A DNA stretch of 64,000 nt from Parelaphostrongylus tenuis (lineage: Eukaryota > Nematoda > Chromadorea > Rhabditida > Metastrongylidae): assembly GCA_019055375.1 (NCBI GenBank), contig JAHQIW010005383.1, positions 1 to 64,000 on the forward strand, written 5' to 3'. The position numbers and the translations under genes are program-made. Of this stretch, positions 1 through 64,000 are shown one piece after another. The notes beneath the pieces are model-generated. The model did no database searches and was not told where the DNA came from. It saw only the letters and a list, made by a program, of their open reading frames with translations. Every line of letters begins with the position of its first letter. Position 1 is the stretch's first letter.

Positions 1-68
1 AAAGAACACGACTTTAACAAACTTTGCATACCCGATATTTGCGAATCGATTATAGAGCAGACAAATTG
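1..68 (+). CDS. Possible exon fragment at the window edge
   Basis: Reads KEHDFNKLCIPDICESIIEQ and then TN, open from the window start to a possible donor TG|GTTGTC. It does not join the 2258 candidate in phase, so another exon would be needed. Weak evidence. Confidence 0.25.
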
Positions 69-2257
69 GTTGTCGCAGGAATGATCAAAGGGAAAACACG
101 GTTTACTCTCACTGGATAAGCGAGAAAAGCGAACAACAAGAGTTGAAAAGATCCTTATTTTCAAAGGACATTGTTTCCGTTAAAAATTTACAGATTGTTC
201 GGACGCATGAAAATCCTTCTAACTAGAAATATCTGTAGTCTTATTCTCAGCAATATGCTCTTTTTTGTGTTAGTGAAGCGCTCCGCTCATCTTAAGTTCA
301 CTATATAATTGTCAGGAATGTCCGCTGTGAGATTCATACGGATGACTGACTATTTCGAAAGATAGGCGTTTTTTCTAGTGGTTGCGCAATCCTGTTTTCT
401 TTTTCTTACCTGTCCGCTAAGAAGGCCTATCTTTGAATATAAAATCTGCATCAGTAGGAAGTTAAGATAATTTGAAGAAAGGAAATGCGCTCATTTGAGA
501 AAAAGTGTCCCACGAAATGATGAGTGCGAACTCCATTAAGGATCGCTCCTGTACCAAAAAATCCTTCGTGGAGCTTTATTCTAAAAGTCAGAGACCCATA
601 GAAAATGTATTACGAATTAGGTTCTCACAATATCGTCGAAGGAAGTGCCAAATGTTGAAAATGCGATGTTATCCCGGAGACGTAGCTTTCGCATTGAAGA
701 AGGAAGAACTTTACAGTAACTTTTTCTATTCCAGATATACTCGTAAAAGTTGTTTCAAGAATTGAAATATCTTTTCAAGGCAGTAAACATTTGTCAGAAA
801 TAGATTTAAATGTAAATGCCACTAAAGTCCTCTGTTATATTCGAACAACGGGCTAATAACACCTTATAAAGAACTTTAATTTCCGTTTGTTGATGGAACA
901 TATTGCGATAGTGCTTTTTTATAGAAATAGTTTATTGTTGAATCGATATTCTGAGTTACCAAATGAGTGCAAAAAAGGTAGATAAGCTAAGGAAAAAAGT
1001 GTTCAATAACAGTTGGAAATGAGCTTCTTTTTGCAAGGACGTGTTTTCCATCCATGCAAACTAGGCAATTTTTTACACTTGATGGTTCCCTTTATTGAAA
1101 ATACCTCTCTGAAAGTTTCCTTTGTGATACGTCATTTTCTTATACCGATAACGTGCCTCTGACCTACGAACTATACTTTCAAGTGCAAATTATCCCTATA
1201 TGAAGTTCAAACGACGGCGACTTACGTTGGATGTGAAACCTTCCTATTTTCGCTCTTACAGAGTCTTTTACCACAGTGTACCAACGTCTTCTAATGAGGC
1301 ACTAGAGTAAGGTCTCAGAAAGGAGAGTCAAGCGTAATAGTAAGTTCTGTGTGAGAATGACCGGCTGAGTGGACCCACAATATGACAGAATCGCTTAGAT
1401 TGAGACTATAGGAGGATTGAAGGGACAACAGTCTATGAGCAGCAAGCTGTCACCTCCTATAACGAGGCCAAGTCTTTCGAAAGGAGATTTACCACTGGTA
1501 TTGTTCTGGATAAGATAACGAGCAACTCAGCTGTGAGTCAGAGAATCGACAGATCGATGTTAAAAGACAAGAAAATGGAAAAACATGAACGAGCCACTAC
1601 CTCACTAAGACACTGGCGTCAGCAATGGATCAACAATTTCGAAATTCGCAGCGGCCGAGGGCCACACCATGCAAACGGAGCACGAAGCCCTTTATAATAC
1701 GAGCCTCGTCAAAGTTAGACCGAGGGGAGCATCCAGTGGGTTTGGCATACTTGAGGCCATGGGGGCTTATATGCATAATGGGAGGGGGGGGGGGGGGGTG
1801 ATCAAATATCGGACAGGATACTTTGTCTTGGTGGCGGGTGTGCATGGTTGTATCAAGCTGTGCGTGGTGCGCGCCCCCGACTCACGACGGCACTTACCGT
1901 ACCTCGTCGACGACTCAGCACTCAACGCGAGTGGTTTCATAACCTCAGCGACAATGATACACAGATGATCACTATATTTCATGATGTGTCATGAGGAGGA
2001 TGTTTATCCTGTGACGCTGTCTCTGCTGTACGATCACAAACCCAACTCAGACCTCCATACTATGAGTCCTAAAAATGGTCAACGATATAGACACGACTGT
2101 CGCAAACCGAAAAGGTCAAAAATAGCAAGAAAGCCTTGCGGAGCTGCTATATGATAGGAGTGATGTCACATCATTTGCTAGTTCTCATTTCATTGTTTGA
2201 CTGTCGAAATGTCAATTTAGAGCACTTTATATCTGGTATTTTAGACCCATCCATAAG
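69..2257. other. No gene seen; probable intron or intergenic
   Basis: AT-rich with scattered stops in all frames. The only notable item is a 15-G run at 1784-1798. I see no repeat family member here. Confidence 0.4.
1784..1798 (+). repeat. Poly-G run (15 G)
   Basis: Fifteen consecutive G residues preceded by GGA, in otherwise AT-rich DNA. It is long enough to fold into an intramolecular G-quadruplex. Length may be unstable or affected by sequencing error. Confidence 0.9.
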
Positions 2258-2373
2258 ATAAAGTTGAAGCACTACTACCTGACAAACTGGAACATGCAAA
2301 TCAATTGATAGAAGAGTGGTGTAAAGCAGGAACTAAGCGCTTTCGTAAAGAACGTGAAGAAAAAGCTCTTAAG
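2258..2373 (+). CDS. Exon candidate of an unidentified plus-strand gene
   Basis: Encodes KVEALLPDKLEHANQLIEEW, then CKAGTKRFRKEREEKALK, a charged helical peptide with good codon structure. The donor is AAG|GTGAAT. The acceptor (CATAAG) is weak, and a stronger TTTTAG just upstream would put a stop in frame. It joins the 3073-3105 exon in phase 0. It may belong to the same gene as exons i-iv, but no linking exon was found. Confidence 0.5.
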
Positions 2374-3072
2374 GTGAATTTCACTGCTTCGCTTTATTGC
2401 AAGTAATGACCGGCAATTTGCACTTAAATGCGTAAATATTATATGGAAACCACATTAATGATTTCACACTTTAAGGCAATAAATCCTATAGTTAACATTT
2501 CAGGTTATATACTCATAATTCAGTTTTGATCCTATGATGTTATAATTTGTACGCGATGACTTAATGTGACGGATAGTGGCGTTAGAGTTAGAACTGTGAA
2601 AATAATAGAATATACAGATATCAAACAATGTATGGCGATTTGCTCAACTATGATCGAAGACGTAAAACAAGGTTCAAACCGAAGATTTTTGGAAGGAAGC
2701 TTATTAGCAGTAATTTTTGAAAATCGTAAGCACAGTTACATAACTGGTCGCTGTTCCGTTTCGATATGTAGCTCTGATTAAGATGGTAAATCGCGGTGCA
2801 AGTACAGAACATAAATGAAATGTGTGTAGGGATATTCATGTGCACTATTCAATATTACAAGCACAGCATTCAGCATGAGCAGTGATATCGATGTCCCGTA
2901 TTATTCCTTTCATACTTAGTTCAATCTGGTCAAATGGTTGAACTTATTGTGAACCCTTCCATACGCTACGAAACCAGCGACTTACCTTTCCACTTGCTCA
3001 TTTCATGTGTCTCATTCTCCATAACCGGTCAAAACGATCAAAAGTAAGACTTTGAGCAGTACTTCAATCCAG

Positions 3073-3105
3073 GCGAAAATTCGAGATGAACAGAAAGATT
3101 ATGAG
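3073..3105 (+). CDS. Short exon candidate (plus strand)
   Basis: Acceptor TCAATCCAG and donor GAG|GTTAAG enclose 11 codons, AKIRDEQKDYE, in phase with the preceding candidate. The joined peptide EEKALK-AKIRDEQKDYE is coiled-coil-like. Confidence 0.42.
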
Positions 3106-3959
3106 GTTAAGTTGTAATAAGGCAAGAAGACGAAAGGAAATTAGAAATAAGCGAAAAAGTGAGGAACATAGACTTCAGAAAACTGCCACGTATGCTTCTG
3201 TTGTAAATCTTCGCTTATTTAGTGTGGAGGCAAAAAATGTTTTTTGGATATCTAAGGTTAAAGCACTGCTTGCATGACTTTTCTGCTACATTTCTATACT
3301 ACTCATACTGCTCTAAGTGTACTCGTTTGAGTTTCTCGAAAGGCAATGAATGACAGTATTTTTACGTGCTGTAAAAGCCTAACTCTTTCGCAAGCGGAAA
3401 TATTTCTCGATTTCCGAGATTTTGAAGCGCTCGAGATTTTTGGATGCTTGAAAAAAAAGGTTTATTCCTTCTTTCTTATCGATATTAGTCGTTCAGTTAA
3501 AGGTGCGCTACAGTTTAAAGTTCGAAATGAAAGTAGGGGTATAGTTTCGCAGAATTGTCAAAGTCTTACGAAAATTAAAATTATTTTCCTTTTTTTTCAA
3601 GAACAGCATCACGGAAAAAAGTGAACAATTTTTGTTTCGACCAACAATTCACGAAATGAGCTGGAAAGAGCTGGTCTATTCTCAAAAGTGACCCATTTTT
3701 CCTGAATCATAGTGCTCTATGATCTCAAGTACTACATGCTAAAAAGTTGGATTTTCTAATGAGATTCCGCTGGCTATTTGCACTCGAAAAAAGAAGAGTT
3801 AACATAATTTACGAAATTAACTTACGTTTTCAACAAAGATAGGCTGTTGTACATAAGTTTTTGATGAACCCATACATTTTAGAACTTTTTCTTGAAAAAA
3901 TAAGGCATTTAAACATATCTCGTAAACTAAGAGTTTTGTTGAGTTTACAGATTTGTCTG

Positions 3960-4175
3960 CGTGAATTTTTATTTGACATTTAGTGGTTCAGAGCTACGTC
4001 GTGACCCGAAAGAGGTTTCGCAAATCGGAGCAGTAGTGGAACGAGATCTTAGAGAATATCATCGTCGTCTCCCGTATTCACCAAGACTAAGTGCGACTTC
4101 CACGGCCTTTAATCGACGAATGATACAGTATACGCTGATGACGATAAAAATTATGCGGTCAATAATTTCTTGAGC
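3960..4175 (+). other. Coding-like segment, copy 1 (SELRR)
   Basis: Open frame SGSELRRDPKEVSQIGAVVE, then RDLREYHRRLPYSPRLS. A diverged copy with stops lies at 18715-18880 on the same strand (SELRRSWEEIALIEEALERN). Two copies in one window suggest a decayed repeat or transposon-encoded protein rather than a unique exon. Not identified. Confidence 0.35.
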
Positions 4176-4289
4176 AATTTTACAAACTGATACCATTTCA
4201 TAACATTCAAATAAAAGACCAAGCTACTAATTGAACTAATCTTCCCTGATTATACAGCGACTACTAGCTAACATTCCTTATCTCTTCCT

Positions 4290-4526
4290 TTATAATAGGG
4301 TATAGGGGAGAAGGGGTTGTGGCCGGATGGTTGTGATGCTCATCGTGACGCAAAGCTGATCTCCACCTACCTCCCATCACCGTCGCGCAGTCATCAACAT
4401 ACGCCCCGTGGAACCCGCAACGAGGCTATCCTCGATATTTCAAAAAGACGAGTCCAACCAGTATCAAAGAAGTTCAAGAAGGCGAGAAGGAAAAGAACGA
4501 ATTCAATGCTAGAAGTACTTAATTAA
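4290..4526 (+). other. Coding-like repeat segment, basic peptide
   Basis: Open frame GLWPDGCDAHRDAKLISTYL through a basic stretch (KKFKKARRKR) to a TAA at 4524. The DNA around GGTTGTGATGC and the basic end resemble the minus strand of 17690-17960, so it is more likely a dispersed repeat than a final exon. Function unknown. Confidence 0.3.
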
Positions 4527-5454
4527 CATGCCGAAAAAAGATGGTGTAAGACTGATCAGATAAAGTGTTAGCTCAAAGTGAAGTGAATTCTTTTGATTAA
4601 AGCTTAACACAATATTGTCAGTACGGCGTAGTGCTTTACTAAGCATATCTATTGGTCTTTACCTGACGACTTTATTCGCAAAACGCACCATGTTCATAGA
4701 AAAGAATCCCACATTCTTTACATTTAAACAAAGTGATTCATATCTTCACTAACGTCGTATTGTCGGTGTACTTGGTTTTTCGAAAAGTCTTTTCATTGCA
4801 CTGTAAGAATGAAACTATAGTAGTGTTTCCCACGTGACCACATGTGATTGCGCTGCGCGATCGATACGAAGCCATACCCGCACCCTAGTCGGCAAGAGAT
4901 GCGCGCTGAGTGCGATTTCTAATATTCGTTTGGCATTAACAACACACTAAGAAGTTCTTCTTGATATGGTTCATGGTTATGGTTCATTGTGGTTCTTTCC
5001 ATGCACAGTGCTCTCCTTAGGATTGTGCTTTTGTGATAAATATTACTCAATATATATAAGGAGTGATCAACAGTTATAGATTCTGTGAGAGACAGCATAA
5101 GTATTGTTCATCTGTGACACTCGTTACTATTACTGTATACATTTGATTCGCCCATGAACACTCATTTTCATCTGTCTTAATATGGTTCACTTTCGCTGAA
5201 GTAATCGCAAAAGATGTGTATGTTGAATGGTCCTTGAGTGAATGAACGTCGTTTATTAGGTTGGAAAGAAGGTTTTCATAGTTTGAATGAGAATGTCGCT
5301 TTTTTACATGAATCGCGTGTGATTTTCATATCATTCAATGGTCTATTTCTTGCTAATCTACTGATATATAATTTGCCTATATCTGCTGCAGAATGGGATT
5401 GTCCAGGGAACAAAATGTTTGTTGATGCTTTACGGGTACAAATTTGGTTCAAAT

Positions 5455-5915
5455 GATGTTGATGCTGCTTGCCAAATCACAGAGCTTGAAGCGACCGTAC
5501 GGTTGGAGAATCAACAGACTGCGAGCGATTTCGTGAGTTCAAAGCCGGAAATGAAGAGCTGGCTGACGGAACAATATCCGGACAACCAAGCGAACTCGGT
5601 GATGAAGACTTGATATCTGGTTTGGAAAATGAGCCGTCGTCAAGTTCTCGTGATTCGGCAGCAGAACCAGGCGTTTCTCATACATCCGTGTTAATCCATC
5701 TGCATCAGCTTGATTTTGTCCCAAGAACCAAAGACAGAATCCACACTAACTTACCGAAGCACCAGCAAACAAGCGTGTTTAAATTTGCCGTCAGTTGTTG
5801 CAATCCGTTGAATGATCGATTTGGAAGCGTGTTGTGATGTCAGACGAGAAGTGGGTGATCCCGGTCTTCCAGTGGCAAAAAGTGGTGGATAACGAAGGCT
5901 TGTATTTTGAAGAAT
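5455..5915 (+). pseudogene. Mariner-family transposase relic
   Basis: Fragments in shifted frames give FKAGNEELADG...GQPSELGD, then GVSHTSVLIHLHQLDFVP, then LTEAPANKRV...ICRQLLQ, then RVVMSDEKWVIP. This is the mariner order: first and second helix-turn-helix, linker, and the first catalytic aspartate in the DEKW motif. Several frameshifts and stops make it inactive. An Asn-rich AT tail follows. Confidence 0.85.
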
Positions 5916-7073
5916 AATTGCTGTTCTTTGTTTTCTGAATATATGCATAAATTTTGAATTTTCTATCAAACGATGGAAACTTTCTTTCTCACCTAATAGT
6001 ACTTTATACATAGACTAGTCAACGCTGAGTTGAAGTATCACAGTGCGTTCAATTTTCATGAGTAAAATTATTAAGAACTACCTAATTAAGTTGTATCTAT
6101 AATGGCTGAATAGATATTTAGCACACTCTTCATCCTGTATTTGAGGATTCGCCGAGTGAGGTCTTTCATTCGAATCCACCGAATCCTATGAACGTAATCA
6201 TCTTGGCAAGGTTCGATTAGAATAACAGTTGACGATGAACTCAAATCATCGATTCTGAAAATGACGAATCACGTTATAACGATACGCGAATAAAAAGTCT
6301 TTACTAATCATCTCGTGCTATAGGCTTAATCAACAAGGAAAATATAACTGTTTAGGAGGAGAAGAGGTATAATTGATTAGCCGTGACGAAGCTAGGGGCA
6401 TTTTAGCCTACAATATAGACATTTGAGGGTGCAATAGATCAAAAAGGCAATAATGCCTAATCCCATCACATAAACTAGCACTATAACGTGCCAGACGTCA
6501 ACTAATAGCAGTCCTGACATGAAGCCACTGTGTGGCGGAGCAACATTGGGCCACATAGAGCCACGATTACTTGTAAAGTCTTGATCTAATACACAAATTG
6601 TGTTTTTACATAAAATTAAGGCTCATTATTCCTCCATTGTTGGATCAAGTGAGTACATATATGAGGCAACCATACTAGACAGATCAAAATGGGACGCAAT
6701 ACGAGATTTAAAAAAATCGAAGAACGGAGGCATTCCACAAGCCCATGTTAACGCACTAAACGGTCCTGTCACAAAAAGGCTAAGTAAATTACTCGTTTCT
6801 TTTTGAATTGGGTAGAACTATCGTAGACATTTCCAGATCTAATCAGCGACTTAAAGTGATTGTGGAGTCGAAAGCTCAAAGGCATAGGCAACACGAAGAA
6901 AGCTCAAAACAATGCTATAACATTAGAACACGACTACCAACGGCGACTAAGACATATAATTAAATCGAATGATTCAATAGCATTCAGTCGGATCTAGTCC
7001 TAGCAGTTGTGACCAACATATACAAAATTTAATAACCGACGAGCGTAGCTTTTATTAGCTTTTTAGCTTTTAG
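5916..7073. other. No gene recognised
   Basis: AT-rich. A 68-codon plus-strand frame at 6600-6806 (SKWDAIRDLKKSKNGGIPQA) looks mildly protein-like and could be a transposon remnant, but it has no flanking signals I trust. Confidence 0.3.
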
Positions 7074-7520
7074 CGACCAGCTAGCAATCGAGTGCGAAAA
7101 CACTCTGTGGTGGTCTTAATAAAGCACTCGAAGGAAAGGTATAATATGATAAAATACCAGCCAGCTAGCAATCGAGTGCGAAAACACTCTGTGTGTGGTC
7201 TTAATAAAGCACTCGAAGGAAAGGTATAATATGATAAAATACCAGCCAGCTAGCAATCGAGTGCGAAAACACTCTATGTTAGGTGAATGACATAGACACC
7301 TGGCATAGAGTGTAAAACGTAGGTCGTCGATAACTATATATGAGCAGTGTGACGCTCCCAAGAGAACTGACTATAAAAAGATCGACAGACGACGGGTTCT
7401 GCCCGGCTGATGAGTCTGTAAGGACGAAACACGTGTCTCGGGCTGTACAAGAGCCTTTACCAGACCACATGACATGTTGGCTCAAATAATAATGAAAGGA
7501 TCTATTCATCTCATAGTTAT
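7074..7520 (+). mobile_element. Family A hammerhead element, partly tandem
   Basis: Begins with two and a half copies of an 82-bp unit (GGTCTTAATAAAGCACTCGA...), then a stem-rich body, the ribozyme at 7401-7443 and a tail CAGACCACATGACATGTTGG followed by CTCAAATAATAATG. The 28.0-28.8-kb element has the same body and tail, so this is a mobile repeat. No target duplication was recognised here. Confidence 0.7.
7401..7443 (+). ncRNA. Hammerhead ribozyme, type I, family A copy 1
   Basis: Helix I pairs GCCCGG (7401-7406) with TCGGGC (7438-7443). The core is CTGATGA at 7407-7413. Helix II is 7414-7417/7422-7425 with a GTAA loop, then GAA. Helix III is only AC/GU around ACGT, and self-cleavage would follow C7437. 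All catalytic-core bases are present. Very short helix III is known from hammerheads of Penelope-like elements and metazoan retrozymes. It lies in a repeat with 82-bp tandem units. Confidence 0.85.
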
Positions 7521-7544
7521 TCCTATAAGCAGAAATGGACATGT

Positions 7545-9689
7545 GTAACGGAATCGGTGTAGGTGTTCGTCAGTACAAAATGCTAGCTGCCTCATTCTCT
7601 CGCCTCAAACGCGCTAAATGCGCCAGTACCTGCGAGATCGTCAGAGCGGTTCGGAAATTATAAGGGGCAAGAACGCTGATTTGATAGTCCAGATATGTAT
7701 CCAATAACATTTAGAGAAGCCTGATAAAGTCGAATACATAACGCATCTCTCAGAAATTGGTCAGAGCTGAAATTATCTTTATTTTGATATTGATAGATAA
7801 ATTAACCCCATTTCGAATCTCTATATCATTATATTATTTTACAGTCTTCTCGGGAAGCAACCCATTTCCAGCCATGTAATCAAACATCCACATGCATTTG
7901 TTCTTATTTGTTATGAGAAAAGGGGAGATCGAGTGCAAGTATGTAACACTCAAACTGTCTCCCTGTCGAGTCTCATTTCAGTTCTTGAAATAGGCGTTCT
8001 TCATCGTTTATAAAGGAAGCTCACTGCTTACGATTAATTCCTCGCCTTTTTCTAAAATAGCCGAAGACTTTAAGTTGGAATTAACTCAATACATATTCCA
8101 AGTACTTTCCAGACATTTAGTTTGAGGGTTTTTACTAAAGCGTCCTTGATATAGCACAATATACAAAATATGCACTTGTTGCGCCACTATGTTATCTTAA
8201 ATATGGGGATTTTATGTCAATACCAATTATGCACCGAAGAGTTCAACTAATTTTCAAAGTAATCAAAAGACGGTTTCCTCTTCATGTGTTGAACTCGATG
8301 TGTATTATGTAGGAAAGGCTCCCTGTGGATTAAAGCTTCACGAACTAATGGTAGCATGCTGATAAATATTTACTAGGTATAACATTGATAAGGTGAAGTA
8401 TAAAAGCAGAATTACTGAGTAGGTCTTACTTCTACAAGCTCTGTGTTTTTCGAGATGGTCGATTCAACTCAACTTCAGAGTAAGATGTCACTTATACTGG
8501 TATTCAGTGGAAACGAATTTGAAGTGTTGCTCACTAGCCACAATAGTCACGCCTATTCAGGTATGGAGGTTCAGAATAGGCGTCCATTCGTTTTATGGCG
8601 TGGTGAGAACGCAGCTACACTATTTTATGTTGATCGAAAGGACGTGTACAAGATTGGAAGAAGTCCCAGTTAGTAACTGTAGTTTTAACACTGTGGACTT
8701 TTCGTTTACTTTACAAAAAAAAATCATCTTCTTCAGAACTCTAGTCAACACCAATCGTATTATTTTATACTATACTAACAAAAATGATTGTACATTGTAT
8801 ACATTCTTTAACTGTCATACTGCCAATATACACTAATCTAATATGAAATAACTTGATTCAAGACAATGTTCATGAAATAGTAGAATACTTATAATGCTTT
8901 CTTCGTCATTAGAGTGCGTCAAACAACACTTACGTTTAAAATGACTTGAGGTAATGTTGGACATCATCAGTGCCATTTGCTAATTACTTGGACACTCGAA
9001 TGGCCCATCTCCACCGATTGTACGGGGTGCAGCATACTATCCATTCCGTGACTTTCTCTCAGCTCCGTGCAATCGTCGTTTATGGCTGTAGGTTACTTTC
9101 AACACTGTGTCGCTTGCAAGACACTATTTCGTTATCGTGAGAATGTTTCCATATGGGAGTATTGCGTTAATCACGAAGACATCCGACCATCGGTTGGCCG
9201 CTAAAGAGGGCTTATGCATTTTTTTTTTCAAGTCCACACTGTTCTCGTAGTCTATGATCTGCTACCAGCTCTTAAATGTGATTGGCCCATCTGTGCCAAG
9301 TTATTGACAAATATTCTCGTGGATATTGAGAATCAATAGGATACGAAGATCTTTTGTGCACAAACAGGTTAAATGTTGTGAGTATCAAATAGCTTTTATA
9401 GAACATCGTACATATATTTTCTAAACAGCTACAAATTTTTTCCGTGGCAAAAATTTAGCTCACCTCTCTGCTTCTAAGCAGATCGATGGAAACACGTAAG
9501 GGTTAAAAGAGTGAGCGCAGAGTTTTGGCTCTATCGAATTGCAAACAAAGAGTGGCGAGGCGCTGTGATAGGGTTTCTTCTAAACTGATCATTTAAAAAA
9601 TGAAAAAATAAGTGATCACGCCGACGTCTTCCACATTTCTCAACTCCACAAATGCAAATTCAACTCCACAAATAACAAGGGTTTCCTTA
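7545..9689. other. No gene recognised
   Basis: AT-rich, without repeats I can pair to elsewhere in the window. Probably intronic or intergenic. Confidence 0.35.
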
Positions 9690-10080
9690 GCTAATTAGCG
9701 TGTGCTTTCCTCATGGTTTTCTTCTAGTGTTGGGTGGCCATATGTAGTTATGCGACCAACTGCCTCAAAAAGAGCGTGTAGATCGTCATCTAAAGAGATG
9801 TGCTTGATGCTGCAGTGTCGAAGCAAGAAGCTGGTTCCATGGCGTGTTGTCGGTGTTATCACTTTATCCGTTTTCAAAAACTTCCCATAGAGTCCAAGAT
9901 TTGATCATTTCTTCCGAGCTGTAGCACCACTCACCGTCGCAGACGGGAGCTCCCATTGTACAGGGTGCTAGGGCTGAGACTCTTCTGGTTTGGCCAATAC
10001 AATCTCCTGAAGTCTCGGAATCAGAATGACTGATGCTTTCCTCAGGTAGCAACTACGACAAGCATATTCGGTGATTTCTA
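9690..10080 (-). other. Coding-like minus-strand segment
   Basis: Two overlapping minus-strand frames look protein-like: LPEESISHSDSETSGDCIGQ through CDGEWCYSSEEMIKSW, and KVITPTTRHGTSFLLRHCSI through HISLDDDLHALFEAVGRI. They are offset by a frame, as in a decayed gene or two exons. Not recognised. Confidence 0.25.
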
Positions 10081-10246
10081 TCACAGAATGATTTCTCACC
10101 TTCCATCTAGTACATTTCAACACTGTGATAATTCTTGATGTTGGTCTATCCTAAGGGATAAAAACGTAGCACTCTTCTCCAACCTGGAATACCGTGTTAA
10201 GAGACTGCATTTTCTGCAGTACAGCGTCCGCCACGCGTTAACGCTA

Positions 10247-10576
10247 TCAGCCACGATAATGCGATAAATTCTTGAGCATATTTACGTAATTATCTGCAAG
10301 ATGAATATGTAACAAAATGGCATTCATTCTTATGGAAAAAGTATTTATTCTGCTTTGCATAGGTTCTGGCGAGAAAGAAACGATAATGAAGTGATGTTTC
10401 AGCAAACGGTATTCCAATTCCAAATTGAAATTTGTGCCTGATTCACGCAATATTGCGTCGTACTGTGCGTAATGGTAGATTGTGTTACGGCATTGCTCCG
10501 CATAGGTGTGGAAGATTTTCAATCTTCCTTTATTTGTAAACATCTTATGAAGCAGAACAAAATCGATTGTGTTCAC
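10247..10576 (-). other. 109-codon minus-strand open frame, unknown
   Basis: An uninterrupted frame with mixed composition (KMFTNKGRLKIFHTYAEQCR, then NTIYHYAQYDAILRESGTNF). It is on the same strand as the 9690-10080 segment. I recognise no domain. It could be a fragment of a decayed gene or chance. Confidence 0.2.
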
Positions 10577-10687
10577 TCTAATATCAACAAATGTAGTTGT
10601 AGATCTTTACGCGTGATTTTCATGAGCAGTTAAATTTGATACTCTTCGAATTAAAATTCTTCATGAAGAATTTTCTGCTAATTTCAG

Positions 10688-10766
10688 TGGAGAAATGTTG
10701 ATCAATGGAGATGTGCTTTTATTTCGCGAAGCAAGAGAACTCGCTCTTAACGATGTGATTAAGTTG
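10688..10766 (+). CDS. Exon of unidentified plus-strand gene (exon i)
   Basis: Bounded by acceptor AATTTCAG and donor GTAAAA. It encodes GEMLINGDVLLFREARELAL and then NDVIKL, with one leading base completing a codon. It ends in phase 0 and joins the 13724-13893 exon without a frame break. The peptide is helical and shows no motif I can name. Confidence 0.65.
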
Positions 10767-12179
10767 GTAAAAGGTTGGTTCAATGGCAACTCTAAGACTC
10801 GAAAAAAAAGGCAAGATGCCTAGACATGCTCCCACATGAAACATTATTTCAGGTGCATACCATTATTATTTGACGTTTCAGCAAGATCGAAGTCCATCGT
10901 GTACGCTTAAATTCATCAGACATTCAAGAAGTCTTATAATATCATTTACTATCAGAAATGAATATCATCGATAGCACGCGCCCACATCTCACATGGAAAT
11001 CATATGAGTCTACTTCGGTACGATATTTGAATGAAAAGACGCTTTTCACCATAGGAAGTGACAGAGGTAATGTGTGAGAATACGCTGTTTAATCGTGTAA
11101 AGGTTTCCTACATTTTCGGTGTGAATTCGTAAGCTGATGAGAAATCCTACGATGTTTCTGTGCGTAATCGCGGTGCATTATATAAGTGACTAGAAAGTTC
11201 TGTTTATGAGTTAGAAACCCTTTGGTAGCGCTCAACATATTTTGCGTTACACGCCGCGGTGTCAGATCTCGCTCACGCACCGAGGGTTAATATGGTGTTA
11301 GATGACGGATCGTAGTTACTTGGATGCCGGTCACAACTGATCTGGGGAGAAGGCGTCATTGGTGTTTCATGAATTGGCATGAACCACTCATTGAAAAGTT
11401 CATAATGGTTGTTACCGTTATAGTGAGTGATACTGTATCATCAGCATTCATTTCATAGCTGTTATGAATCTTCTCTACAGCACATGTATATCAAACGTAT
11501 ATAATGCGGAATATATAAGCTATCAGCACCCAACTGTCAAGGGCTTCGTCTGACTAGTACAGCATGAAATTGTACCCATTCAAGCAGATAGCCACTGAAT
11601 ATATACAATATTGATCAGTTTCTCTCTTTATCATTCACATAACAGTAATATAATGTTACACCAATAGATGCGCATATGTTAGACGGCGACAAAGTTATAA
11701 ATCCATCACATTTGCTGAACAGGATATTCTATAAGAGCGTTATCAATCATTCGAAACATGAACCTCTGGCACGTCCTTTTTTCCTGATCTCACTTATATT
11801 TCGCTGGAAAACTTCTTCCTTAGAATGCTAGCACTCATTCGAAACCACAACTTTCGGAAAACTGAAAAAAATGTTTGTCTTTTGTAAAAGCTCTTTTAAT
11901 AGCACCGTAGAAAATAGAACATTTTTGTGCTTTTTACCATCGCTGGGTAGAGCTCTTTTTGTAGTCTATTAGTAATCATTCGACGTCGTCAGTTCCAATG
12001 ATTCGAACATTGTGTTTATTTCCTGAAAATACCGTTTAGCAGGGAAAATCGCTCGAATTTCATATTCTCGACGGCCTTGTTTGTCGGCCAGATTACGCAG
12101 CAGAGAGGGGAGCGGGGCGACTGATTACGTCTGAAATATTGTTATTCAAGTGCGGATTTAATCATCACATCGAAAGCAT
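10767..12179. other. Probable intron of the unidentified plus-strand gene
   Basis: Lies between exons i and ii, with R1-like words near 11800-12000 and nothing coding. Confidence 0.35.
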
Positions 12180-12420
12180 CTTCAGATGCGAAAGGCGGGT
12201 GTGAAATATAATTTTCTGGGTTCTACAGCGTTGTAAAAGGGTGTCTTAAAGAATTGGCGACATGAGGCTGTAGCCAGAAATTTGAGCTTTCTAATGATTA
12301 CTAACATTCCTATGAAAAATTTCTGTCCGGCGAATGAGATCGATTTATACTTTGTCGCTGTCTCACATATAAGTCTCACAAATACATCCGAGCATACTGA
12401 GTGATACCGCCATTTTCGAT
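12180..12420 (-). repeat. Dispersed repeat R1 copy
   Basis: On the minus strand it reads CGCCGGACAGAAATTTTTCA, TAGGAATGTTAGTAATCATT, then AGAAAGCTCAAATTTCTGGC. The same words recur at 26.6, 40.1, 41.2, 43.7, 44.6 and 46.1 kb in both orientations. No coding potential. Confidence 0.6.
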
Positions 12421-12503
12421 CCAAGGCAGGTTTTCTCAGTCTGGATATAATGCGAACTCAAATCTTGTCTGGGATCAAAAGTTTTACATTTTACTCAGCA
12501 TCT

Positions 12504-12507
<4 letters not shown>

Positions 12508-12548
<41 letters not shown>
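12508..12548. repeat. (TA)n microsatellite
   Basis: About 20 TA units. Confidence 0.95.
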
Positions 12549-12554
<6 letters not shown>

Positions 12555-12740
12555 TATTTAGTTATAGCATAATGATACTTCTAAAAAATTTTATTCATTA
12601 TTATAATATTATTCTGACACTGAATGCCATTTTTGCGTCTTCGCTTTCTCGAGAACCTTGAAATGTTAAATTCACAAAGTTAATAGAAATGCTTATTAAA
12701 CCGTTTTTTTTTGGGTTATTATGCTACTAATACACTTAGT

Positions 12741-13160
12741 AATGTAGAGTGATATGCGAAACTTCCGCTTCAAACGGGACTAGAACCCGCACCTCATTCT
12801 ATTCGGGAGCGTGTGCTCTAATCCGTTACACTACTAACGCCTATTTTGCACACCACTCTTTCTACGCTACAGCGCAACTATTCAAATAAGAATCTTCATT
12901 TGACCGATTTTTCGATGTTATAATGTTACTAATACCCATATATATACCCAGTAATATAGAGTAATATAGATAATATGCCCAGTAATGTAGAGTGATGTAC
13001 GAAGCCTTCGCGAAAAAATAGATGCGCTTTAGCTTAGAAGGAGTGGTGTGTAAAATGGTCGTCAGTGGTGTAACGGATAGAGAACGAGCTTTCGGATAGA
13101 ATGAGATGTGGGTTCGAGTCCCGTCTGAAGCGAACATTCTGCACATTACTCTACATTACT
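12741..13160. repeat. Inverted pair of a second tRNA-like repeat
   Basis: Copy one (12741-12872, minus) and copy two (13036-13160, plus) share GTAACGGAT, a B-box-like GGTTCGAGTCCC and flanks GTAGAGTGAT.../AGGAGTGGTGTG. The tRNA-like cores are about 12766-12842 and 13058-13132. As RNA the whole would form a long hairpin. The elements differ from the main SINE. Confidence 0.7.
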
Positions 13161-13723
13161 ATGCATACTTACAAATATTTTCTATGTGCTCATTCGATCA
13201 CTTCCATAACTCAAGCGGAAAAGTTGATATATAAATTTTGGGTCGCTTCTTAAACACCTTCTCAGAACACGAGATGACACTGTTCACCTAAAAAGTGCTC
13301 AGACGAAGCTCTTCACACTTTTAAATATGCTCTTGAGCCTTGGAATTTGATCTTTTGATGAGTGCGAGTGAATGGATTCTCTCTATAATCCTTAAATAGC
13401 CGTACTTTATGTGCATTCTATAAATCATTGTCTTACCCAATATTCCCATCACCCAGTCAACAGTCTTTATGGGTTCAAGGGAACTTCTACCAAGCAAATC
13501 TAGCATTAGTTTAGCATCCCGAGCATAGGAGGCTCGCTCGCTCGAGCATACACGAAATCGAACCTATACCTCTACTGGATGGTGATGAACGGCACTTTTG
13601 ACCTCTACGCCACCCAAATCTCTGATAGTAGTCTACAAAGCAAATTTTTGCGCTTTGCTATTAATACGAAAAATAATGTTATTTGCTTTTTGCTGAGAAG
13701 ATGTGTAACAAGAAGACTGTCAG

Positions 13724-13893
13724 ATAGCCTTCATCAATCACCCGTTGTTTCAACGAAAACCAATCACTGTAGATCAAGTTCCAGGCTGTGATATTACAAA
13801 TCCAAGCCCTTATTTGGCTGGTATTCATGCCGAATTGATTAGAATGGTTGTAAGGGATACCGTAAGGTATTTGATCAAACCAACTCAAGACAG
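13724..13893 (+). CDS. Exon of unidentified plus-strand gene (exon ii)
   Basis: Acceptor GACTGTCAG, donor GGTATGT. It encodes IAFINHPLFQRKPITVDQVP, then GCDITNPSPYLAGIHAELIR and MVVRDTVRYLIKPTQD, plus two bases of a split arginine codon. Exons i and ii together give a helix, a loop with VDQVPG, then LAGIHAELIRMVVRD. That pattern loosely resembles DDT domains of chromatin-remodelling proteins, but I would not name it without a profile search. Confidence 0.7.
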
Positions 13894-13979
13894 GTATGTT
13901 AGTAAGAGAAACAAAATTAATTCTCATTGCTGATGGCGTATTTAAGTACTGTCAGAACGACAGTAGGCATTCTTGTGCT

Positions 13980-15560
13980 TAATAAGTACTTTTCCCTTAT
14001 CCACCCTGCGTTCCAACATTCGGGAAAAACCAATTTTTCGGTCGTTCTATAAGTTTGAATAGTCATTCGACAGCTTAATTTACGAGAATTCAAAAATATA
14101 CTTTATTTATGGGGCGACTTCTTCAACAAGCTGTAGCAGCAAAGACGATATAATGTTCCATATTCAAACATCTGCCAATGAACAAAGCTTTTCTTTTAGA
14201 CTTTTAGTTTTCATTAGATAGCTGAATTTTGGCGATTCCAATAATGCGTGTGTTTTGAAAAAAGTTTGTAGCGCATTGTACAAAGAAGAAGATTGGGTTA
14301 CGCATATCTGGCACCAGCGAAGCGTGGGACTTAGTGCCGATGTTGCGAATGCAATGCACTTACAGGCAAACCGCGATGGATTGGTGTCAGTGTCGCGCTG
14401 CGCGAAACTTAACATTCTATCGGCTGCTACAACGCATTAAAAAATCCTTCTCAAAGTCCAAGTAAATCTTCGAAATAGTCGAAATTAGAGTTACCGAATG
14501 GTCACTGCAAGTTGAAGGAAAAGCTTTGTTCAACGAAAATTGCTCAAATGAGGAGCATAATTTTTTTTGCTGTCAAAGGACAATAATGAAGTGATTTCAA
14601 AATCATAATACACCACTGAAATTTTTGAAATTTGAGCTATAAGATGAATGTTGCTACTCAGAATGAAGACAAAACCGCGTTTTTCTCATAAAGTTGACAT
14701 AGGTGCGCATGAAAAAATTGATCGTAATTTGCGGATACTCCATCCTGTTTGGCTCTCACATCATAACAAAAAGTTTTTTAAATTCGAATACAATGCTGGA
14801 GCTGCTAAGATTTAAACTACCGAATGTTTACTAAAATCTAGGTAGAAAAGTTTTCTTTTTTAAAAAATGTTTTAAGGAACAAAATTTATTTTTACTGTTA
14901 GAGTGCAACAAGAAGGCCATTGTAGGAAGAAGTATATTTTCAAAATTTTCGAGATTTATGCTGTCAGGTACCAATCAAACTCGAAAGAGACCAAAAAATA
15001 CGTTTTTTCCGGGGTCTGGAAGTGGGGATAGATGACGGAAATGATCCGATAATTTTTGTTAGCGAAACTTCTCTTGCTCAGTCGTTGATTTGTTTCCACC
15101 ACATCACAGTGCTGACTTCTTTCAAAAAGTTTGTTCAGAAGGGCAAAAGTGTTTGTAAACGGTAAACCGGTATCAAGAAGAAGAGGGAAAAATCTTGCCT
15201 CCGGTGACCTAATAACGGTGTCAACCAGTGAGAGATAATTTTTTTCTTCTAATTTCTTTTAATTCCATATTGTTCGTTTGCGTTTTACTTTTAAGCCTCT
15301 TCAAAAGAAAATGATTGTATTAGTTTAAAATCAGATTTTATCAAGACGGAAAAATTTCTGAGTTTATTTTACTGAGAATAGGTATGTGAGCTTCGTGATC
15401 ACAGCGCTTGGAAAGTTTTTAGATTCTCTCGATGTGAGATTTCACTTTCATGATCGACAAAGTGAAATTGTTTGTGTGGCTCCTCCGTCTGTGCCACAAT
15501 CGAGACGTTAGTTTTGCTGCTAGTATTACGTTTTATCACTGAGATATGTATTTAAATTCC
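13980..15560. other. Old repeat-rich AT sequence between exons ii and iii
   Basis: Contains repeated words such as TTGAAATTTGAGCTAT and GCGTTTTTCTCATAAAGTTG, typical of the old interspersed repeats also seen at 22-23 and 40 kb. No exon signals. Confidence 0.35.
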
Positions 15561-15569
15561 TATTTGCAG

Positions 15570-15586
15570 GATTACCGGACCAGCAG
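15570..15586 (+). CDS. 17-nt microexon of the unidentified plus-strand gene (exon iii)
   Basis: Acceptor TATTTGCAG, donor GGTACAA. Read after the two bases left by exon ii it gives R-I-T-G-P-A plus one base, and that base joins TG of exon iv as valine. The phase match on both sides is the support. A 17-nt exon is unusual, so chance is not excluded. Confidence 0.5.
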
Positions 15587-15931
15587 GTACAAATGGAATT
15601 GTTAAGATACCCGTTTTAGTTTGTTTGCTCATTATCTTTAAACAAGACTTCACCTAATGTAATAGCCAAAACAGCCTAATGCTTTATGATGAGATGAAGA
15701 ATTAGACTGAAGTTTTTACCGAATCAAAAATAAAATAGCACCACTTCTATGTCTCTATAAACGTGTCGTTGGGATTTGAGAGTATTGTGTAATAAATATG
15801 CACCTGGTATGTTGCTTAGTATGCAAAACAATCAATTTCGGCGGTACCTGAACCCGCTTTTCACCCATATCAATCACTGCGATTGTTTATATCAAATAAA
15901 AAAAAAGTATCAGCAAAGCAGTAGAATCGAT

Positions 15932-15995
15932 GGTATGATGGTAGCAGGTACCTCTGGCAAGGGTGAGGGAGCGGGTTCAAATCGCGCTTGATGCC
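15932..15995 (+). repeat. tRNA-like fragment
   Basis: GGTAT at the start pairs with ATGCC at the end, and GCGGGTTCAAATC is B-box-like. At 64 nt it is too short for a full tRNA and it lacks a clear anticodon arm. A partial inverted copy lies at 15838-15880. Probably a repeat remnant. Confidence 0.35.
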
Positions 15996-16937
15996 GAGTT
16001 TACGTAAATCACTCAACATTCTTAGATATATATCGAGAATACTATAGAACTGCTTAATAGCAATGGATTGCAAAACATTGCACGTTACTTGTTCTTATTA
16101 CCTTACGCGTGCAGTTTAATATGTTCGTCGTCAATTCGGTTATATATAGAGGATGCACTCCTTCACATGGGGTTGAATGAAACGAAAGGCTCTATGCTAC
16201 TGATGAACGCCATGAGTGACCTCACAAAACTCTTAAAATGTCTTATTAGAATTTTTCATTACATACTAATTTGTCGTCGCACGATGGATTGAACTAACTC
16301 GTTGAATGCAGTGATAACGACATGTTTTATTGTAGCGTGAAGTGCATATTCGAGATAGCTTTAGGTAGACCGACAAGGACAAGGCGACCCTTCGCCGCTT
16401 AGTCAGCTTGAAGCCCATCTAACGTGCTGTATATGCTTGAAAGTACTCTTAAGACCGATCAAGTACGTCTTATTTCTGAGTGCTGGTTAATCCTATTCTG
16501 TCATCATATAAAAAAAGGCCTACACACGATTGACTCGGATCAGTTGGTCATGAAAGAGGAGTAGAAGTTGAAAAGTTAGCTGAACGAAAATTTCAATACT
16601 AAGTCCGCGTAATGTGGTAAAATTGAGAAAACGTGTGTTATCACAAGAGTGTTGCGATACGTGCAAAATTTTGGGCCTGACGTGGCTTCGAACCCTACAT
16701 TTGTCATTTCTGAGAGTGCCGTGAAAAGCTTGATAAGCCCTTGAAAAGAAAGGTCGTAGATTGAAAGCCACTTTAAGTTGCAGGCTTTGCTCGTCTCTGA
16801 ACACTCTTATGATTTCAATCTGACTCGTATGCCATTGGTGAGAAAAATTAAGTAAACAATAAGGCTGAATATTGTGAAATATTCATTGCTCATGATTATA
16901 TTCATAGTGTTGCGTCTGTGAATATTTCCTATTACAG

Positions 16938-17016
16938 TGTTGATCCATGCAATCATAAATACTGCTATTCGTGCGCGTTATTATGGCTTAGGCAGTCCTT
17001 ATGAAATTGTCCTCAG
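16938..17016 (+). CDS. Exon of unidentified plus-strand gene (exon iv)
   Basis: Acceptor TATTACAG, donor AGGTATTT. It encodes LIHAIINTAIRARYYGLGSP and then YEIVL, ending with two bases of a split codon. The preceding codon is completed across the junction with exon iii. I see no convincing next exon downstream. Confidence 0.62.
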
Positions 17017-17318
17017 GTATTTGAAGCCGCCTTTTTTCCAGTTCATTGCTTCATATATCATGAAACTCTATAGATTTGTATTTCACATTTACCTTACCCT
17101 TCATACGTTTCTTGTTAGTATACTCATTTTTTTGTTTTTACATATTTCAACTGGCTGCACCAAAACCATCTAATGGGACATGTGAAGAGTTCGTATTGTT
17201 CCGGATTTAATACGATTACTGCAAGAATAGTGCATCATTTTGATATCGCACAACTGCATATCTTCTTACGGGCATTTTGGCATATAACTTGCTTGTACTT
17301 GTTATATGTGAAATTGTC

Positions 17319-17396
17319 TTGGGAAGAAATTCGTTTGCTACTCATGCAAAAATTTGCTTAAATTTGCGTCTGGTTAGCAAACGAATTTCTTTCCAA
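17319..17396. repeat. 22-nt-arm hairpin
   Basis: TTGGGAAGAAATTCGTTTGC (arm from 17319) pairs with the arm ending at 17396 over 22 nt with one mismatch and a 34-nt loop. It could be a decayed miniature transposon end pair or a small-RNA hairpin. Confidence 0.6.
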
Positions 17397-17689
17397 AATA
17401 CCTCTATCTCAAGGCAAGTATAGGCATGTTTAGTATCTAAATGTTTTCATGGAATTTCAAATTTGAGCATCGCTAAAGTCATGCAATTTTATTGCAAAAA
17501 TAATAACAAAAGCCAAAACTGCACGAACTTTTTTACTCAATCTGCAGATATAGAAAACAAATCAACAGCATTTGTAACCTAGAACTAGTAAGCTTCTGTA
17601 CCACTTTCAAGCAGCTTGAAAAACTGTTCAACATATTGTCGTTCATAACCTACTGCTAACCATTTTGTTCTCTATGTTCTTAATAGTTC

Positions 17690-17960
17690 TTATGTGGCTT
17701 GTATATCTTACACGATCCACTATCACATTCTACAATGCGGATAGCAGTACCTCTAGCATACGCTTCCTTGTTCGTCTTCTTCTTCAAAGCCGAAGAAAAC
17801 CGGGTCAAGCAGATCACCTTGCAATCTTGAGAACGGTCTTCCTGTGTTTTTCCTTCTATGGGACTTTCAATGTTAACCACCAGAGGGTTGGGAGGGTGGT
17901 GGGATCAACGCCGCTCAGCGTCGTGACGGGCATCACAACCAACGGGCCGCACCTTCCCCT
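17690..17960 (-). other. Relative of the 4.3-kb coding-like repeat
   Basis: The minus strand holds GGTTGTGATGCCCGTCACGA and, further on, a lysine-rich frame (FSSALKKKTNKEAYARG) matching the order of features at 4290-4526. The long plus-strand open frame over this stretch is taken to be its antisense shadow. Confidence 0.3.
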
Positions 17961-18241
17961 CTTCCTCCTTAATTCTGTCACATTTAACAAAATGGTAAAT
18001 AAATGTTTTCAGTGTCGTGCCACCATTCAGCGCATCAGGCTGGACCGGGTACTCAATAGTATCGTGGAGACGTTTCTACACATGAGGCCTGGTTCGTTTT
18101 TGAAAACTACTTCAACTTCGGTAATTGAAAACATTTTACTAATCCGTCTTCACAAAGTGGGTTTTCACTGTACGGATCTCAGTACTTCTAGCATTTAATT
18201 TGTTATTTTTTCGTCTTATTCTTAGTTGTCGTAAACACTAG

Positions 18242-18400
18242 TTGAGCACCTCTGCTTGCAATCTCGATGATAGCGTGGCTGAGGCGTGCCAAAAGGCGCT
18301 CGTTGCCGACCGCCGGACAGTGTCGAAAAGAGATGTGGCCTCCCGCGCTCCGCGACAACCATCAAAATCACCAGTATTGATGGAGGCTATTTTTTTTCTG
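18242..18400 (+). other. Coding-like segment of unknown origin
   Basis: Follows ACACTAG and reads STSACNLDDSVAEACQKALV, then ADRRTVSKRDVASRAPRQPS, in a locally GC-rich stretch. A donor-like CCA|GTATTG follows. It does not join exon iv in phase. Could be an exon or a transposon fragment. Confidence 0.25.
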
Positions 18401-18714
18401 AATCAATGTGTGTACGCATGTTAGTCAGCACATGCTTGTGGCTAACTTTATTTATGAAGTACCACTAATTGTATTTACTTGAGCAAATAACGAGGATCTC
18501 TAAAAAATCAAAAGGCACTCCTGGGCGCAGCCATAATCGCAGCAAAAGTCTGCGACGGCACTACCATGCTCAACACACATTAATTAAACAGACTGACACT
18601 CTTTAGAGAATTTCTTCGATAAATATGTTGCATACACTACATGATCGGCAAATTAGAGCCTTCATAAAGTTTACTGATTTGCTTACTGTGAGGATTTTGT
18701 GTGACCTCAACACG

Positions 18715-18880
18715 TTCAGAGTTACGCCGCAGTTGGGAGGAGATTGCGCTGATCGAAGAAGCACTAGAACGAAATCTTGAAGAATATTAGCGTCTCTTCT
18801 AGGAACAGTCAGCAGCTATCGTATCCCGAATCCACTTTGATGATCTACCACACGAGCGAGTCGTAGCGTTCACAACTTGA
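18715..18880 (+). pseudogene. Coding-like segment, copy 2 (broken)
   Basis: Reads SELRRSWEEIALIEEALERN and then LEEY before two stops. It resembles 3960-4175 in both DNA and peptide, and both copies are followed by a TTGAGCAA tract. Probably a relic of an unidentified repeat. Confidence 0.35.
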
Positions 18881-19260
18881 GCAATAAATAATAAAACAAA
18901 CTAATAAATCAAATAAAGGCATCACAGTTTACAACGGCCACTAACCGAAAATCCTAATCCTTCTCGACAATGCTCAATACATGCTTATCAACAAAGCGGA
19001 GTGCTGTACAAAACATGCCCATTGTTGTTTACCTAACTACTTCGTCCGTGTCGTGCAGCTTTTTGAGGACTTTTATGAAAGCTCCAACATAATTTCACAT
19101 ATAAGCAATGTGATCGATATTGTGATATTCTTGCATTGGTTTGTATTAGATCAAATCGCAAAGTTTCGAATCAAGAACGTTTTCACACACTGTTCCCAAT
19201 AGTTTGGGGAACTGGTTGGCAGCATATTTTGATTCTACCTACTATCAGTTACCTGGGTTT

Positions 19261-19900
19261 ATCAATATAATGGTAATGAGTATATCCCGCATATTGTATA
19301 TCGGATTGAAGTAATTGAAATAGACCTAGCTCAACATATTATCATAATATTCAGCTTTATCTTTTTTTGAGCTAGGTCTATTTCAATTACTTTTTTGAGC
19401 TAGGCCTATTTCAATTACTTCATTCCGATATACAATATGCGGGATATACTCATTACCATTATATTGATAAAGCTGAATATTATGATAATATGTTTAGAGA
19501 CTGTGAGGTCTGGTGCGATAACTATGCAGAACCATACAGAGCTGTTCGGCCTTTTCATGCTTAGAGGTGCTACGATGCTTGTCGGTCATGCAAATCTTTT
19601 GCGCTGGGAGATATCCTTATATATAAAGCCTAGATGCCGAATAACAATTTATCGCCATTCGGGCTATAAAATCTCCCGACATTATAGTGACAACGGTCGA
19701 ACTCATGGTTAGCAAAGTGAACCATACCTCTTCATTCGGCTCTTCGACAGAACTGAAAGACACCGAACGGCTGATGAGCAAAAGGCGAAACATGACTGTC
19801 TAGTACTGTGTAAGAGCCATACCAGACATCATGAATGCTCAGAACATGTTATCATTATATCGGATTATTATTGTTTTTTTTTTGAGCTAGGTCTATTAAA
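19261..19900 (+). mobile_element. Palindrome-headed hammerhead element (family A relative)
   Basis: A 75-bp inverted repeat (19261-19335 with 19396-19470) opens the element. The string TGAGCTAGGTCTATT occurs at about 19369, at 19397 (one change) and again near 19881, flanking a roughly 480-bp unit that carries the ribozyme at 19760-19811. The tail ACCAGACATCATGA matches the family A tail. No open frame of note. Confidence 0.65.
19760..19811 (+). ncRNA. Hammerhead ribozyme, diverged family A relative
   Basis: Core CTGATGA at 19771-19777, short helix II GC/GC, GAA, helix III ACA/TGU with loop TGAC, predicted cleavage after C19800. Helix I (19760-19770 with 19801-19811) has eight pairs and three mismatches, so activity is doubtful. 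Confidence 0.55.
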
Positions 19901-20639
19901 GTAGTCAAATGTAGAGATTAAGCCAGAGTTTTATCACCATTCCTTGCTTATATTCCGTGAGACACAATGTGAATGAGATTATGCACACCGATAAATTTTA
20001 TTCTAATTGACTTCATAATGGAGAGTGTTAGGCTGAACGTTTCAAAGTTTTCTTACAACTCAGGACTCATTACTTAGCACATTTCATAAAAGAAAATCAT
20101 AAGAAGTTGCACAGTGATCTCAGGTTGCTAATGTAGAAGATTACATAATAAAGAAGAAGCAAAGAGGTTGTTACTACGCGCAGTGGTCTCCTCGAGACCA
20201 GTAACTTCAAAGTTTGTATACTCACGTGGTATCTAAGTGATCAACTGCTATGAATTTGAAGATACAACAGAATGATTGTTCATCTCGATACATGATACCA
20301 ATGCACCTTACACTTAGCCTGTCTCTGAACACCTTTATTATAATGTGTCTCAGCATCATTCACTTTCGATAAAGTAACTGTAAAAGATTATCTGTCGATA
20401 TCCAATCTAGAGACGTTCATCGAGTACACTGAACAGCTGAGAATACTCCAAGAGTTTCGTAAATGTCAAATTCAACAAAGTTGTCTCAATTACTAAGGTA
20501 AAATCTTTATTAATTGCTCAGCCGATTTGTCTCCTCATTAGGATGACGGTTTTACTCACATGCCCAGAGATCATGCACCTCCACATATTCGATGCTCATA
20601 TAGTCCCTCCTTCCCAAAATTTTTTGATAAAACTTCTTG

Positions 20640-20991
20640 TATCAAAAGATCGACTGTTTTTGAAACCCCCAAAAAAACATTCAATATAATTCCAAAAAAA
20701 GAATGATTTAAGCTCAAAAAAGGGGGTTGGTAAGCCCAGGGTCATACACCGGTGTTTCGGAGGTTCGTCCTCCTCATCAGTGACCCCCGCCCCACATTCA
20801 GCCCTGCATTGAAGCAAGGAGGGTGGCGTATGTGGTGATGGCACAGTGCACTATGACACTGTACCATCACCACCTCTCAGTCGATAGATTTTTGCTGTTA
20901 GATCAAAACTATATCAAAAGATCGACTGTTTTTGAAACCCCCAAAAAAACATTCAATATAATTCCAAAAAAAGAATGATTTAAGCTCAAAA
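20640..20991 (-). mobile_element. Retrozyme-like unit: 272-bp period with 80-bp direct repeats
   Basis: The 80-bp sequence beginning TATCAAAAGATCGACTG is present at 20640-20719 and 20912-20991, giving a period of 272 bp. The single-copy part between the repeats carries a complete hammerhead on the minus strand. The layout matches 1.3 copies of a 272-nt circular or tandem RNA reinserted into DNA. No coding capacity. Confidence 0.7.
20739..20786 (-). ncRNA. Hammerhead ribozyme, type I, family B (complete)
   Basis: Read on the minus strand: helix I GGGTCA/TGACCC (20781-20786 with 20739-20744) is perfect. Core CTGATGA, helix II GGAGG/CCTCC (20769-20773 with 20759-20763) closes an ACGAA loop, then GAA, helix III ACA/TGT around CCGG, and GUA as the cleavage triplet (A is the complement of 20745). 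Every required base is present and all three helices pair. Confidence 0.9.
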
Positions 20992-21310
20992 TAGTATACG
21001 ATGATCTTTCAAACTGTTACTAAACATGTTTATGTTATTCTATATATATTCATTCATATTTCAGTCATAATCATCAACAACAACTCATCTTCATACATGT
21101 TGTTATACAGGAATGTTATAATGCTACTCATGAATTTTGTGATCTCAAACGTTTCAGACATAAATAAACTATTTGGGAAGTATTGTATTTTTAATGGGTC
21201 AAGTTACTGTATGATTGCTGTTATATGTTATATGTATATATGACATACGTATCTGTGGCACATGTTTGTGCATGCATGCAAGTATATATAAAGATATATA
21301 TATAAATGTT

Positions 21311-21626
21311 GAGCGCATGTGGCGCAGTGGTCAGAGGTGTTCGGCTCGCACACGAGGTCACTGGTTCGATCTCGCGCTCATTTCTCACCAGGCCATCTAT
21401 CCCTCCGGGGTCGGTAAATTGATACCAGACAGGTCTCAGACTTGTCTGGGAGGATAAGCAGCACTGACTCGGTTCAGCGGGAGGCCACCGCGAGTCATTG
21501 TAAAGGCCAGATATGCATTCAATCACCTCAAAGGAAGTTAAAAATTGAAGTCGAATGCATGGCGGATCCCTCAGGGAATGATCAACGCCAAGAGCTCTAT
21601 CCTTTATCCTTCATCCTTTATATGTA
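21311..21626 (+). repeat. tRNA-derived SINE, copy 1 (most complete)
   Basis: The head 21311-21380 folds like a tRNA: GAGCGC pairs with GCGCTC, TGGCGCAGTGGTC is an A box and GGTTCGATCTC a B box. The body follows (CAGACTTGTCTGGGAGGATA...), ending near TTTATCCTTCATCCTTTATA. Other copies are at 33.6, 37.5 and 47.7 kb in reverse orientation. Confidence 0.85.
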
Positions 21627-21629
21627 AAT

Positions 21630-24200
21630 GTTATATGTTTGTACCTTATACGTATGTTGGTTGTTGAATAAACAAGGAGAATAGATCCAAGCAATCCACA
21701 GGGATCCACACAATTTTTGAAGGTCAAAGAGAATTTGAAATAACTAGGCGTTGTTTCTACTGAAAGTACGTCTATAGAAATCTCTCTAAAGATAAACTAC
21801 CTTTTCTAGCAATAAACTTTACATGAAATGAAAGTTTACTGCTAGGAACGACAGTAAAAAATTTCATTGTGAAGTTGAAGCAGTTCCTCGAGAAGGCTTA
21901 ACGTCAATCTTCTCCTTTAGTAAAATGTAGTGTTGAAGTTCTTTCAGGAGCCAGGCTTGCTATCAAAGCGGCCTTTTTCAGGTTATCGACTGACAAAAAA
22001 ATCAATAACTCAGGAAAAAAGGTATATGGTATCACAAAAAATGTTTTTCCTTGTGGAAAGCGGTTTTTTCCTTGAAACATAGAAGATTTCATGTGCATTA
22101 TCTTTGCTATAAACTCTTTCTAGGAGCCCTTCCTATAACGTTTCTTTATTCTGCATCACAATTTTTATTCTGTGTCGATTGTTATGTTGACACCAAAATT
22201 TTAATTTGTAATGCCATGAAATACCTTGTAAAGTTGATAAAAAACTAACTTTAACTCTAAAAGTGCCCTTTTTGTTGTATAATGGGCTATAAAAGTCTTT
22301 TGACAAAGCTAACACAGTGGGAGACAGAGAAGCATGGGTAAAAAAGAAAGAAACGGAGTTATATCACAAGTGGAAATAAGTTCTCTTTCACAATAATTGC
22401 TCTTCCCATTGAAAACTTTAACGATTTTTCGATACATGGGCATTTCCTCAAAAATATAAATCTTGTATCGAAGTATCGCCTGTTATATTTCATCAGTTCA
22501 TCACCATATATCCACTCACTACCTCAGATTACCAAAATATCTACCATATTGCCACTGCAAAGCGCGATGGTACGGATTCGGCACCGCCGCGCCTCCCCTC
22601 CGCACACGTGGCGTGCGTCAAGGGTAGAAATCGACCCTTGCAACGTGTTAAGCCCTAAGGTACGGCTATAGAAATCGATGCGCCGCAGAGGAAATTGCGT
22701 GATCTTCGTTGTTCGGTTGCGAATTTCTTTTTCTTTTGACGGAGGTTTTTAGAATTTTTTTGTATTACTTTGGATGAACAAGGTTTTCTTTACTCGCTCG
22801 TATGCTTCTGATTTAATTATACAGGTCTCCTGCATAGAAAAACTCTCGTCCACTACTCAGTCATACTGAATTGAGCATTTATTCAGTTGTATTGCATTGT
22901 ACAAAGGGGATTACAAAGAGAATCTCTGGTAATTTTCAACAGCTTGAGAATCGAGAATCTGAAGGATGTGCTTTGTTTTTTAAATAGTTTTCATTTTATA
23001 CTGTAAGGGTAAAGTAAAGTTTTCTTTCACACTCCACTATATCTCGCTAAGGAGAGGTTACTAAGAAGTCTTTCCTATCTGAGCATATCATCGAAATTAC
23101 TAAGATTCGTGCTATCGAGTGGGTGTGAAAGATTGAGAGAGAAAAGCCGTGTCTAGCGAAGAATACTCAGATATGCAACACAGTTTTATTCTTACTGCTA
23201 CAGCTCGCAGAGAGACTTTTTCCAAAAAAAGCAAACTATTAAAATCCTCGAAATTGAGCCAATGTTGCAATATCCATTCACATACCGGTGCAAGACATAC
23301 GCGCCTTACGCGAAATTTATGGAAAACATACCCGCCGCAGGTGAAATTCAGTCTCAATTCCAGTGCTGCAACGCTATAAAGACTTTTCTTAAAAAGTGAA
23401 ACACTATGAAATTCGTCGAAATTTCTGCTATCGAAATACTGCTAAACATTTTGAAGAAAAGCTCTGATTATCGAAAGGTGCTTGAGCGTTGTAAACCATT
23501 TTCTTTTCACTGTTACAGCTCAAAATAGAGATCTTCCAAAAAGTAAAATGCACTTCTTAATTTTTCGAGATTCGAGCTATCGAATAACTACTACATGCCT
23601 AGAAAGAGCCGAAACATACGTTTTTTTTTTCTTACTCTGGGTGCTAATAGGGGAAGCATCGCATCATACGCAATGACGAACGCGCGCTCTTCGTACACTT
23701 ACTCAGCGCTACATAATAAAGTTACCTCCTGATAGACCTCTATTTGAGAAGTCAATGCGCTAGCTGTTCTCAGTATAGACCCTTTCACAGCTGCATCAAC
23801 AACTTTTCTATGCCTGAAGTGCCAGAGAAAATGAGCTTAGACTGTGATCCTTATGTTGACGTCAACCACTATGTCCCCTCCTACCACAACGCTTCCCTAT
23901 GTCCTCTTCATTCATCACCCTTCCCTATGTAAGTCAGTATATTATGCTTTTCTGATCGTCCTTTCTTCTTTTCATTCTTTGCTTTCTGCTTCATAAAGTA
24001 AAAAATCATTGATCTTTTAACCGGCACAAACTTCTCACTAGATGATGACGTCAGCAATGGAACTTCGAATACATGGGACCTTAATCTATTGTTGGTAGGT
24101 GACAGTTCTGAAGTATATAATTATCATTTCAGAAGTGAATAGTCACAGTTTTGAAAATACATGAATACGATTTTTTAGTGGTATTACTTAAACAAGTTTG
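21630..24200. other. No gene; old interspersed repeats
   Basis: Words such as ACTGCTACAGCTCG and CTCGAAATTGAGC recur within this stretch and at 31-32, 38-39 and 40 kb. A GC-rich patch lies at 22560-22690. Confidence 0.35.
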
Positions 24201-24204
24201 AGGC

Positions 24205-24420
24205 GTGTAGCACAGTATTAATGATACCGTTAATAAGCCCATTGTCTTTACTAGATCTTGCCTCGAGCTAACTAGGACTCACCATCTCACCGAGGTCTAA
24301 AAGATCATACCAGACTTGTCTGAGAAAAGCTCACTCCTATCGGAAAGTTAACAACTTATTCCGATAAAAACGTGGGAGCACGCTGACGTCTGGTCTTGGT
24401 CATGCAACAACCGAGTCCAC
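24205..24420 (+). repeat. Probable degraded SINE copy
   Basis: GGCGTGTAGCACAGT (A-box-like), CTCACCATCTCACC and ATCATACCAGACTTGTCTGA occur in the same order and spacing as in the 21.3-kb SINE, but with many changes. Confidence 0.38.
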
Positions 24421-25194
24421 ACTTGGAATTCTAAGACCTCCGTGAATTATGAATGGTTACGAGGAAATAATTCATGTGAATGAAATACTAGTATCTGCAC
24501 ACGTGTGCAGTCGGTTTAAGCAGAAGAAATATCCAATGACTAAACACGCTTTCATAGCTCGCATTATTCGCAATAAAGCTGGTTTTTCTGTAAGTGAAAG
24601 TGATTCTTAGCTGCTGTAGCACTTGCAAATATAGCAGGTTCAACGAAGAGGCATATCAGGAGTTGAAACTCTCACAGAATCTCAGAATAAAAAGCACTTC
24701 CTCTATCGCCTCAAGCATGTGTAAAATCGTTGTAAGATGTTCCTTCAATTTTGAAGCTGTTTAGAATCACAATATTTCAAAAGATAAAAATAATGTTAGG
24801 CTTTTATCAATCTTTTTCACAGAACGCAAATGCGTTGTTAGAAAAACGGCAGAGGGCTACAAGAAGTGATATAACTGTAACTGGTAACTGTAAATCGCAA
24901 GGAGCCGAAGTCTTTTATAGTATTTCTTGCATATAAATAAATTCCACAAAAAATACGAAATATTACGCCTCAGAATTCATCCAAACTCAAGCTGACTGAC
25001 TACCATTTATCCGATCGCTTCAACAGCTCTCAAGAGGGCCCAGTTAACCAGTTAACACGAAGCTATTGTAAATTTTGGGTCATGAAGGCTGTTATGAAGC
25101 TTATGAACGTGTAAACTGGCGGAAAATAATATCATGTGCTATCATCAAAGCGGCTTCCCATCCTAGCTATAAACTGAAGATGAGTTTGGGACAT

Positions 25195-25241
25195 GTGGCA
25201 CTGATGAAGCGGGCGATACTGCCGAAACATGCGTATGCTAC
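25195..25241 (+). ncRNA. Hammerhead ribozyme of the CUGAWGA-GGC/GCC type
   Basis: Helix I GTGGCA (25195-25200) pairs with TGCTAC (25236-25241). Core CTGATGA at 25201-25207, helix II GGC/GCC with loop GATACT plus four extra bases on the 5' side, GAAAC, a two-pair helix III around ATGC, and cleavage triplet GUA ending at 25235. The extra bases before helix II are odd for a hammerhead but recur in the related motifs in this window. Confidence 0.6.
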
Positions 25242-26197
25242 TGACATACTAACTTGGAGAAAGCTCTAGACATTCTCACAAACTTCTCCATTATGTCTAT
25301 GTGCGCCAAGCTTCCTAGTGAAGCGTTTTGTTTGATTTTAAGTTAATCAAATAAGTGTCCCGTAACTGGGATTCAGTCAGACATTAGATATTAGATCGTT
25401 CCATAAGTTTCAGCACTAGATCAGTAAAACCAAATTTATCAACTAAAATGATTAAAATTGCAGATTTTAATACCGTTCAGTTGCGCATTTTGCAAGCATT
25501 TCAATATTCATGTTGCCAGTATTTGATCTAAGAAAGAGATGTCGAGGGAACACATTCGCTTGCTAATTATGCACAAATGGCACGTAGAGAAAAAGGGTTG
25601 CCAGGAAGCAAACCACGATTAATGGAGCTTCTTATGGACATCCCGAGCGCAATTGATCCTCCAGACTGTTCTTTCCAGCTATGAACTTTGCAAAGCACTT
25701 CCTTGTCGTGCCCTCTGTTACCGCATCATCGCCCCAAGCTCCAATAATCTTGCCGCCTCTTCTTGCTTTTTCCGCTAAGCGTTATTCAGTATAGCATTAA
25801 AACCCTTGAGAGGCATCGTTCACATGGCACCTGCCGAACGAGTGAAGATTCTCGCCAAAAACACTGCCGAAATTCTCCTGGGTCTTTTGAATATGAGAAT
25901 TGTGTAGCCCTAGCTACTAAAGTGCTCAATGATACCTCCCTTCGCAGTGTACATATAGTGATGAGTCTTACAGAAAATAGCAACTTCTTTGTTCACGTTA
26001 TTCTGACCTCGTTCTATTGTGTTGACGAGTCAAACTTTTTAAGATATCAATTTGGAAGATGCGTACTTTTAATTTATTCTACTCATAAAACACTTTTATC
26101 ACGATCCGCCGTCATTGCTTGAGCAGAGAAAGTAGTGCGCATCTTCCAAACATACGCCTCCTTCCTTGAGACAATGCAGTGCTTAATGTGGGGCGTG

Positions 26198-26242
26198 GGC
26201 CACTGACGAAGAGAGCGAGGCCACCAAAACACGTGTATGGCT
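26198..26242 (+). ncRNA. Decayed hammerhead motif (dead core)
   Basis: Helix I GGCCA/TGGCT (26198-26202 with 26238-26242), core CTGACGA at 26203-26209, stem III ACAC/GTGT region and a GUA triplet ending at 26237 are kept. The GAAA core has become AAAA (G12 lost) and helix II no longer pairs. It is related to the 25.2-kb motif, since flanking words match in order. Confidence 0.5.
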
Positions 26243-26539
26243 GTGTAATAATCTCGCTAAGACTAAAAACATTCTTAAGTATAATAAACTTTGATTATGG
26301 CAGAAAACGTCGTATTAATGTTATTCAGGCCTCTAAAACCAAAGTTTATTCTATAGAACTGAAATCGCTCAAAGCTTTCAGGTATTTTGTCTATCAAAGC
26401 CGCAAGAAATGATCAAGAGATAGTATCACCTATGGCGTGCCAAACATTCAAAAATACGTCTTCACATGTATTTAATTTGATCCGAAAATCTATCACGGAA
26501 TAATCATTGCATTAGATTTTGCACTTTTTTGTGGTTATG

Positions 26540-26830
26540 AGGGGGCAAATGAGAAACCTTTTTCAATCGCTGGAGAGAAACTCTTCATAGGAGTGTTGGT
26601 AACCGTTCGCAAGCTGAGACTTCAGGGTACAATCCCACATCGTTGGTTTTCGGAAGAACCTTTTGTTGACGTTGCTACGGAAGAAGATTTTTTGCGTTGT
26701 ACGCGAGCACATTTCTCGCCGGACAGAGCTCTTTCTGTCGACTATGGGCGATCATTCGATAGCACAATCGTTTCGGATTCCAACGCTTACTCAAATCCTA
26801 GAAGGATCGCTTATGTGGAACGCAGCAGGT
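26540..26830 (+). repeat. Dispersed repeat R1 copy
   Basis: CATAGGAGTGTTGGTAACCG, GACGTTGCTACGGAAGAAGA and CATTTCTCGCCGGACAGAGC match the R1 order. The open frames here are repeat-derived. Confidence 0.6.
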
Positions 26831-26929
26831 AAAAATAAGTTAGAAGGTGTGAGCAAGGAGGTCTTTAGCCATTTCACGTGCTCGCGCATGAGGAGGCCAT
26901 TTTCGGTGACGCGATGATCATCAACTTTT

Positions 26930-27990
26930 CGAGCATGAAAAATAGTAGAGAATCATTCCTTTAGTACTTCACTTGGCCACCTCACGCACATGCACTTGAT
27001 TAGGCCAAAAACTCCTTTGCTCAAGCATGCCAAATCATTTTGTTTCACGTGCTGCGTTGCAGAGAAACGGTCTTTACAGGCCATAAGCACAGAGTTGGAA
27101 TCGGAAACGATTATATATACTATGGTGTATGCGGAACACCTTGTGAAGATTGCTTAATAGTTAGACCCATAGCAACATCCGCGTATAATTTATCTGTGGT
27201 ACTGTTGCACTGATAAGCGAAAAGCGGGAGTTACTAACTGTTTCACGGAATTAGGAAGTTACATGCTGAAATGCAGTCAGGTACAAGCTCTAAAATATGA
27301 CAAATGTTACTAGCGACATATTCATACGTGAAGGGCCGCGAATGGTGCCTTTCACGAGTCTGTGAAGTTCTCTGCTAATCGGTTGCTCTATTCGATTTAG
27401 TAGCTATCAGTGAGAATGTGATCTTTGTGATATCGTTATAACTGTGAGTCCGCGTTTCACTCTTGTCGTATGTCACTCAGCACCCTTGTATATATAACTG
27501 CGACATCATAACATTACGACGAGAAATGAAATAGGAGATTCTAATAGAATACATTCATCCAAATGTTGTGTCATATCCACCTTGTTGTGCGCTGGTATAA
27601 AGAAAAAATTGAGGTAGTGAGAATAATTTTAGCGACTAAGCGTTCGAGTGGAAAGTGAAAGTGGAAAACGACATGGAAGCAGCAGGGCATAAAAGGCGAG
27701 GAGAAGAGTGCATAAATCGATAAGTGAGGGAGTTGTTTTATGATTAATGGAAAAACAGATTTGGCACAGGTCATTGTTAAGGAAGCGATAAGTAATAGGC
27801 GACAACGAAATTCGACAGAAATATTTCCAAGAGAAAAGTATACTTTTCAAAGTGTTTAAAGTGATCGTTTAAACCATAAAAAGATGAGGATAATCTTTAT
27901 TGCATGCTATTGACTGTTAATAACATCAGAGAAGGGCACACCGAAAGGTTTTGAGAATTCAGGAAAAACGCTGTCTAATGCTAAATATAA
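26930..27990. other. No gene recognised
   Basis: AT-rich, no element identified before the palindrome at 28031. Confidence 0.35.
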
Positions 27991-28090
27991 AGAGATGAGC
28001 AGAAAAGTGTTGTTGAAGCTTCATAACTCCAGATTCTTTTATTATTATTTGAGCCAACATGTCATGTGGTCTGGTAAAGGCTCTTGTACA

Positions 28091-28133
28091 GCCCGAGACA
28101 CGTGTTTCGTCCTTACAGACTCATCAGCCGGGC
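28091..28133 (-). ncRNA. Hammerhead ribozyme, type I, family A copy 2
   Basis: Reverse complement of the family A motif, identical through the core. Helix I is 28128-28133 with 28091-28096, the core complement TCATCAG at 28121-28127, and the cleavage base is the complement of 28097. It lies in the left arm of the palindrome. Confidence 0.85.
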
Positions 28134-28650
28134 AGAACCCGTCGTCTGTCGATCTTTTCATAGTCAGTTCTTTCGGGAGCGTCACACTCCTTATATATAG
28201 TTATCGACGACCTACGCTTTACACTCCATGTCAGGTGAAACATTCACCTAACACTGAGTGTTTTCGCACTCGATTGCTAGCTGGCTGGTATTTTTATCAT
28301 ATTATACCTTTCCTTCGAGTGCTTTATCAAGACCACGCGCAAATTTCAGTAGATTCTTTTATTATTATTTGAGCCAACAAGAGCCTTAACCAGACCACAT
28401 GACATGTTGGCTCAAATAATAATAAAGGAATCTACTGAAATTTGAGCGTGGTCTTAATAAAGCACTCGAAGGAAAGGTATAATATGATAAAAATACCAGC
28501 CAGCTAGCAATCGAGTGCGAAAACACTCAGTGTTAGGTGAATGTTTCACCTGACATGGAGTGTAAAGCGTAGGTCGTCGATAACTATATATAAGGAGTGT
28601 GACGCTCCCGAAAGAACTGACTATGAAAAGATCGACAGACGACGGGTTCT

Positions 28651-28693
28651 GCCCGGCTGATGAGTCTGTAAGGACGAAACACGTGTCTCGGGC
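28651..28693 (+). ncRNA. Hammerhead ribozyme, type I, family A copy 3
   Basis: Identical core to the copy at 7401: helix I 28651-28656 with 28688-28693, core 28657-28663, helix II with a GTAA loop, cleavage after C28687. It lies in the right arm of the palindrome. Confidence 0.86.
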
Positions 28694-28985
28694 TGTACAA
28701 GAGCCTTTACCAGACCACATGACATGTTGGCTCAAATAATAATAAAGGAATCTACTGAAATTTGAGCGTGGTCTTAATAAAGCACACGAAGGAAAGCTTC
28801 ATAACTCCGTATCCATTTTGAACCTTATTTCTTATTTGTATCCAGGCTATGCAAAATTATGTAGCTTGCCTATTATGCTTTATGTTTGTGATATGTCTAA
28901 TCCTTATTTAAAGCTTCACGTGGTTGGTATCTTTTTCCCGATCGATTGTCCTTCTTTTCGGTCGATGATTTTTCTTGGTTACTTG

Positions 28986-29023
28986 TGAGTGACGTTTCGG
29001 CAAATACGCCTTCCTCAGAGCCG
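28986..29023 (-). ncRNA. Hammerhead-like motif, left palindrome arm
   Basis: Minus-strand partner of the 29073 motif: core CTGAGGA (complement 29012-29018), GGC/GCC helix II, GAAACGTC (complement 28991-28998). Helix I is weaker here, with a mismatch at the second pair. Confidence 0.45.
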
Positions 29024-29072
29024 TGCAATCTAGTCTAGGGACTCTAGTCTAGGGCCCCTGGACTGGATTGCA

Positions 29073-29110
29073 TGGCTCTGAAGAAGGCGCATTTGCCGAA
29101 ACGTCAGCCA
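29073..29110 (+). ncRNA. Hammerhead-like motif, minimal helix III
   Basis: Helix I TGGCT/AGCCA (29073-29077 with 29106-29110), core CTGAAGA (position 7 is free in hammerheads), one extra A, helix II GGC/GCC around GCATTT, then GAAACGTC with cleavage after C29105. Helix III (AC/GU) has no loop, so activity would need a dimer, as argued for similar motifs in Penelope-like elements. Confidence 0.6.
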
Positions 29111-29280
29111 CAAGCAACCAACATCGACCGAGAAGAAGAATAATCGATCGGGAAAAAAATCCCAACCTCGTGAAGTTTTGAATAAGGATAGGTTCTTGAG
29201 CTTTTTTTCTGATTTTCCCAGTTTCATATTATTAACATGCAGAGACTTTAAGAAAGTCGGTCTTTCGAGATATGTCTAAT

Positions 29281-30224
29281 ATATTAACGAGTAATATATC
29301 CTACATTTTGGCTCAAGTGAGCTGCATCATTGTGGGGTAAGAGCAGGTGGATATTTTCGCAAGATTCTCAAAACTGATGCAGAATTCAGAGAATCGAGTT
29401 CCGAGCCGACTTATATGATCTGTGATATTACTGATTATGATGTGATTAGCTCTTGACGACGATGAACACCTGAACAATTTGTATAATGAAACTGAAGCAG
29501 ACGATTACTGCGAGGAGCCGAGTCAGAGTGTGTAGCATGGAATATCTATTAAAAGGAGGACAAAAAGTAAGACATAGTCTTCAACTTAACTTAGTTTAAA
29601 TTGTAATGTCAGCGATAAAGCGACAGCTTCAAATAACCTTGTCTGAATATTTTACATTAGTTCATATTCCCAACAAACTGTGTCACAAACAAACAATGTC
29701 ACAACAAAATAATGTTTACGATCACCACAAAATTTCTCTCTATCGTATGACGTGGTCCCATTCAAATCACTAATTTCGAGCCCTTTATTTCTCATTTATG
29801 ATTTTGTAAAAAATTGAGCGAATATAGCCTAAGATCTCCTTCATCCAATGATCGTGACATATCTGATTATAGTAAGCAAGTGTCACTTTGCCGATATTGG
29901 AACAATGACCCAAGTGGAGCTCAGGGAAGTAGTTTTCAACCCAACTTTGAATTCGCTTGACTGAGTACGAGTGTAACACCGACACATAGCGCAGTAGGAT
30001 TTTCATTCTCATTCAAGCGAAGCCACGCGGCGATTGCTCGTGTTTCTGAATTCCAGTATAGAGGAGTCGAACTTTTCAACCAGAAGTCGAAGCAGTCATG
30101 ATCACTTTCTAACGAGAATCTCATAAAAAGAGGTAGTTTCCAAGCGGTCGCCATAACTAATTATCGCCCAGCGCCGCTTAATGACACCGTTACGTACTAT
30201 CTAACTAATGACAATATTCAACGA
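29281..30224. other. No gene recognised
   Basis: Two minus-strand frames (29785-30154) look mildly protein-like (ESDHDCFDFWLKSSTPLYWN) but lack splice or domain support. Confidence 0.25.
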
Positions 30225-30430
30225 AATTGAAGAAGACAGAACAAGCAAGTCGCTGCTGGACGCTGGATCAAACGCTTTTATGCCGGAGATGTTGATCTCG
30301 AAGGCAAGCCTCGTTTAGGACGTCCGACAGAGTTGAGCAACGAAGATCTGACTGCTGTCAAGAGTTCTTTGATCCGAAGTCGAACGAATGGTACTTTGAC
30401 CAGTTCCGAAACCTGGCAACCGTTGGCACA
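30225..30430 (+). pseudogene. Mariner transposase N-terminal fragment
   Basis: Reads RWIKRFYAGDVDLEGKPRLG, then RPTELSNEDLTAV, the end of the first DNA-binding helix region and the GRP(T/S) linker of mariner transposases. The rest of the gene is missing. It belongs to the same broad type as the 5.4-kb relic but is not an immediate copy. Confidence 0.8.
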
Positions 30431-30434
30431 AGAT

Positions 30435-32366
30435 CCTGGAAAACGATTGCCTTCATTTTAAAGAATAGCTATTGTTGTTTCTCTTTGGAATCCATTCATA
30501 AATTTGCAGTTTTTCACAAGTGCCCCATAACTTTCTTTCCAACTAATAGAACTTTTCGTTTCATGTCCTAATCTGATCTATGATCGATCACACCTGTTTC
30601 ATAATGAGTTACTATTGCATTGAAACTGTAAATTTCAAGGGATTTCCTCGTTGTTATGAGGATAGCCTAGAAACAATAATGATATTGATTAATGGTTTGA
30701 GTAAAGAATGGTTGGAGCAAGCACCACTTTGGTTTGCAACTGCCTGCCACAACGCTCCATAGCTACTAATTGGGTCCTCAAAGAAAACAGAGACGAAAAT
30801 AACTACTTATTTAGCATATAAAATATGTTATAGGTAAAATATTTTTCAAATAACAAAAGAGCTTATATGGTCAGCCAAAATCTGAAGAAACTGGTGACGT
30901 TCACCAACAACGCACCCACTTGGTATCGGGAGCTTCAATCTCGTGAAATAGACCACAATGGTACTTTTTTCGTCAACAAATGGCATTTATGTGCCAATAA
31001 ATGATCAAGTATCATAGAACAAACTTCAATAAGGTTATTATCAGCAAAACGCAATAGCTCCATAATCAAACGACGCTTTTGAAGGGAAAAACCAAGTATT
31101 CACAAGAAAGTTATATTATAGAATCTTCATGAAACATTTTAATATTTTTCATACTTACCCACAGTTCAATCGCATCTATCTTTTATTCCTCTCAGTTTTC
31201 ATATAATTTATTGCATGAAGTACATAAGTTCACAAATTGGCGGAAAACTGGAAAACAATGAGTAGTTCATCATAGATAGTGCTGCTTATTGCGTGAAACC
31301 CCACTTTATCGATAATTCCCAACAATTTTTGTTGTTAGTGCACTCCAGATTCCTATATCAATTCCTAGTTTCGTTCGCATCCTTTACTCATTACTATAGT
31401 ATACGAAGAGACAGGCGTATAGCGGCGATTTCTTCCTACTATCTCCACCCTGTTTGAAACCTTTGATAAGAATGTATTTTTTACTTTTGCAAGACTTTTT
31501 GACAACTATTCGATAACTAAAATCAAGTAAATTTATCAACTTATTTTATTTTCTAAAAGGCCTTTTTCTGCGCTGGAACAGTCGAATTAAGATTTTGTTT
31601 CACATTTGAGCATTTCTCGCCGGATAAAGTTTTTTCGTAGCGATTCATAATCATTAGATAGGGCAAATCTTAGAAATTCCAACAGCATACTTGGCTTTTG
31701 GATGGGACTTCTTGTAGCGCTGTAACAGCTAAAAGAATATTAGAATTCGGGAGTTTGAATCACTTTCGATTTCCGCATCCTAACTTGACCTGAAAAAAAG
31801 GTTTATTCTGATTCTCGTCAGAGTTCCAAAACTGCTTTAATAGCTGAAACCTTCTCAATTTTGAAGGTATAGTTTGTTGTCAGAATGGCCCCCTTAATAC
31901 GCTCTAAAAGTGAAAATAAATATATCTTTTACACTAAAGGAACTGTCGCTGAAAAAAGCTTTTCCGTTAGACTTTTCAAAATTGTTCGGTAGCTGAATCT
32001 CGACTATTTCCCTAATAACTGATGTTGGACACAACTCCTTGTTGTACTGTAGTAGTCAAAAGACGATGACGTTGCGCAGTCAATTGGTATGTTGCAAAAA
32101 GTGCGGTGACTCTTCAAATAATGCAGCAGAACTAAAAGTTGTTATTGCCTTGGCCGCTTTTTATTTAATTTGGGTCGCTAGACAATGTCGCAATAATTAT
32201 TCTGAATAGTTAATTTTTACAATTTATCCTTGATTTGCTTGCCGTTAATTGGTGAAATGTTCAAAAAATTCTACCATCTAATTAGGCTCCTATGAACAAT
32301 TACTACGGCAGGCAGATTGAATGATAGTGGCAGTGTCGAGGAACTCTCTTTGTATTTTGACAGATA
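30435..32366. other. No gene; AT-rich with old repeat words
   Basis: Includes an R1-like CATTTCTCGCCGGATAAAG at about 31612. No coding signal. Confidence 0.35.
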
Positions 32367-33565
32367 ATGCGTGAAGAGCTAGTCATTCTGAAAAGGACTG
32401 ACCATGCAGGGCTTCAAAATGGGTTCAGTGCAATAGACGGCTTCCACAGGATAAAAAGACTCAGTGAAGTGTTGGGAGTCTACAAGAGGTATCTCTGCCT
32501 CGCCCTCGTTGTTCTGAAGAAGGCCCTCGGCTGCTACAAAAATAAACATAGAAGCTCTGAACAGCGTAAGCATTTATTTTTAATAATTATAAATTCTTCG
32601 CGAGCCGCATAAATATTTCACAGCAGAAATATCATCATTCTACAACGACATTACAATCGACGTAAACACAGCGGTTAGGCGAGGCCATACCATCTCGCCA
32701 AAATTGTTTACCACGATCGTTCACAACGTCTTGCCAGCATTCAATGGAACAACATGTGAATGAAAATCGATGGGCAACAATTACACCATTTTGCATTATT
32801 GGTGAAATCGTTCTTGTGTCAGCAAGCGTTAACCAAGCAGAACGAATATCGGCCAATTTCTACAACGCTTCTTTGAAGATTGCTCCCAACTAATTCTGAC
32901 GAAAGCAGTATTCCTGAGGAACGGATTGGTTTTAAATGCCCTTGACGCTCACTGGAATGCATGTCTTCGAATGCAGCAGTTACGTCTGTCTAAAATGGCA
33001 AGTCAATATGATGAGCGACCTGCTACAGGGTTGAACAGGAGGAAGCGGGTGGCTTGAGGAGCGTTTAAGAGCATCAAGGATGTAGCGAGGAGAAAAAAGA
33101 ACATCCGATTCCGTGCCCACCTTTTCAAATTGGAGATCTCCCATTCTTTAATGCATGCATCAAAAACAGATCGCTACGTAATCATGATGGGATATCATTC
33201 AAGTTAACGAACGAGAAGTCGGAAAGTCGGTGCTAGGAGTATCTCTTATCTGGCAAATGAAAAAAATAATCAAGAGTTTTAGTACATGTCAACGATCAAA
33301 AATCAGAGACGCTGTTTCGCACTTCAAACTACCGAGAATCAACTAAGTCGGACAAGCAATGCTTTTGTAACGGCAGCCGGTAGATTAGAGTCGTTACCAA
33401 CGCTGTTCCTCGGGATGTCAAGCGCACAGTAGAAATACCGCCCTTTCGTTGATTTCAAGTGTTCATAAAAGTACGTGAAGAAAATTGCGATACTCAACGA
33501 GATTCTAGACCGGGCAGAACCCAAAGAGCTACTCTTACACATACGACATAAAGAGATAGAGGGTT
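32367..33565 (+). pseudogene. RTE-type non-LTR retrotransposon, reverse transcriptase relic
   Basis: Shifted frames give AGLQNGFSAIDGFHRIKRLS, LCLALVVLKKALG, then AVRRGHTISPKLFTTIVHNV (RT motif with GDTISPKLF in intact copies), NRSCV (position of the ADD box), then LNRRKRVA.GAFKSIKDVA, IRFRAHLF, SKIRDAV and a C-terminal VPRDVKRT tract. These follow the order of an RTE reverse transcriptase and its C-terminal tail. There are many stops and frameshifts. A SINE copy abuts it at 33.6 kb. Confidence 0.85.
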
Positions 33566-33634
33566 TACTGGCGCACAGTGACCGCTAAGGTCACTTGACG
33601 AGCAATGAAAGGCACAACAGCCGAAACAGGTACT

Positions 33635-33928
33635 TATATATAGGATGAAAGGATAAAACTCCCAGCGTTGATCAATCACTGAGGGATGCGCCATACAATC
33701 GAGTTCAATTTCCACTTCGTTTGAGGTTCTTGAATGCTTATCTGGCCTTAACAGTGACTCTTGGAGGCCTCCTGTTGCATCGAGTAGTGCTTCTTCTGCT
33801 TTCTGCTTCCGACTCTGGAGTGATAAATGGCTTGGTGAGCCGTGAGCGCGAAATCGAACCATCGAATGGAACTCATGTGCAACGCAGAGCATCTCTAGCC
33901 ACTGCGCCACATGCGCTCTTTTTGCAAC
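33635..33928 (-). repeat. tRNA-derived SINE, copy 2
   Basis: Minus-strand copy of the 21.3-kb SINE, with the tRNA-like head at the high-coordinate end (AGCGCATGTGGCGCAGTGGC on the minus strand) and the ATCCTTTCATCC tail at the low end. It adjoins the RTE relic. Confidence 0.82.
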
Positions 33929-34879
33929 GTATTACAGGATATTGCTGAAATGACGGAATTTCCCTATAAAAGTTGTTTAATCATTATTTTATTCCATGTT
34001 TCTATTAGATTTGCAGCAAACAGAAAACTACGTTTTGAATCTCACAAAATTGAAGTGATAATTCGAATCATTTTATCGAATAAGTTTGAAAAATAGAAAG
34101 CATGCTGTAATTAATTGAGTAAATTGTGGAAGGATATGAGAATTGTCAAATAATTTGTAATTTAATGTCTGTTAACATTCTTTATTGCAGAAATCTATCT
34201 CATCGAGTGGTTTAGAAGTAGAAAACTTGTAACAATTAATCAGTGAGTTCTGAGAAGAAGTCATAATTTGATATTTTATTGAAAAAACTTTACGAAGAAA
34301 ATTTCCATGATGACCAAAATGACCACTTCTCATAGGAATTTATCTTGCAGCTTTTTTTTGTGAACGTAGAAAAATTTTCATATTACGCGGAAACTACAAT
34401 TGATGTTCCATTGGTTTTACAAAATAGTATTGAAAACGATTAGACCACCAAAAATGCAAACTGTTTACTTCCCACGTCGGAACTGACACAATCAATTTCT
34501 TTTCGTGCTCTTCTCATTCATCTGAAGACTTTTTTTCATCGTTCATGTGTAGTTGAATGCAGGAAGAGGGAAAAAGAGGAAATGCAGATGTTCGGCAGTG
34601 AACATAAAGAATAATGATAAATGTGGTCGACAGTCTTATAGAATACTAATAATGATGCGACAGATAGAGCAAAACAAAACTCAGAATAAGAATTTCTAGC
34701 ACTCTAATTTGGAAGAATGCTCAGAAATTTCGAGGGGGCACAGGATTCCTCTAGTCCACCTATCCATCGAGCATTCAATATCGTAGAGCTCGAAGTTTAC
34801 ACTGTATTTATTTGATAAATAATATGAGCCACATCTTGTAGACTCAGCTTAAACAACAAAAAAAAGTTCGTACAGGACG

Positions 34880-35085
34880 TTTCTTCTCTTCTTTTCTGTT
34901 CTCTTCTTCTTCTTCTTCTTCTTCTTTTTCTTCTTCTACCTCATTCTCGCCAGTACTCTTTTACTTTTATTTCGCCTTACTTCTTCTTCCCCCTTCTCGC
35001 CGCGCTTCTTCGTCATTTTCGCCTTTCTCTTCTATTGCTATCTCGCCACTATTCTTCCTCTTCTTCTTCTTCTTCTTCAAATTTC
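34880..35085 (+). repeat. Polypyrimidine tract with (CTT)n runs
   Basis: About 200 bases that are mostly C and T on the plus strand, with CTTCTTCTT runs at both ends. Mirror-repeat pyrimidine DNA of this kind can form triplex structures. Confidence 0.85.
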
Positions 35086-35425
35086 AAAGCAATTTGTAAT
35101 TTTTTTCATTAACTTAGAAAAAGTTTCCTGCTACGTGGAAACTACAATTAATGCTACATCGATGAAAAAATTTTGGTCATGAAAACGATTAGACGAACAA
35201 AACTTCACACTGTCTATTTCGTTGACCACATAGAACCTATTACAAGTAGCTTCTTTCCCGCCCTTCTGACGGATCTGTAAATCTTTTGTAAATGTGTAAT
35301 TCGTAGTTCAAATCAATTCGTACTCATGTGTATATGCACATTTACCTGCAGTGACATATCTACAGGGCTAAAAGAAGTTGTGGTAATTCTGCATTTTGTC
35401 AATTCTAGCATTGATATGTGTTTAG

Positions 35426-35429
<4 letters not shown>

Positions 35430-35463
<34 letters not shown>
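35430..35463. repeat. (TA)n microsatellite beside a mariner relic
   Basis: About 16 TA units ending 70 bp before the transposase relic at 35535. Confidence 0.95.
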
Positions 35464-35466
<3 letters not shown>

Positions 35467-35534
35467 TCAGTTCTCTGCTCAATTTTGATCTAGAATCTAC
35501 TTTATTTATTTGACTATCCTCAGTTGTGCTAAAG

Positions 35535-36150
35535 TTATGGGTCGCAAAAATGAACGTAACGAAGTAGTTGAGCTGCACAAACCGAGAATGAAAACGGCCG
35601 ACATTTTCAACTGACTGGTTTGCGCCTAGAGAGCTGAGAAACATCTGAGAGAGATTGTAAGGATTGAGGACCGTCCTAAATGGTCATCCAACCACCTCAT
35701 CTACTCGGGAATACACTGAAAAGATCCACTAAAAAGTTTAACGATAATGGGAGCAGTCGCAGTGCAAAATGGCAAAGAAGCTCGGGATCAGCTAGTGAAG
35801 CGTCAAAAGCACTGTCAAAAATAAGCTGAAGCTACAAGGTTACAAGAACTCTCGTGTTTATTATCTAGACAGAAAGAGGAGAGAAGAACGGATTTCAAAG
35901 GCTCTCCCAATGATTGATTTCATAACTGGTGCTAGATTGCCGTAGGTGCTTTTTACGGATAGAAGAAATTCACTGTCGAGCCACTCTACAATTACCGGAA
36001 TCGACGTAAACTTCTCAAATAGGGTCACAAGCAATCCGCAGTAGCATTAAACCGTGGACCGCAGTCATTTTCCGGCCTCTGTGATGGTCTGAGCCGGCAT
36101 GTCATTAATGCTATTTTTATTTCCAGCAAATCATAAGAGATGATAGAAGA
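35535..36150 (+). pseudogene. Tc1/mariner-superfamily transposase relic
   Basis: Starts MGRKNERNEVVELHKPRMKT with a stop soon after. It then gives IEDRPK, MAKKLGIS, then KNKLKLQGYKNSRVYYLDRK and RREERISKAL, VLFTD, and HFPASVMV in shifted frames. This is the order expected of a transposase with helix-turn-helix, the first Asp (FTD) and the SVMVW strand. It lies just right of a (TA)n tract, fitting TA-targeted insertion. Confidence 0.82.
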
Positions 36151-37514
36151 GAGTTCAATCAAGCCAATTGTAGTAACGTCATTGCTGATCCTCCCTTCTA
36201 AAACCCCGTGCTTCGAGAGACAAGCCTGATACTCATTAAATTGTGATGTTTTTACGAGTGCTATTGAACATTTCTATGCTATCTTAACCATATTCATTTA
36301 TACTTCAATTGCACTTAGCCTTTATTTTTGATGTTAGAAGATTTATTCATTGCCGCAAACGACTAATAATTAAGTAATAAATCTCAACACTTTGTTCTTA
36401 AGATCAAAAACCACGATAAAAATTTTTCAGTATCGAAACTGTTTCATTCCATAAAACATCCCAAAGTCATGATTGTGATTGAAAATGAGAAATCTATCAA
36501 ATGTTTGTCAAAAATGATGGTGCACACTGTAAGCGATGCCATTTTATCAAGAATTCTCAATAATTTTTCAAATATTAGTCAACTCCTGTAGTTTTAACCT
36601 CTTTGAGTTACAAAAAGACCTTGTTCGATCGCTTTTGCGTACTAGATTCTCCTTATCCGCGTTTGTACTGTACTAAAAGCACATTTTATTGTGGTGATTT
36701 TCACACTGAATATTAGTTTACGCCCTCTACGTAGTCCTGAATGCCCTGAAAACGAGTTCATGCACGCGATCAAATTCTTAGCTCTCCTAATAACTCCAAT
36801 CTGACACGTCCAGGTGGCTAGACGTTCAGAATGTGTTTTAACAGACTTCCTTGATGCCTAACTGCTTCCGATGGATGCCGTATTCACCAAAGAGATTATT
36901 TCCTGCACTGCATGGTTTGTTTCGGTTTTTCCACCTAATAACAAATATTCAAGGCGATAGGAACGAGGATGAGTGGGAAGAGACGATCTAACTCTTATAA
37001 GGCGTGCGACAGAAATAAGAAGGTAGAGTTCGAAGCAAATTCATTTTTGTAGCTGACCTATTGAACACTGGTTCTTAAGATGTACTTCCTAGTGAAAATG
37101 CCTACGGAAATTTCTCTGTTAATATGTCGCTCCCTTATGGTAATAAAGTATTGTCTCCATCTAAATTTCACTATATAACTGCCAACAGAAACCTCGATGA
37201 GGTTTAAACATTGATCAAATCCTGAGGGCGAGGTGGATTGTTTCCCCGTTGTTATTACGCAATAAAAAGCTGAAAGCTTCCCCATTAACTAAACATAGTA
37301 ATAAAATCTCTACTTTTTAGCAAACGAATGACTACTATTAGTTTACTGAAAAAGCAGTATGCACAGTGTAACTGTACCTTTCTACGGAAGTGCTTCCAAA
37401 TTTGACCAATGCAAACACTGTCGATGCTTTCTCCGCCTGCATATTGAAATTCCCTCGTATATGTTCCTTATACGAATCTCACATTGTCTAAAATGTGTTA
37501 GAGTTAATTCTTCA

Positions 37515-37800
37515 TAGACTAAAGGATAAAAGGATAAAGATCTTGGCGTTGAACAAATTTCAGGGAGACGCCAAGCACTCGTCTTAAATTTTCAACTTCA
37601 TTTGAGGTGATTGAATGATTATCCGGCCTTTACAATAACTCACGGTAGCCTCCCGCTGAATCGAGTCAGTGCTGCTTATCCTCTTAGACAAGTCTGAGAC
37701 CAGTCTGGTATCGATTTAGCGATCCCGGAGGGATGGATGGCTTGGTGAGCCATGAGCGCTAGATCGAACCATTGACCTCGTGTGCGACGCAGACGTGTCT
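37515..37800 (-). repeat. tRNA-derived SINE, copy 3
   Basis: Minus-strand copy: GATCCCGGAGGGATGGATGG, the GAGCCATGAGCGC region and a TTATCCTTTTATCC tail. The tRNA-like head is partly eroded at the high-coordinate end. Confidence 0.8.
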
Positions 37801-39542
37801 TCATAAAATAGACGACAGGAATGCACATTAGGAGCTAGAAGTACGGTTTTTCCTAGGATGTACCCTTCGAATCATGGAGATTCATGAAACACACTGCATT
37901 CTCATTGCCTAAAATGCGTTCATATAGTCTACTCCTTCAAAATAATAAATTTGCTCAAATATAGAATCCAATTGTATGAGTACTAAAACTTCCAGTGTAA
38001 AGTTCAATCAACGAGCTACTAAATACAAAAGCAAAACGCAATCTTCTTTTCACTTACTACATCAAAACATAAAGCTTTTTTACAAACCAAGCTCAGAAGA
38101 AAAATCTGTATTTCTTAAGATACTGATTGATTACTAATAGTCCAATGAAAATATATTTCTGAGTAAAAAAAAAACGCAAGGAAACGGGCGCAATTCACTA
38201 AAGGTACCTGCAGTTCGCGTAATTGTAATAGGAAGTGTGAAATCTTTGGAACAACATCTCTCTAGCAATATTCAATACTTTGGCGGCAAAGTCTCCCTAA
38301 AATGAAATGAAAGATAATCTTCACTATAAAAAGCAAAAAGTCACCTGTGAAGCTGGGAAAAACTCCAATTGCAAAACGTTGATTTTTTTTTAGATAGTAG
38401 AACGTGTTATAAAAGTCTTTTTACAAAGTAAATTCGATATAAAAATCGGTATTTCTCAAGCTATTGCGTGACAACATGTGCTTGGATAAAATAGAAGAAA
38501 CGAATGTTATATGACAGCTGGAAATATTTTCCCTTTCACAACCAATGTGATTTTTTCTATAAAACATAGATCACTTTGCAATACAGGAGGACTCTCTTTA
38601 CTACACAATTTTTTATAGAATTTCCTTCTGTAATATTTCATCATTATGTCAAAGTTTGCTCAGGTCACAATTTCACGATATAATCCCATAGATTCCCCAT
38701 AGAAATAGATGTGAAGTTGGGACAGCTTACTACGAATGCGAAGGCAATTCTCTTTTTGGTCATCAGTTCGTGCCTTCAGAAGCTAAGCTTACAGTCAAAG
38801 TTTCCAGTTCTCAAGCTAGCGAATGATTGCTGTTAATCTGGTAGAAAGACTTTTTTTTTGAAAAGGATGAAAGCACCAGCACTTTCATATAATGTGACCC
38901 CAATCACAGCAATTCGTGATGAGAAATCAAGACATTAAAATCAAATAAGTGTTCTTTCTGCTAGGAATACGTTCGAAGTCCATTCAAAGATAGTCTAGAA
39001 AGAAAATTCAGTCAACAAAGAAATCTTACTATGTAATATAAAAAATCACTTCTGGAAGCTGAATAACGCACTTCAGAAGAAAAACTTTATCTTTTTTTCG
39101 TTAGAAGAGTGCAATATGAAAGTCCATCAAAAAATCAACCTTATTGCAATAATCGGTATTTTTAAGCTACCAAATAATTTTGAAAACATTTACTGTAGAA
39201 GAAGAAACAAGTGTCACATACTATAAATAAACTACCGTTCGAAAAGCTATGGTTCTTTCGTTGAAACAAAAGATGATTTTCGGCAAATGGACATTTTTAT
39301 AACCAAAAAACCCTTTATAGATGTCTCTTTTATAAGATTTCACCACTTAATGCCGATAATGGGCCCTTAAAACCTCAATAAACAAATTCTGTCTCCATAT
39401 AGGCGCGTTGATACAGGCCCGCCGCAGGATTGCCTACTAGCGCGGCTCACGCTATGTACCGAAAAAGGTACATGTGGTTGTCACGGGTTACTCAACACTT
39501 TGACGAGCACTTCATACACATAATATGTACATATCGTATAAT

Positions 39543-39703
39543 GGATATATATATATATATATATATATGCAAATGCATACATACCTCCATATCATTGTCA
39601 TCATTATTATCATTTTTATTATATCATTACATGTACATATTACGCTATGAAACGTGGTACTGTAATGCACTATTATATCGCATATATATATATATATATA
39701 TAT
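39543..39703. repeat. Paired (TA)n tracts
   Basis: Two TA runs (39547-39568 and 39680-39703) with ACATATA-type AT-rich sequence between them. The open frames over this region are low-complexity. Confidence 0.9.
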
Positions 39704-40109
39704 GCTTACCATATTTGTATATTATTACGATTTTGTATATAGGTACGCATGGAATTTGTGTAACATTTATATGTTCGAAACATTTTTCAAAGATTTCCAT
39801 AACATATATGAGATTTCTACACGTTTTTTCATTATGTTGTATGTATTGGATTCTTGACATTGCAATGTTGGTAATGACTGATGATCATATATTGGAGCTG
39901 CTGTGTGGTTTATAATGTCGTGAGATTATTGTAAGAAATTCAACTAAAAATGGACGGTTGTTTGCGAACTATCGAAAAAATTCTGTAAAAAGAAGTTTGA
40001 CTGAGTAAGTGTGCGAATAAACAAGAAAAAAATACTAATAACTCATGTCACGGTACTCTCCTTTTATAAAGAGATGAATAAAGATTCAATTCTTTTTGGT
40101 GAGTAAGAT

Positions 40110-40200
40110 TTTCAGAAGATTATTAGTAATCATTCGAAAGCATAAATCTCTGGCTACTGCGCTAATTGGCTGTTTTTTTTTAAAATATCAGTTTATAACA
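40110..40200 (+). repeat. Dispersed repeat R1 fragment
   Basis: ATTAGTAATCATTCGAAAGC and ATCTCTGGCTACTGCGC are R1 words. Fragment only. Confidence 0.45.
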
Positions 40201-41199
40201 CTATAAAGTTCAAAATAAAGTTATCTTTTACATCAGCTCTGCAATTCTACCATGACTTCGCTGTAGGCCCGAAGAGCACGTTTAGAGGAAATTTTATAGT
40301 ATCGGATTCATACGTTTGATGTAAAGCGAACGTATAAGTCTTTCTAAATTTACGACCAACAACTGCCCACTCGCATCCTTTTTCAGGTTAAATCTTTCGG
40401 GACAACGTGTGTCAAAGATGTTGCGCGAGCCTTATCGTGTTTTCCTGAACATGGTTTTATGCTAGACCATTCTACAGCTGAGAAAAATGAGGATATAATA
40501 CCACGTTTAGTCTTACAGACCTCTTTTCTAGTGAGTAGCGACAACGAAGAAAATATCACGCTTTTTTCCAGAGTGTGAAGCGCATGCTGCGCTCGTGTTT
40601 GCTTGTCTTTCTCGACATACAAAATTTTCGCTACACCTTTATTAATCATTCCATAGTTAAAAAACGCTAATTACGAAACTATTTCAAAAATCGAGTACAC
40701 CATTGAAATTGTCGGGATTTGTGCTGTGGAGTTTCTCGCTTCGCCCAGCGGAAAATGTCCAAATATGAAACATAATCTCATATTTACTGCAGCAGCCCAC
40801 GAATAGTTCTTTTCAGAAGCCGAGTGCACTATTGAGATGCTCTAGATTTGAGCTATCGACTAGTACTAAAACACTGAAAGCAGGATTCGCGTTTATCGCG
40901 AATAACTGGAACAGGATGCACATGACGAAAAAGCCGGGAAAAACTGTTGATTTGCAACACAAATAGCTTTAATTACAGTGTCGAGATGCAAATGAATTAA
41001 GGGACAACGCAACAGTACTTAAAGTCATAAGATTGAGCAAAAAACTCTCGTATAATGAAGGCACGTTTCCAACGGTCTCAGTCCTTATTTGTCGAAAAAT
41101 ATTAGGCTGCAGCAAAATCAGAAGGTTCATGAGCATGAAATTAGGCACTCGTGCTGATAGGCCTAGAAGGTAATTTAGTTATAAGTGGACAAATGAAAA

Positions 41200-41420
41200 C
41201 AACGCAAACTTTTCATAAAAGTGTTAGTAACCATTCGAAAGCTGAGGCTTCATGCTACAGCCCCACGTCGCCGCGTTTCGCAAAAGTTTTTTTTTTTGAC
41301 GTTGCTACAAGAGGAGATTTCTTGCATTGCAAACGCGCACATTTCGCGCCGGACAGAGCCCTTTCCTTGGATTATTATTAATTATTCAACGACGTTATCG
41401 TTTCTGATTCCAAAGCTGCG
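41200..41420 (+). repeat. Dispersed repeat R1 copy
   Basis: CATAAAAGTGTTAGTAACCA, GACGTTGCTACAAGAGGAGA and CGCGCCGGACAGAGCCCTTT match the 26.6-kb copy in order and spacing. Confidence 0.6.
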
Positions 41421-43128
41421 CTGATATCCTGAAAAGACTATTTCTTCGAAACGCAGCACATAAATTAAGCTGCAACGAAGCTGGTAATGAGTCGATTTCC
41501 CATGTGGGAGCTAGGGCGTTCCGCGCTATTCACGTGGGGCGCTAGCTGCAGCGGCCAGTGAATGGTTCTATGAACACGTAGAGAAGTATTACGGCAGCAG
41601 TCACGTGACAGCCACACCCTCCGCGACGTGAACTGGTCTTAGACCGTCCATTCTCACACATCGAGTTCAACTTATTCTACCTGCTGAGTTGCAGAGAAAC
41701 GTTCTTTCCAGCATATAAGCAATGCTAGTTTTGTGTGGAGATCACAGCGTTATAAAAGGGTGTTCTGAAAAGCCAGCGACGTGGGACAGCAGCCTCAATT
41801 CTCAGTTTTTGAACAACTCAGCTATCTCCAGGATCCCACGGAGAATTGTCTCGACCTATATTATCCGATATACATAGAAAAAAGGGAACCTCATGCAGCA
41901 GTGAGAACAACGAGCAAAATGTGCAAAGGTTTCTGCCAGAATGGTTACGAAAAAACAAATTACATGCAAAAAGAGATGGGATTCACGCAAGAAAATGTGA
42001 CTGCAGATCACGAATATGTAAAACGTGACATGTGAATGCTAAACAAATAAGATTTCTTTTGTTATGACCTAGCGGTCAATCTCAACCTCATGACTTTCTT
42101 TGATTGTCTTCGCCAAAAAAAAACGTGAAGAGTAGCAGAAATTTTTTTTGGGTTCGGTGGATTCATACAAAAGACGCCGCCATACTTCATACTAATTGCC
42201 ATTAAAGATCAGTAATCTGAGCCACTACATCGCTAAAAACACAGGGATCACGTCATTATCTTAACATCTTTGGCAAATTAACTTTTTTACCATCAATGAC
42301 CGACAAAGAGAATGAGAGATTTTCTTCAACACTGTTAGAATGAAGATAAGTGAGACAGGGAAAAGCGATTTTCAACCCTCAAATCCACATTCATTCAACC
42401 CGGTTGATGTTTCACATAAGCCCGGTACTGGACCGTGGATATTCAGTGGCTGTACATATTTGACACTATTACATGTTGTAAACTGAACAGTTCACCCAGT
42501 AGCAGTCTCTTTGGTTAGTTTAGAGATGTCTTGTGTCCAAAATCATACATAAATTGCGAAACGCCGATAATGGCGTTATCGAATCAAATAAAAAAGATTT
42601 TTACTTACGTTTATTTTGCCATGTTCTGTTTTGATAGAGCAAGTAGTCATTGAATTAGTAAGGACACTTGATCAGATTCAAGAGATTCCTAATTAACTAA
42701 GACGTAAGTCAAAAATATCATGGAAAGGCGAGAATAAGAGACATCAGATGATAGCACCAGATTGCAGTCAAATAGTAGTGTTTCTGTCGAGACGGAATTA
42801 CAGGATAGAATAATTCTTGCCAGATCTATGTAGAAGCACTACAAAGTTCACTTCATTCATAGTTCAATAGCAGTATGGAAACATCATCTCACCGAAGTGT
42901 TGCTGTTATGGAAACAAACTCACATTGATTGCGGTGTATTAATAAAGCTTGAGCGAGGAATGTGTTAAATCACAAGATTCATTCACCAAAGAAGGTGAAC
43001 ATGTATTTAATAGGCGTACTATGAATAACATACAAAACGGTGAGCAGAAAAGTATTCTAATAAATCACAAATAATTCGCTAACATGAACGTTCAGTACAC
43101 ACCCTACTATGAAGAACAGAATTTGATA

Positions 43129-43308
43129 TCAATATACCCATGAGACCGGTAACCACTGTGGACAAGCAGGCAGCTTCTCCGCGATGTTTTCCAATTGACT
43201 GATCGTTTCATCAATATCGTTATTCACAATAACGTAATCAAATAAATGACCAAACGCTTGACGCAGAATTTCCGATTCTCGCAGCAGTCGCTCCAGACTA
43301 CCATCAGG
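43129..43308 (-). CDS. lin-2: lin-2/CASK terminal exon
   Basis: Encodes [20 protein letters not shown], then [20 protein letters not shown], and ends [11 protein letters not shown] with a TGA stop at 43129-43131. The PVSWVY C-terminus is the conserved CASK end. The acceptor is TTCTAG. Confidence 0.98.
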
Positions 43309-46300
43309 CTAGAATTGTCGAATATTGAAAAGATAGTGGCTTGTAGATGCATATGAGACTTACATCTTGGAGGCCTTGGAGGTTTGGTGCAGCAATGAAG
43401 ACTACGAAAGGGGCGTACTCTGCCGTTCTGAGCACCTCAACCAAAAGACGAATTTTCATTACTTTACCACTATACATTTGACTATATTACTACAGACGTA
43501 ATATTCGTATTGTACCTTAAGTGCCTGAGGCTCAACATCCAATATCGCAACTTTCCCACTTTTATGAATATTTCGTATGGTCTCCAGCTTCGTTCCATAC
43601 ATACCTGCAAGAAACGACTATGCATTCAATGAATCGTGTTCCATCGAAATTCGATTCTTTTTGGATATAAGGGGTCAAGATGTAGAAACGATCCCTCCTG
43701 GTAGATGAGAAGATTTCATAGAAGTACTAGAAATCATTCGAAAACTTAAATTTCTGGCTATAGCCGAGCGCAGTCACTCCTCAAAAAGACCTTATTGTAA
43801 CGCCGTAAACCTCAAAATAAAATTGTGCTTCACACGCGCATATTTCTCGGCGGACAGAGCTTCTTCTTTGGACTATTAGTAATCATGCGATAGCGTAATG
43901 TTTGCTGATGCCAACGTTGAGCTTTTTTTGAAAAGACAGTCTTTCTGCAGCAGCAGGGAAAACAAGTTCAATTTGCATACGCGAGAAAGTGGCCTTTGGC
44001 CAATTTACGGAAAACGCAATCAGGCGGCAGTGTGGGCTGACACAATGATCGATCGATTTCCAGTCGGTTTTATGAAAGTTTGATCTTTGTTATTCAATTA
44101 GGCATTGTTTTACTGCTTTAAAAGAAAACTCCACATAAAATGTATGACTCTGCTACTAAAAGACTTAAGGCACTTTTATTTTGCCATGAATACGGATAGA
44201 TCATTATCATTATGATTAATTCGATAGAATTCAGAGGGCCACAACGTCCTAATTGCTTCCAGCAGTGAGTCGAAGACATTCAAAGACTACGAGATTTTCT
44301 CTACAGGCCCATATGCTTGAAAATCGATCGATCATCGCGTTAGCCCACCTTGTCGCCTCACCCACAGGCCCGCAAATTGGCCAAAGACTGCTTGCTTGTG
44401 TAAGTGATTTCAACTTATTTTCCCTGCCCCACTGCAGAGGAACGGTTTTTTCAGAAAATAAGCGTAGCGTTGGAATCAGCTCAAATTAGGCCATCTGGTG
44501 ATCATTAGGAGTCCTAAGAAAGCTCTGTTTTGCGATGAAAATGCGTGTGTGAAACACGAGGGATTTCCTCCTCTAACAACGTAAAAAAAAGCCTTTTTGG
44601 AAAATCAGGCAAGTGGGCTACAAGCAGAGTTAAGCTTTCGAATGATTACTAAACTTCTATGAAAAGTTCCTGCTTGACGAATGAGGTCGGATATTCATCT
44701 TGTTCCCTGTAAACGAAAAGAACCGAAATTCATTTTGTAGAATAGTCCATTAAAACACATACTCTCTTCGTGAGTACCATACTCAAGATATTCATTGTTT
44801 TGTATGTCGGCAAGCATTTGGTCGTTCGAAACAAAAAAATAATGTTTTCCATCAACTTCGTCTTTCCTTGGAGGCCTCGTGGTGTCTGTAAATTAGAAAA
44901 TCGCAGTTATTCCCATACTGTCACAGCGATAAGTGGGTTAGTCACTGTGACACACGTGGTATCGGATATGCAAATCTGGTAGGATGTCTGTGAATCAAAG
45001 TGTTCTTGATATGCCTCCGTCCTACACCATGAGCGCCTAGTAACACCAGTGTTTTCCTACGAAACTGTGATAGACGCATCACCTGGAATTTGCCATAATT
45101 GGGATACATTACCGCACACGCATTTACACTAAAATTGAAATGCACGCACACCTCTTCATAAGTGACGAGATCGAGTTGATCAAATAATGCTGAATGCTTC
45201 TGGAGGTATTTTGTTGTGTAATACTTTTTTCTTCTATTAAACCACATACAATGTGCTAAAAAAGTAAATGACGGAAAATAATTTCACAAAAATAAAAAAA
45301 AAGATTTTTAAAAAAAAAGAGTTCAAAAGAGTTCATTCTGTTAGACGGCACGGAACGAAGAAACGATCTCTTTCGCTGAAAAAGAACTTTCATACGAGTG
45401 TTAGTTATAAATTGAAAGCTCAAATTTCGGACTACTGCGTTGTGTGCTTGTTTTTTGGAAGGCCTTAAAAACGCTGCATAATTTTGAAAAAATTAGGTTT
45501 CACATCCATCGCACATTTATACAGTTATTTCGCTTAAAGCACGAAAAGCATATGAACATGTAAAGAAAATCTTTTAGTTCGGAGTTATACGTTTTACCTA
45601 GAGCTAACAAAGCGGAGAAAATCTTAAAATCAATAACAACAATCGTACTATACATGTGAACCGCGCCTGCGTGGTCTATCGACCGCACGTTATCAATCCA
45701 CAGTCACTACACGCTCAACCTGCAAGTGAATACGCGGGGTATTGAAGCTTAGTCCATGCTAGACTACAGTGAAACTATCTTTTCAGAAAGTAATTACGGC
45801 GTTGAAATCGTCGAAACTTACGCTATTGATTAGTCATGTATAATTAACGAAAAAGCTCTGTCCTTCAAGAGATACGCGTGTGCGACAGTCTTTTGTGTTT
45901 GCTACAACTGTAAAAAAACCTTCCTTGAAAGCAAACAGATTTTTGAATTTTTCGAAATTTAAGCTATTGAAAGTCCATTAGCAGTTCAACGAGAGTTTTG
46001 TCCAGGTAAGCATGATAATGATAAAAAGCGCAGCGCGAGTGACGCTTATTATCTCGAATGCTAAAGTGTTGCGAAAAGACTTTTCCAAAAATTGGCCACG
46101 CAGCGCAGCAACTCAAAATTAAAGCTTTGGATTGATTATTAGCATTCCCATGAAAGGTTCCTGTTCAACAGAAAGGTTGTTTCTTTATTCTGGATCGTCT
46201 AACGGAAAGGAATCTCCAAAGTCTATGAAACAGCCCTCGAATCAGTTATTACGACTAAAATTGTCAACAATCATATCAATAAACGAATTTTAAATATTTA

Positions 46301-49300
46301 TCCATACAGCAAACGTACATTGGTCCTTAGCCCGTTCCATAGCAAGACAAGCGGTCCTCCACTCTTGAAGTTCAGGTGAAGGGATCAAGCCAGCAACATG
46401 GCCGGAAGCCAAAGATGATGTTCCAAGAGAAGGGAAACTAGACACAAATCGTGCTTGCCACCAGTTATGGTCGTCTTTTGAAATTACCTATAAGGGATTA
46501 TAAGCTGGTTACCTTTTCGGATAGTCTTGGTTTTTCTTCACTACCTTACCTGAAGTACATCACCCGTTTTAAAAGGTACGCCTGCTTGTGGACACGGAAT
46601 AAGGTCGTCTTGCGAGGGGTCGTAATCAAATTGCGCACGAACAAAAATTTCACAAGCTGGAGGAGCAGATCGATACGATGGTACTATTTTGAAGGTCACC
46701 TGAATGTCTCCTAGTGAACAACGGAGCTCTTTTGATACATAGAGCCATCCAGACAGGAAAACAAATCTATGCACGCTTACCTGCCCACGAGCTTCTCTCA
46801 GCATTTGTTGGAGCGATTCAACAGGTCGATTGTTTACGGATACACCATCAATCTCTCGAATTTCGTCGCCAACATGCAAAGTTGCTAAAGGAAAAGCTTT
46901 TTTTCCTTAATAAAAGCAAATCAAAGGTTTTTCGATAATTATTTTAGCTCTCCACATCTCATTTTTCAAATCTTACATAGAAATTTCCCAATATCATCCA
47001 TTATCGCTATCATCCAAAATTTGAACTTAACAGCTGATACAAACTCCTGAGCATAGATTCGTCAAAAGCATTGTACTTATATCAAATTTGAAAAAAAAAC
47101 TGATCAGTTGACTTTAATACGATGTCCATCAATATTCACAAATGAGTTAGTGACTTTATATACGGTTGAAGGATAGCCAAACATAAATAAACGCAGAACC
47201 CAAACAAACTAGAAAATTTTTATGTCACCTTGTCTATGAACCATTCCACCGTGCATTATGCGAGCCACAAAACATCTTCCGTCTTCAGTGACCTGAAATT
47301 CGATGCCCTACAATCTCACCATTCGACCTCTTCTTTTTATTGACGTTCTTATGGAACAAACCTTCAACGTAATTCCCATAGGCTCCTCAGTGTCCTTCTG
47401 GAATTGGACCACTCGAATCCTTGAAATGGAGCCCATCAACAGCTCCTCGTCATCATCACCTATTTTGATGTAATTGGTTAAATCATATTAATTTGGCACA
47501 ATCGACGCACCGCACCAAACCTATTTTTCGGTCATTACAATTTAATAGTAATCTGACAATAAACAGCAAATTTTCTCTAACTAGAAGAAATTAGAGGTTG
47601 GTAACATGATATAGAAAATACTTCGATCCATCGCTTTATAGCTGTCGATAATATGCACCAATATACAACGCTATTACTTCGCGGTATCATGTTCATCATA
47701 AAAGGATAAGAAGTAAAGCTGTCAACGTTCAGTGGTACCTGAAAGAGGTGCCATGCATTCTTCTTCAACTTGGCTTCTTCCGAGGTAATTGAATGCATAC
47801 CTGGCCTCTACAATGACACGCGATAGCCTTTTAATGTATCGAGTTAGTGCTGCTTATCCTCTCAGGCAAATTTGGTACCAATTTACCGACTCCGAAGGGA
47901 GGATGGATGGCCTGGCGAGCCATGAGCGCGAGATCGAACCATCGACCTTGTGGGGGACGCAAAGCACTTCTAACTATTACGTCAGCTGCGATTTTTGATT
48001 AACCATACAAATACAAAACAACTGAAACCTGAAATTGTTCCGCAACTTATGCTGTGGATCGCGCTCTATTCTTGTATATCGCACGCTGTGTAGAATAACT
48101 AAGATTTACACCACTAGAATTGAGATGATAGTCGATCAACATTCAAATTTCTGGTCAGTGAACTCGTTTGGAAGCGATTTACGAATATTTTAAGGTGTAA
48201 ATAGAACTTTTCTCCAACAAGGTTCAATAAATCATCTTTGTCGTACAAGCTAACCATTTACTACAAAATTTTTAGCAAAAACGTTTTGTACTATCATATT
48301 AATCATTGGAAAAAATACAATTTGAAATCAATATCTACAGCCCCGCCGGCGTACCCATCGAAGTCAGTGCGCATAATCACAAAACCTGGGATGATTATAG
48401 GTAAACAATAAAAAGAAACCTGTAACTGATGTAGGCAAAAATTCATCGACAGATGTACCAGCTCGTTTGGCTCCTAGAGGAAGTACACCACCATTCAAAT
48501 ACGAATTTGAAAGACCGGCCTGAAAAAGCACACTTAGATGATAGAGGTCCGCTATAAGTCTATCGATGCATTATTTATTGTCTTCCTATCAAACGAATTC
48601 GGCAATTTGGTAACCACAAAATCATAAAAAGCTTGATTACCGCGGCGAGTGGGTCGACTCAATCGAATCAAGCACCATATGTGTTTAACATAGAGGTCCA
48701 TAACATCTGTTATACTCGGCCTACACACATACACATATATATATATATATATATCTATTTATTTATTTATATTTATATATATTCAAATATACATATTTAT
48801 ATACATATATATGTACATGTACATACATACGCGCATATACATGCATATGCATACATAGGTATATATATATATATATGTATTGTATAAATACATATATGCA
48901 TATATACATATATACACATATACATGCTTCACTTTCCAAGCGTGCATCTCATATAGTTCAAATCAGTTGCAGTTTTCCCTGAACTCATGAGGATGAACTT
49001 GATTGTTAAAGTGCACCTGTGATGAAGAGGGAGCATTATGAGAATTCTCGTCTTTGTCGTCTCCTTCATAAACCTCTGAAATAACGACGTCATGAGCTTG
49101 AAGACATGCCTGAAATTATTCGCATCCGATTTCATCATTATATTTATTCCTATTTTGATTATCTATCCAATCCATGTGGAATAGTTACGACGACAAATCT
49201 GACTTTTCCCGTAGATCCATTAGTAGGAAACTCGAAGTTCATGTGTTCTTTCATAATTAAAATCTTGTTGAGATTCAGAACACACTTTTTCACTTATCAT

Positions 49301-52300
49301 GAGTGAACTACGATCGACCTCTAAATGAGTAAATATTCTCAGCATTTTATTTCATAGTAGTCTATTGTACTCAATGAATACTATTATTAACAACCTCGTA
49401 ACCATCTCAACAAAGAAAACGTTGAAATTTTCAACCCATGACAATATTGAGAAACAGTCGACTTTGGGAATTTAAATTAGTCATTTTTTCTATTAGAAAT
49501 GGAAATTTGGAACAATTAGACCGAACAACACAATAGCGTCCGACATATCATCATGCTAGACTTTGATGGAAAAAAGTTCAACCAGCATTGAAGAAGATAT
49601 TCGAATTTCTAGCTAATGCAGGCACTCGAATAGCAACCATTTGACATCCTCGTAGATACTGTGTCATGTAGTATTCTTGGGGAATTCTTTGAATAAAAAC
49701 ATCAATTTATGAAGAGGTACAAACAGCCTAATAACGAGGAAAGTCAGAGGCTAGAGTGCACTATGTCTTAGCCCTTTCTAAGTACAAGCAGCTTATAGCA
49801 GTTGTAAAGACATGAACGAAGAAGGAAATACGGAAGACATTCTATCACAACTACCCACTTTCATATCATTCGAGTGCAAAAGATGTCGTAATTCCAGCGC
49901 CTCAGGTGTCGGATGAAGTAGAGCATCAATTTGGGCCGCAACCTAAATAGAATTTAGACATCAAAGAAAAAGCGAAAGCAGAAAATTAATGAGCCAAACA
50001 TTTTTCACGTGCTGACTACATTATTAAGCAATACAAGCTTTGGCCAGACAGAGTTTCAGCGAGCTTATATATGACTATAAGGGAAAAAAGTGAAAAGGAA
50101 TTAGTAAGAGAGAAAATTCACATGAACTGCCAAGATAAAAATATTCTTAATACTTCTACAAAATAATCAAAGCATAAGACATTATGGAAATAAACTGAGC
50201 ATAGTGTATTCGTACTATTCAATCAACAGCTAAACTTCGGATAGATGAAGACCAGGAAGTATTTTCGAGCCAAATACCTTCTTTCGATTTTGGAACTGCC
50301 TCAATATTACCTCAGAAAACAATTAGTAGCAGCACTAAAAATTCATAAAAACATCGAAATTCATTCTTCTACAGAATTTCTCCCATGGACATCATCAAAT
50401 TTTAAGTCTTCCATCATATCCCACATCTTTTGATGTAAACGTCTACCTAATAATCTTGATGCTGGCGATGTTTACATCTGATTGCGTTGCACTGCGGAGG
50501 TTAAGCAAAGATAGTGAATGCATTAAGCCCATTATGACAGACCTTAGCACCTTGTGGCTACCGTAGAGCACGAAAACCAATTTCTTATAGACTGCGTTGA
50601 ATTCGGTGTGTGCTGCTCGTTATGCCTTATCTCAAAAAAGAGCGTATCACAAAATCTCTCACCAATAGTCCTTATGCTACTCTTTTGATTGAAAAAAAAA
50701 TCAGTTATTTACCACCACTCAGGCAAGATACCAAGACAACATAGTAACCTCATTTGTGACACTCTCGCCATCTTCCTAACTCCTTTCTCCAGCAGCAGTC
50801 TCCATAGCATAACGAACAAACAGATTCAAGAAATAAGTTGTGCTGTATATTATCATGCGTGCGATGAAGCTTCTACCTTTCCGCACCTGACTTATCACCT
50901 GTGATAGGAGAGTTATCGATTGAGTACAAAAGTTATATTACTACCAGCGCTGAAGTAACAAAGTGGTAAATGATACAGCTAATCAGTGAGTAGTGAGCTG
51001 GTTCGATTCCTTCCGGCAATGTTTTCATGCAGTCTATCTCGAAACATCATAGCTCGGCATTTTTCAGATTTCCAAGCAGAATCGACTGAACCAGTATCTG
51101 TATCCTTCGGAAAGAAGATGAAATTCTTAACATAGTGATCGAGACGATACGCGAAATGCTCCAAGAACCTTGTGAAGATATTTGCAAGAAAATGAAGCGA
51201 ATGCAAGAATCGTTGGGATCTACAGAATAGATATGATGACGTGTCATGAAAATGATTAAAAATATCGATGTCTCTTATCGTGACAGGAATCATTACGTGA
51301 GGCAATGGTAAGAAGTTCTCGTCACACTAATTTCGCATTTGGACGCTAATCAAGTATATAACTACAAGTAGTGTTACAACATCATCATCACTCTCTGGGA
51401 TCGTAGAAGATTTTCTCTTACTAAAATCATTAAGAAGAAATGCAAATTTCATCGTAATACCAGAAATAAAATTTTTCTGGTACTTCGCTATAAGTAGCAA
51501 TTTCTTTTCATAAACAATGTGAGCGATGGTTCTCAATTTTGAGTGAGAGAATTGCTAGTGCTTCGAGTTTCCAGCACAGCTGTCAGCAACATAGACTTGA
51601 CACTGGTGGAGCACAAACGTTTTTTCATGTGGATTCCCACGAACAATCAGAATTGGAAGAAAAGTTTTTTAAAACATCAAAAACTGAGCAACAATAACAC
51701 AAAAGAAATGCATAAATCTGTCTTGAAATGATGGCATCAGCACCACAATGATTCACATCAACACTTTTATGATATGAACAGTCGTTGATACGCGTGCAGA
51801 AAAATTCACAAACTTAATGAACTCTATCCTGCTTACGAGAGTATAGCATTAGTTCACGATTTGAAAAAGTGAAAACAAGAGAGACTGCTACTATCGAATT
51901 ACCGTTAAATTCTCAATTCATAGCGGATAAGAAAAAACCAACTCACATCGCGATTTAGTGCTGACGCCTCCTTTTCCAATGCTACTGGATGACAATTTAG
52001 CTGTGAGATCCGGTCGTACAACTGAAAACACACCAACACATTGCATTGCAACAAATCAGATTGATATATGAAAGCTTATTTGAGGAAAAATTCTAAACTT
52101 AAGCCCATACTAAATCTAAAACACTGGTATCCAGCATACCCATTAACTAACAGGAAAATTGGCGAAGTCATTGCTGTGTAATACATAACATAACAACTGA
52201 CGGCAATCTAAGCTTTCCAGATAATGCGAAAGAAGTAGCATAACATAGCATGGAAATCTGGCATATAGCAAATTTATGATATTCTCGATGTCGATAATGA

Positions 52301-55300
52301 TCGAATCAATAGGAGATTAGCATTCACTCGACGAACTCATGTCTACAGTAATCTTCCTAGAGGACTAGAGTTCGAGTAATGAAGGAATGAAGAGCATCAC
52401 GTTCGTAGTTATCCAAGGACGGTCCGATACAGAACAAAGGTAACAAGTATACCAGTATAAGAAAAAGATTGATAGCCATATCAATGTCGTAATGGCACGT
52501 TAGAGGTCATTCATATGATTATTGGCGCGTCGAAAGCTTCCAGCTGATCGCACGTGATATTCCGCTTGACAATGGAGAGAATCACGACAACACCACACCA
52601 TCACCACTAATAATTACAGCATCAGTGAACAAGACACATACGATAGTAGCACCACAAGCGATGAGAAGCGCATGAGAAAAGGTACGATAGAGCGGTTTTG
52701 GTTTTGATAGCTCAGAAGGAAACCCAGCTGACCTCTCTACCTGGGAGGCGTGACACACACACATCTCGTTAGCGCAGGCGTACCCACTCATCAACGCCCT
52801 CCGGCGACGGGTAAACAAAACCCGTTACTAGCAGCTAGTACCGTACTTACGAGCCTAGTCGTACCCACCTGTTGGGGAACGGTGACTTTGGCGACCTGCG
52901 AGTCGTGCGCCATGCCGCGCGCACACTGCCAACATCGATTCGGGCGCCAACATGGGCGCCGCCTCTTCATTCAGTCAATCAATGTTCATCATATCTACTA
53001 CATCCTTCAAGCACCATAAGTGGAACAATCTACTATGCTTTCCAACCTTACAGTCGTTCCCGAAATGGCTGTGGTATTGACAGACTTTGCTTTCATTGGT
53101 CGTGTTTTTCTACACTCATTATCTAGATGCCTACTTTGGCATAAGTCCACTCAAAGTGAACTCTAGTTTCATTGAATGACTTTTTCTAAAGCATGAATCA
53201 GAAGCTTCCAAAGTAGCTCTTCTACTCATACAGATTACGTAGTCAACGCAAGGCCACACAAGTTGTGGAGGCTTCAGACCGCTTATGATGTCGCTTAACT
53301 TGGTGACCATACGAGTTGAAGGCTAAATCTTGTTACGCGATAGCAAAGCGAACTCAATTCAAGAAATGAAACTCAATAAAACGCTGTGCCAAGAGGTGCC
53401 ATGAAACCCCGACTAGCGATAACGGCATATTTCAGTGTAGTATGCTGAATATGAGATGACTAGTGAAATTCATTGAACTCTTCTCAGCTAATCGTCATTG
53501 TAAAATCCACTATATCCGTTCAGATGATTAAAGGATATCTTATTTTTGCGACTTTCTCTGCTATATTACTCAAACGCGTCGGAAGAAAATTAGTTTTAAC
53601 GAGTAGATTCTCGATGAAATAAATGCCATATAATCACACATTCGACGATTTGTGAAAAAGCTCAGTTCAAACAGACCTGCAGCAATTCCACGAAGCGACT
53701 ATCGCAAACCAGAGAGTTCATTAAAACGTTGACAGTTTCAAAGAGAGGTGGATCGCAGATAGAAGCGATAATGTCCAGGGACGCCAAAATCTGAAAATTA
53801 TGAAAAGCTTTGCGAAGAAAAAAACTGGCTCAATGTTCATGTAAGCCCTCGCAATGAATGACCAAAACATCTTCTTCTGGTGGATGACTGCTTAGTCGAC
53901 TTTTTCGAATTTTTTTTATTCCTCCAAGCACTTCCGAATGCTAAGTCTTAGTTGATGTTTGTTGTATAATAGAGGTTTATTCTCGTATATCAGTTTTTTT
54001 ATTCTATCGGAGACCACTAGAGAATATTGTGCATACAAATATCTCCAATGATATCGGACATGATAGCATTAAATGCCAAAAAAAGCAGAAACGTAAAGGT
54101 TGTGCAGATTTTTCACCGTGTATAGGCTTAGTCACAAACGCTCTGTGACACGCTAAGACAATTTTGTCTTTCTAACAAAGCGATATTAAGATACAGTATA
54201 TTAGCTTTCCAAATGCAGCGAAAAAAATGTTGCTCTTCATAACTGCGCTTAGGGTTTTTTTACTTGACTATTGACAAAAAAAATTGAACAAACTTCTAAC
54301 CTTATTGGCCCCTGCCATATCACTAGCGATGCTGCAAACTGGTACTGTACAGCCGTCTGTATGACAAAATTCTGCACCTAAAAAAGATGAGGCTGGATAA
54401 CTAAGTATGAATTCATAGACTTTCACTGATGGACTGACTCTTAGCAGAGTAATATTCTATTGATCCGCACTAAATTCACAGAAATACTGCCAGCGAATTA
54501 TCTCTTAGATTCCATAATAAAGTTTTGAATCATTAATATCGGTTACAACTTTGACGTAATCAGATAGTCTGATTTAACTATTTTCGAGGTTTTGTTACGC
54601 GGCTTAGGCACCTTTCAACGATTTCGCTTGCCTCGATTGAGCCACACGCTCTAGCCGCCTTACATGTTACAGAAGTGAACGCGCAGTATGTTGAGCCCTG
54701 ATGACATAAAACGTCGTCTGAGTCTTTATTTCACAGTCGACGGTATATGACTGTCATTTAAGATATAGATATTTTCCTTGAATATGATATAGACATAGTG
54801 TTTATGATATACCCATTGTCCTTTATGTCTGTTTTCAAGAAATAAGATGTTGCAAAGATGGTGAAGGAGCATTATATGAAAAAGATAAGCTGATACAAAA
54901 AAAGGCCAGCAATTGTCGTCCGAAACTCACTGTTACAGGAACGTTTGTGAATGGCGTCATCAAGGTTAGCATAAGTGGCAGCCCATGACCTCTGATTTAC
55001 ACTTTAGATGTTTTCCGATAGATTGCTTCAAGAAGCAAATCTACTTTACCAAACCAACAACTTTGCAGGAACCCCTAGGGCGAACATGAGAAATTATACC
55101 TTTTATTCCACAATAGTTGATGGTGAGATCAGTTGATGTGATTCCGTAACGGGTTGAGAGACTTCCGGTGCGCAAATCCATTCCCAAATTGGACCTTCTG
55201 TTCTACGTTTTATTTTCATATTCATTCGCTTTAGTAATGACAATTAGCAAAAAAACCATGGATTTTCAAAACACTTATTTTTCAATTACGCCATATGCAC

Positions 55301-58300
55301 GTATGCATATATATATATGCACATATATGCGTACATATGTGTGCGACATGTATATATGCACACGTAAATATATATATATATATATGTATATTTATATTTA
55401 TATATAAACTATGTCACAAAGGAAGCTATAGGGACGTCACCCTCGAGCACTGACACGAAGTTCATCCTACAAATGCACTCATGTTTACGTTGATCGATAC
55501 GTACGTGAGTTGTCCGTGGATCTAAGGATTCTATCTTACGCATTAATTCGGCTAAAAACTTGCCGTGAAGTGGATGGGAAATACAAGAGAGTCGCCTGGA
55601 GCGCCGTTTTCACTAGATATTTCCCACGATCTTTTTCAGCAAAGCTAGGTTGCTTAGTCATAGGTAAAAGACAAAGATATGCAGAAATACGCTACATAAA
55701 TACATAATCCCCGATATTCCCTGCCACACCGTCATTTATTCCTCCAAAAAAAGTTTTTCTGTCTCAAATTTCAACACTTATATTGTTAACAGCGGTAAAT
55801 ACTAATCCGCAGCACTACTGAGCACAGATGAAGGATAGAAAAAAATTATCTAGCCTGAAGAGTTTTCGGTTGAGCAGGTCGTCACTGCATTGTTCCATTT
55901 CTCAGCATTAACGGCAGTCAACACCAACGACTGAAACACTGCCTCATTAGCAACTATGTATTGTAAATGATGATACTATACTGTGAAGACGTGAACAATT
56001 ATTGAATCGCGTTGCTGAAGCAATCAATCATGTACCACGTAGAAGAAAACATATTAACACCTTGAGTCTCAAGTGACACGTTTATGTGCCACCGTTCTCA
56101 AGGTCTCGCACTAGGATTTTCTACGGCCACGCAGCGATGGGAACGTGGGGTTTGTGGTGAATTTAGGTTGCAAGAAGACATTATCACTATGAAGTGATGG
56201 AATATCGTAAAATAGACTCTTATAACGGTTCTTCTTTAGTAGTAAGAATGTCCATATGTCAAAAAGTCTATGTTTCAACGAGGAAAACATATCCTTCTGA
56301 AAAACAAACATAGCCCCAAGTGTTGAATAGCATTTACTCAAACTTCTTTCTCTTTTAGCCTATGTTTTGTAGTCGCGCAAGAGCATGAGAAATGAATTCA
56401 TCAAGCTTAGTTTGTAAAGTGGCTTGTGAAGAAAAAACAAGTAGAGGACGTAAAATCAGTGAGTGAAATCAGTGACAAAGCAATACTCAAGATTTCTATT
56501 GTTACTGTTTTCCTACAGTGTGATGATGTTTCAAATGCATCTAAAAGGATTTGGTGATGAACAAAAAGTAGGCCTCTGGCGGGAGTTGAACCTGTGCTTA
56601 ACCTACGCCGAGGCGCTTTACTACTACACCACCGAGGCACCGCTTCGCCACCACTAATTCTTCAGTATCTCTATCATAAATATCAGCTACCAACCTTTAA
56701 TAGGGTTGGTCGGGTAAGCATTATCGAAGAAGTTATCAACAAAAGTACTATGGAACAAAGCATCTACTACAATTCTATAGAAGTCTCAACTCCTGAAGTC
56801 CATCAATGATAAGAAGTCATTCCAAATTATCGATGAAGTGGCATCGTGCTGCAATGTGTAGTACCATTTTTGTCGAATAATTCAATGTTTTGTAATTCGA
56901 TTGGCATGCTTCAACCAAAATTAACCTCCTGACGTCTCTTCTGTCATAGTTATCCATTTACTGATGATTGAACTCTCTTTGTTGGTGATAAAAATTCTTG
57001 TTTAATGAGAAACTACCATACTGTCACCGTAATGTGCTGCGCTCGCCGCGCGATCCCGCCGCCCGCCGCGTGAAAAATCAAAGTGGTACCCATGGAACTG
57101 AGTTATTTTTTGTACCCTCTCACTAACGAGAGTTATTATTTGCGCAGTACCTCGAGCGGAGCGTGAACAAGGAGGTCTTCTATGGAAGACATGAAACATA
57201 CAGCCACTCAAAAAACCGCAGTCCCCGGGTTTTCTCCGCTCCAAATAGAAAATCTCGAAGACCACGCCATTCTTTGAATCACCTACATCATTTGTCGTCC
57301 CGTTGATCGTCGAGTGACTCGAGCGGGTACCAGAAACGCTTCCATCTTTTCCTGTCGCGTGCAAGAGTAGCCCAGTGAGTCCTCTCCGTTGTGGAGATTC
57401 GCTGAGCATCATATCCTTCTTCTATAGCTTTCGTGAAGAAATCGGACCAACGGGTCGGAGGTCTTCCTGTAGAGCGCTTATTATCCCAAATAATCCAGTC
57501 GGCAACGGTTCTCGTCCATCGGTTATCGTTGAAGCGCATCACGTGTCCAGCCCACCTTATTTTCGATATCCTGGCGTGTTGAACAGCGTCCTTAATCTTC
57601 AATCTTTGACGAAGGTCGGAACTTCATCCTTTCTCTCTTTTCCTTTGAATATGCCCAGAAATTACCTTTTGTTAGCTTTTTTTTTGCCCGATTGCTAACT
57701 TCAATTAGAAGTTTTAAACATAGAATTCGCGACACCTACTTTTCAAGATGTTCCTATGTCCCTCGTTCATCTGCCTGATACGTCTAAAGGTTACTTCCTA
57801 ACTACTGATTTTTTTCTCTTGCTAAGATTTCCAAGTTTTTTGCCCTAAACAACTCCGTTACACCTTAAGCTTTCTTTGCTGGTTGTACTTCCTAAGATTT
57901 TCGACCACATCCTGCAAATGGGTCCGAGACGCACCCAAATCACGACTTCGGATCCAATCGTGCTGCAGAGCCTGAAAAAAGTCGAGTGATTTTAGAAGTC
58001 TTTCAGAAAGCGCAAGAAAATACTATCGTGAACGGATAAACTGCCGTAATGACGCATTAATGCACTATCGAGAATATCCGGTTAACATGACTAATATTGA
58101 GAGAAATGTAAAATTGCAGCAGTTTTTTTGTTTTGGAGACAGGATAATATTCTTATGATGATTCACTACCATTTATTGTGAGTGTCCATAATTTTGGACC
58201 TCATGACCGTATGGCGTATGTTGTTTTAAAAGAATCCTTGGTGTTCTGCTGATAACATGAAACAAGTGTAGTAACATTCGCGATTCTAGTGAGTCACATA

Positions 58301-60028
58301 CAATTCACATACAGCCAGAAATAATTTCGCTTTCCTTTACACAAGTATATCTGTTCTAATAACATAAGAATATACTGAACTACATGAATCAATGAAAAGA
58401 GAGAATACCTGCCATCATACTCACCTCTTTAGCTGTAATTCTCCTTTCATCATCGACTGTCAGCATACGAACTACAAGATCGCGTGCCTGCTCGGAAATT
58501 CGATTCAAAGATGGGCTCGTCAGCTTAATTTCAATCACAACAGTCATACTAGAAGATGTAGGAGAGTTTAGTACAAGAATGCTTCCACCAAGTGCGCTAG
58601 AGACTGAGATACGTCTTGTTACGTTAACTATACTTTTCAACAATATTAGAATGAGATATCTTCTAACGCCCTGATAAAGTGTTCTCAGCAGGCTAGAACT
58701 GCGTTACAATTATTCTCTTTTGAAATATGTGAGGATTCCAAAGTTTGACAGTGAAACATAGTAGTGCATCAATTCAGGCAAATTTGTGAATTCTGACCAA
58801 TATATTATAGTGATAATTCATCGAAAAAGGCGTCAGAGTATTACTTCACTTTTTTTCTTTCTGATGAACAATGCTTAACGCATTAGATGTAAAGATCAAG
58901 ATGACAGAGCACGTCAAGCTTTGTTCTAGAGGTGATTTTGAAAAACTCCAGGCAGAAATAAGTTTCTTATTGTTTGAGTCTGGATCTGTACATTAAGTAT
59001 CGCATGGTAACTGAGGAGTTTAAGAAGGGACTGTTGCAGTGTTATCAAGGATAAAAATTAAACCCAAAAAGCGGTTATTTTTCATGTCATAAACTCATTA
59101 AGAAGGTATCTGAATACCATGTAACGTCCAAACTTGATCTCATCGTACACTGAGCTTGGTGAACTTCCAAAAGGCAACCTGCCAGAGAGCAACAAATGTA
59201 GCACTACTCCTGTACTCCAAATATCTGCTGCTGTCCCTAAACGTTACACATAGTGTTCATGAGAAAATGCTCAGCAAGAATATTGCTTAGATCTGCAGAA
59301 AATACAATGAGTGATTTGGACAATTCTAAAAGTCTTCGTTACTACTTCAAAATTAGTATTGGGCGTTTTGAGAGCGTAAAGAACTCACTCAAGAAAATAT
59401 ACATACAAGTAGTTTTTACTATTCCACCCTCTCTATACCAAATATCACTATTCCATTTTTTCTCGTCGCCCAGAAATTTCAGTTCTTTGTCACAAATACC
59501 AGCTCTATTTTTGAACCTTTCATAACAGTAACGACCAATGAAGACAAATTGAAACGATATATATATATTACTTACGTACCATATTCTTTACCAAAAATAA
59601 CTTCTGGAGCCATGAACTGTGCAACACCGACCCGTCCTGAATGATTATAATTATGCATGTCTGTCTGTTAACGATCAAATCAAATTTACACTATGGCTAA
59701 CGTGAGCAAAAAATTGTACGAAAGTGATTTAAAAATCAACTGGTTCAATTTTCTATTCGTCAGACAAGTCTCGTACTCTTTCAAGACGAAACTTTAGTAA
59801 ATAGCAGAAAAACTGCACAAAATGCGTGGAGAAGTTATATGTTAATAAATGGAGAATGAATAAACTATCAACTTCGCAAAATTTTAAAGAAGTTACTTAG
59901 TGTCATCGAAGCATTCTGCTATCACCTTTAGGAACACAGACGTACCTCCATCAAATTTCGTTTTTGATTCTGCTATTTTCACGGCAACACCAAATCCGCA
60001 TAGCTTCAAAGGCGCTGAGTTGTCTCTA
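43129..60028 (-). CDS. lin-2: CASK/LIN-2 MAGUK scaffold, 23 exons, 5' end outside window
   Basis: Gene span on the minus strand; the individual exons are listed separately. CASK/LIN-2 is a multidomain scaffold that, with LIN-7 and LIN-10, localises receptors and presynaptic proteins at cell junctions (family knowledge). Domains seen in order are: C-terminal half of the CaM-kinase-like domain (residue triplet GFG replaces DFG, then MAPEV), CaM-binding helix ([11 protein letters not shown]), two L27 domains, PDZ ([16 protein letters not shown]), SH3 ([18 protein letters not shown]), hook ([10 protein letters not shown]), and guanylate kinase ([16 protein letters not shown]) ending PVSWVY-stop. 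The 23 exon lengths sum to 2365 nt, which is one leading base plus exactly 788 codons including the stop. The first roughly 150 residues of the kinase domain are missing. Introns run from about 55 bp to about 2 kb, and some hold SINE and RTE relics. Confidence 0.95.
43364..43435 (-). CDS. lin-2: lin-2/CASK exon: guanylate kinase core strand
   Basis: Encodes [20 protein letters not shown] and then GLQD, 24 codons in phase 0, matching the FVVFIAAP strand of CASK. Acceptor GGTTGAG, donor GTAAGT. Confidence 0.97.
43516..43604 (-). CDS. lin-2: lin-2/CASK exon: guanylate kinase
   Basis: Encodes [20 protein letters not shown] and then [13 protein letters not shown] and the ILDVEPQ strand are typical of the fold. 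Acceptor TTGCAG, donor GTACAA. The first two bases complete a serine codon from the previous exon. Confidence 0.97.
43690..43930 (+). repeat. Dispersed repeat R1 copy, just 5' of a lin-2 exon
   Basis: CATAGAAGTACTAGAAATCA, AATTTCTGGCTATAGCC and TTTCTCGGCGGACAGAGC match R1. It sits in the intron between the 43516 and 44763 exons. Confidence 0.58.
44620..44700 (-). repeat. Dispersed repeat R1 fragment
   Basis: Minus-strand view: CCTCATTCGTCAAGCAGGAA, CTTTTCATAGAAGTTTAGTA, ATCATTCGAAAGCTT. It is an inverted neighbour of the 43.7-kb copy. Confidence 0.5.
44763..44885 (-). CDS. lin-2: lin-2/CASK exon: guanylate kinase middle
   Basis: Encodes [20 protein letters not shown], then [33 protein letters not shown] and the EYLEYG region are the GMP-binding subdomain of MAGUK guanylate kinases. 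Acceptor TTACAG, donor GTATGT. Confidence 0.97.
44956..45082 (-). CDS. lin-2: lin-2/CASK exon: guanylate kinase P-loop region
   Basis: Encodes [20 protein letters not shown], then [20 protein letters not shown] and [13 protein letters not shown] is the CASK form of the guanylate kinase nucleotide loop. Family knowledge says this domain has lost catalysis and acts in protein binding. Acceptor TTCCAG, donor GTGTGT. Confidence 0.98.
45152..45255 (-). CDS. lin-2: lin-2/CASK exon: hook region
   Basis: Encodes [20 protein letters not shown] and then [14 protein letters not shown]. The basic stretch after MWF is the hook that in CASK binds protein 4.1. It is followed by the start of the guanylate kinase domain. 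Acceptor TTTTTTAG, donor GTGTGC; the next intron is only 69 bp. Confidence 0.96.
46105..46185 (-). repeat. Dispersed repeat R1 fragment
   Basis: The minus strand carries the GAACCTTTCATGGGAATGCT and AATAATCAATCCAAAGC words of R1. It lies in a lin-2 intron. Confidence 0.45.
46319..46487 (-). CDS. lin-2: lin-2/CASK exon: SH3 second half
   Basis: Encodes [20 protein letters not shown], then [20 protein letters not shown] and [16 protein letters not shown]. It carries the conserved SH3 WW pair and [11 protein letters not shown]. Acceptor TTATAG, donor GTACGT. Confidence 0.97.
46550..46699 (-). CDS. lin-2: lin-2/CASK exon: PDZ end and SH3 start
   Basis: Encodes [20 protein letters not shown] and then [20 protein letters not shown] and [20 protein letters not shown] is the first SH3 strand (ALYDY equivalent), and DDLIPC is typical of MAGUK SH3 domains. 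It is separated from the PDZ exon by an 81-bp intron. Acceptor ATTCAG, donor GTAAGG. Confidence 0.97.
46781..46884 (-). CDS. lin-2: lin-2/CASK exon: PDZ C-terminal part
   Basis: Encodes [20 protein letters not shown] and then [21 protein letters not shown] and the following helix are the most conserved part of PDZ domains. Acceptor CTTTAG, donor GTAAGC. Confidence 0.96.
47229..47292 (-). CDS. lin-2: lin-2/CASK exon: PDZ core
   Basis: Encodes [20 protein letters not shown] and then Q, the PDZ strand and the HGG turn, and is close to worm LIN-2 in wording. Acceptor TTTCAG, donor GTGACA. Confidence 0.94.
47362..47459 (-). CDS. lin-2: lin-2/CASK exon: PDZ start
   Basis: Encodes [20 protein letters not shown] and then [17 protein letters not shown]...PMGITLK contains the carboxylate-binding loop of the PDZ domain. 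Acceptor AAATAG, donor GTTTGT. The upstream intron holds a SINE copy. Confidence 0.94.
47695..47992 (-). repeat. tRNA-derived SINE, copy 4, in a lin-2 intron
   Basis: Minus-strand copy, same strand as lin-2, within the intron between the PDZ-start exon and the linker exon. The head has an eroded A box. The body and the GAGCGCGAGATCGAACCATC (+ strand view) region are clear. Confidence 0.8.
48420..48519 (-). CDS. lin-2: lin-2/CASK exon: L27-PDZ linker
   Basis: Encodes [20 protein letters not shown] and then [13 protein letters not shown], the variable linker ahead of the PDZ domain. SYLNG matches SPYLNGD in vertebrate CASK. Acceptor TTTTTCAG, donor GTTTCT. The last base joins GT of the next exon as glycine. 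Confidence 0.85.
48720..48925. repeat. Low-complexity TA/CATA tract in a lin-2 intron
   Basis: Alternating ATATAT, ACATAC and TTATTT words over about 200 bp. Confidence 0.9.
49017..49109 (-). CDS. lin-2: lin-2/CASK exon: end of second L27 domain
   Basis: Encodes [20 protein letters not shown] and then [17 protein letters not shown]...EVY is the conserved end of the CASK L27C domain, followed by an acidic and serine-rich linker. Acceptor TTTCAG, donor GTGCAC. Confidence 0.92.
49859..49942 (-). CDS. lin-2: lin-2/CASK exon: second L27 domain
   Basis: Encodes [20 protein letters not shown] and then LLHSNDMK, the start of the second L27 domain, which binds LIN-7 family proteins in CASK. Acceptor ATTTAG, donor GTGGGT, 28 codons in phase 0. 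Confidence 0.88.
50955..51030 (+). repeat. Possible tRNA-derived fragment
   Basis: AGTGGTAAATGATACAGC and GGTTCGATTCC sit at tRNA-like spacing with GCCGGA-like ends. No clean cloverleaf. Confidence 0.25.
51947..52021 (-). CDS. lin-2: lin-2/CASK exon: L27 domain helix
   Basis: Encodes [20 protein letters not shown] and then ALNRD. LYDRI continues the first L27 helix bundle (LLDLYDKI in vertebrate CASK). Acceptor TTTTCAG, donor GTGAGT, 25 codons in phase 0. Confidence 0.9.
52560..53020. other. GC-rich patch in a lin-2 intron
   Basis: CCTCCGGCGACGGGTAAAC, CATGCCGCGCGCACACTGCC and CGGGCGCCAACATGGGCGCC stand out from the AT-rich intron. Open frames on both strands follow from base composition. 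It may be a fragment of a GC-rich transposon, or an internal promoter. Confidence 0.3.
53677..53790 (-). CDS. lin-2: lin-2/CASK exon: first L27 domain
   Basis: Encodes [20 protein letters not shown] and then [18 protein letters not shown], a helical segment matching the N-terminal L27 domain used for heterodimerisation with other L27 proteins. Acceptor TTTTCAG, donor GTCTGT, phase 0 at both ends. Confidence 0.9.
54301..54377 (-). CDS. lin-2: lin-2/CASK exon: linker before L27
   Basis: Encodes [20 protein letters not shown] and then AGANK, the linker between the kinase and L27 domains. Acceptor TTTTTTAG, donor GTTAGA. The reading frame is fixed by the flanking exons. It is weakly conserved outside nematodes, so the call rests on phase and position. 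Confidence 0.8.
55300..55410. repeat. Low-complexity TA/CATA tract in a lin-2 intron
   Basis: ATATATATGCAC and TATATATATA words. Confidence 0.9.
55855..55930 (-). CDS. lin-2: lin-2/CASK exon after CaM-binding helix, possible GC donor
   Basis: Encodes [20 protein letters not shown] and then TENSSG, continuing the RKLK helix of the previous exon. The acceptor is TTTCAG. No GT donor gives the needed phase. CTTCAG|GCTAGA (a GC donor) gives 76 nt, exactly 25 codons plus one base, which joins GT of the next exon as glycine. An assembly error at the donor base is the alternative. Confidence 0.8.
56574..56650 (-). repeat. tRNA-like sequence in a lin-2 intron
   Basis: On the minus strand, GCCTCGGTGGTGTAGTAGTA resembles a tRNA 5' half with an A box, and CACAGGTTCAACTCCCG a T arm. 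The acceptor stem pairs for only about five bases and the T stem has mismatches. A tRNA pseudogene or SINE head is more likely than a working tRNA. Confidence 0.4.
57000..57602 (-). pseudogene. RTE-type retrotransposon C-terminal fragment
   Basis: The minus strand keeps an open frame [20 protein letters not shown], then [20 protein letters not shown], then [20 protein letters not shown]. This is the tail behind the RT domain of RTE elements. It is 5' truncated at about 57602 and ends in a GC-rich 3' region. It sits inside a lin-2 intron on the same strand and is much less decayed than the 32.4-kb relic. Confidence 0.88.
57864..57971 (-). CDS. lin-2: lin-2/CASK exon: CaM-binding autoregulatory region
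   Basis: Encodes [20 protein letters not shown] and then [16 protein letters not shown]. This is the end of the kinase fold and the amphipathic basic helix that binds Ca2+/calmodulin in CASK. Acceptor TTTTTTCAG, donor GTGTAA. The upstream intron holds little. The downstream intron (towards 55930) contains an RTE relic and a tRNA-like repeat. Confidence 0.92.
58425..58523 (-). CDS. lin-2: lin-2/CASK exon: kinase subdomain XI
   Basis: Encodes [20 protein letters not shown] and then [13 protein letters not shown], which holds the conserved RIT of subdomain XI. The donor is GTGAGT. The acceptor chosen is ATTAAG because it joins in phase and in alignment with GRYM of the previous exon. An alternative TTCTAG acceptor, giving 58548 as the exon edge, would add eight unexpected residues. 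Confidence 0.88.
59119..59237 (-). CDS. lin-2: lin-2/CASK exon: kinase subdomains IX-X
   Basis: Encodes [20 protein letters not shown] and then [19 protein letters not shown]. The DIW...GV motif is kinase subdomain IX. Acceptor GTTTAG, donor GTATTC. The exon starts by completing a glycine codon from the previous exon. Confidence 0.92.
59580..59636 (-). CDS. lin-2: lin-2/CASK exon: activation segment / APE
   Basis: Encodes [18 protein letters not shown], covering the end of the activation segment and the APE motif (kinase subdomain VIII). Acceptor ATTCAG, donor GTACGT. The split codons on both sides join in frame with the neighbouring exons. Confidence 0.93.
59946..60028 (-). CDS. lin-2: lin-2/CASK exon: kinase subdomain VII (GFG)
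   Basis: Encodes [20 protein letters not shown] and then SKTKFDGG. The DFG magnesium-binding motif is GFG, the signature substitution of CASK kinases. The acceptor is TTTCAG at the high-coordinate side and the donor GGTACGT at the low side. The first base completes a codon from an exon not seen in the window. Confidence 0.93.
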
Positions 60029-63000
60029 CTGAAACGAAACATACACAGAGTTAGAGGAAAAGCAAAATTTCGAAACGTCAAATATCATATAAAAGGCCAC
60101 TCCGAACTCCGCTTCTATAGTATTGTTTCAAATGAAAGAACGCCACAAATCTGGGAGTGTTTAAGGCTAGATTAATGTTGATGCAATGAATTCATCGCAA
60201 CGATAACGGAAGTAATGTTAATTTTACCTATTTGGAAACCTATTTGGAAACTTCTCAGACTCTCTATGAAGATTGTCTGTCACAAGGTATCACTGTTTTT
60301 AACAGCTTGATCATCGCAATTCGTGGATGGATGGTAGCATTACCTACTAAAATCGTATCACGGAAATTATTTAAAATTTCCCTTGTCCAGATCCTGGAGC
60401 ATCTTTTAGAAAATTCAGAAAATAACCCCGTGCTTTGCATTCATATTCTATACTTCTCATTATTTCGCGGTTCAGTTCTTCAATTCTTTTTAGTCGGTTT
60501 TATGTAAATTTATGTGCATGCTATTAGAAAAAAAGATGGAAGATAGAAACGAGCGCTAAATGCGACAAAATAACTTTGGGATCAACTTTACGGAAAAGTC
60601 TTGTATCTGATTTGGATGGAACATTTCTTCACTTCGCACCACCCTCTTTGTTGTTCAACGAATAATTCGGAGACTTAGAAACAACTAAACTGCTCTGAAG
60701 AAGGCAGCACAACCGAAACGTCAGCATTGGATCAGTGAATTAAATGGCATTCCGTATTAAATCGCATTCAATAAATCCTGCTAATAACAACTTCGCTTTT
60801 GTTTATCGTGAGGAACGCTGAGTTCTTCTTTTAGTTGTGATTATCGTTCCATAATGCTTCATAGGTATAACTGGAAACTTTAGGACTTCTATTGACTATA
60901 CCCTTCAGCTCTTTGGGTACAACAGGTCTACGGCGCTAGTGCCGCCTGGTCACGCACAACGAGAAGTCAGTCTATAATGGCGAGTCTTTTGCGATGCCAG
61001 CCATCGGAAAAGTCTGCTAGTTCGATCTCCTACCACGACACGCGCAGCAGATCATCTGATGTCCGATGTGGATTAGTATTGAGGATTCATCCATAACGTA
61101 AGTGATGTAGAAAAACGTTTAATTGCCTAAGATTTCACTACTTTCTGATTGGAAACGTAGGTCGTTTCTTTCGACAATGTTGTAAGAGTAGAATTCAGAA
61201 ATATACTTTCTATAGTGTATGAGTTTTCAAAAAAAATTTGAAATAGCGGATGCAGTCAGTTTTGCGGAACCTGTGCATAAATTCTGCTGTTACGCTGTGG
61301 AGCTACATTGCGTATTAAGAACTATGAGCGTAATTTTTTGTTATAATAAATACGCTTGTAGAAGTTTTTTAATACTAATGAACATTAAAAGACTGCACTG
61401 AGAAGTCGCTGAAGGAAACTGAACTAGCAACCTTTTTTTTGACGGCAGGCGCATCACAACCACTCAGCAATATGGATGCTTGCTGCCGCGTGCGGCGGCG
61501 GGGCAGGGCTAGCGCCGTGGGCTTGCCATGCTCAAAGGCTTAATAAGTCTTCCTTTGATTCTTGACCGCAGGATTTTAGGTTTTGGAGAAATTGTAAAAT
61601 GGAAGTTGGCTGATACTTTATGTTATAAGCGTGCTCACTGATTCGATTTCTCGTCTTGAGAGAACTAAGGGTCTTTTCGGGGTGGTTAGCAAGTCGCTAC
61701 CACACTTGCCTAGGCGAATAGCACTTCCACTGCGTTTCATCATTTTGTAAAATTTAGAACTCTTGTATGATAGAGAAGATTCGTTTGCCATATAATCGCA
61801 ACGCTATCATTATATAGTGATAGGTATCAAAAGCACACGATGAAATTTGTTTTCTCATTCACTGTGACAACCTTGATTTAATGTAATAACTGGAATGAAA
61901 TAACAACCAACTGGGAGTCAAAATTAATTGCACTATGCTCAAAACATGATAAGCTACAGTGAGTCTTCAATATTCGCCGATAATTCTATAATCAAAGTCA
62001 TGAATGAGATGAGAACTTGACAAACATATAGAACAAGACTTTACCATAGTAACAAATTAGTAGCTTTTTAAAGTGTTCATTTTCATTTTGCGCTTCATGC
62101 GGACTGAAATACTCAGTGAACTGAGAAATAACTCAAAAATCTGAAGTCGTAGAAGCGCTGCAACCATAGGCATGAACCGTACGTTGGGAAAGACCAGTGT
62201 GCTCTATTAGACGAAATATCAACTATTCAAACCGCTCTGTAGTTCCAAAATGCGACATGCAACAACAAATTACGTTCTGCATGGTAAGTAAAATCATTAC
62301 TGCTACAGTATAAAAGGTTACACCTTTTTCTTGGAACGTTCACGGGGTGAGTAACGTCTGTAAAGATAATGTGCATTTTGGATTTCCCGTCTCACATGCA
62401 CAAATTTCGACGCACAGGCTAATTAAGTGGCCTTAAATTTATCCTCAGTAAGTTTGCCTTTCTGCCATAAAAAATCCCGTTCCATAACAAGATAAAAACA
62501 ATCGAATTCAACGAAATAAAAGTTAAAAGATCAATTCGACTTGTCTTTACTGATACTAAATAAATAGTTATTTTGGTAGACTAAAAAACCGTGTTTAAGG
62601 GGGACACTCCAATAAAGAGCTAAGTTCACTGTGAGTTATGCTCTCGCGAATGCGTTGAGATTTTGATTTATAACCGGAAAAAAAAGCTTTCACAGCAAAC
62701 TGAGTTATGCTGTTTGAGGTTAAAAGGGTAATTTGGCTCGCGTGTGGAAGCCACAGAGATAATCAAGCATTTAACTGTCAGGGAACTAATGATAGTTATG
62801 GGAACGGGAGAGATAGATAATAATATCAAAATATGGCATTTCCTGAACTGGACGTGAATTATAGAGAGCAACGTTGCAGCTTTATGGCTCGATGAATATT
62901 TAGAAGGTCAACGAAAACGTTATGTAACCACTTTCAAGAGAGGTTACCATCGTTCTTCTCCCTAGATGGAAAATTATGAGAATAAGAGTCGATAACAACA

Positions 63001-63429
63001 GACTATTTGAAGAATCATTGAGTCCATCTAGCACTCCTAAAACCATAACTTTGGTGGGCTGTGTTTAACACTATGCTAGAGTCACATTTATAGCAAATTA
63101 AACTCATTCAAAAATGAATCACTTTTTTTTCTTTGCAAACGACGGAACGTACAATACAGCCTCCTCGATGCCATACTCGATATAACAACAAAAATCTCTT
63201 TCCGGCAAACTAAACGGTCGCAAAGAAATGAGGGTGACATAAATCAACATAATCGATGTGTACACGGTGCGAGAAAAAAGTTTTAGTCAATTGATATATC
63301 AATAGATAAAAAATACTGCAAAAACATATAACTTCATTCAATTGAAGGAATGATCACTTTGTTAGAGCAGCAACTACAACAATAAGTGAAAAAGTTTATA
63401 ACAAACTTTCAAATGGCTTCGTTTGGCCT
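60029..63429. other. No lin-2 exon recognised upstream of the GFG exon
   Basis: I looked on the minus strand for the kinase N-lobe and catalytic loop (HRDVKPH) and saw neither, so the 5' exons probably lie beyond this window. The stretch holds a hammerhead-like motif at 60691-60726, a GC-rich patch near 61450-61530 and otherwise AT-rich sequence. Confidence 0.5.
60691..60726 (+). ncRNA. Hammerhead-like motif, solitary
   Basis: Helix I TGCT/AGCA (60691-60694 with 60723-60726), core CTGAAGA at 60695-60701, weak helix II GG/CC, GAAACGTC with cleavage after C60722. It is the same type as the 29.0-kb motif, without a palindrome. Helix II decay suggests loss of activity. Confidence 0.42.
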
Positions 63430-64000
63430 CTATACATTTACGAGGGCGCTTGAGAAATATTAGAACGATTCCGAAACACGTTCCCACCGCGATTTCGTCC
63501 TATACTCGTGTCAAAAGCCGTTTTGAGCGCGTTTGACGGTAGTATAGCGAGTAGCTGAGACTTTCAGCTGCAGATGGACCCACACGGAGCAATCCACTGA
63601 ATTGAGATCCAATAAGTTTGACGGCCAAATGTCTTTGCTCCCGAAAACGTTGAAACTGCTCCTGACAGATAACAATCGTTGAGTAAGCCGAATGCGCAGG
63701 AGCTCAGCCCAGCTGAAGCGTAAATCCGTCGGCGCCGGTTGTGTTAAGTAGTCAATGGTCTGGTACGTGCCGTAAAACTTGATGCTGATAGCTATCGGCG
63801 TTGATTTTAATGTATATGTTGATAAAGACCAACGGCGTCTTTCCCGTGGCGCAAATGACGGCCCAGACCATCACCGGAGGCCGAGAAATGACTGCGAGAC
63901 ATGATGGTTCTTGCTACTGCGGACTTCTGCTGACCCTTCTTGGAAACATAATGTAAACATGATAACACCGCATCGGCGGTCAATTAGATTGATTTCTTTC
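63430..64000 (-). pseudogene. Mariner transposase relic, runs off the window
   Basis: The minus strand reads RPPVMVWAVICATGKTPLVF, then INIYIKINADSYQHQVLR, then FTLQLG with a stop before APAHSA. This is the middle of the transposase, where the second catalytic Asp (QQDGAPAH) should lie. That Asp position is altered and a stop follows it. The N-terminal part would lie beyond 64000. It resembles the 35.5-kb relic (PASVMV). Confidence 0.83.

Follow-up and report, generated by a model that had tools for sequence, protein, structure and literature searches.

The window, by which we mean the whole stretch of 64,000 nucleotides analyzed here, contains hammerhead elements that are real, although they differ in quality. 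Three type I hammerheads of one sequence, which we refer to as family A, lie at 7401..7443 (+), 28091..28133 (-) and 28651..28693 (+). Each scores 34.9 bits against the Rfam model RF00163 (Hammerhead_1; gathering score 34 bits), and nothing beyond these three sites appeared in the window at E values up to 5. A strict descriptor, requiring the hammerhead core and three helices, recovers the same three sites and a type I hammerhead of a second family, B, at 20738..20787 (-), with a helix I of 7 bp, a helix II of 5 bp and a palindromic helix III; these four sites compare with a mean of 0.005 per shuffle in 200 dinucleotide shuffles. The Rfam search for type I hammerheads that the preliminary description had proposed thus bears out family A and leaves family B and the minimal copies described below unlisted, so that Rfam is insufficient as the sole detector. 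Genome-wide, 20 of the 31 RF00163 matches listed reach the gathering score, and where mapped they belong to a third family, Z, located outside the window.

The other sites in the window are weaker. An 83% palindrome at 28900..29189 carries a minimal hammerhead of the type found in Penelope-like elements (PLEs) on each arm (29073-29110, +; 28986-29023, -, weak), and a further minimal core with a weak helix II lies at 60691..60727 (+); the minimal cores read CTGARGAAGGC..CGAAACGTC at 29078(+), 29018(-) and 60695(+). A decayed element copy with a hammerhead core (19750..19866, +) is 75-76% alike to a palindromic element in locus L013, a decayed family B copy (26150..26239, +) has a dead hammerhead, and 25195..25245 (+) is a hammerhead-like core. 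Adjoining the first of these decayed copies is another, distinct palindrome (19258-19471; about 214 bp, 83%), beside TTTTTTGAGCTAGGCCTATTTCAATTAC repeats. Judged by the Rfam, descriptor and decayed-copy results, the earlier count of at least eight hammerhead sites was right in kind, yet about half of them are weak, dead or merely hammerhead-like, the intact ones being three of family A and one of family B.

The case for these hammerheads is made by pattern, copies and compensation rather than by folding energies, which are unremarkable for single hammerheads of family A (z -0.58), B (-1.87) and Z (-1.21) and for the sites at 29073 (-0.76), 60690 (+0.23) and 25195 (+0.35). In an alignment of family Z hammerheads (17 rows picked from 30 loci, 16 of them distinct), 97.1% of cells are paired, and two-sided changes occur at 2 of 15 pairs. 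Covariation, the absence of which in helices I and II would have counted against the preliminary description, is present at one helix I pair (1 row), while the second such pair belongs to helix III (6 rows).

The copies themselves are larger than the ribozymes. The family A copy at 7077..7504 (+) has one arm, which terminates 3' at unit position 67 (near zone), and an internal 85-bp tandem duplication (7077-7279; unit 81-166) gives it the start hairpin discussed below twice, at 7125-7178 and 7210-7263. The other two family A hammerheads belong to a two-armed insertion between copies of AAGCTTCATAACTCC, the left target-site duplication at 28016..28030 and the right one at 28794..28808. The outer end of its left arm (28031..28379, -; hairpin 28267-28321) falls on unit position 66 (near zone, site 1), and its right arm (28377..28796, +; hairpin 28463-28517), 1.3 units of 320 bp, ends at position 109 (far zone, site 2). 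The family B copy at 20640..20994 (-; hairpin 20878-20928) comprises 1.3 units of 272 bp and reaches unit position 105 (far zone) at its 3' end; its flanks gave no match of at least 8 nt. A single stop-to-stop frame of at least 120 aa occurs in the family A and B copies of the window (27914-28372, 152 codons); it spans an arm and its flank and is taken as chance.

The unit is 320 bp long in family A, 272 bp in B and 285 bp in Z, with a GC content of 0.434, 0.449 and 0.442 respectively (all below 50%) and one type I hammerhead per unit. Families A and B recur genome-wide, also as tandem units, with at least 102 matches for A and at least 201 for B in 40 candidates scored for each (3470 and 1232 candidates respectively at first look). 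In 43 of 72 cases an insertion has an own-flank match of at least 8 nt, longer than the 4 bp that target duplications of metazoan non-LTR retrozymes exceed. The accessible text on those retrozymes describes further shared features, namely a type I hammerhead, a short palindromic helix III, non-coding units of 170-400 nt, GC below 50% and PLEs in the same genome (PMC7229834). We therefore regard families A, B and Z as retrozyme-like, non-coding elements of a known kind, the animal retrozymes, from which they differ in being often divergent and two-armed with two end zones. The words “nematode” and “inverted” do not occur in the main text of that paper as available, and among open-licence papers we found no report of such elements in strongylid nematodes. 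In L055 and L057 (C371, C4633), a family A insertion has family B-like letters in its flank (CATTCAATATAATTCT..), as if one retrozyme had entered another.

All 49 two-armed insertions are divergent and none is convergent. Their outer ends fall into two zones of the unit, with one end of each zone in 47 of the 49, and the own-flank matches enclose the arm pair as a whole. Looser alignment scoring was dropped because it over-extended the arm ends. An origin of the palindromes in self-complementarity of the unit itself was ruled out by the tandem array at 1470-2424 of L016, which has no inverted repeat. Inner arm ends lie near the hammerhead in 14 of 44 cases in family A (expected 6.3), 1 of 29 in B (expected 4.9) and 3 of 46 in Z (expected 7.4); since the excess is in A but not in B or Z, we do not claim clustering there.

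The genome also has a resident PLE. GIY-YIG endonuclease matches number at least 150 (150 scored of 1723 candidates); among the matches listed, all are over the cut-off and open frames reach 902 codons. Neighboring pairs within 6 kb diverge in 20 of 22 instances, the remaining two being tandem and none convergent. The one PLE read, L091, has a single frame of 893 codons encoding a reverse transcriptase domain and a GIY-YIG domain, and its protein had no match among solved structures at E<=1e-3. Its best named homologues are in Necator, Ancylostoma and Haemonchus, and on this point only does the “nematode-like” genome of the preliminary description find support. An inverted partial copy forms a second arm of L091, and each arm bears a minimal hammerhead. 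The outer ends, one of them with a tail, lie about 71 and 103 nt beyond the hammerhead cut, and a 12-bp target duplication, ATACATGAATCT, was identified by eye; by its inverted copy, hammerheads, ends and duplication L091 obeys the same insertion rule as the retrozymes. With EN-bearing PLEs, as far as the accessible accounts go, the retrozymes share the head-to-head placement of direct and inverted arms, short target duplications (8-10 bp there), an optional tail at one outer end, and a hammerhead upstream of internal starts (PMC3846280; PMC11167929). Unlike such PLEs, however, the units of A, B and Z, at 272-320 bp, leave no room for a reverse transcriptase or endonuclease gene, and their hammerheads are canonical rather than minimal.

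Except for one hairpin, A, B and Z have no sequence kinship with L091, and a BLAST of the window revealed no likeness of A or B to it beyond that hairpin. Its consensus, CASTCGR...YCGASTG (i.e., CA(G/C)TCG(A/G)...(T/C)CGA(C/G)TG), is common to A, B, Z and L091. The arms are CACTCGA at 96 and TCGAGTG at 144 in family A, CAGTCGA at 89 and TCGACTG at 133 in B, CAGTCGA at 76 and TCGACTG at 118 in Z, and CAGTCGG at 88 with CCGACTG 45 nt on, inside the frame start, in L091; the pair at position 3 is C-G or G-C and that at position 7 A-U or G-C. The loop holds the far-zone ends in all four, with the exception of two Z ends at 79 and 80. All five hairpin sites in the window lie within A or B copies, compared with 0.01 in shuffles, and the family A hairpin folds with a z of -2.65 against shuffles. 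Upstream, A and Z have a hairpin GGCTCAAA..TTTGAGC with most near-zone ends in its loop, and in B a different stem encloses them. A start hairpin that three retrozyme families have in common with a resident PLE is new; from the sequence of this one PLE locus we infer a link between the retrozymes and PLEs. Neither the two-end rule nor the shared hairpin was in the preliminary description. Its proposal of a resident population of small non-autonomous hammerhead elements related to PLEs or retrozymes is supported, the relation being one of how they work, given that A and B recur, including in tandem, that Z exists, that GIY-YIG matches are many, and that L091 shares geometry, minimal hammerhead and hairpin.

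A biochemical counterpart is available. According to the accessible text of PMC11167929, the PLE protein PAc in purified form cleaves the two target strands and extends each of them. It starts inside its RNA at two places, the more common of which lies in a stem loop 111-118 nt from the beginning of an ORF in which the hammerhead cuts at +26; the main start is thus about 85-92 nt past the cut, and the second would be 50-60 nt past it. The known PLE tail of 30-40 bp is the stretch between the two starts, no difference in start site between the strands is reported, and the hammerhead is not needed in vitro (PMC11167929). The footprint that two internal starts downstream of the hammerhead and extension of both target strands would leave is matched in 47 of our 49 two-armed insertions. 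The retrozyme scars bear the PLE signature more sharply than the accessible published accounts of PLEs describe it, which is new.

Together, the insertion scars and the shared RNA hairpin suggest that small elements exploit the copying machinery of a larger retroelement resident in the genome. We consider it probable that A, B and Z are animal-type non-LTR retrozymes inserted in trans by the resident EN-bearing PLE through the shared start hairpin. The type I hammerhead would cut transcripts of the 270-320-bp non-coding units, and the RNAs would be closed into circles or kept as multimers. The PLE protein may then recognize a module of the RNA directly downstream of the hammerhead cut; the hairpin would be part of this module, with the retrozymes mimicking the PLE's own. 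Start site 2 would be the hairpin loop and start site 1 would lie about 35-55 nt upstream of site 2. The target would be cut on both strands with a stagger of about 8-15 nt, one target 3' end priming cDNA from site 1 and the other from site 2, so that each target strand would have its own start. Each cDNA would travel round a circle or along a multimer, in many cases past the length of one unit. The free cDNA ends, with little or no homology between them, would then be joined, the product being a divergent two-armed insertion between target duplications.

The arms themselves constrain the template. With L059 left out, 110 of 119 arms run through the hammerhead cut, 64 are longer than one unit, and only one ends within 3 nt of the cut, which rules out a cleaved linear monomer and leaves a circle or an uncleaved multimer. 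It is quite possible, if somewhat less than an even prospect, that the same machinery copies an uncleaved linear multimer and that the hammerhead is dispensable for insertion; such a template also yields cut-crossing arms, and PAc hammerhead mutants are described as still inserting (PMC11167929, accessible text). Whether one template serves both arms receives a mixed answer. Successive passes within one arm agree at diagnostic sites above expectation in A and Z and little in B, agreement between the two arms of one insertion is only somewhat above expectation in A and Z and not in B, and in A and B the mean identity of same-insertion arms is no closer than that of arms from different insertions. 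Because this agreement is weak, two RNA molecules may possibly be copied per insertion. The variants in the two arms of an insertion are often different, as if from two RNA molecules; at C1459 of G000, a family B insertion has at least 12 units on each of two divergent arms, both with a spacing of 269-271 bp, as though a single template had been copied.

Inverted arms with target duplications also resemble LINE-1 twin priming, in which two cDNAs are primed from both target ends on an RNA with one 3' end bearing poly(A). Insertion by LINE (L1/RTE-type) machinery is nevertheless unlikely, as the retrozymes end in two zones inside the unit, no poly(A) was seen at these ends, the resident PLE has the same geometry and hairpin, and an internal RNA start that does not match the cleaved DNA is reported, in the accessible text, as unique to PLEs (PMC11167929). 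For Adineta vaga Penelope, the accessible text describes direct and inverted pLTRs, 8-10 bp duplications and an optional 31-bp tail on one inverted pLTR, an arrangement that its authors, on the strength of head-to-head repeats with junction palindromes, ascribe to self-priming on antisense RNA (PMC3846280). We find the same origin improbable for the inverted copies here, since the outer ends lie in different zones in the 47 insertions noted above, and the inner junctions of 48 simple two-armed cases vary, with 0-7 nt of overlap or 1-29 nt of filler and a single outlier at -75. That ordinary tandem retrozymes were inverted later, by nested insertion or chromosomal inversion, is very improbable: the four alternating arms of L059 look nested and tandem arrays without inversion occur (L016, C3225), but the uniform divergence, the paired end zones and the flank matches around whole arm pairs argue against it.

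Returning to insertion by the PLE, the enzyme may act as an asymmetric pair, with partners on sites 1 and 2 of one or two hammerhead-processed circles, each cutting one strand and priming its own cDNA, and with retrozymes parasitizing it via the copied hairpin. We hold the chances of this proposal to be evenly balanced. It predicts one end of each kind in nearly every two-armed insertion, and two circles are considered because variants frequently differ between the two arms of an insertion. If true, it would solve a long-standing puzzle, the origin of the tails and inverted repeats of PLEs, and would identify what drives animal retrozymes. The former, i.e., how PLEs produce inverted, tailed insertions, is an open question in the accessible literature (PMC3846280; PMC11167929), as is the enzyme that moves animal retrozymes, for which PLEs are so far only likely candidates (PMC7229834; PMC7761336). 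Among open-licence papers we found none that joins PAc starts, Penelope inverted copies and retrozyme mobility. The numerous insertions in this one genome, which are small, young and defined in sequence, provide a readable footprint of the insertion reaction, and the hairpin is a specific candidate cis signal, open to testing with short RNAs and a purified protein.

Besides these elements, the window contains a dispersed repeat at 21311-21600, 33653-33920, 37534-37793 and 47738-47990, also present in L018 and L003, with copies 70-84% alike. A tRNA-Phe(GAA) was predicted by ARAGORN at 12766-12840 (-), with an Rfam score of 27 against a cut-off of 29, and is perhaps a decayed copy. The frame at 46541-46906 (-) was ruled out as part of the hammerhead elements, being an exon with a PDZ domain; the residues after this domain presumably represent the SH3 domain of a MAGUK scaffold protein.
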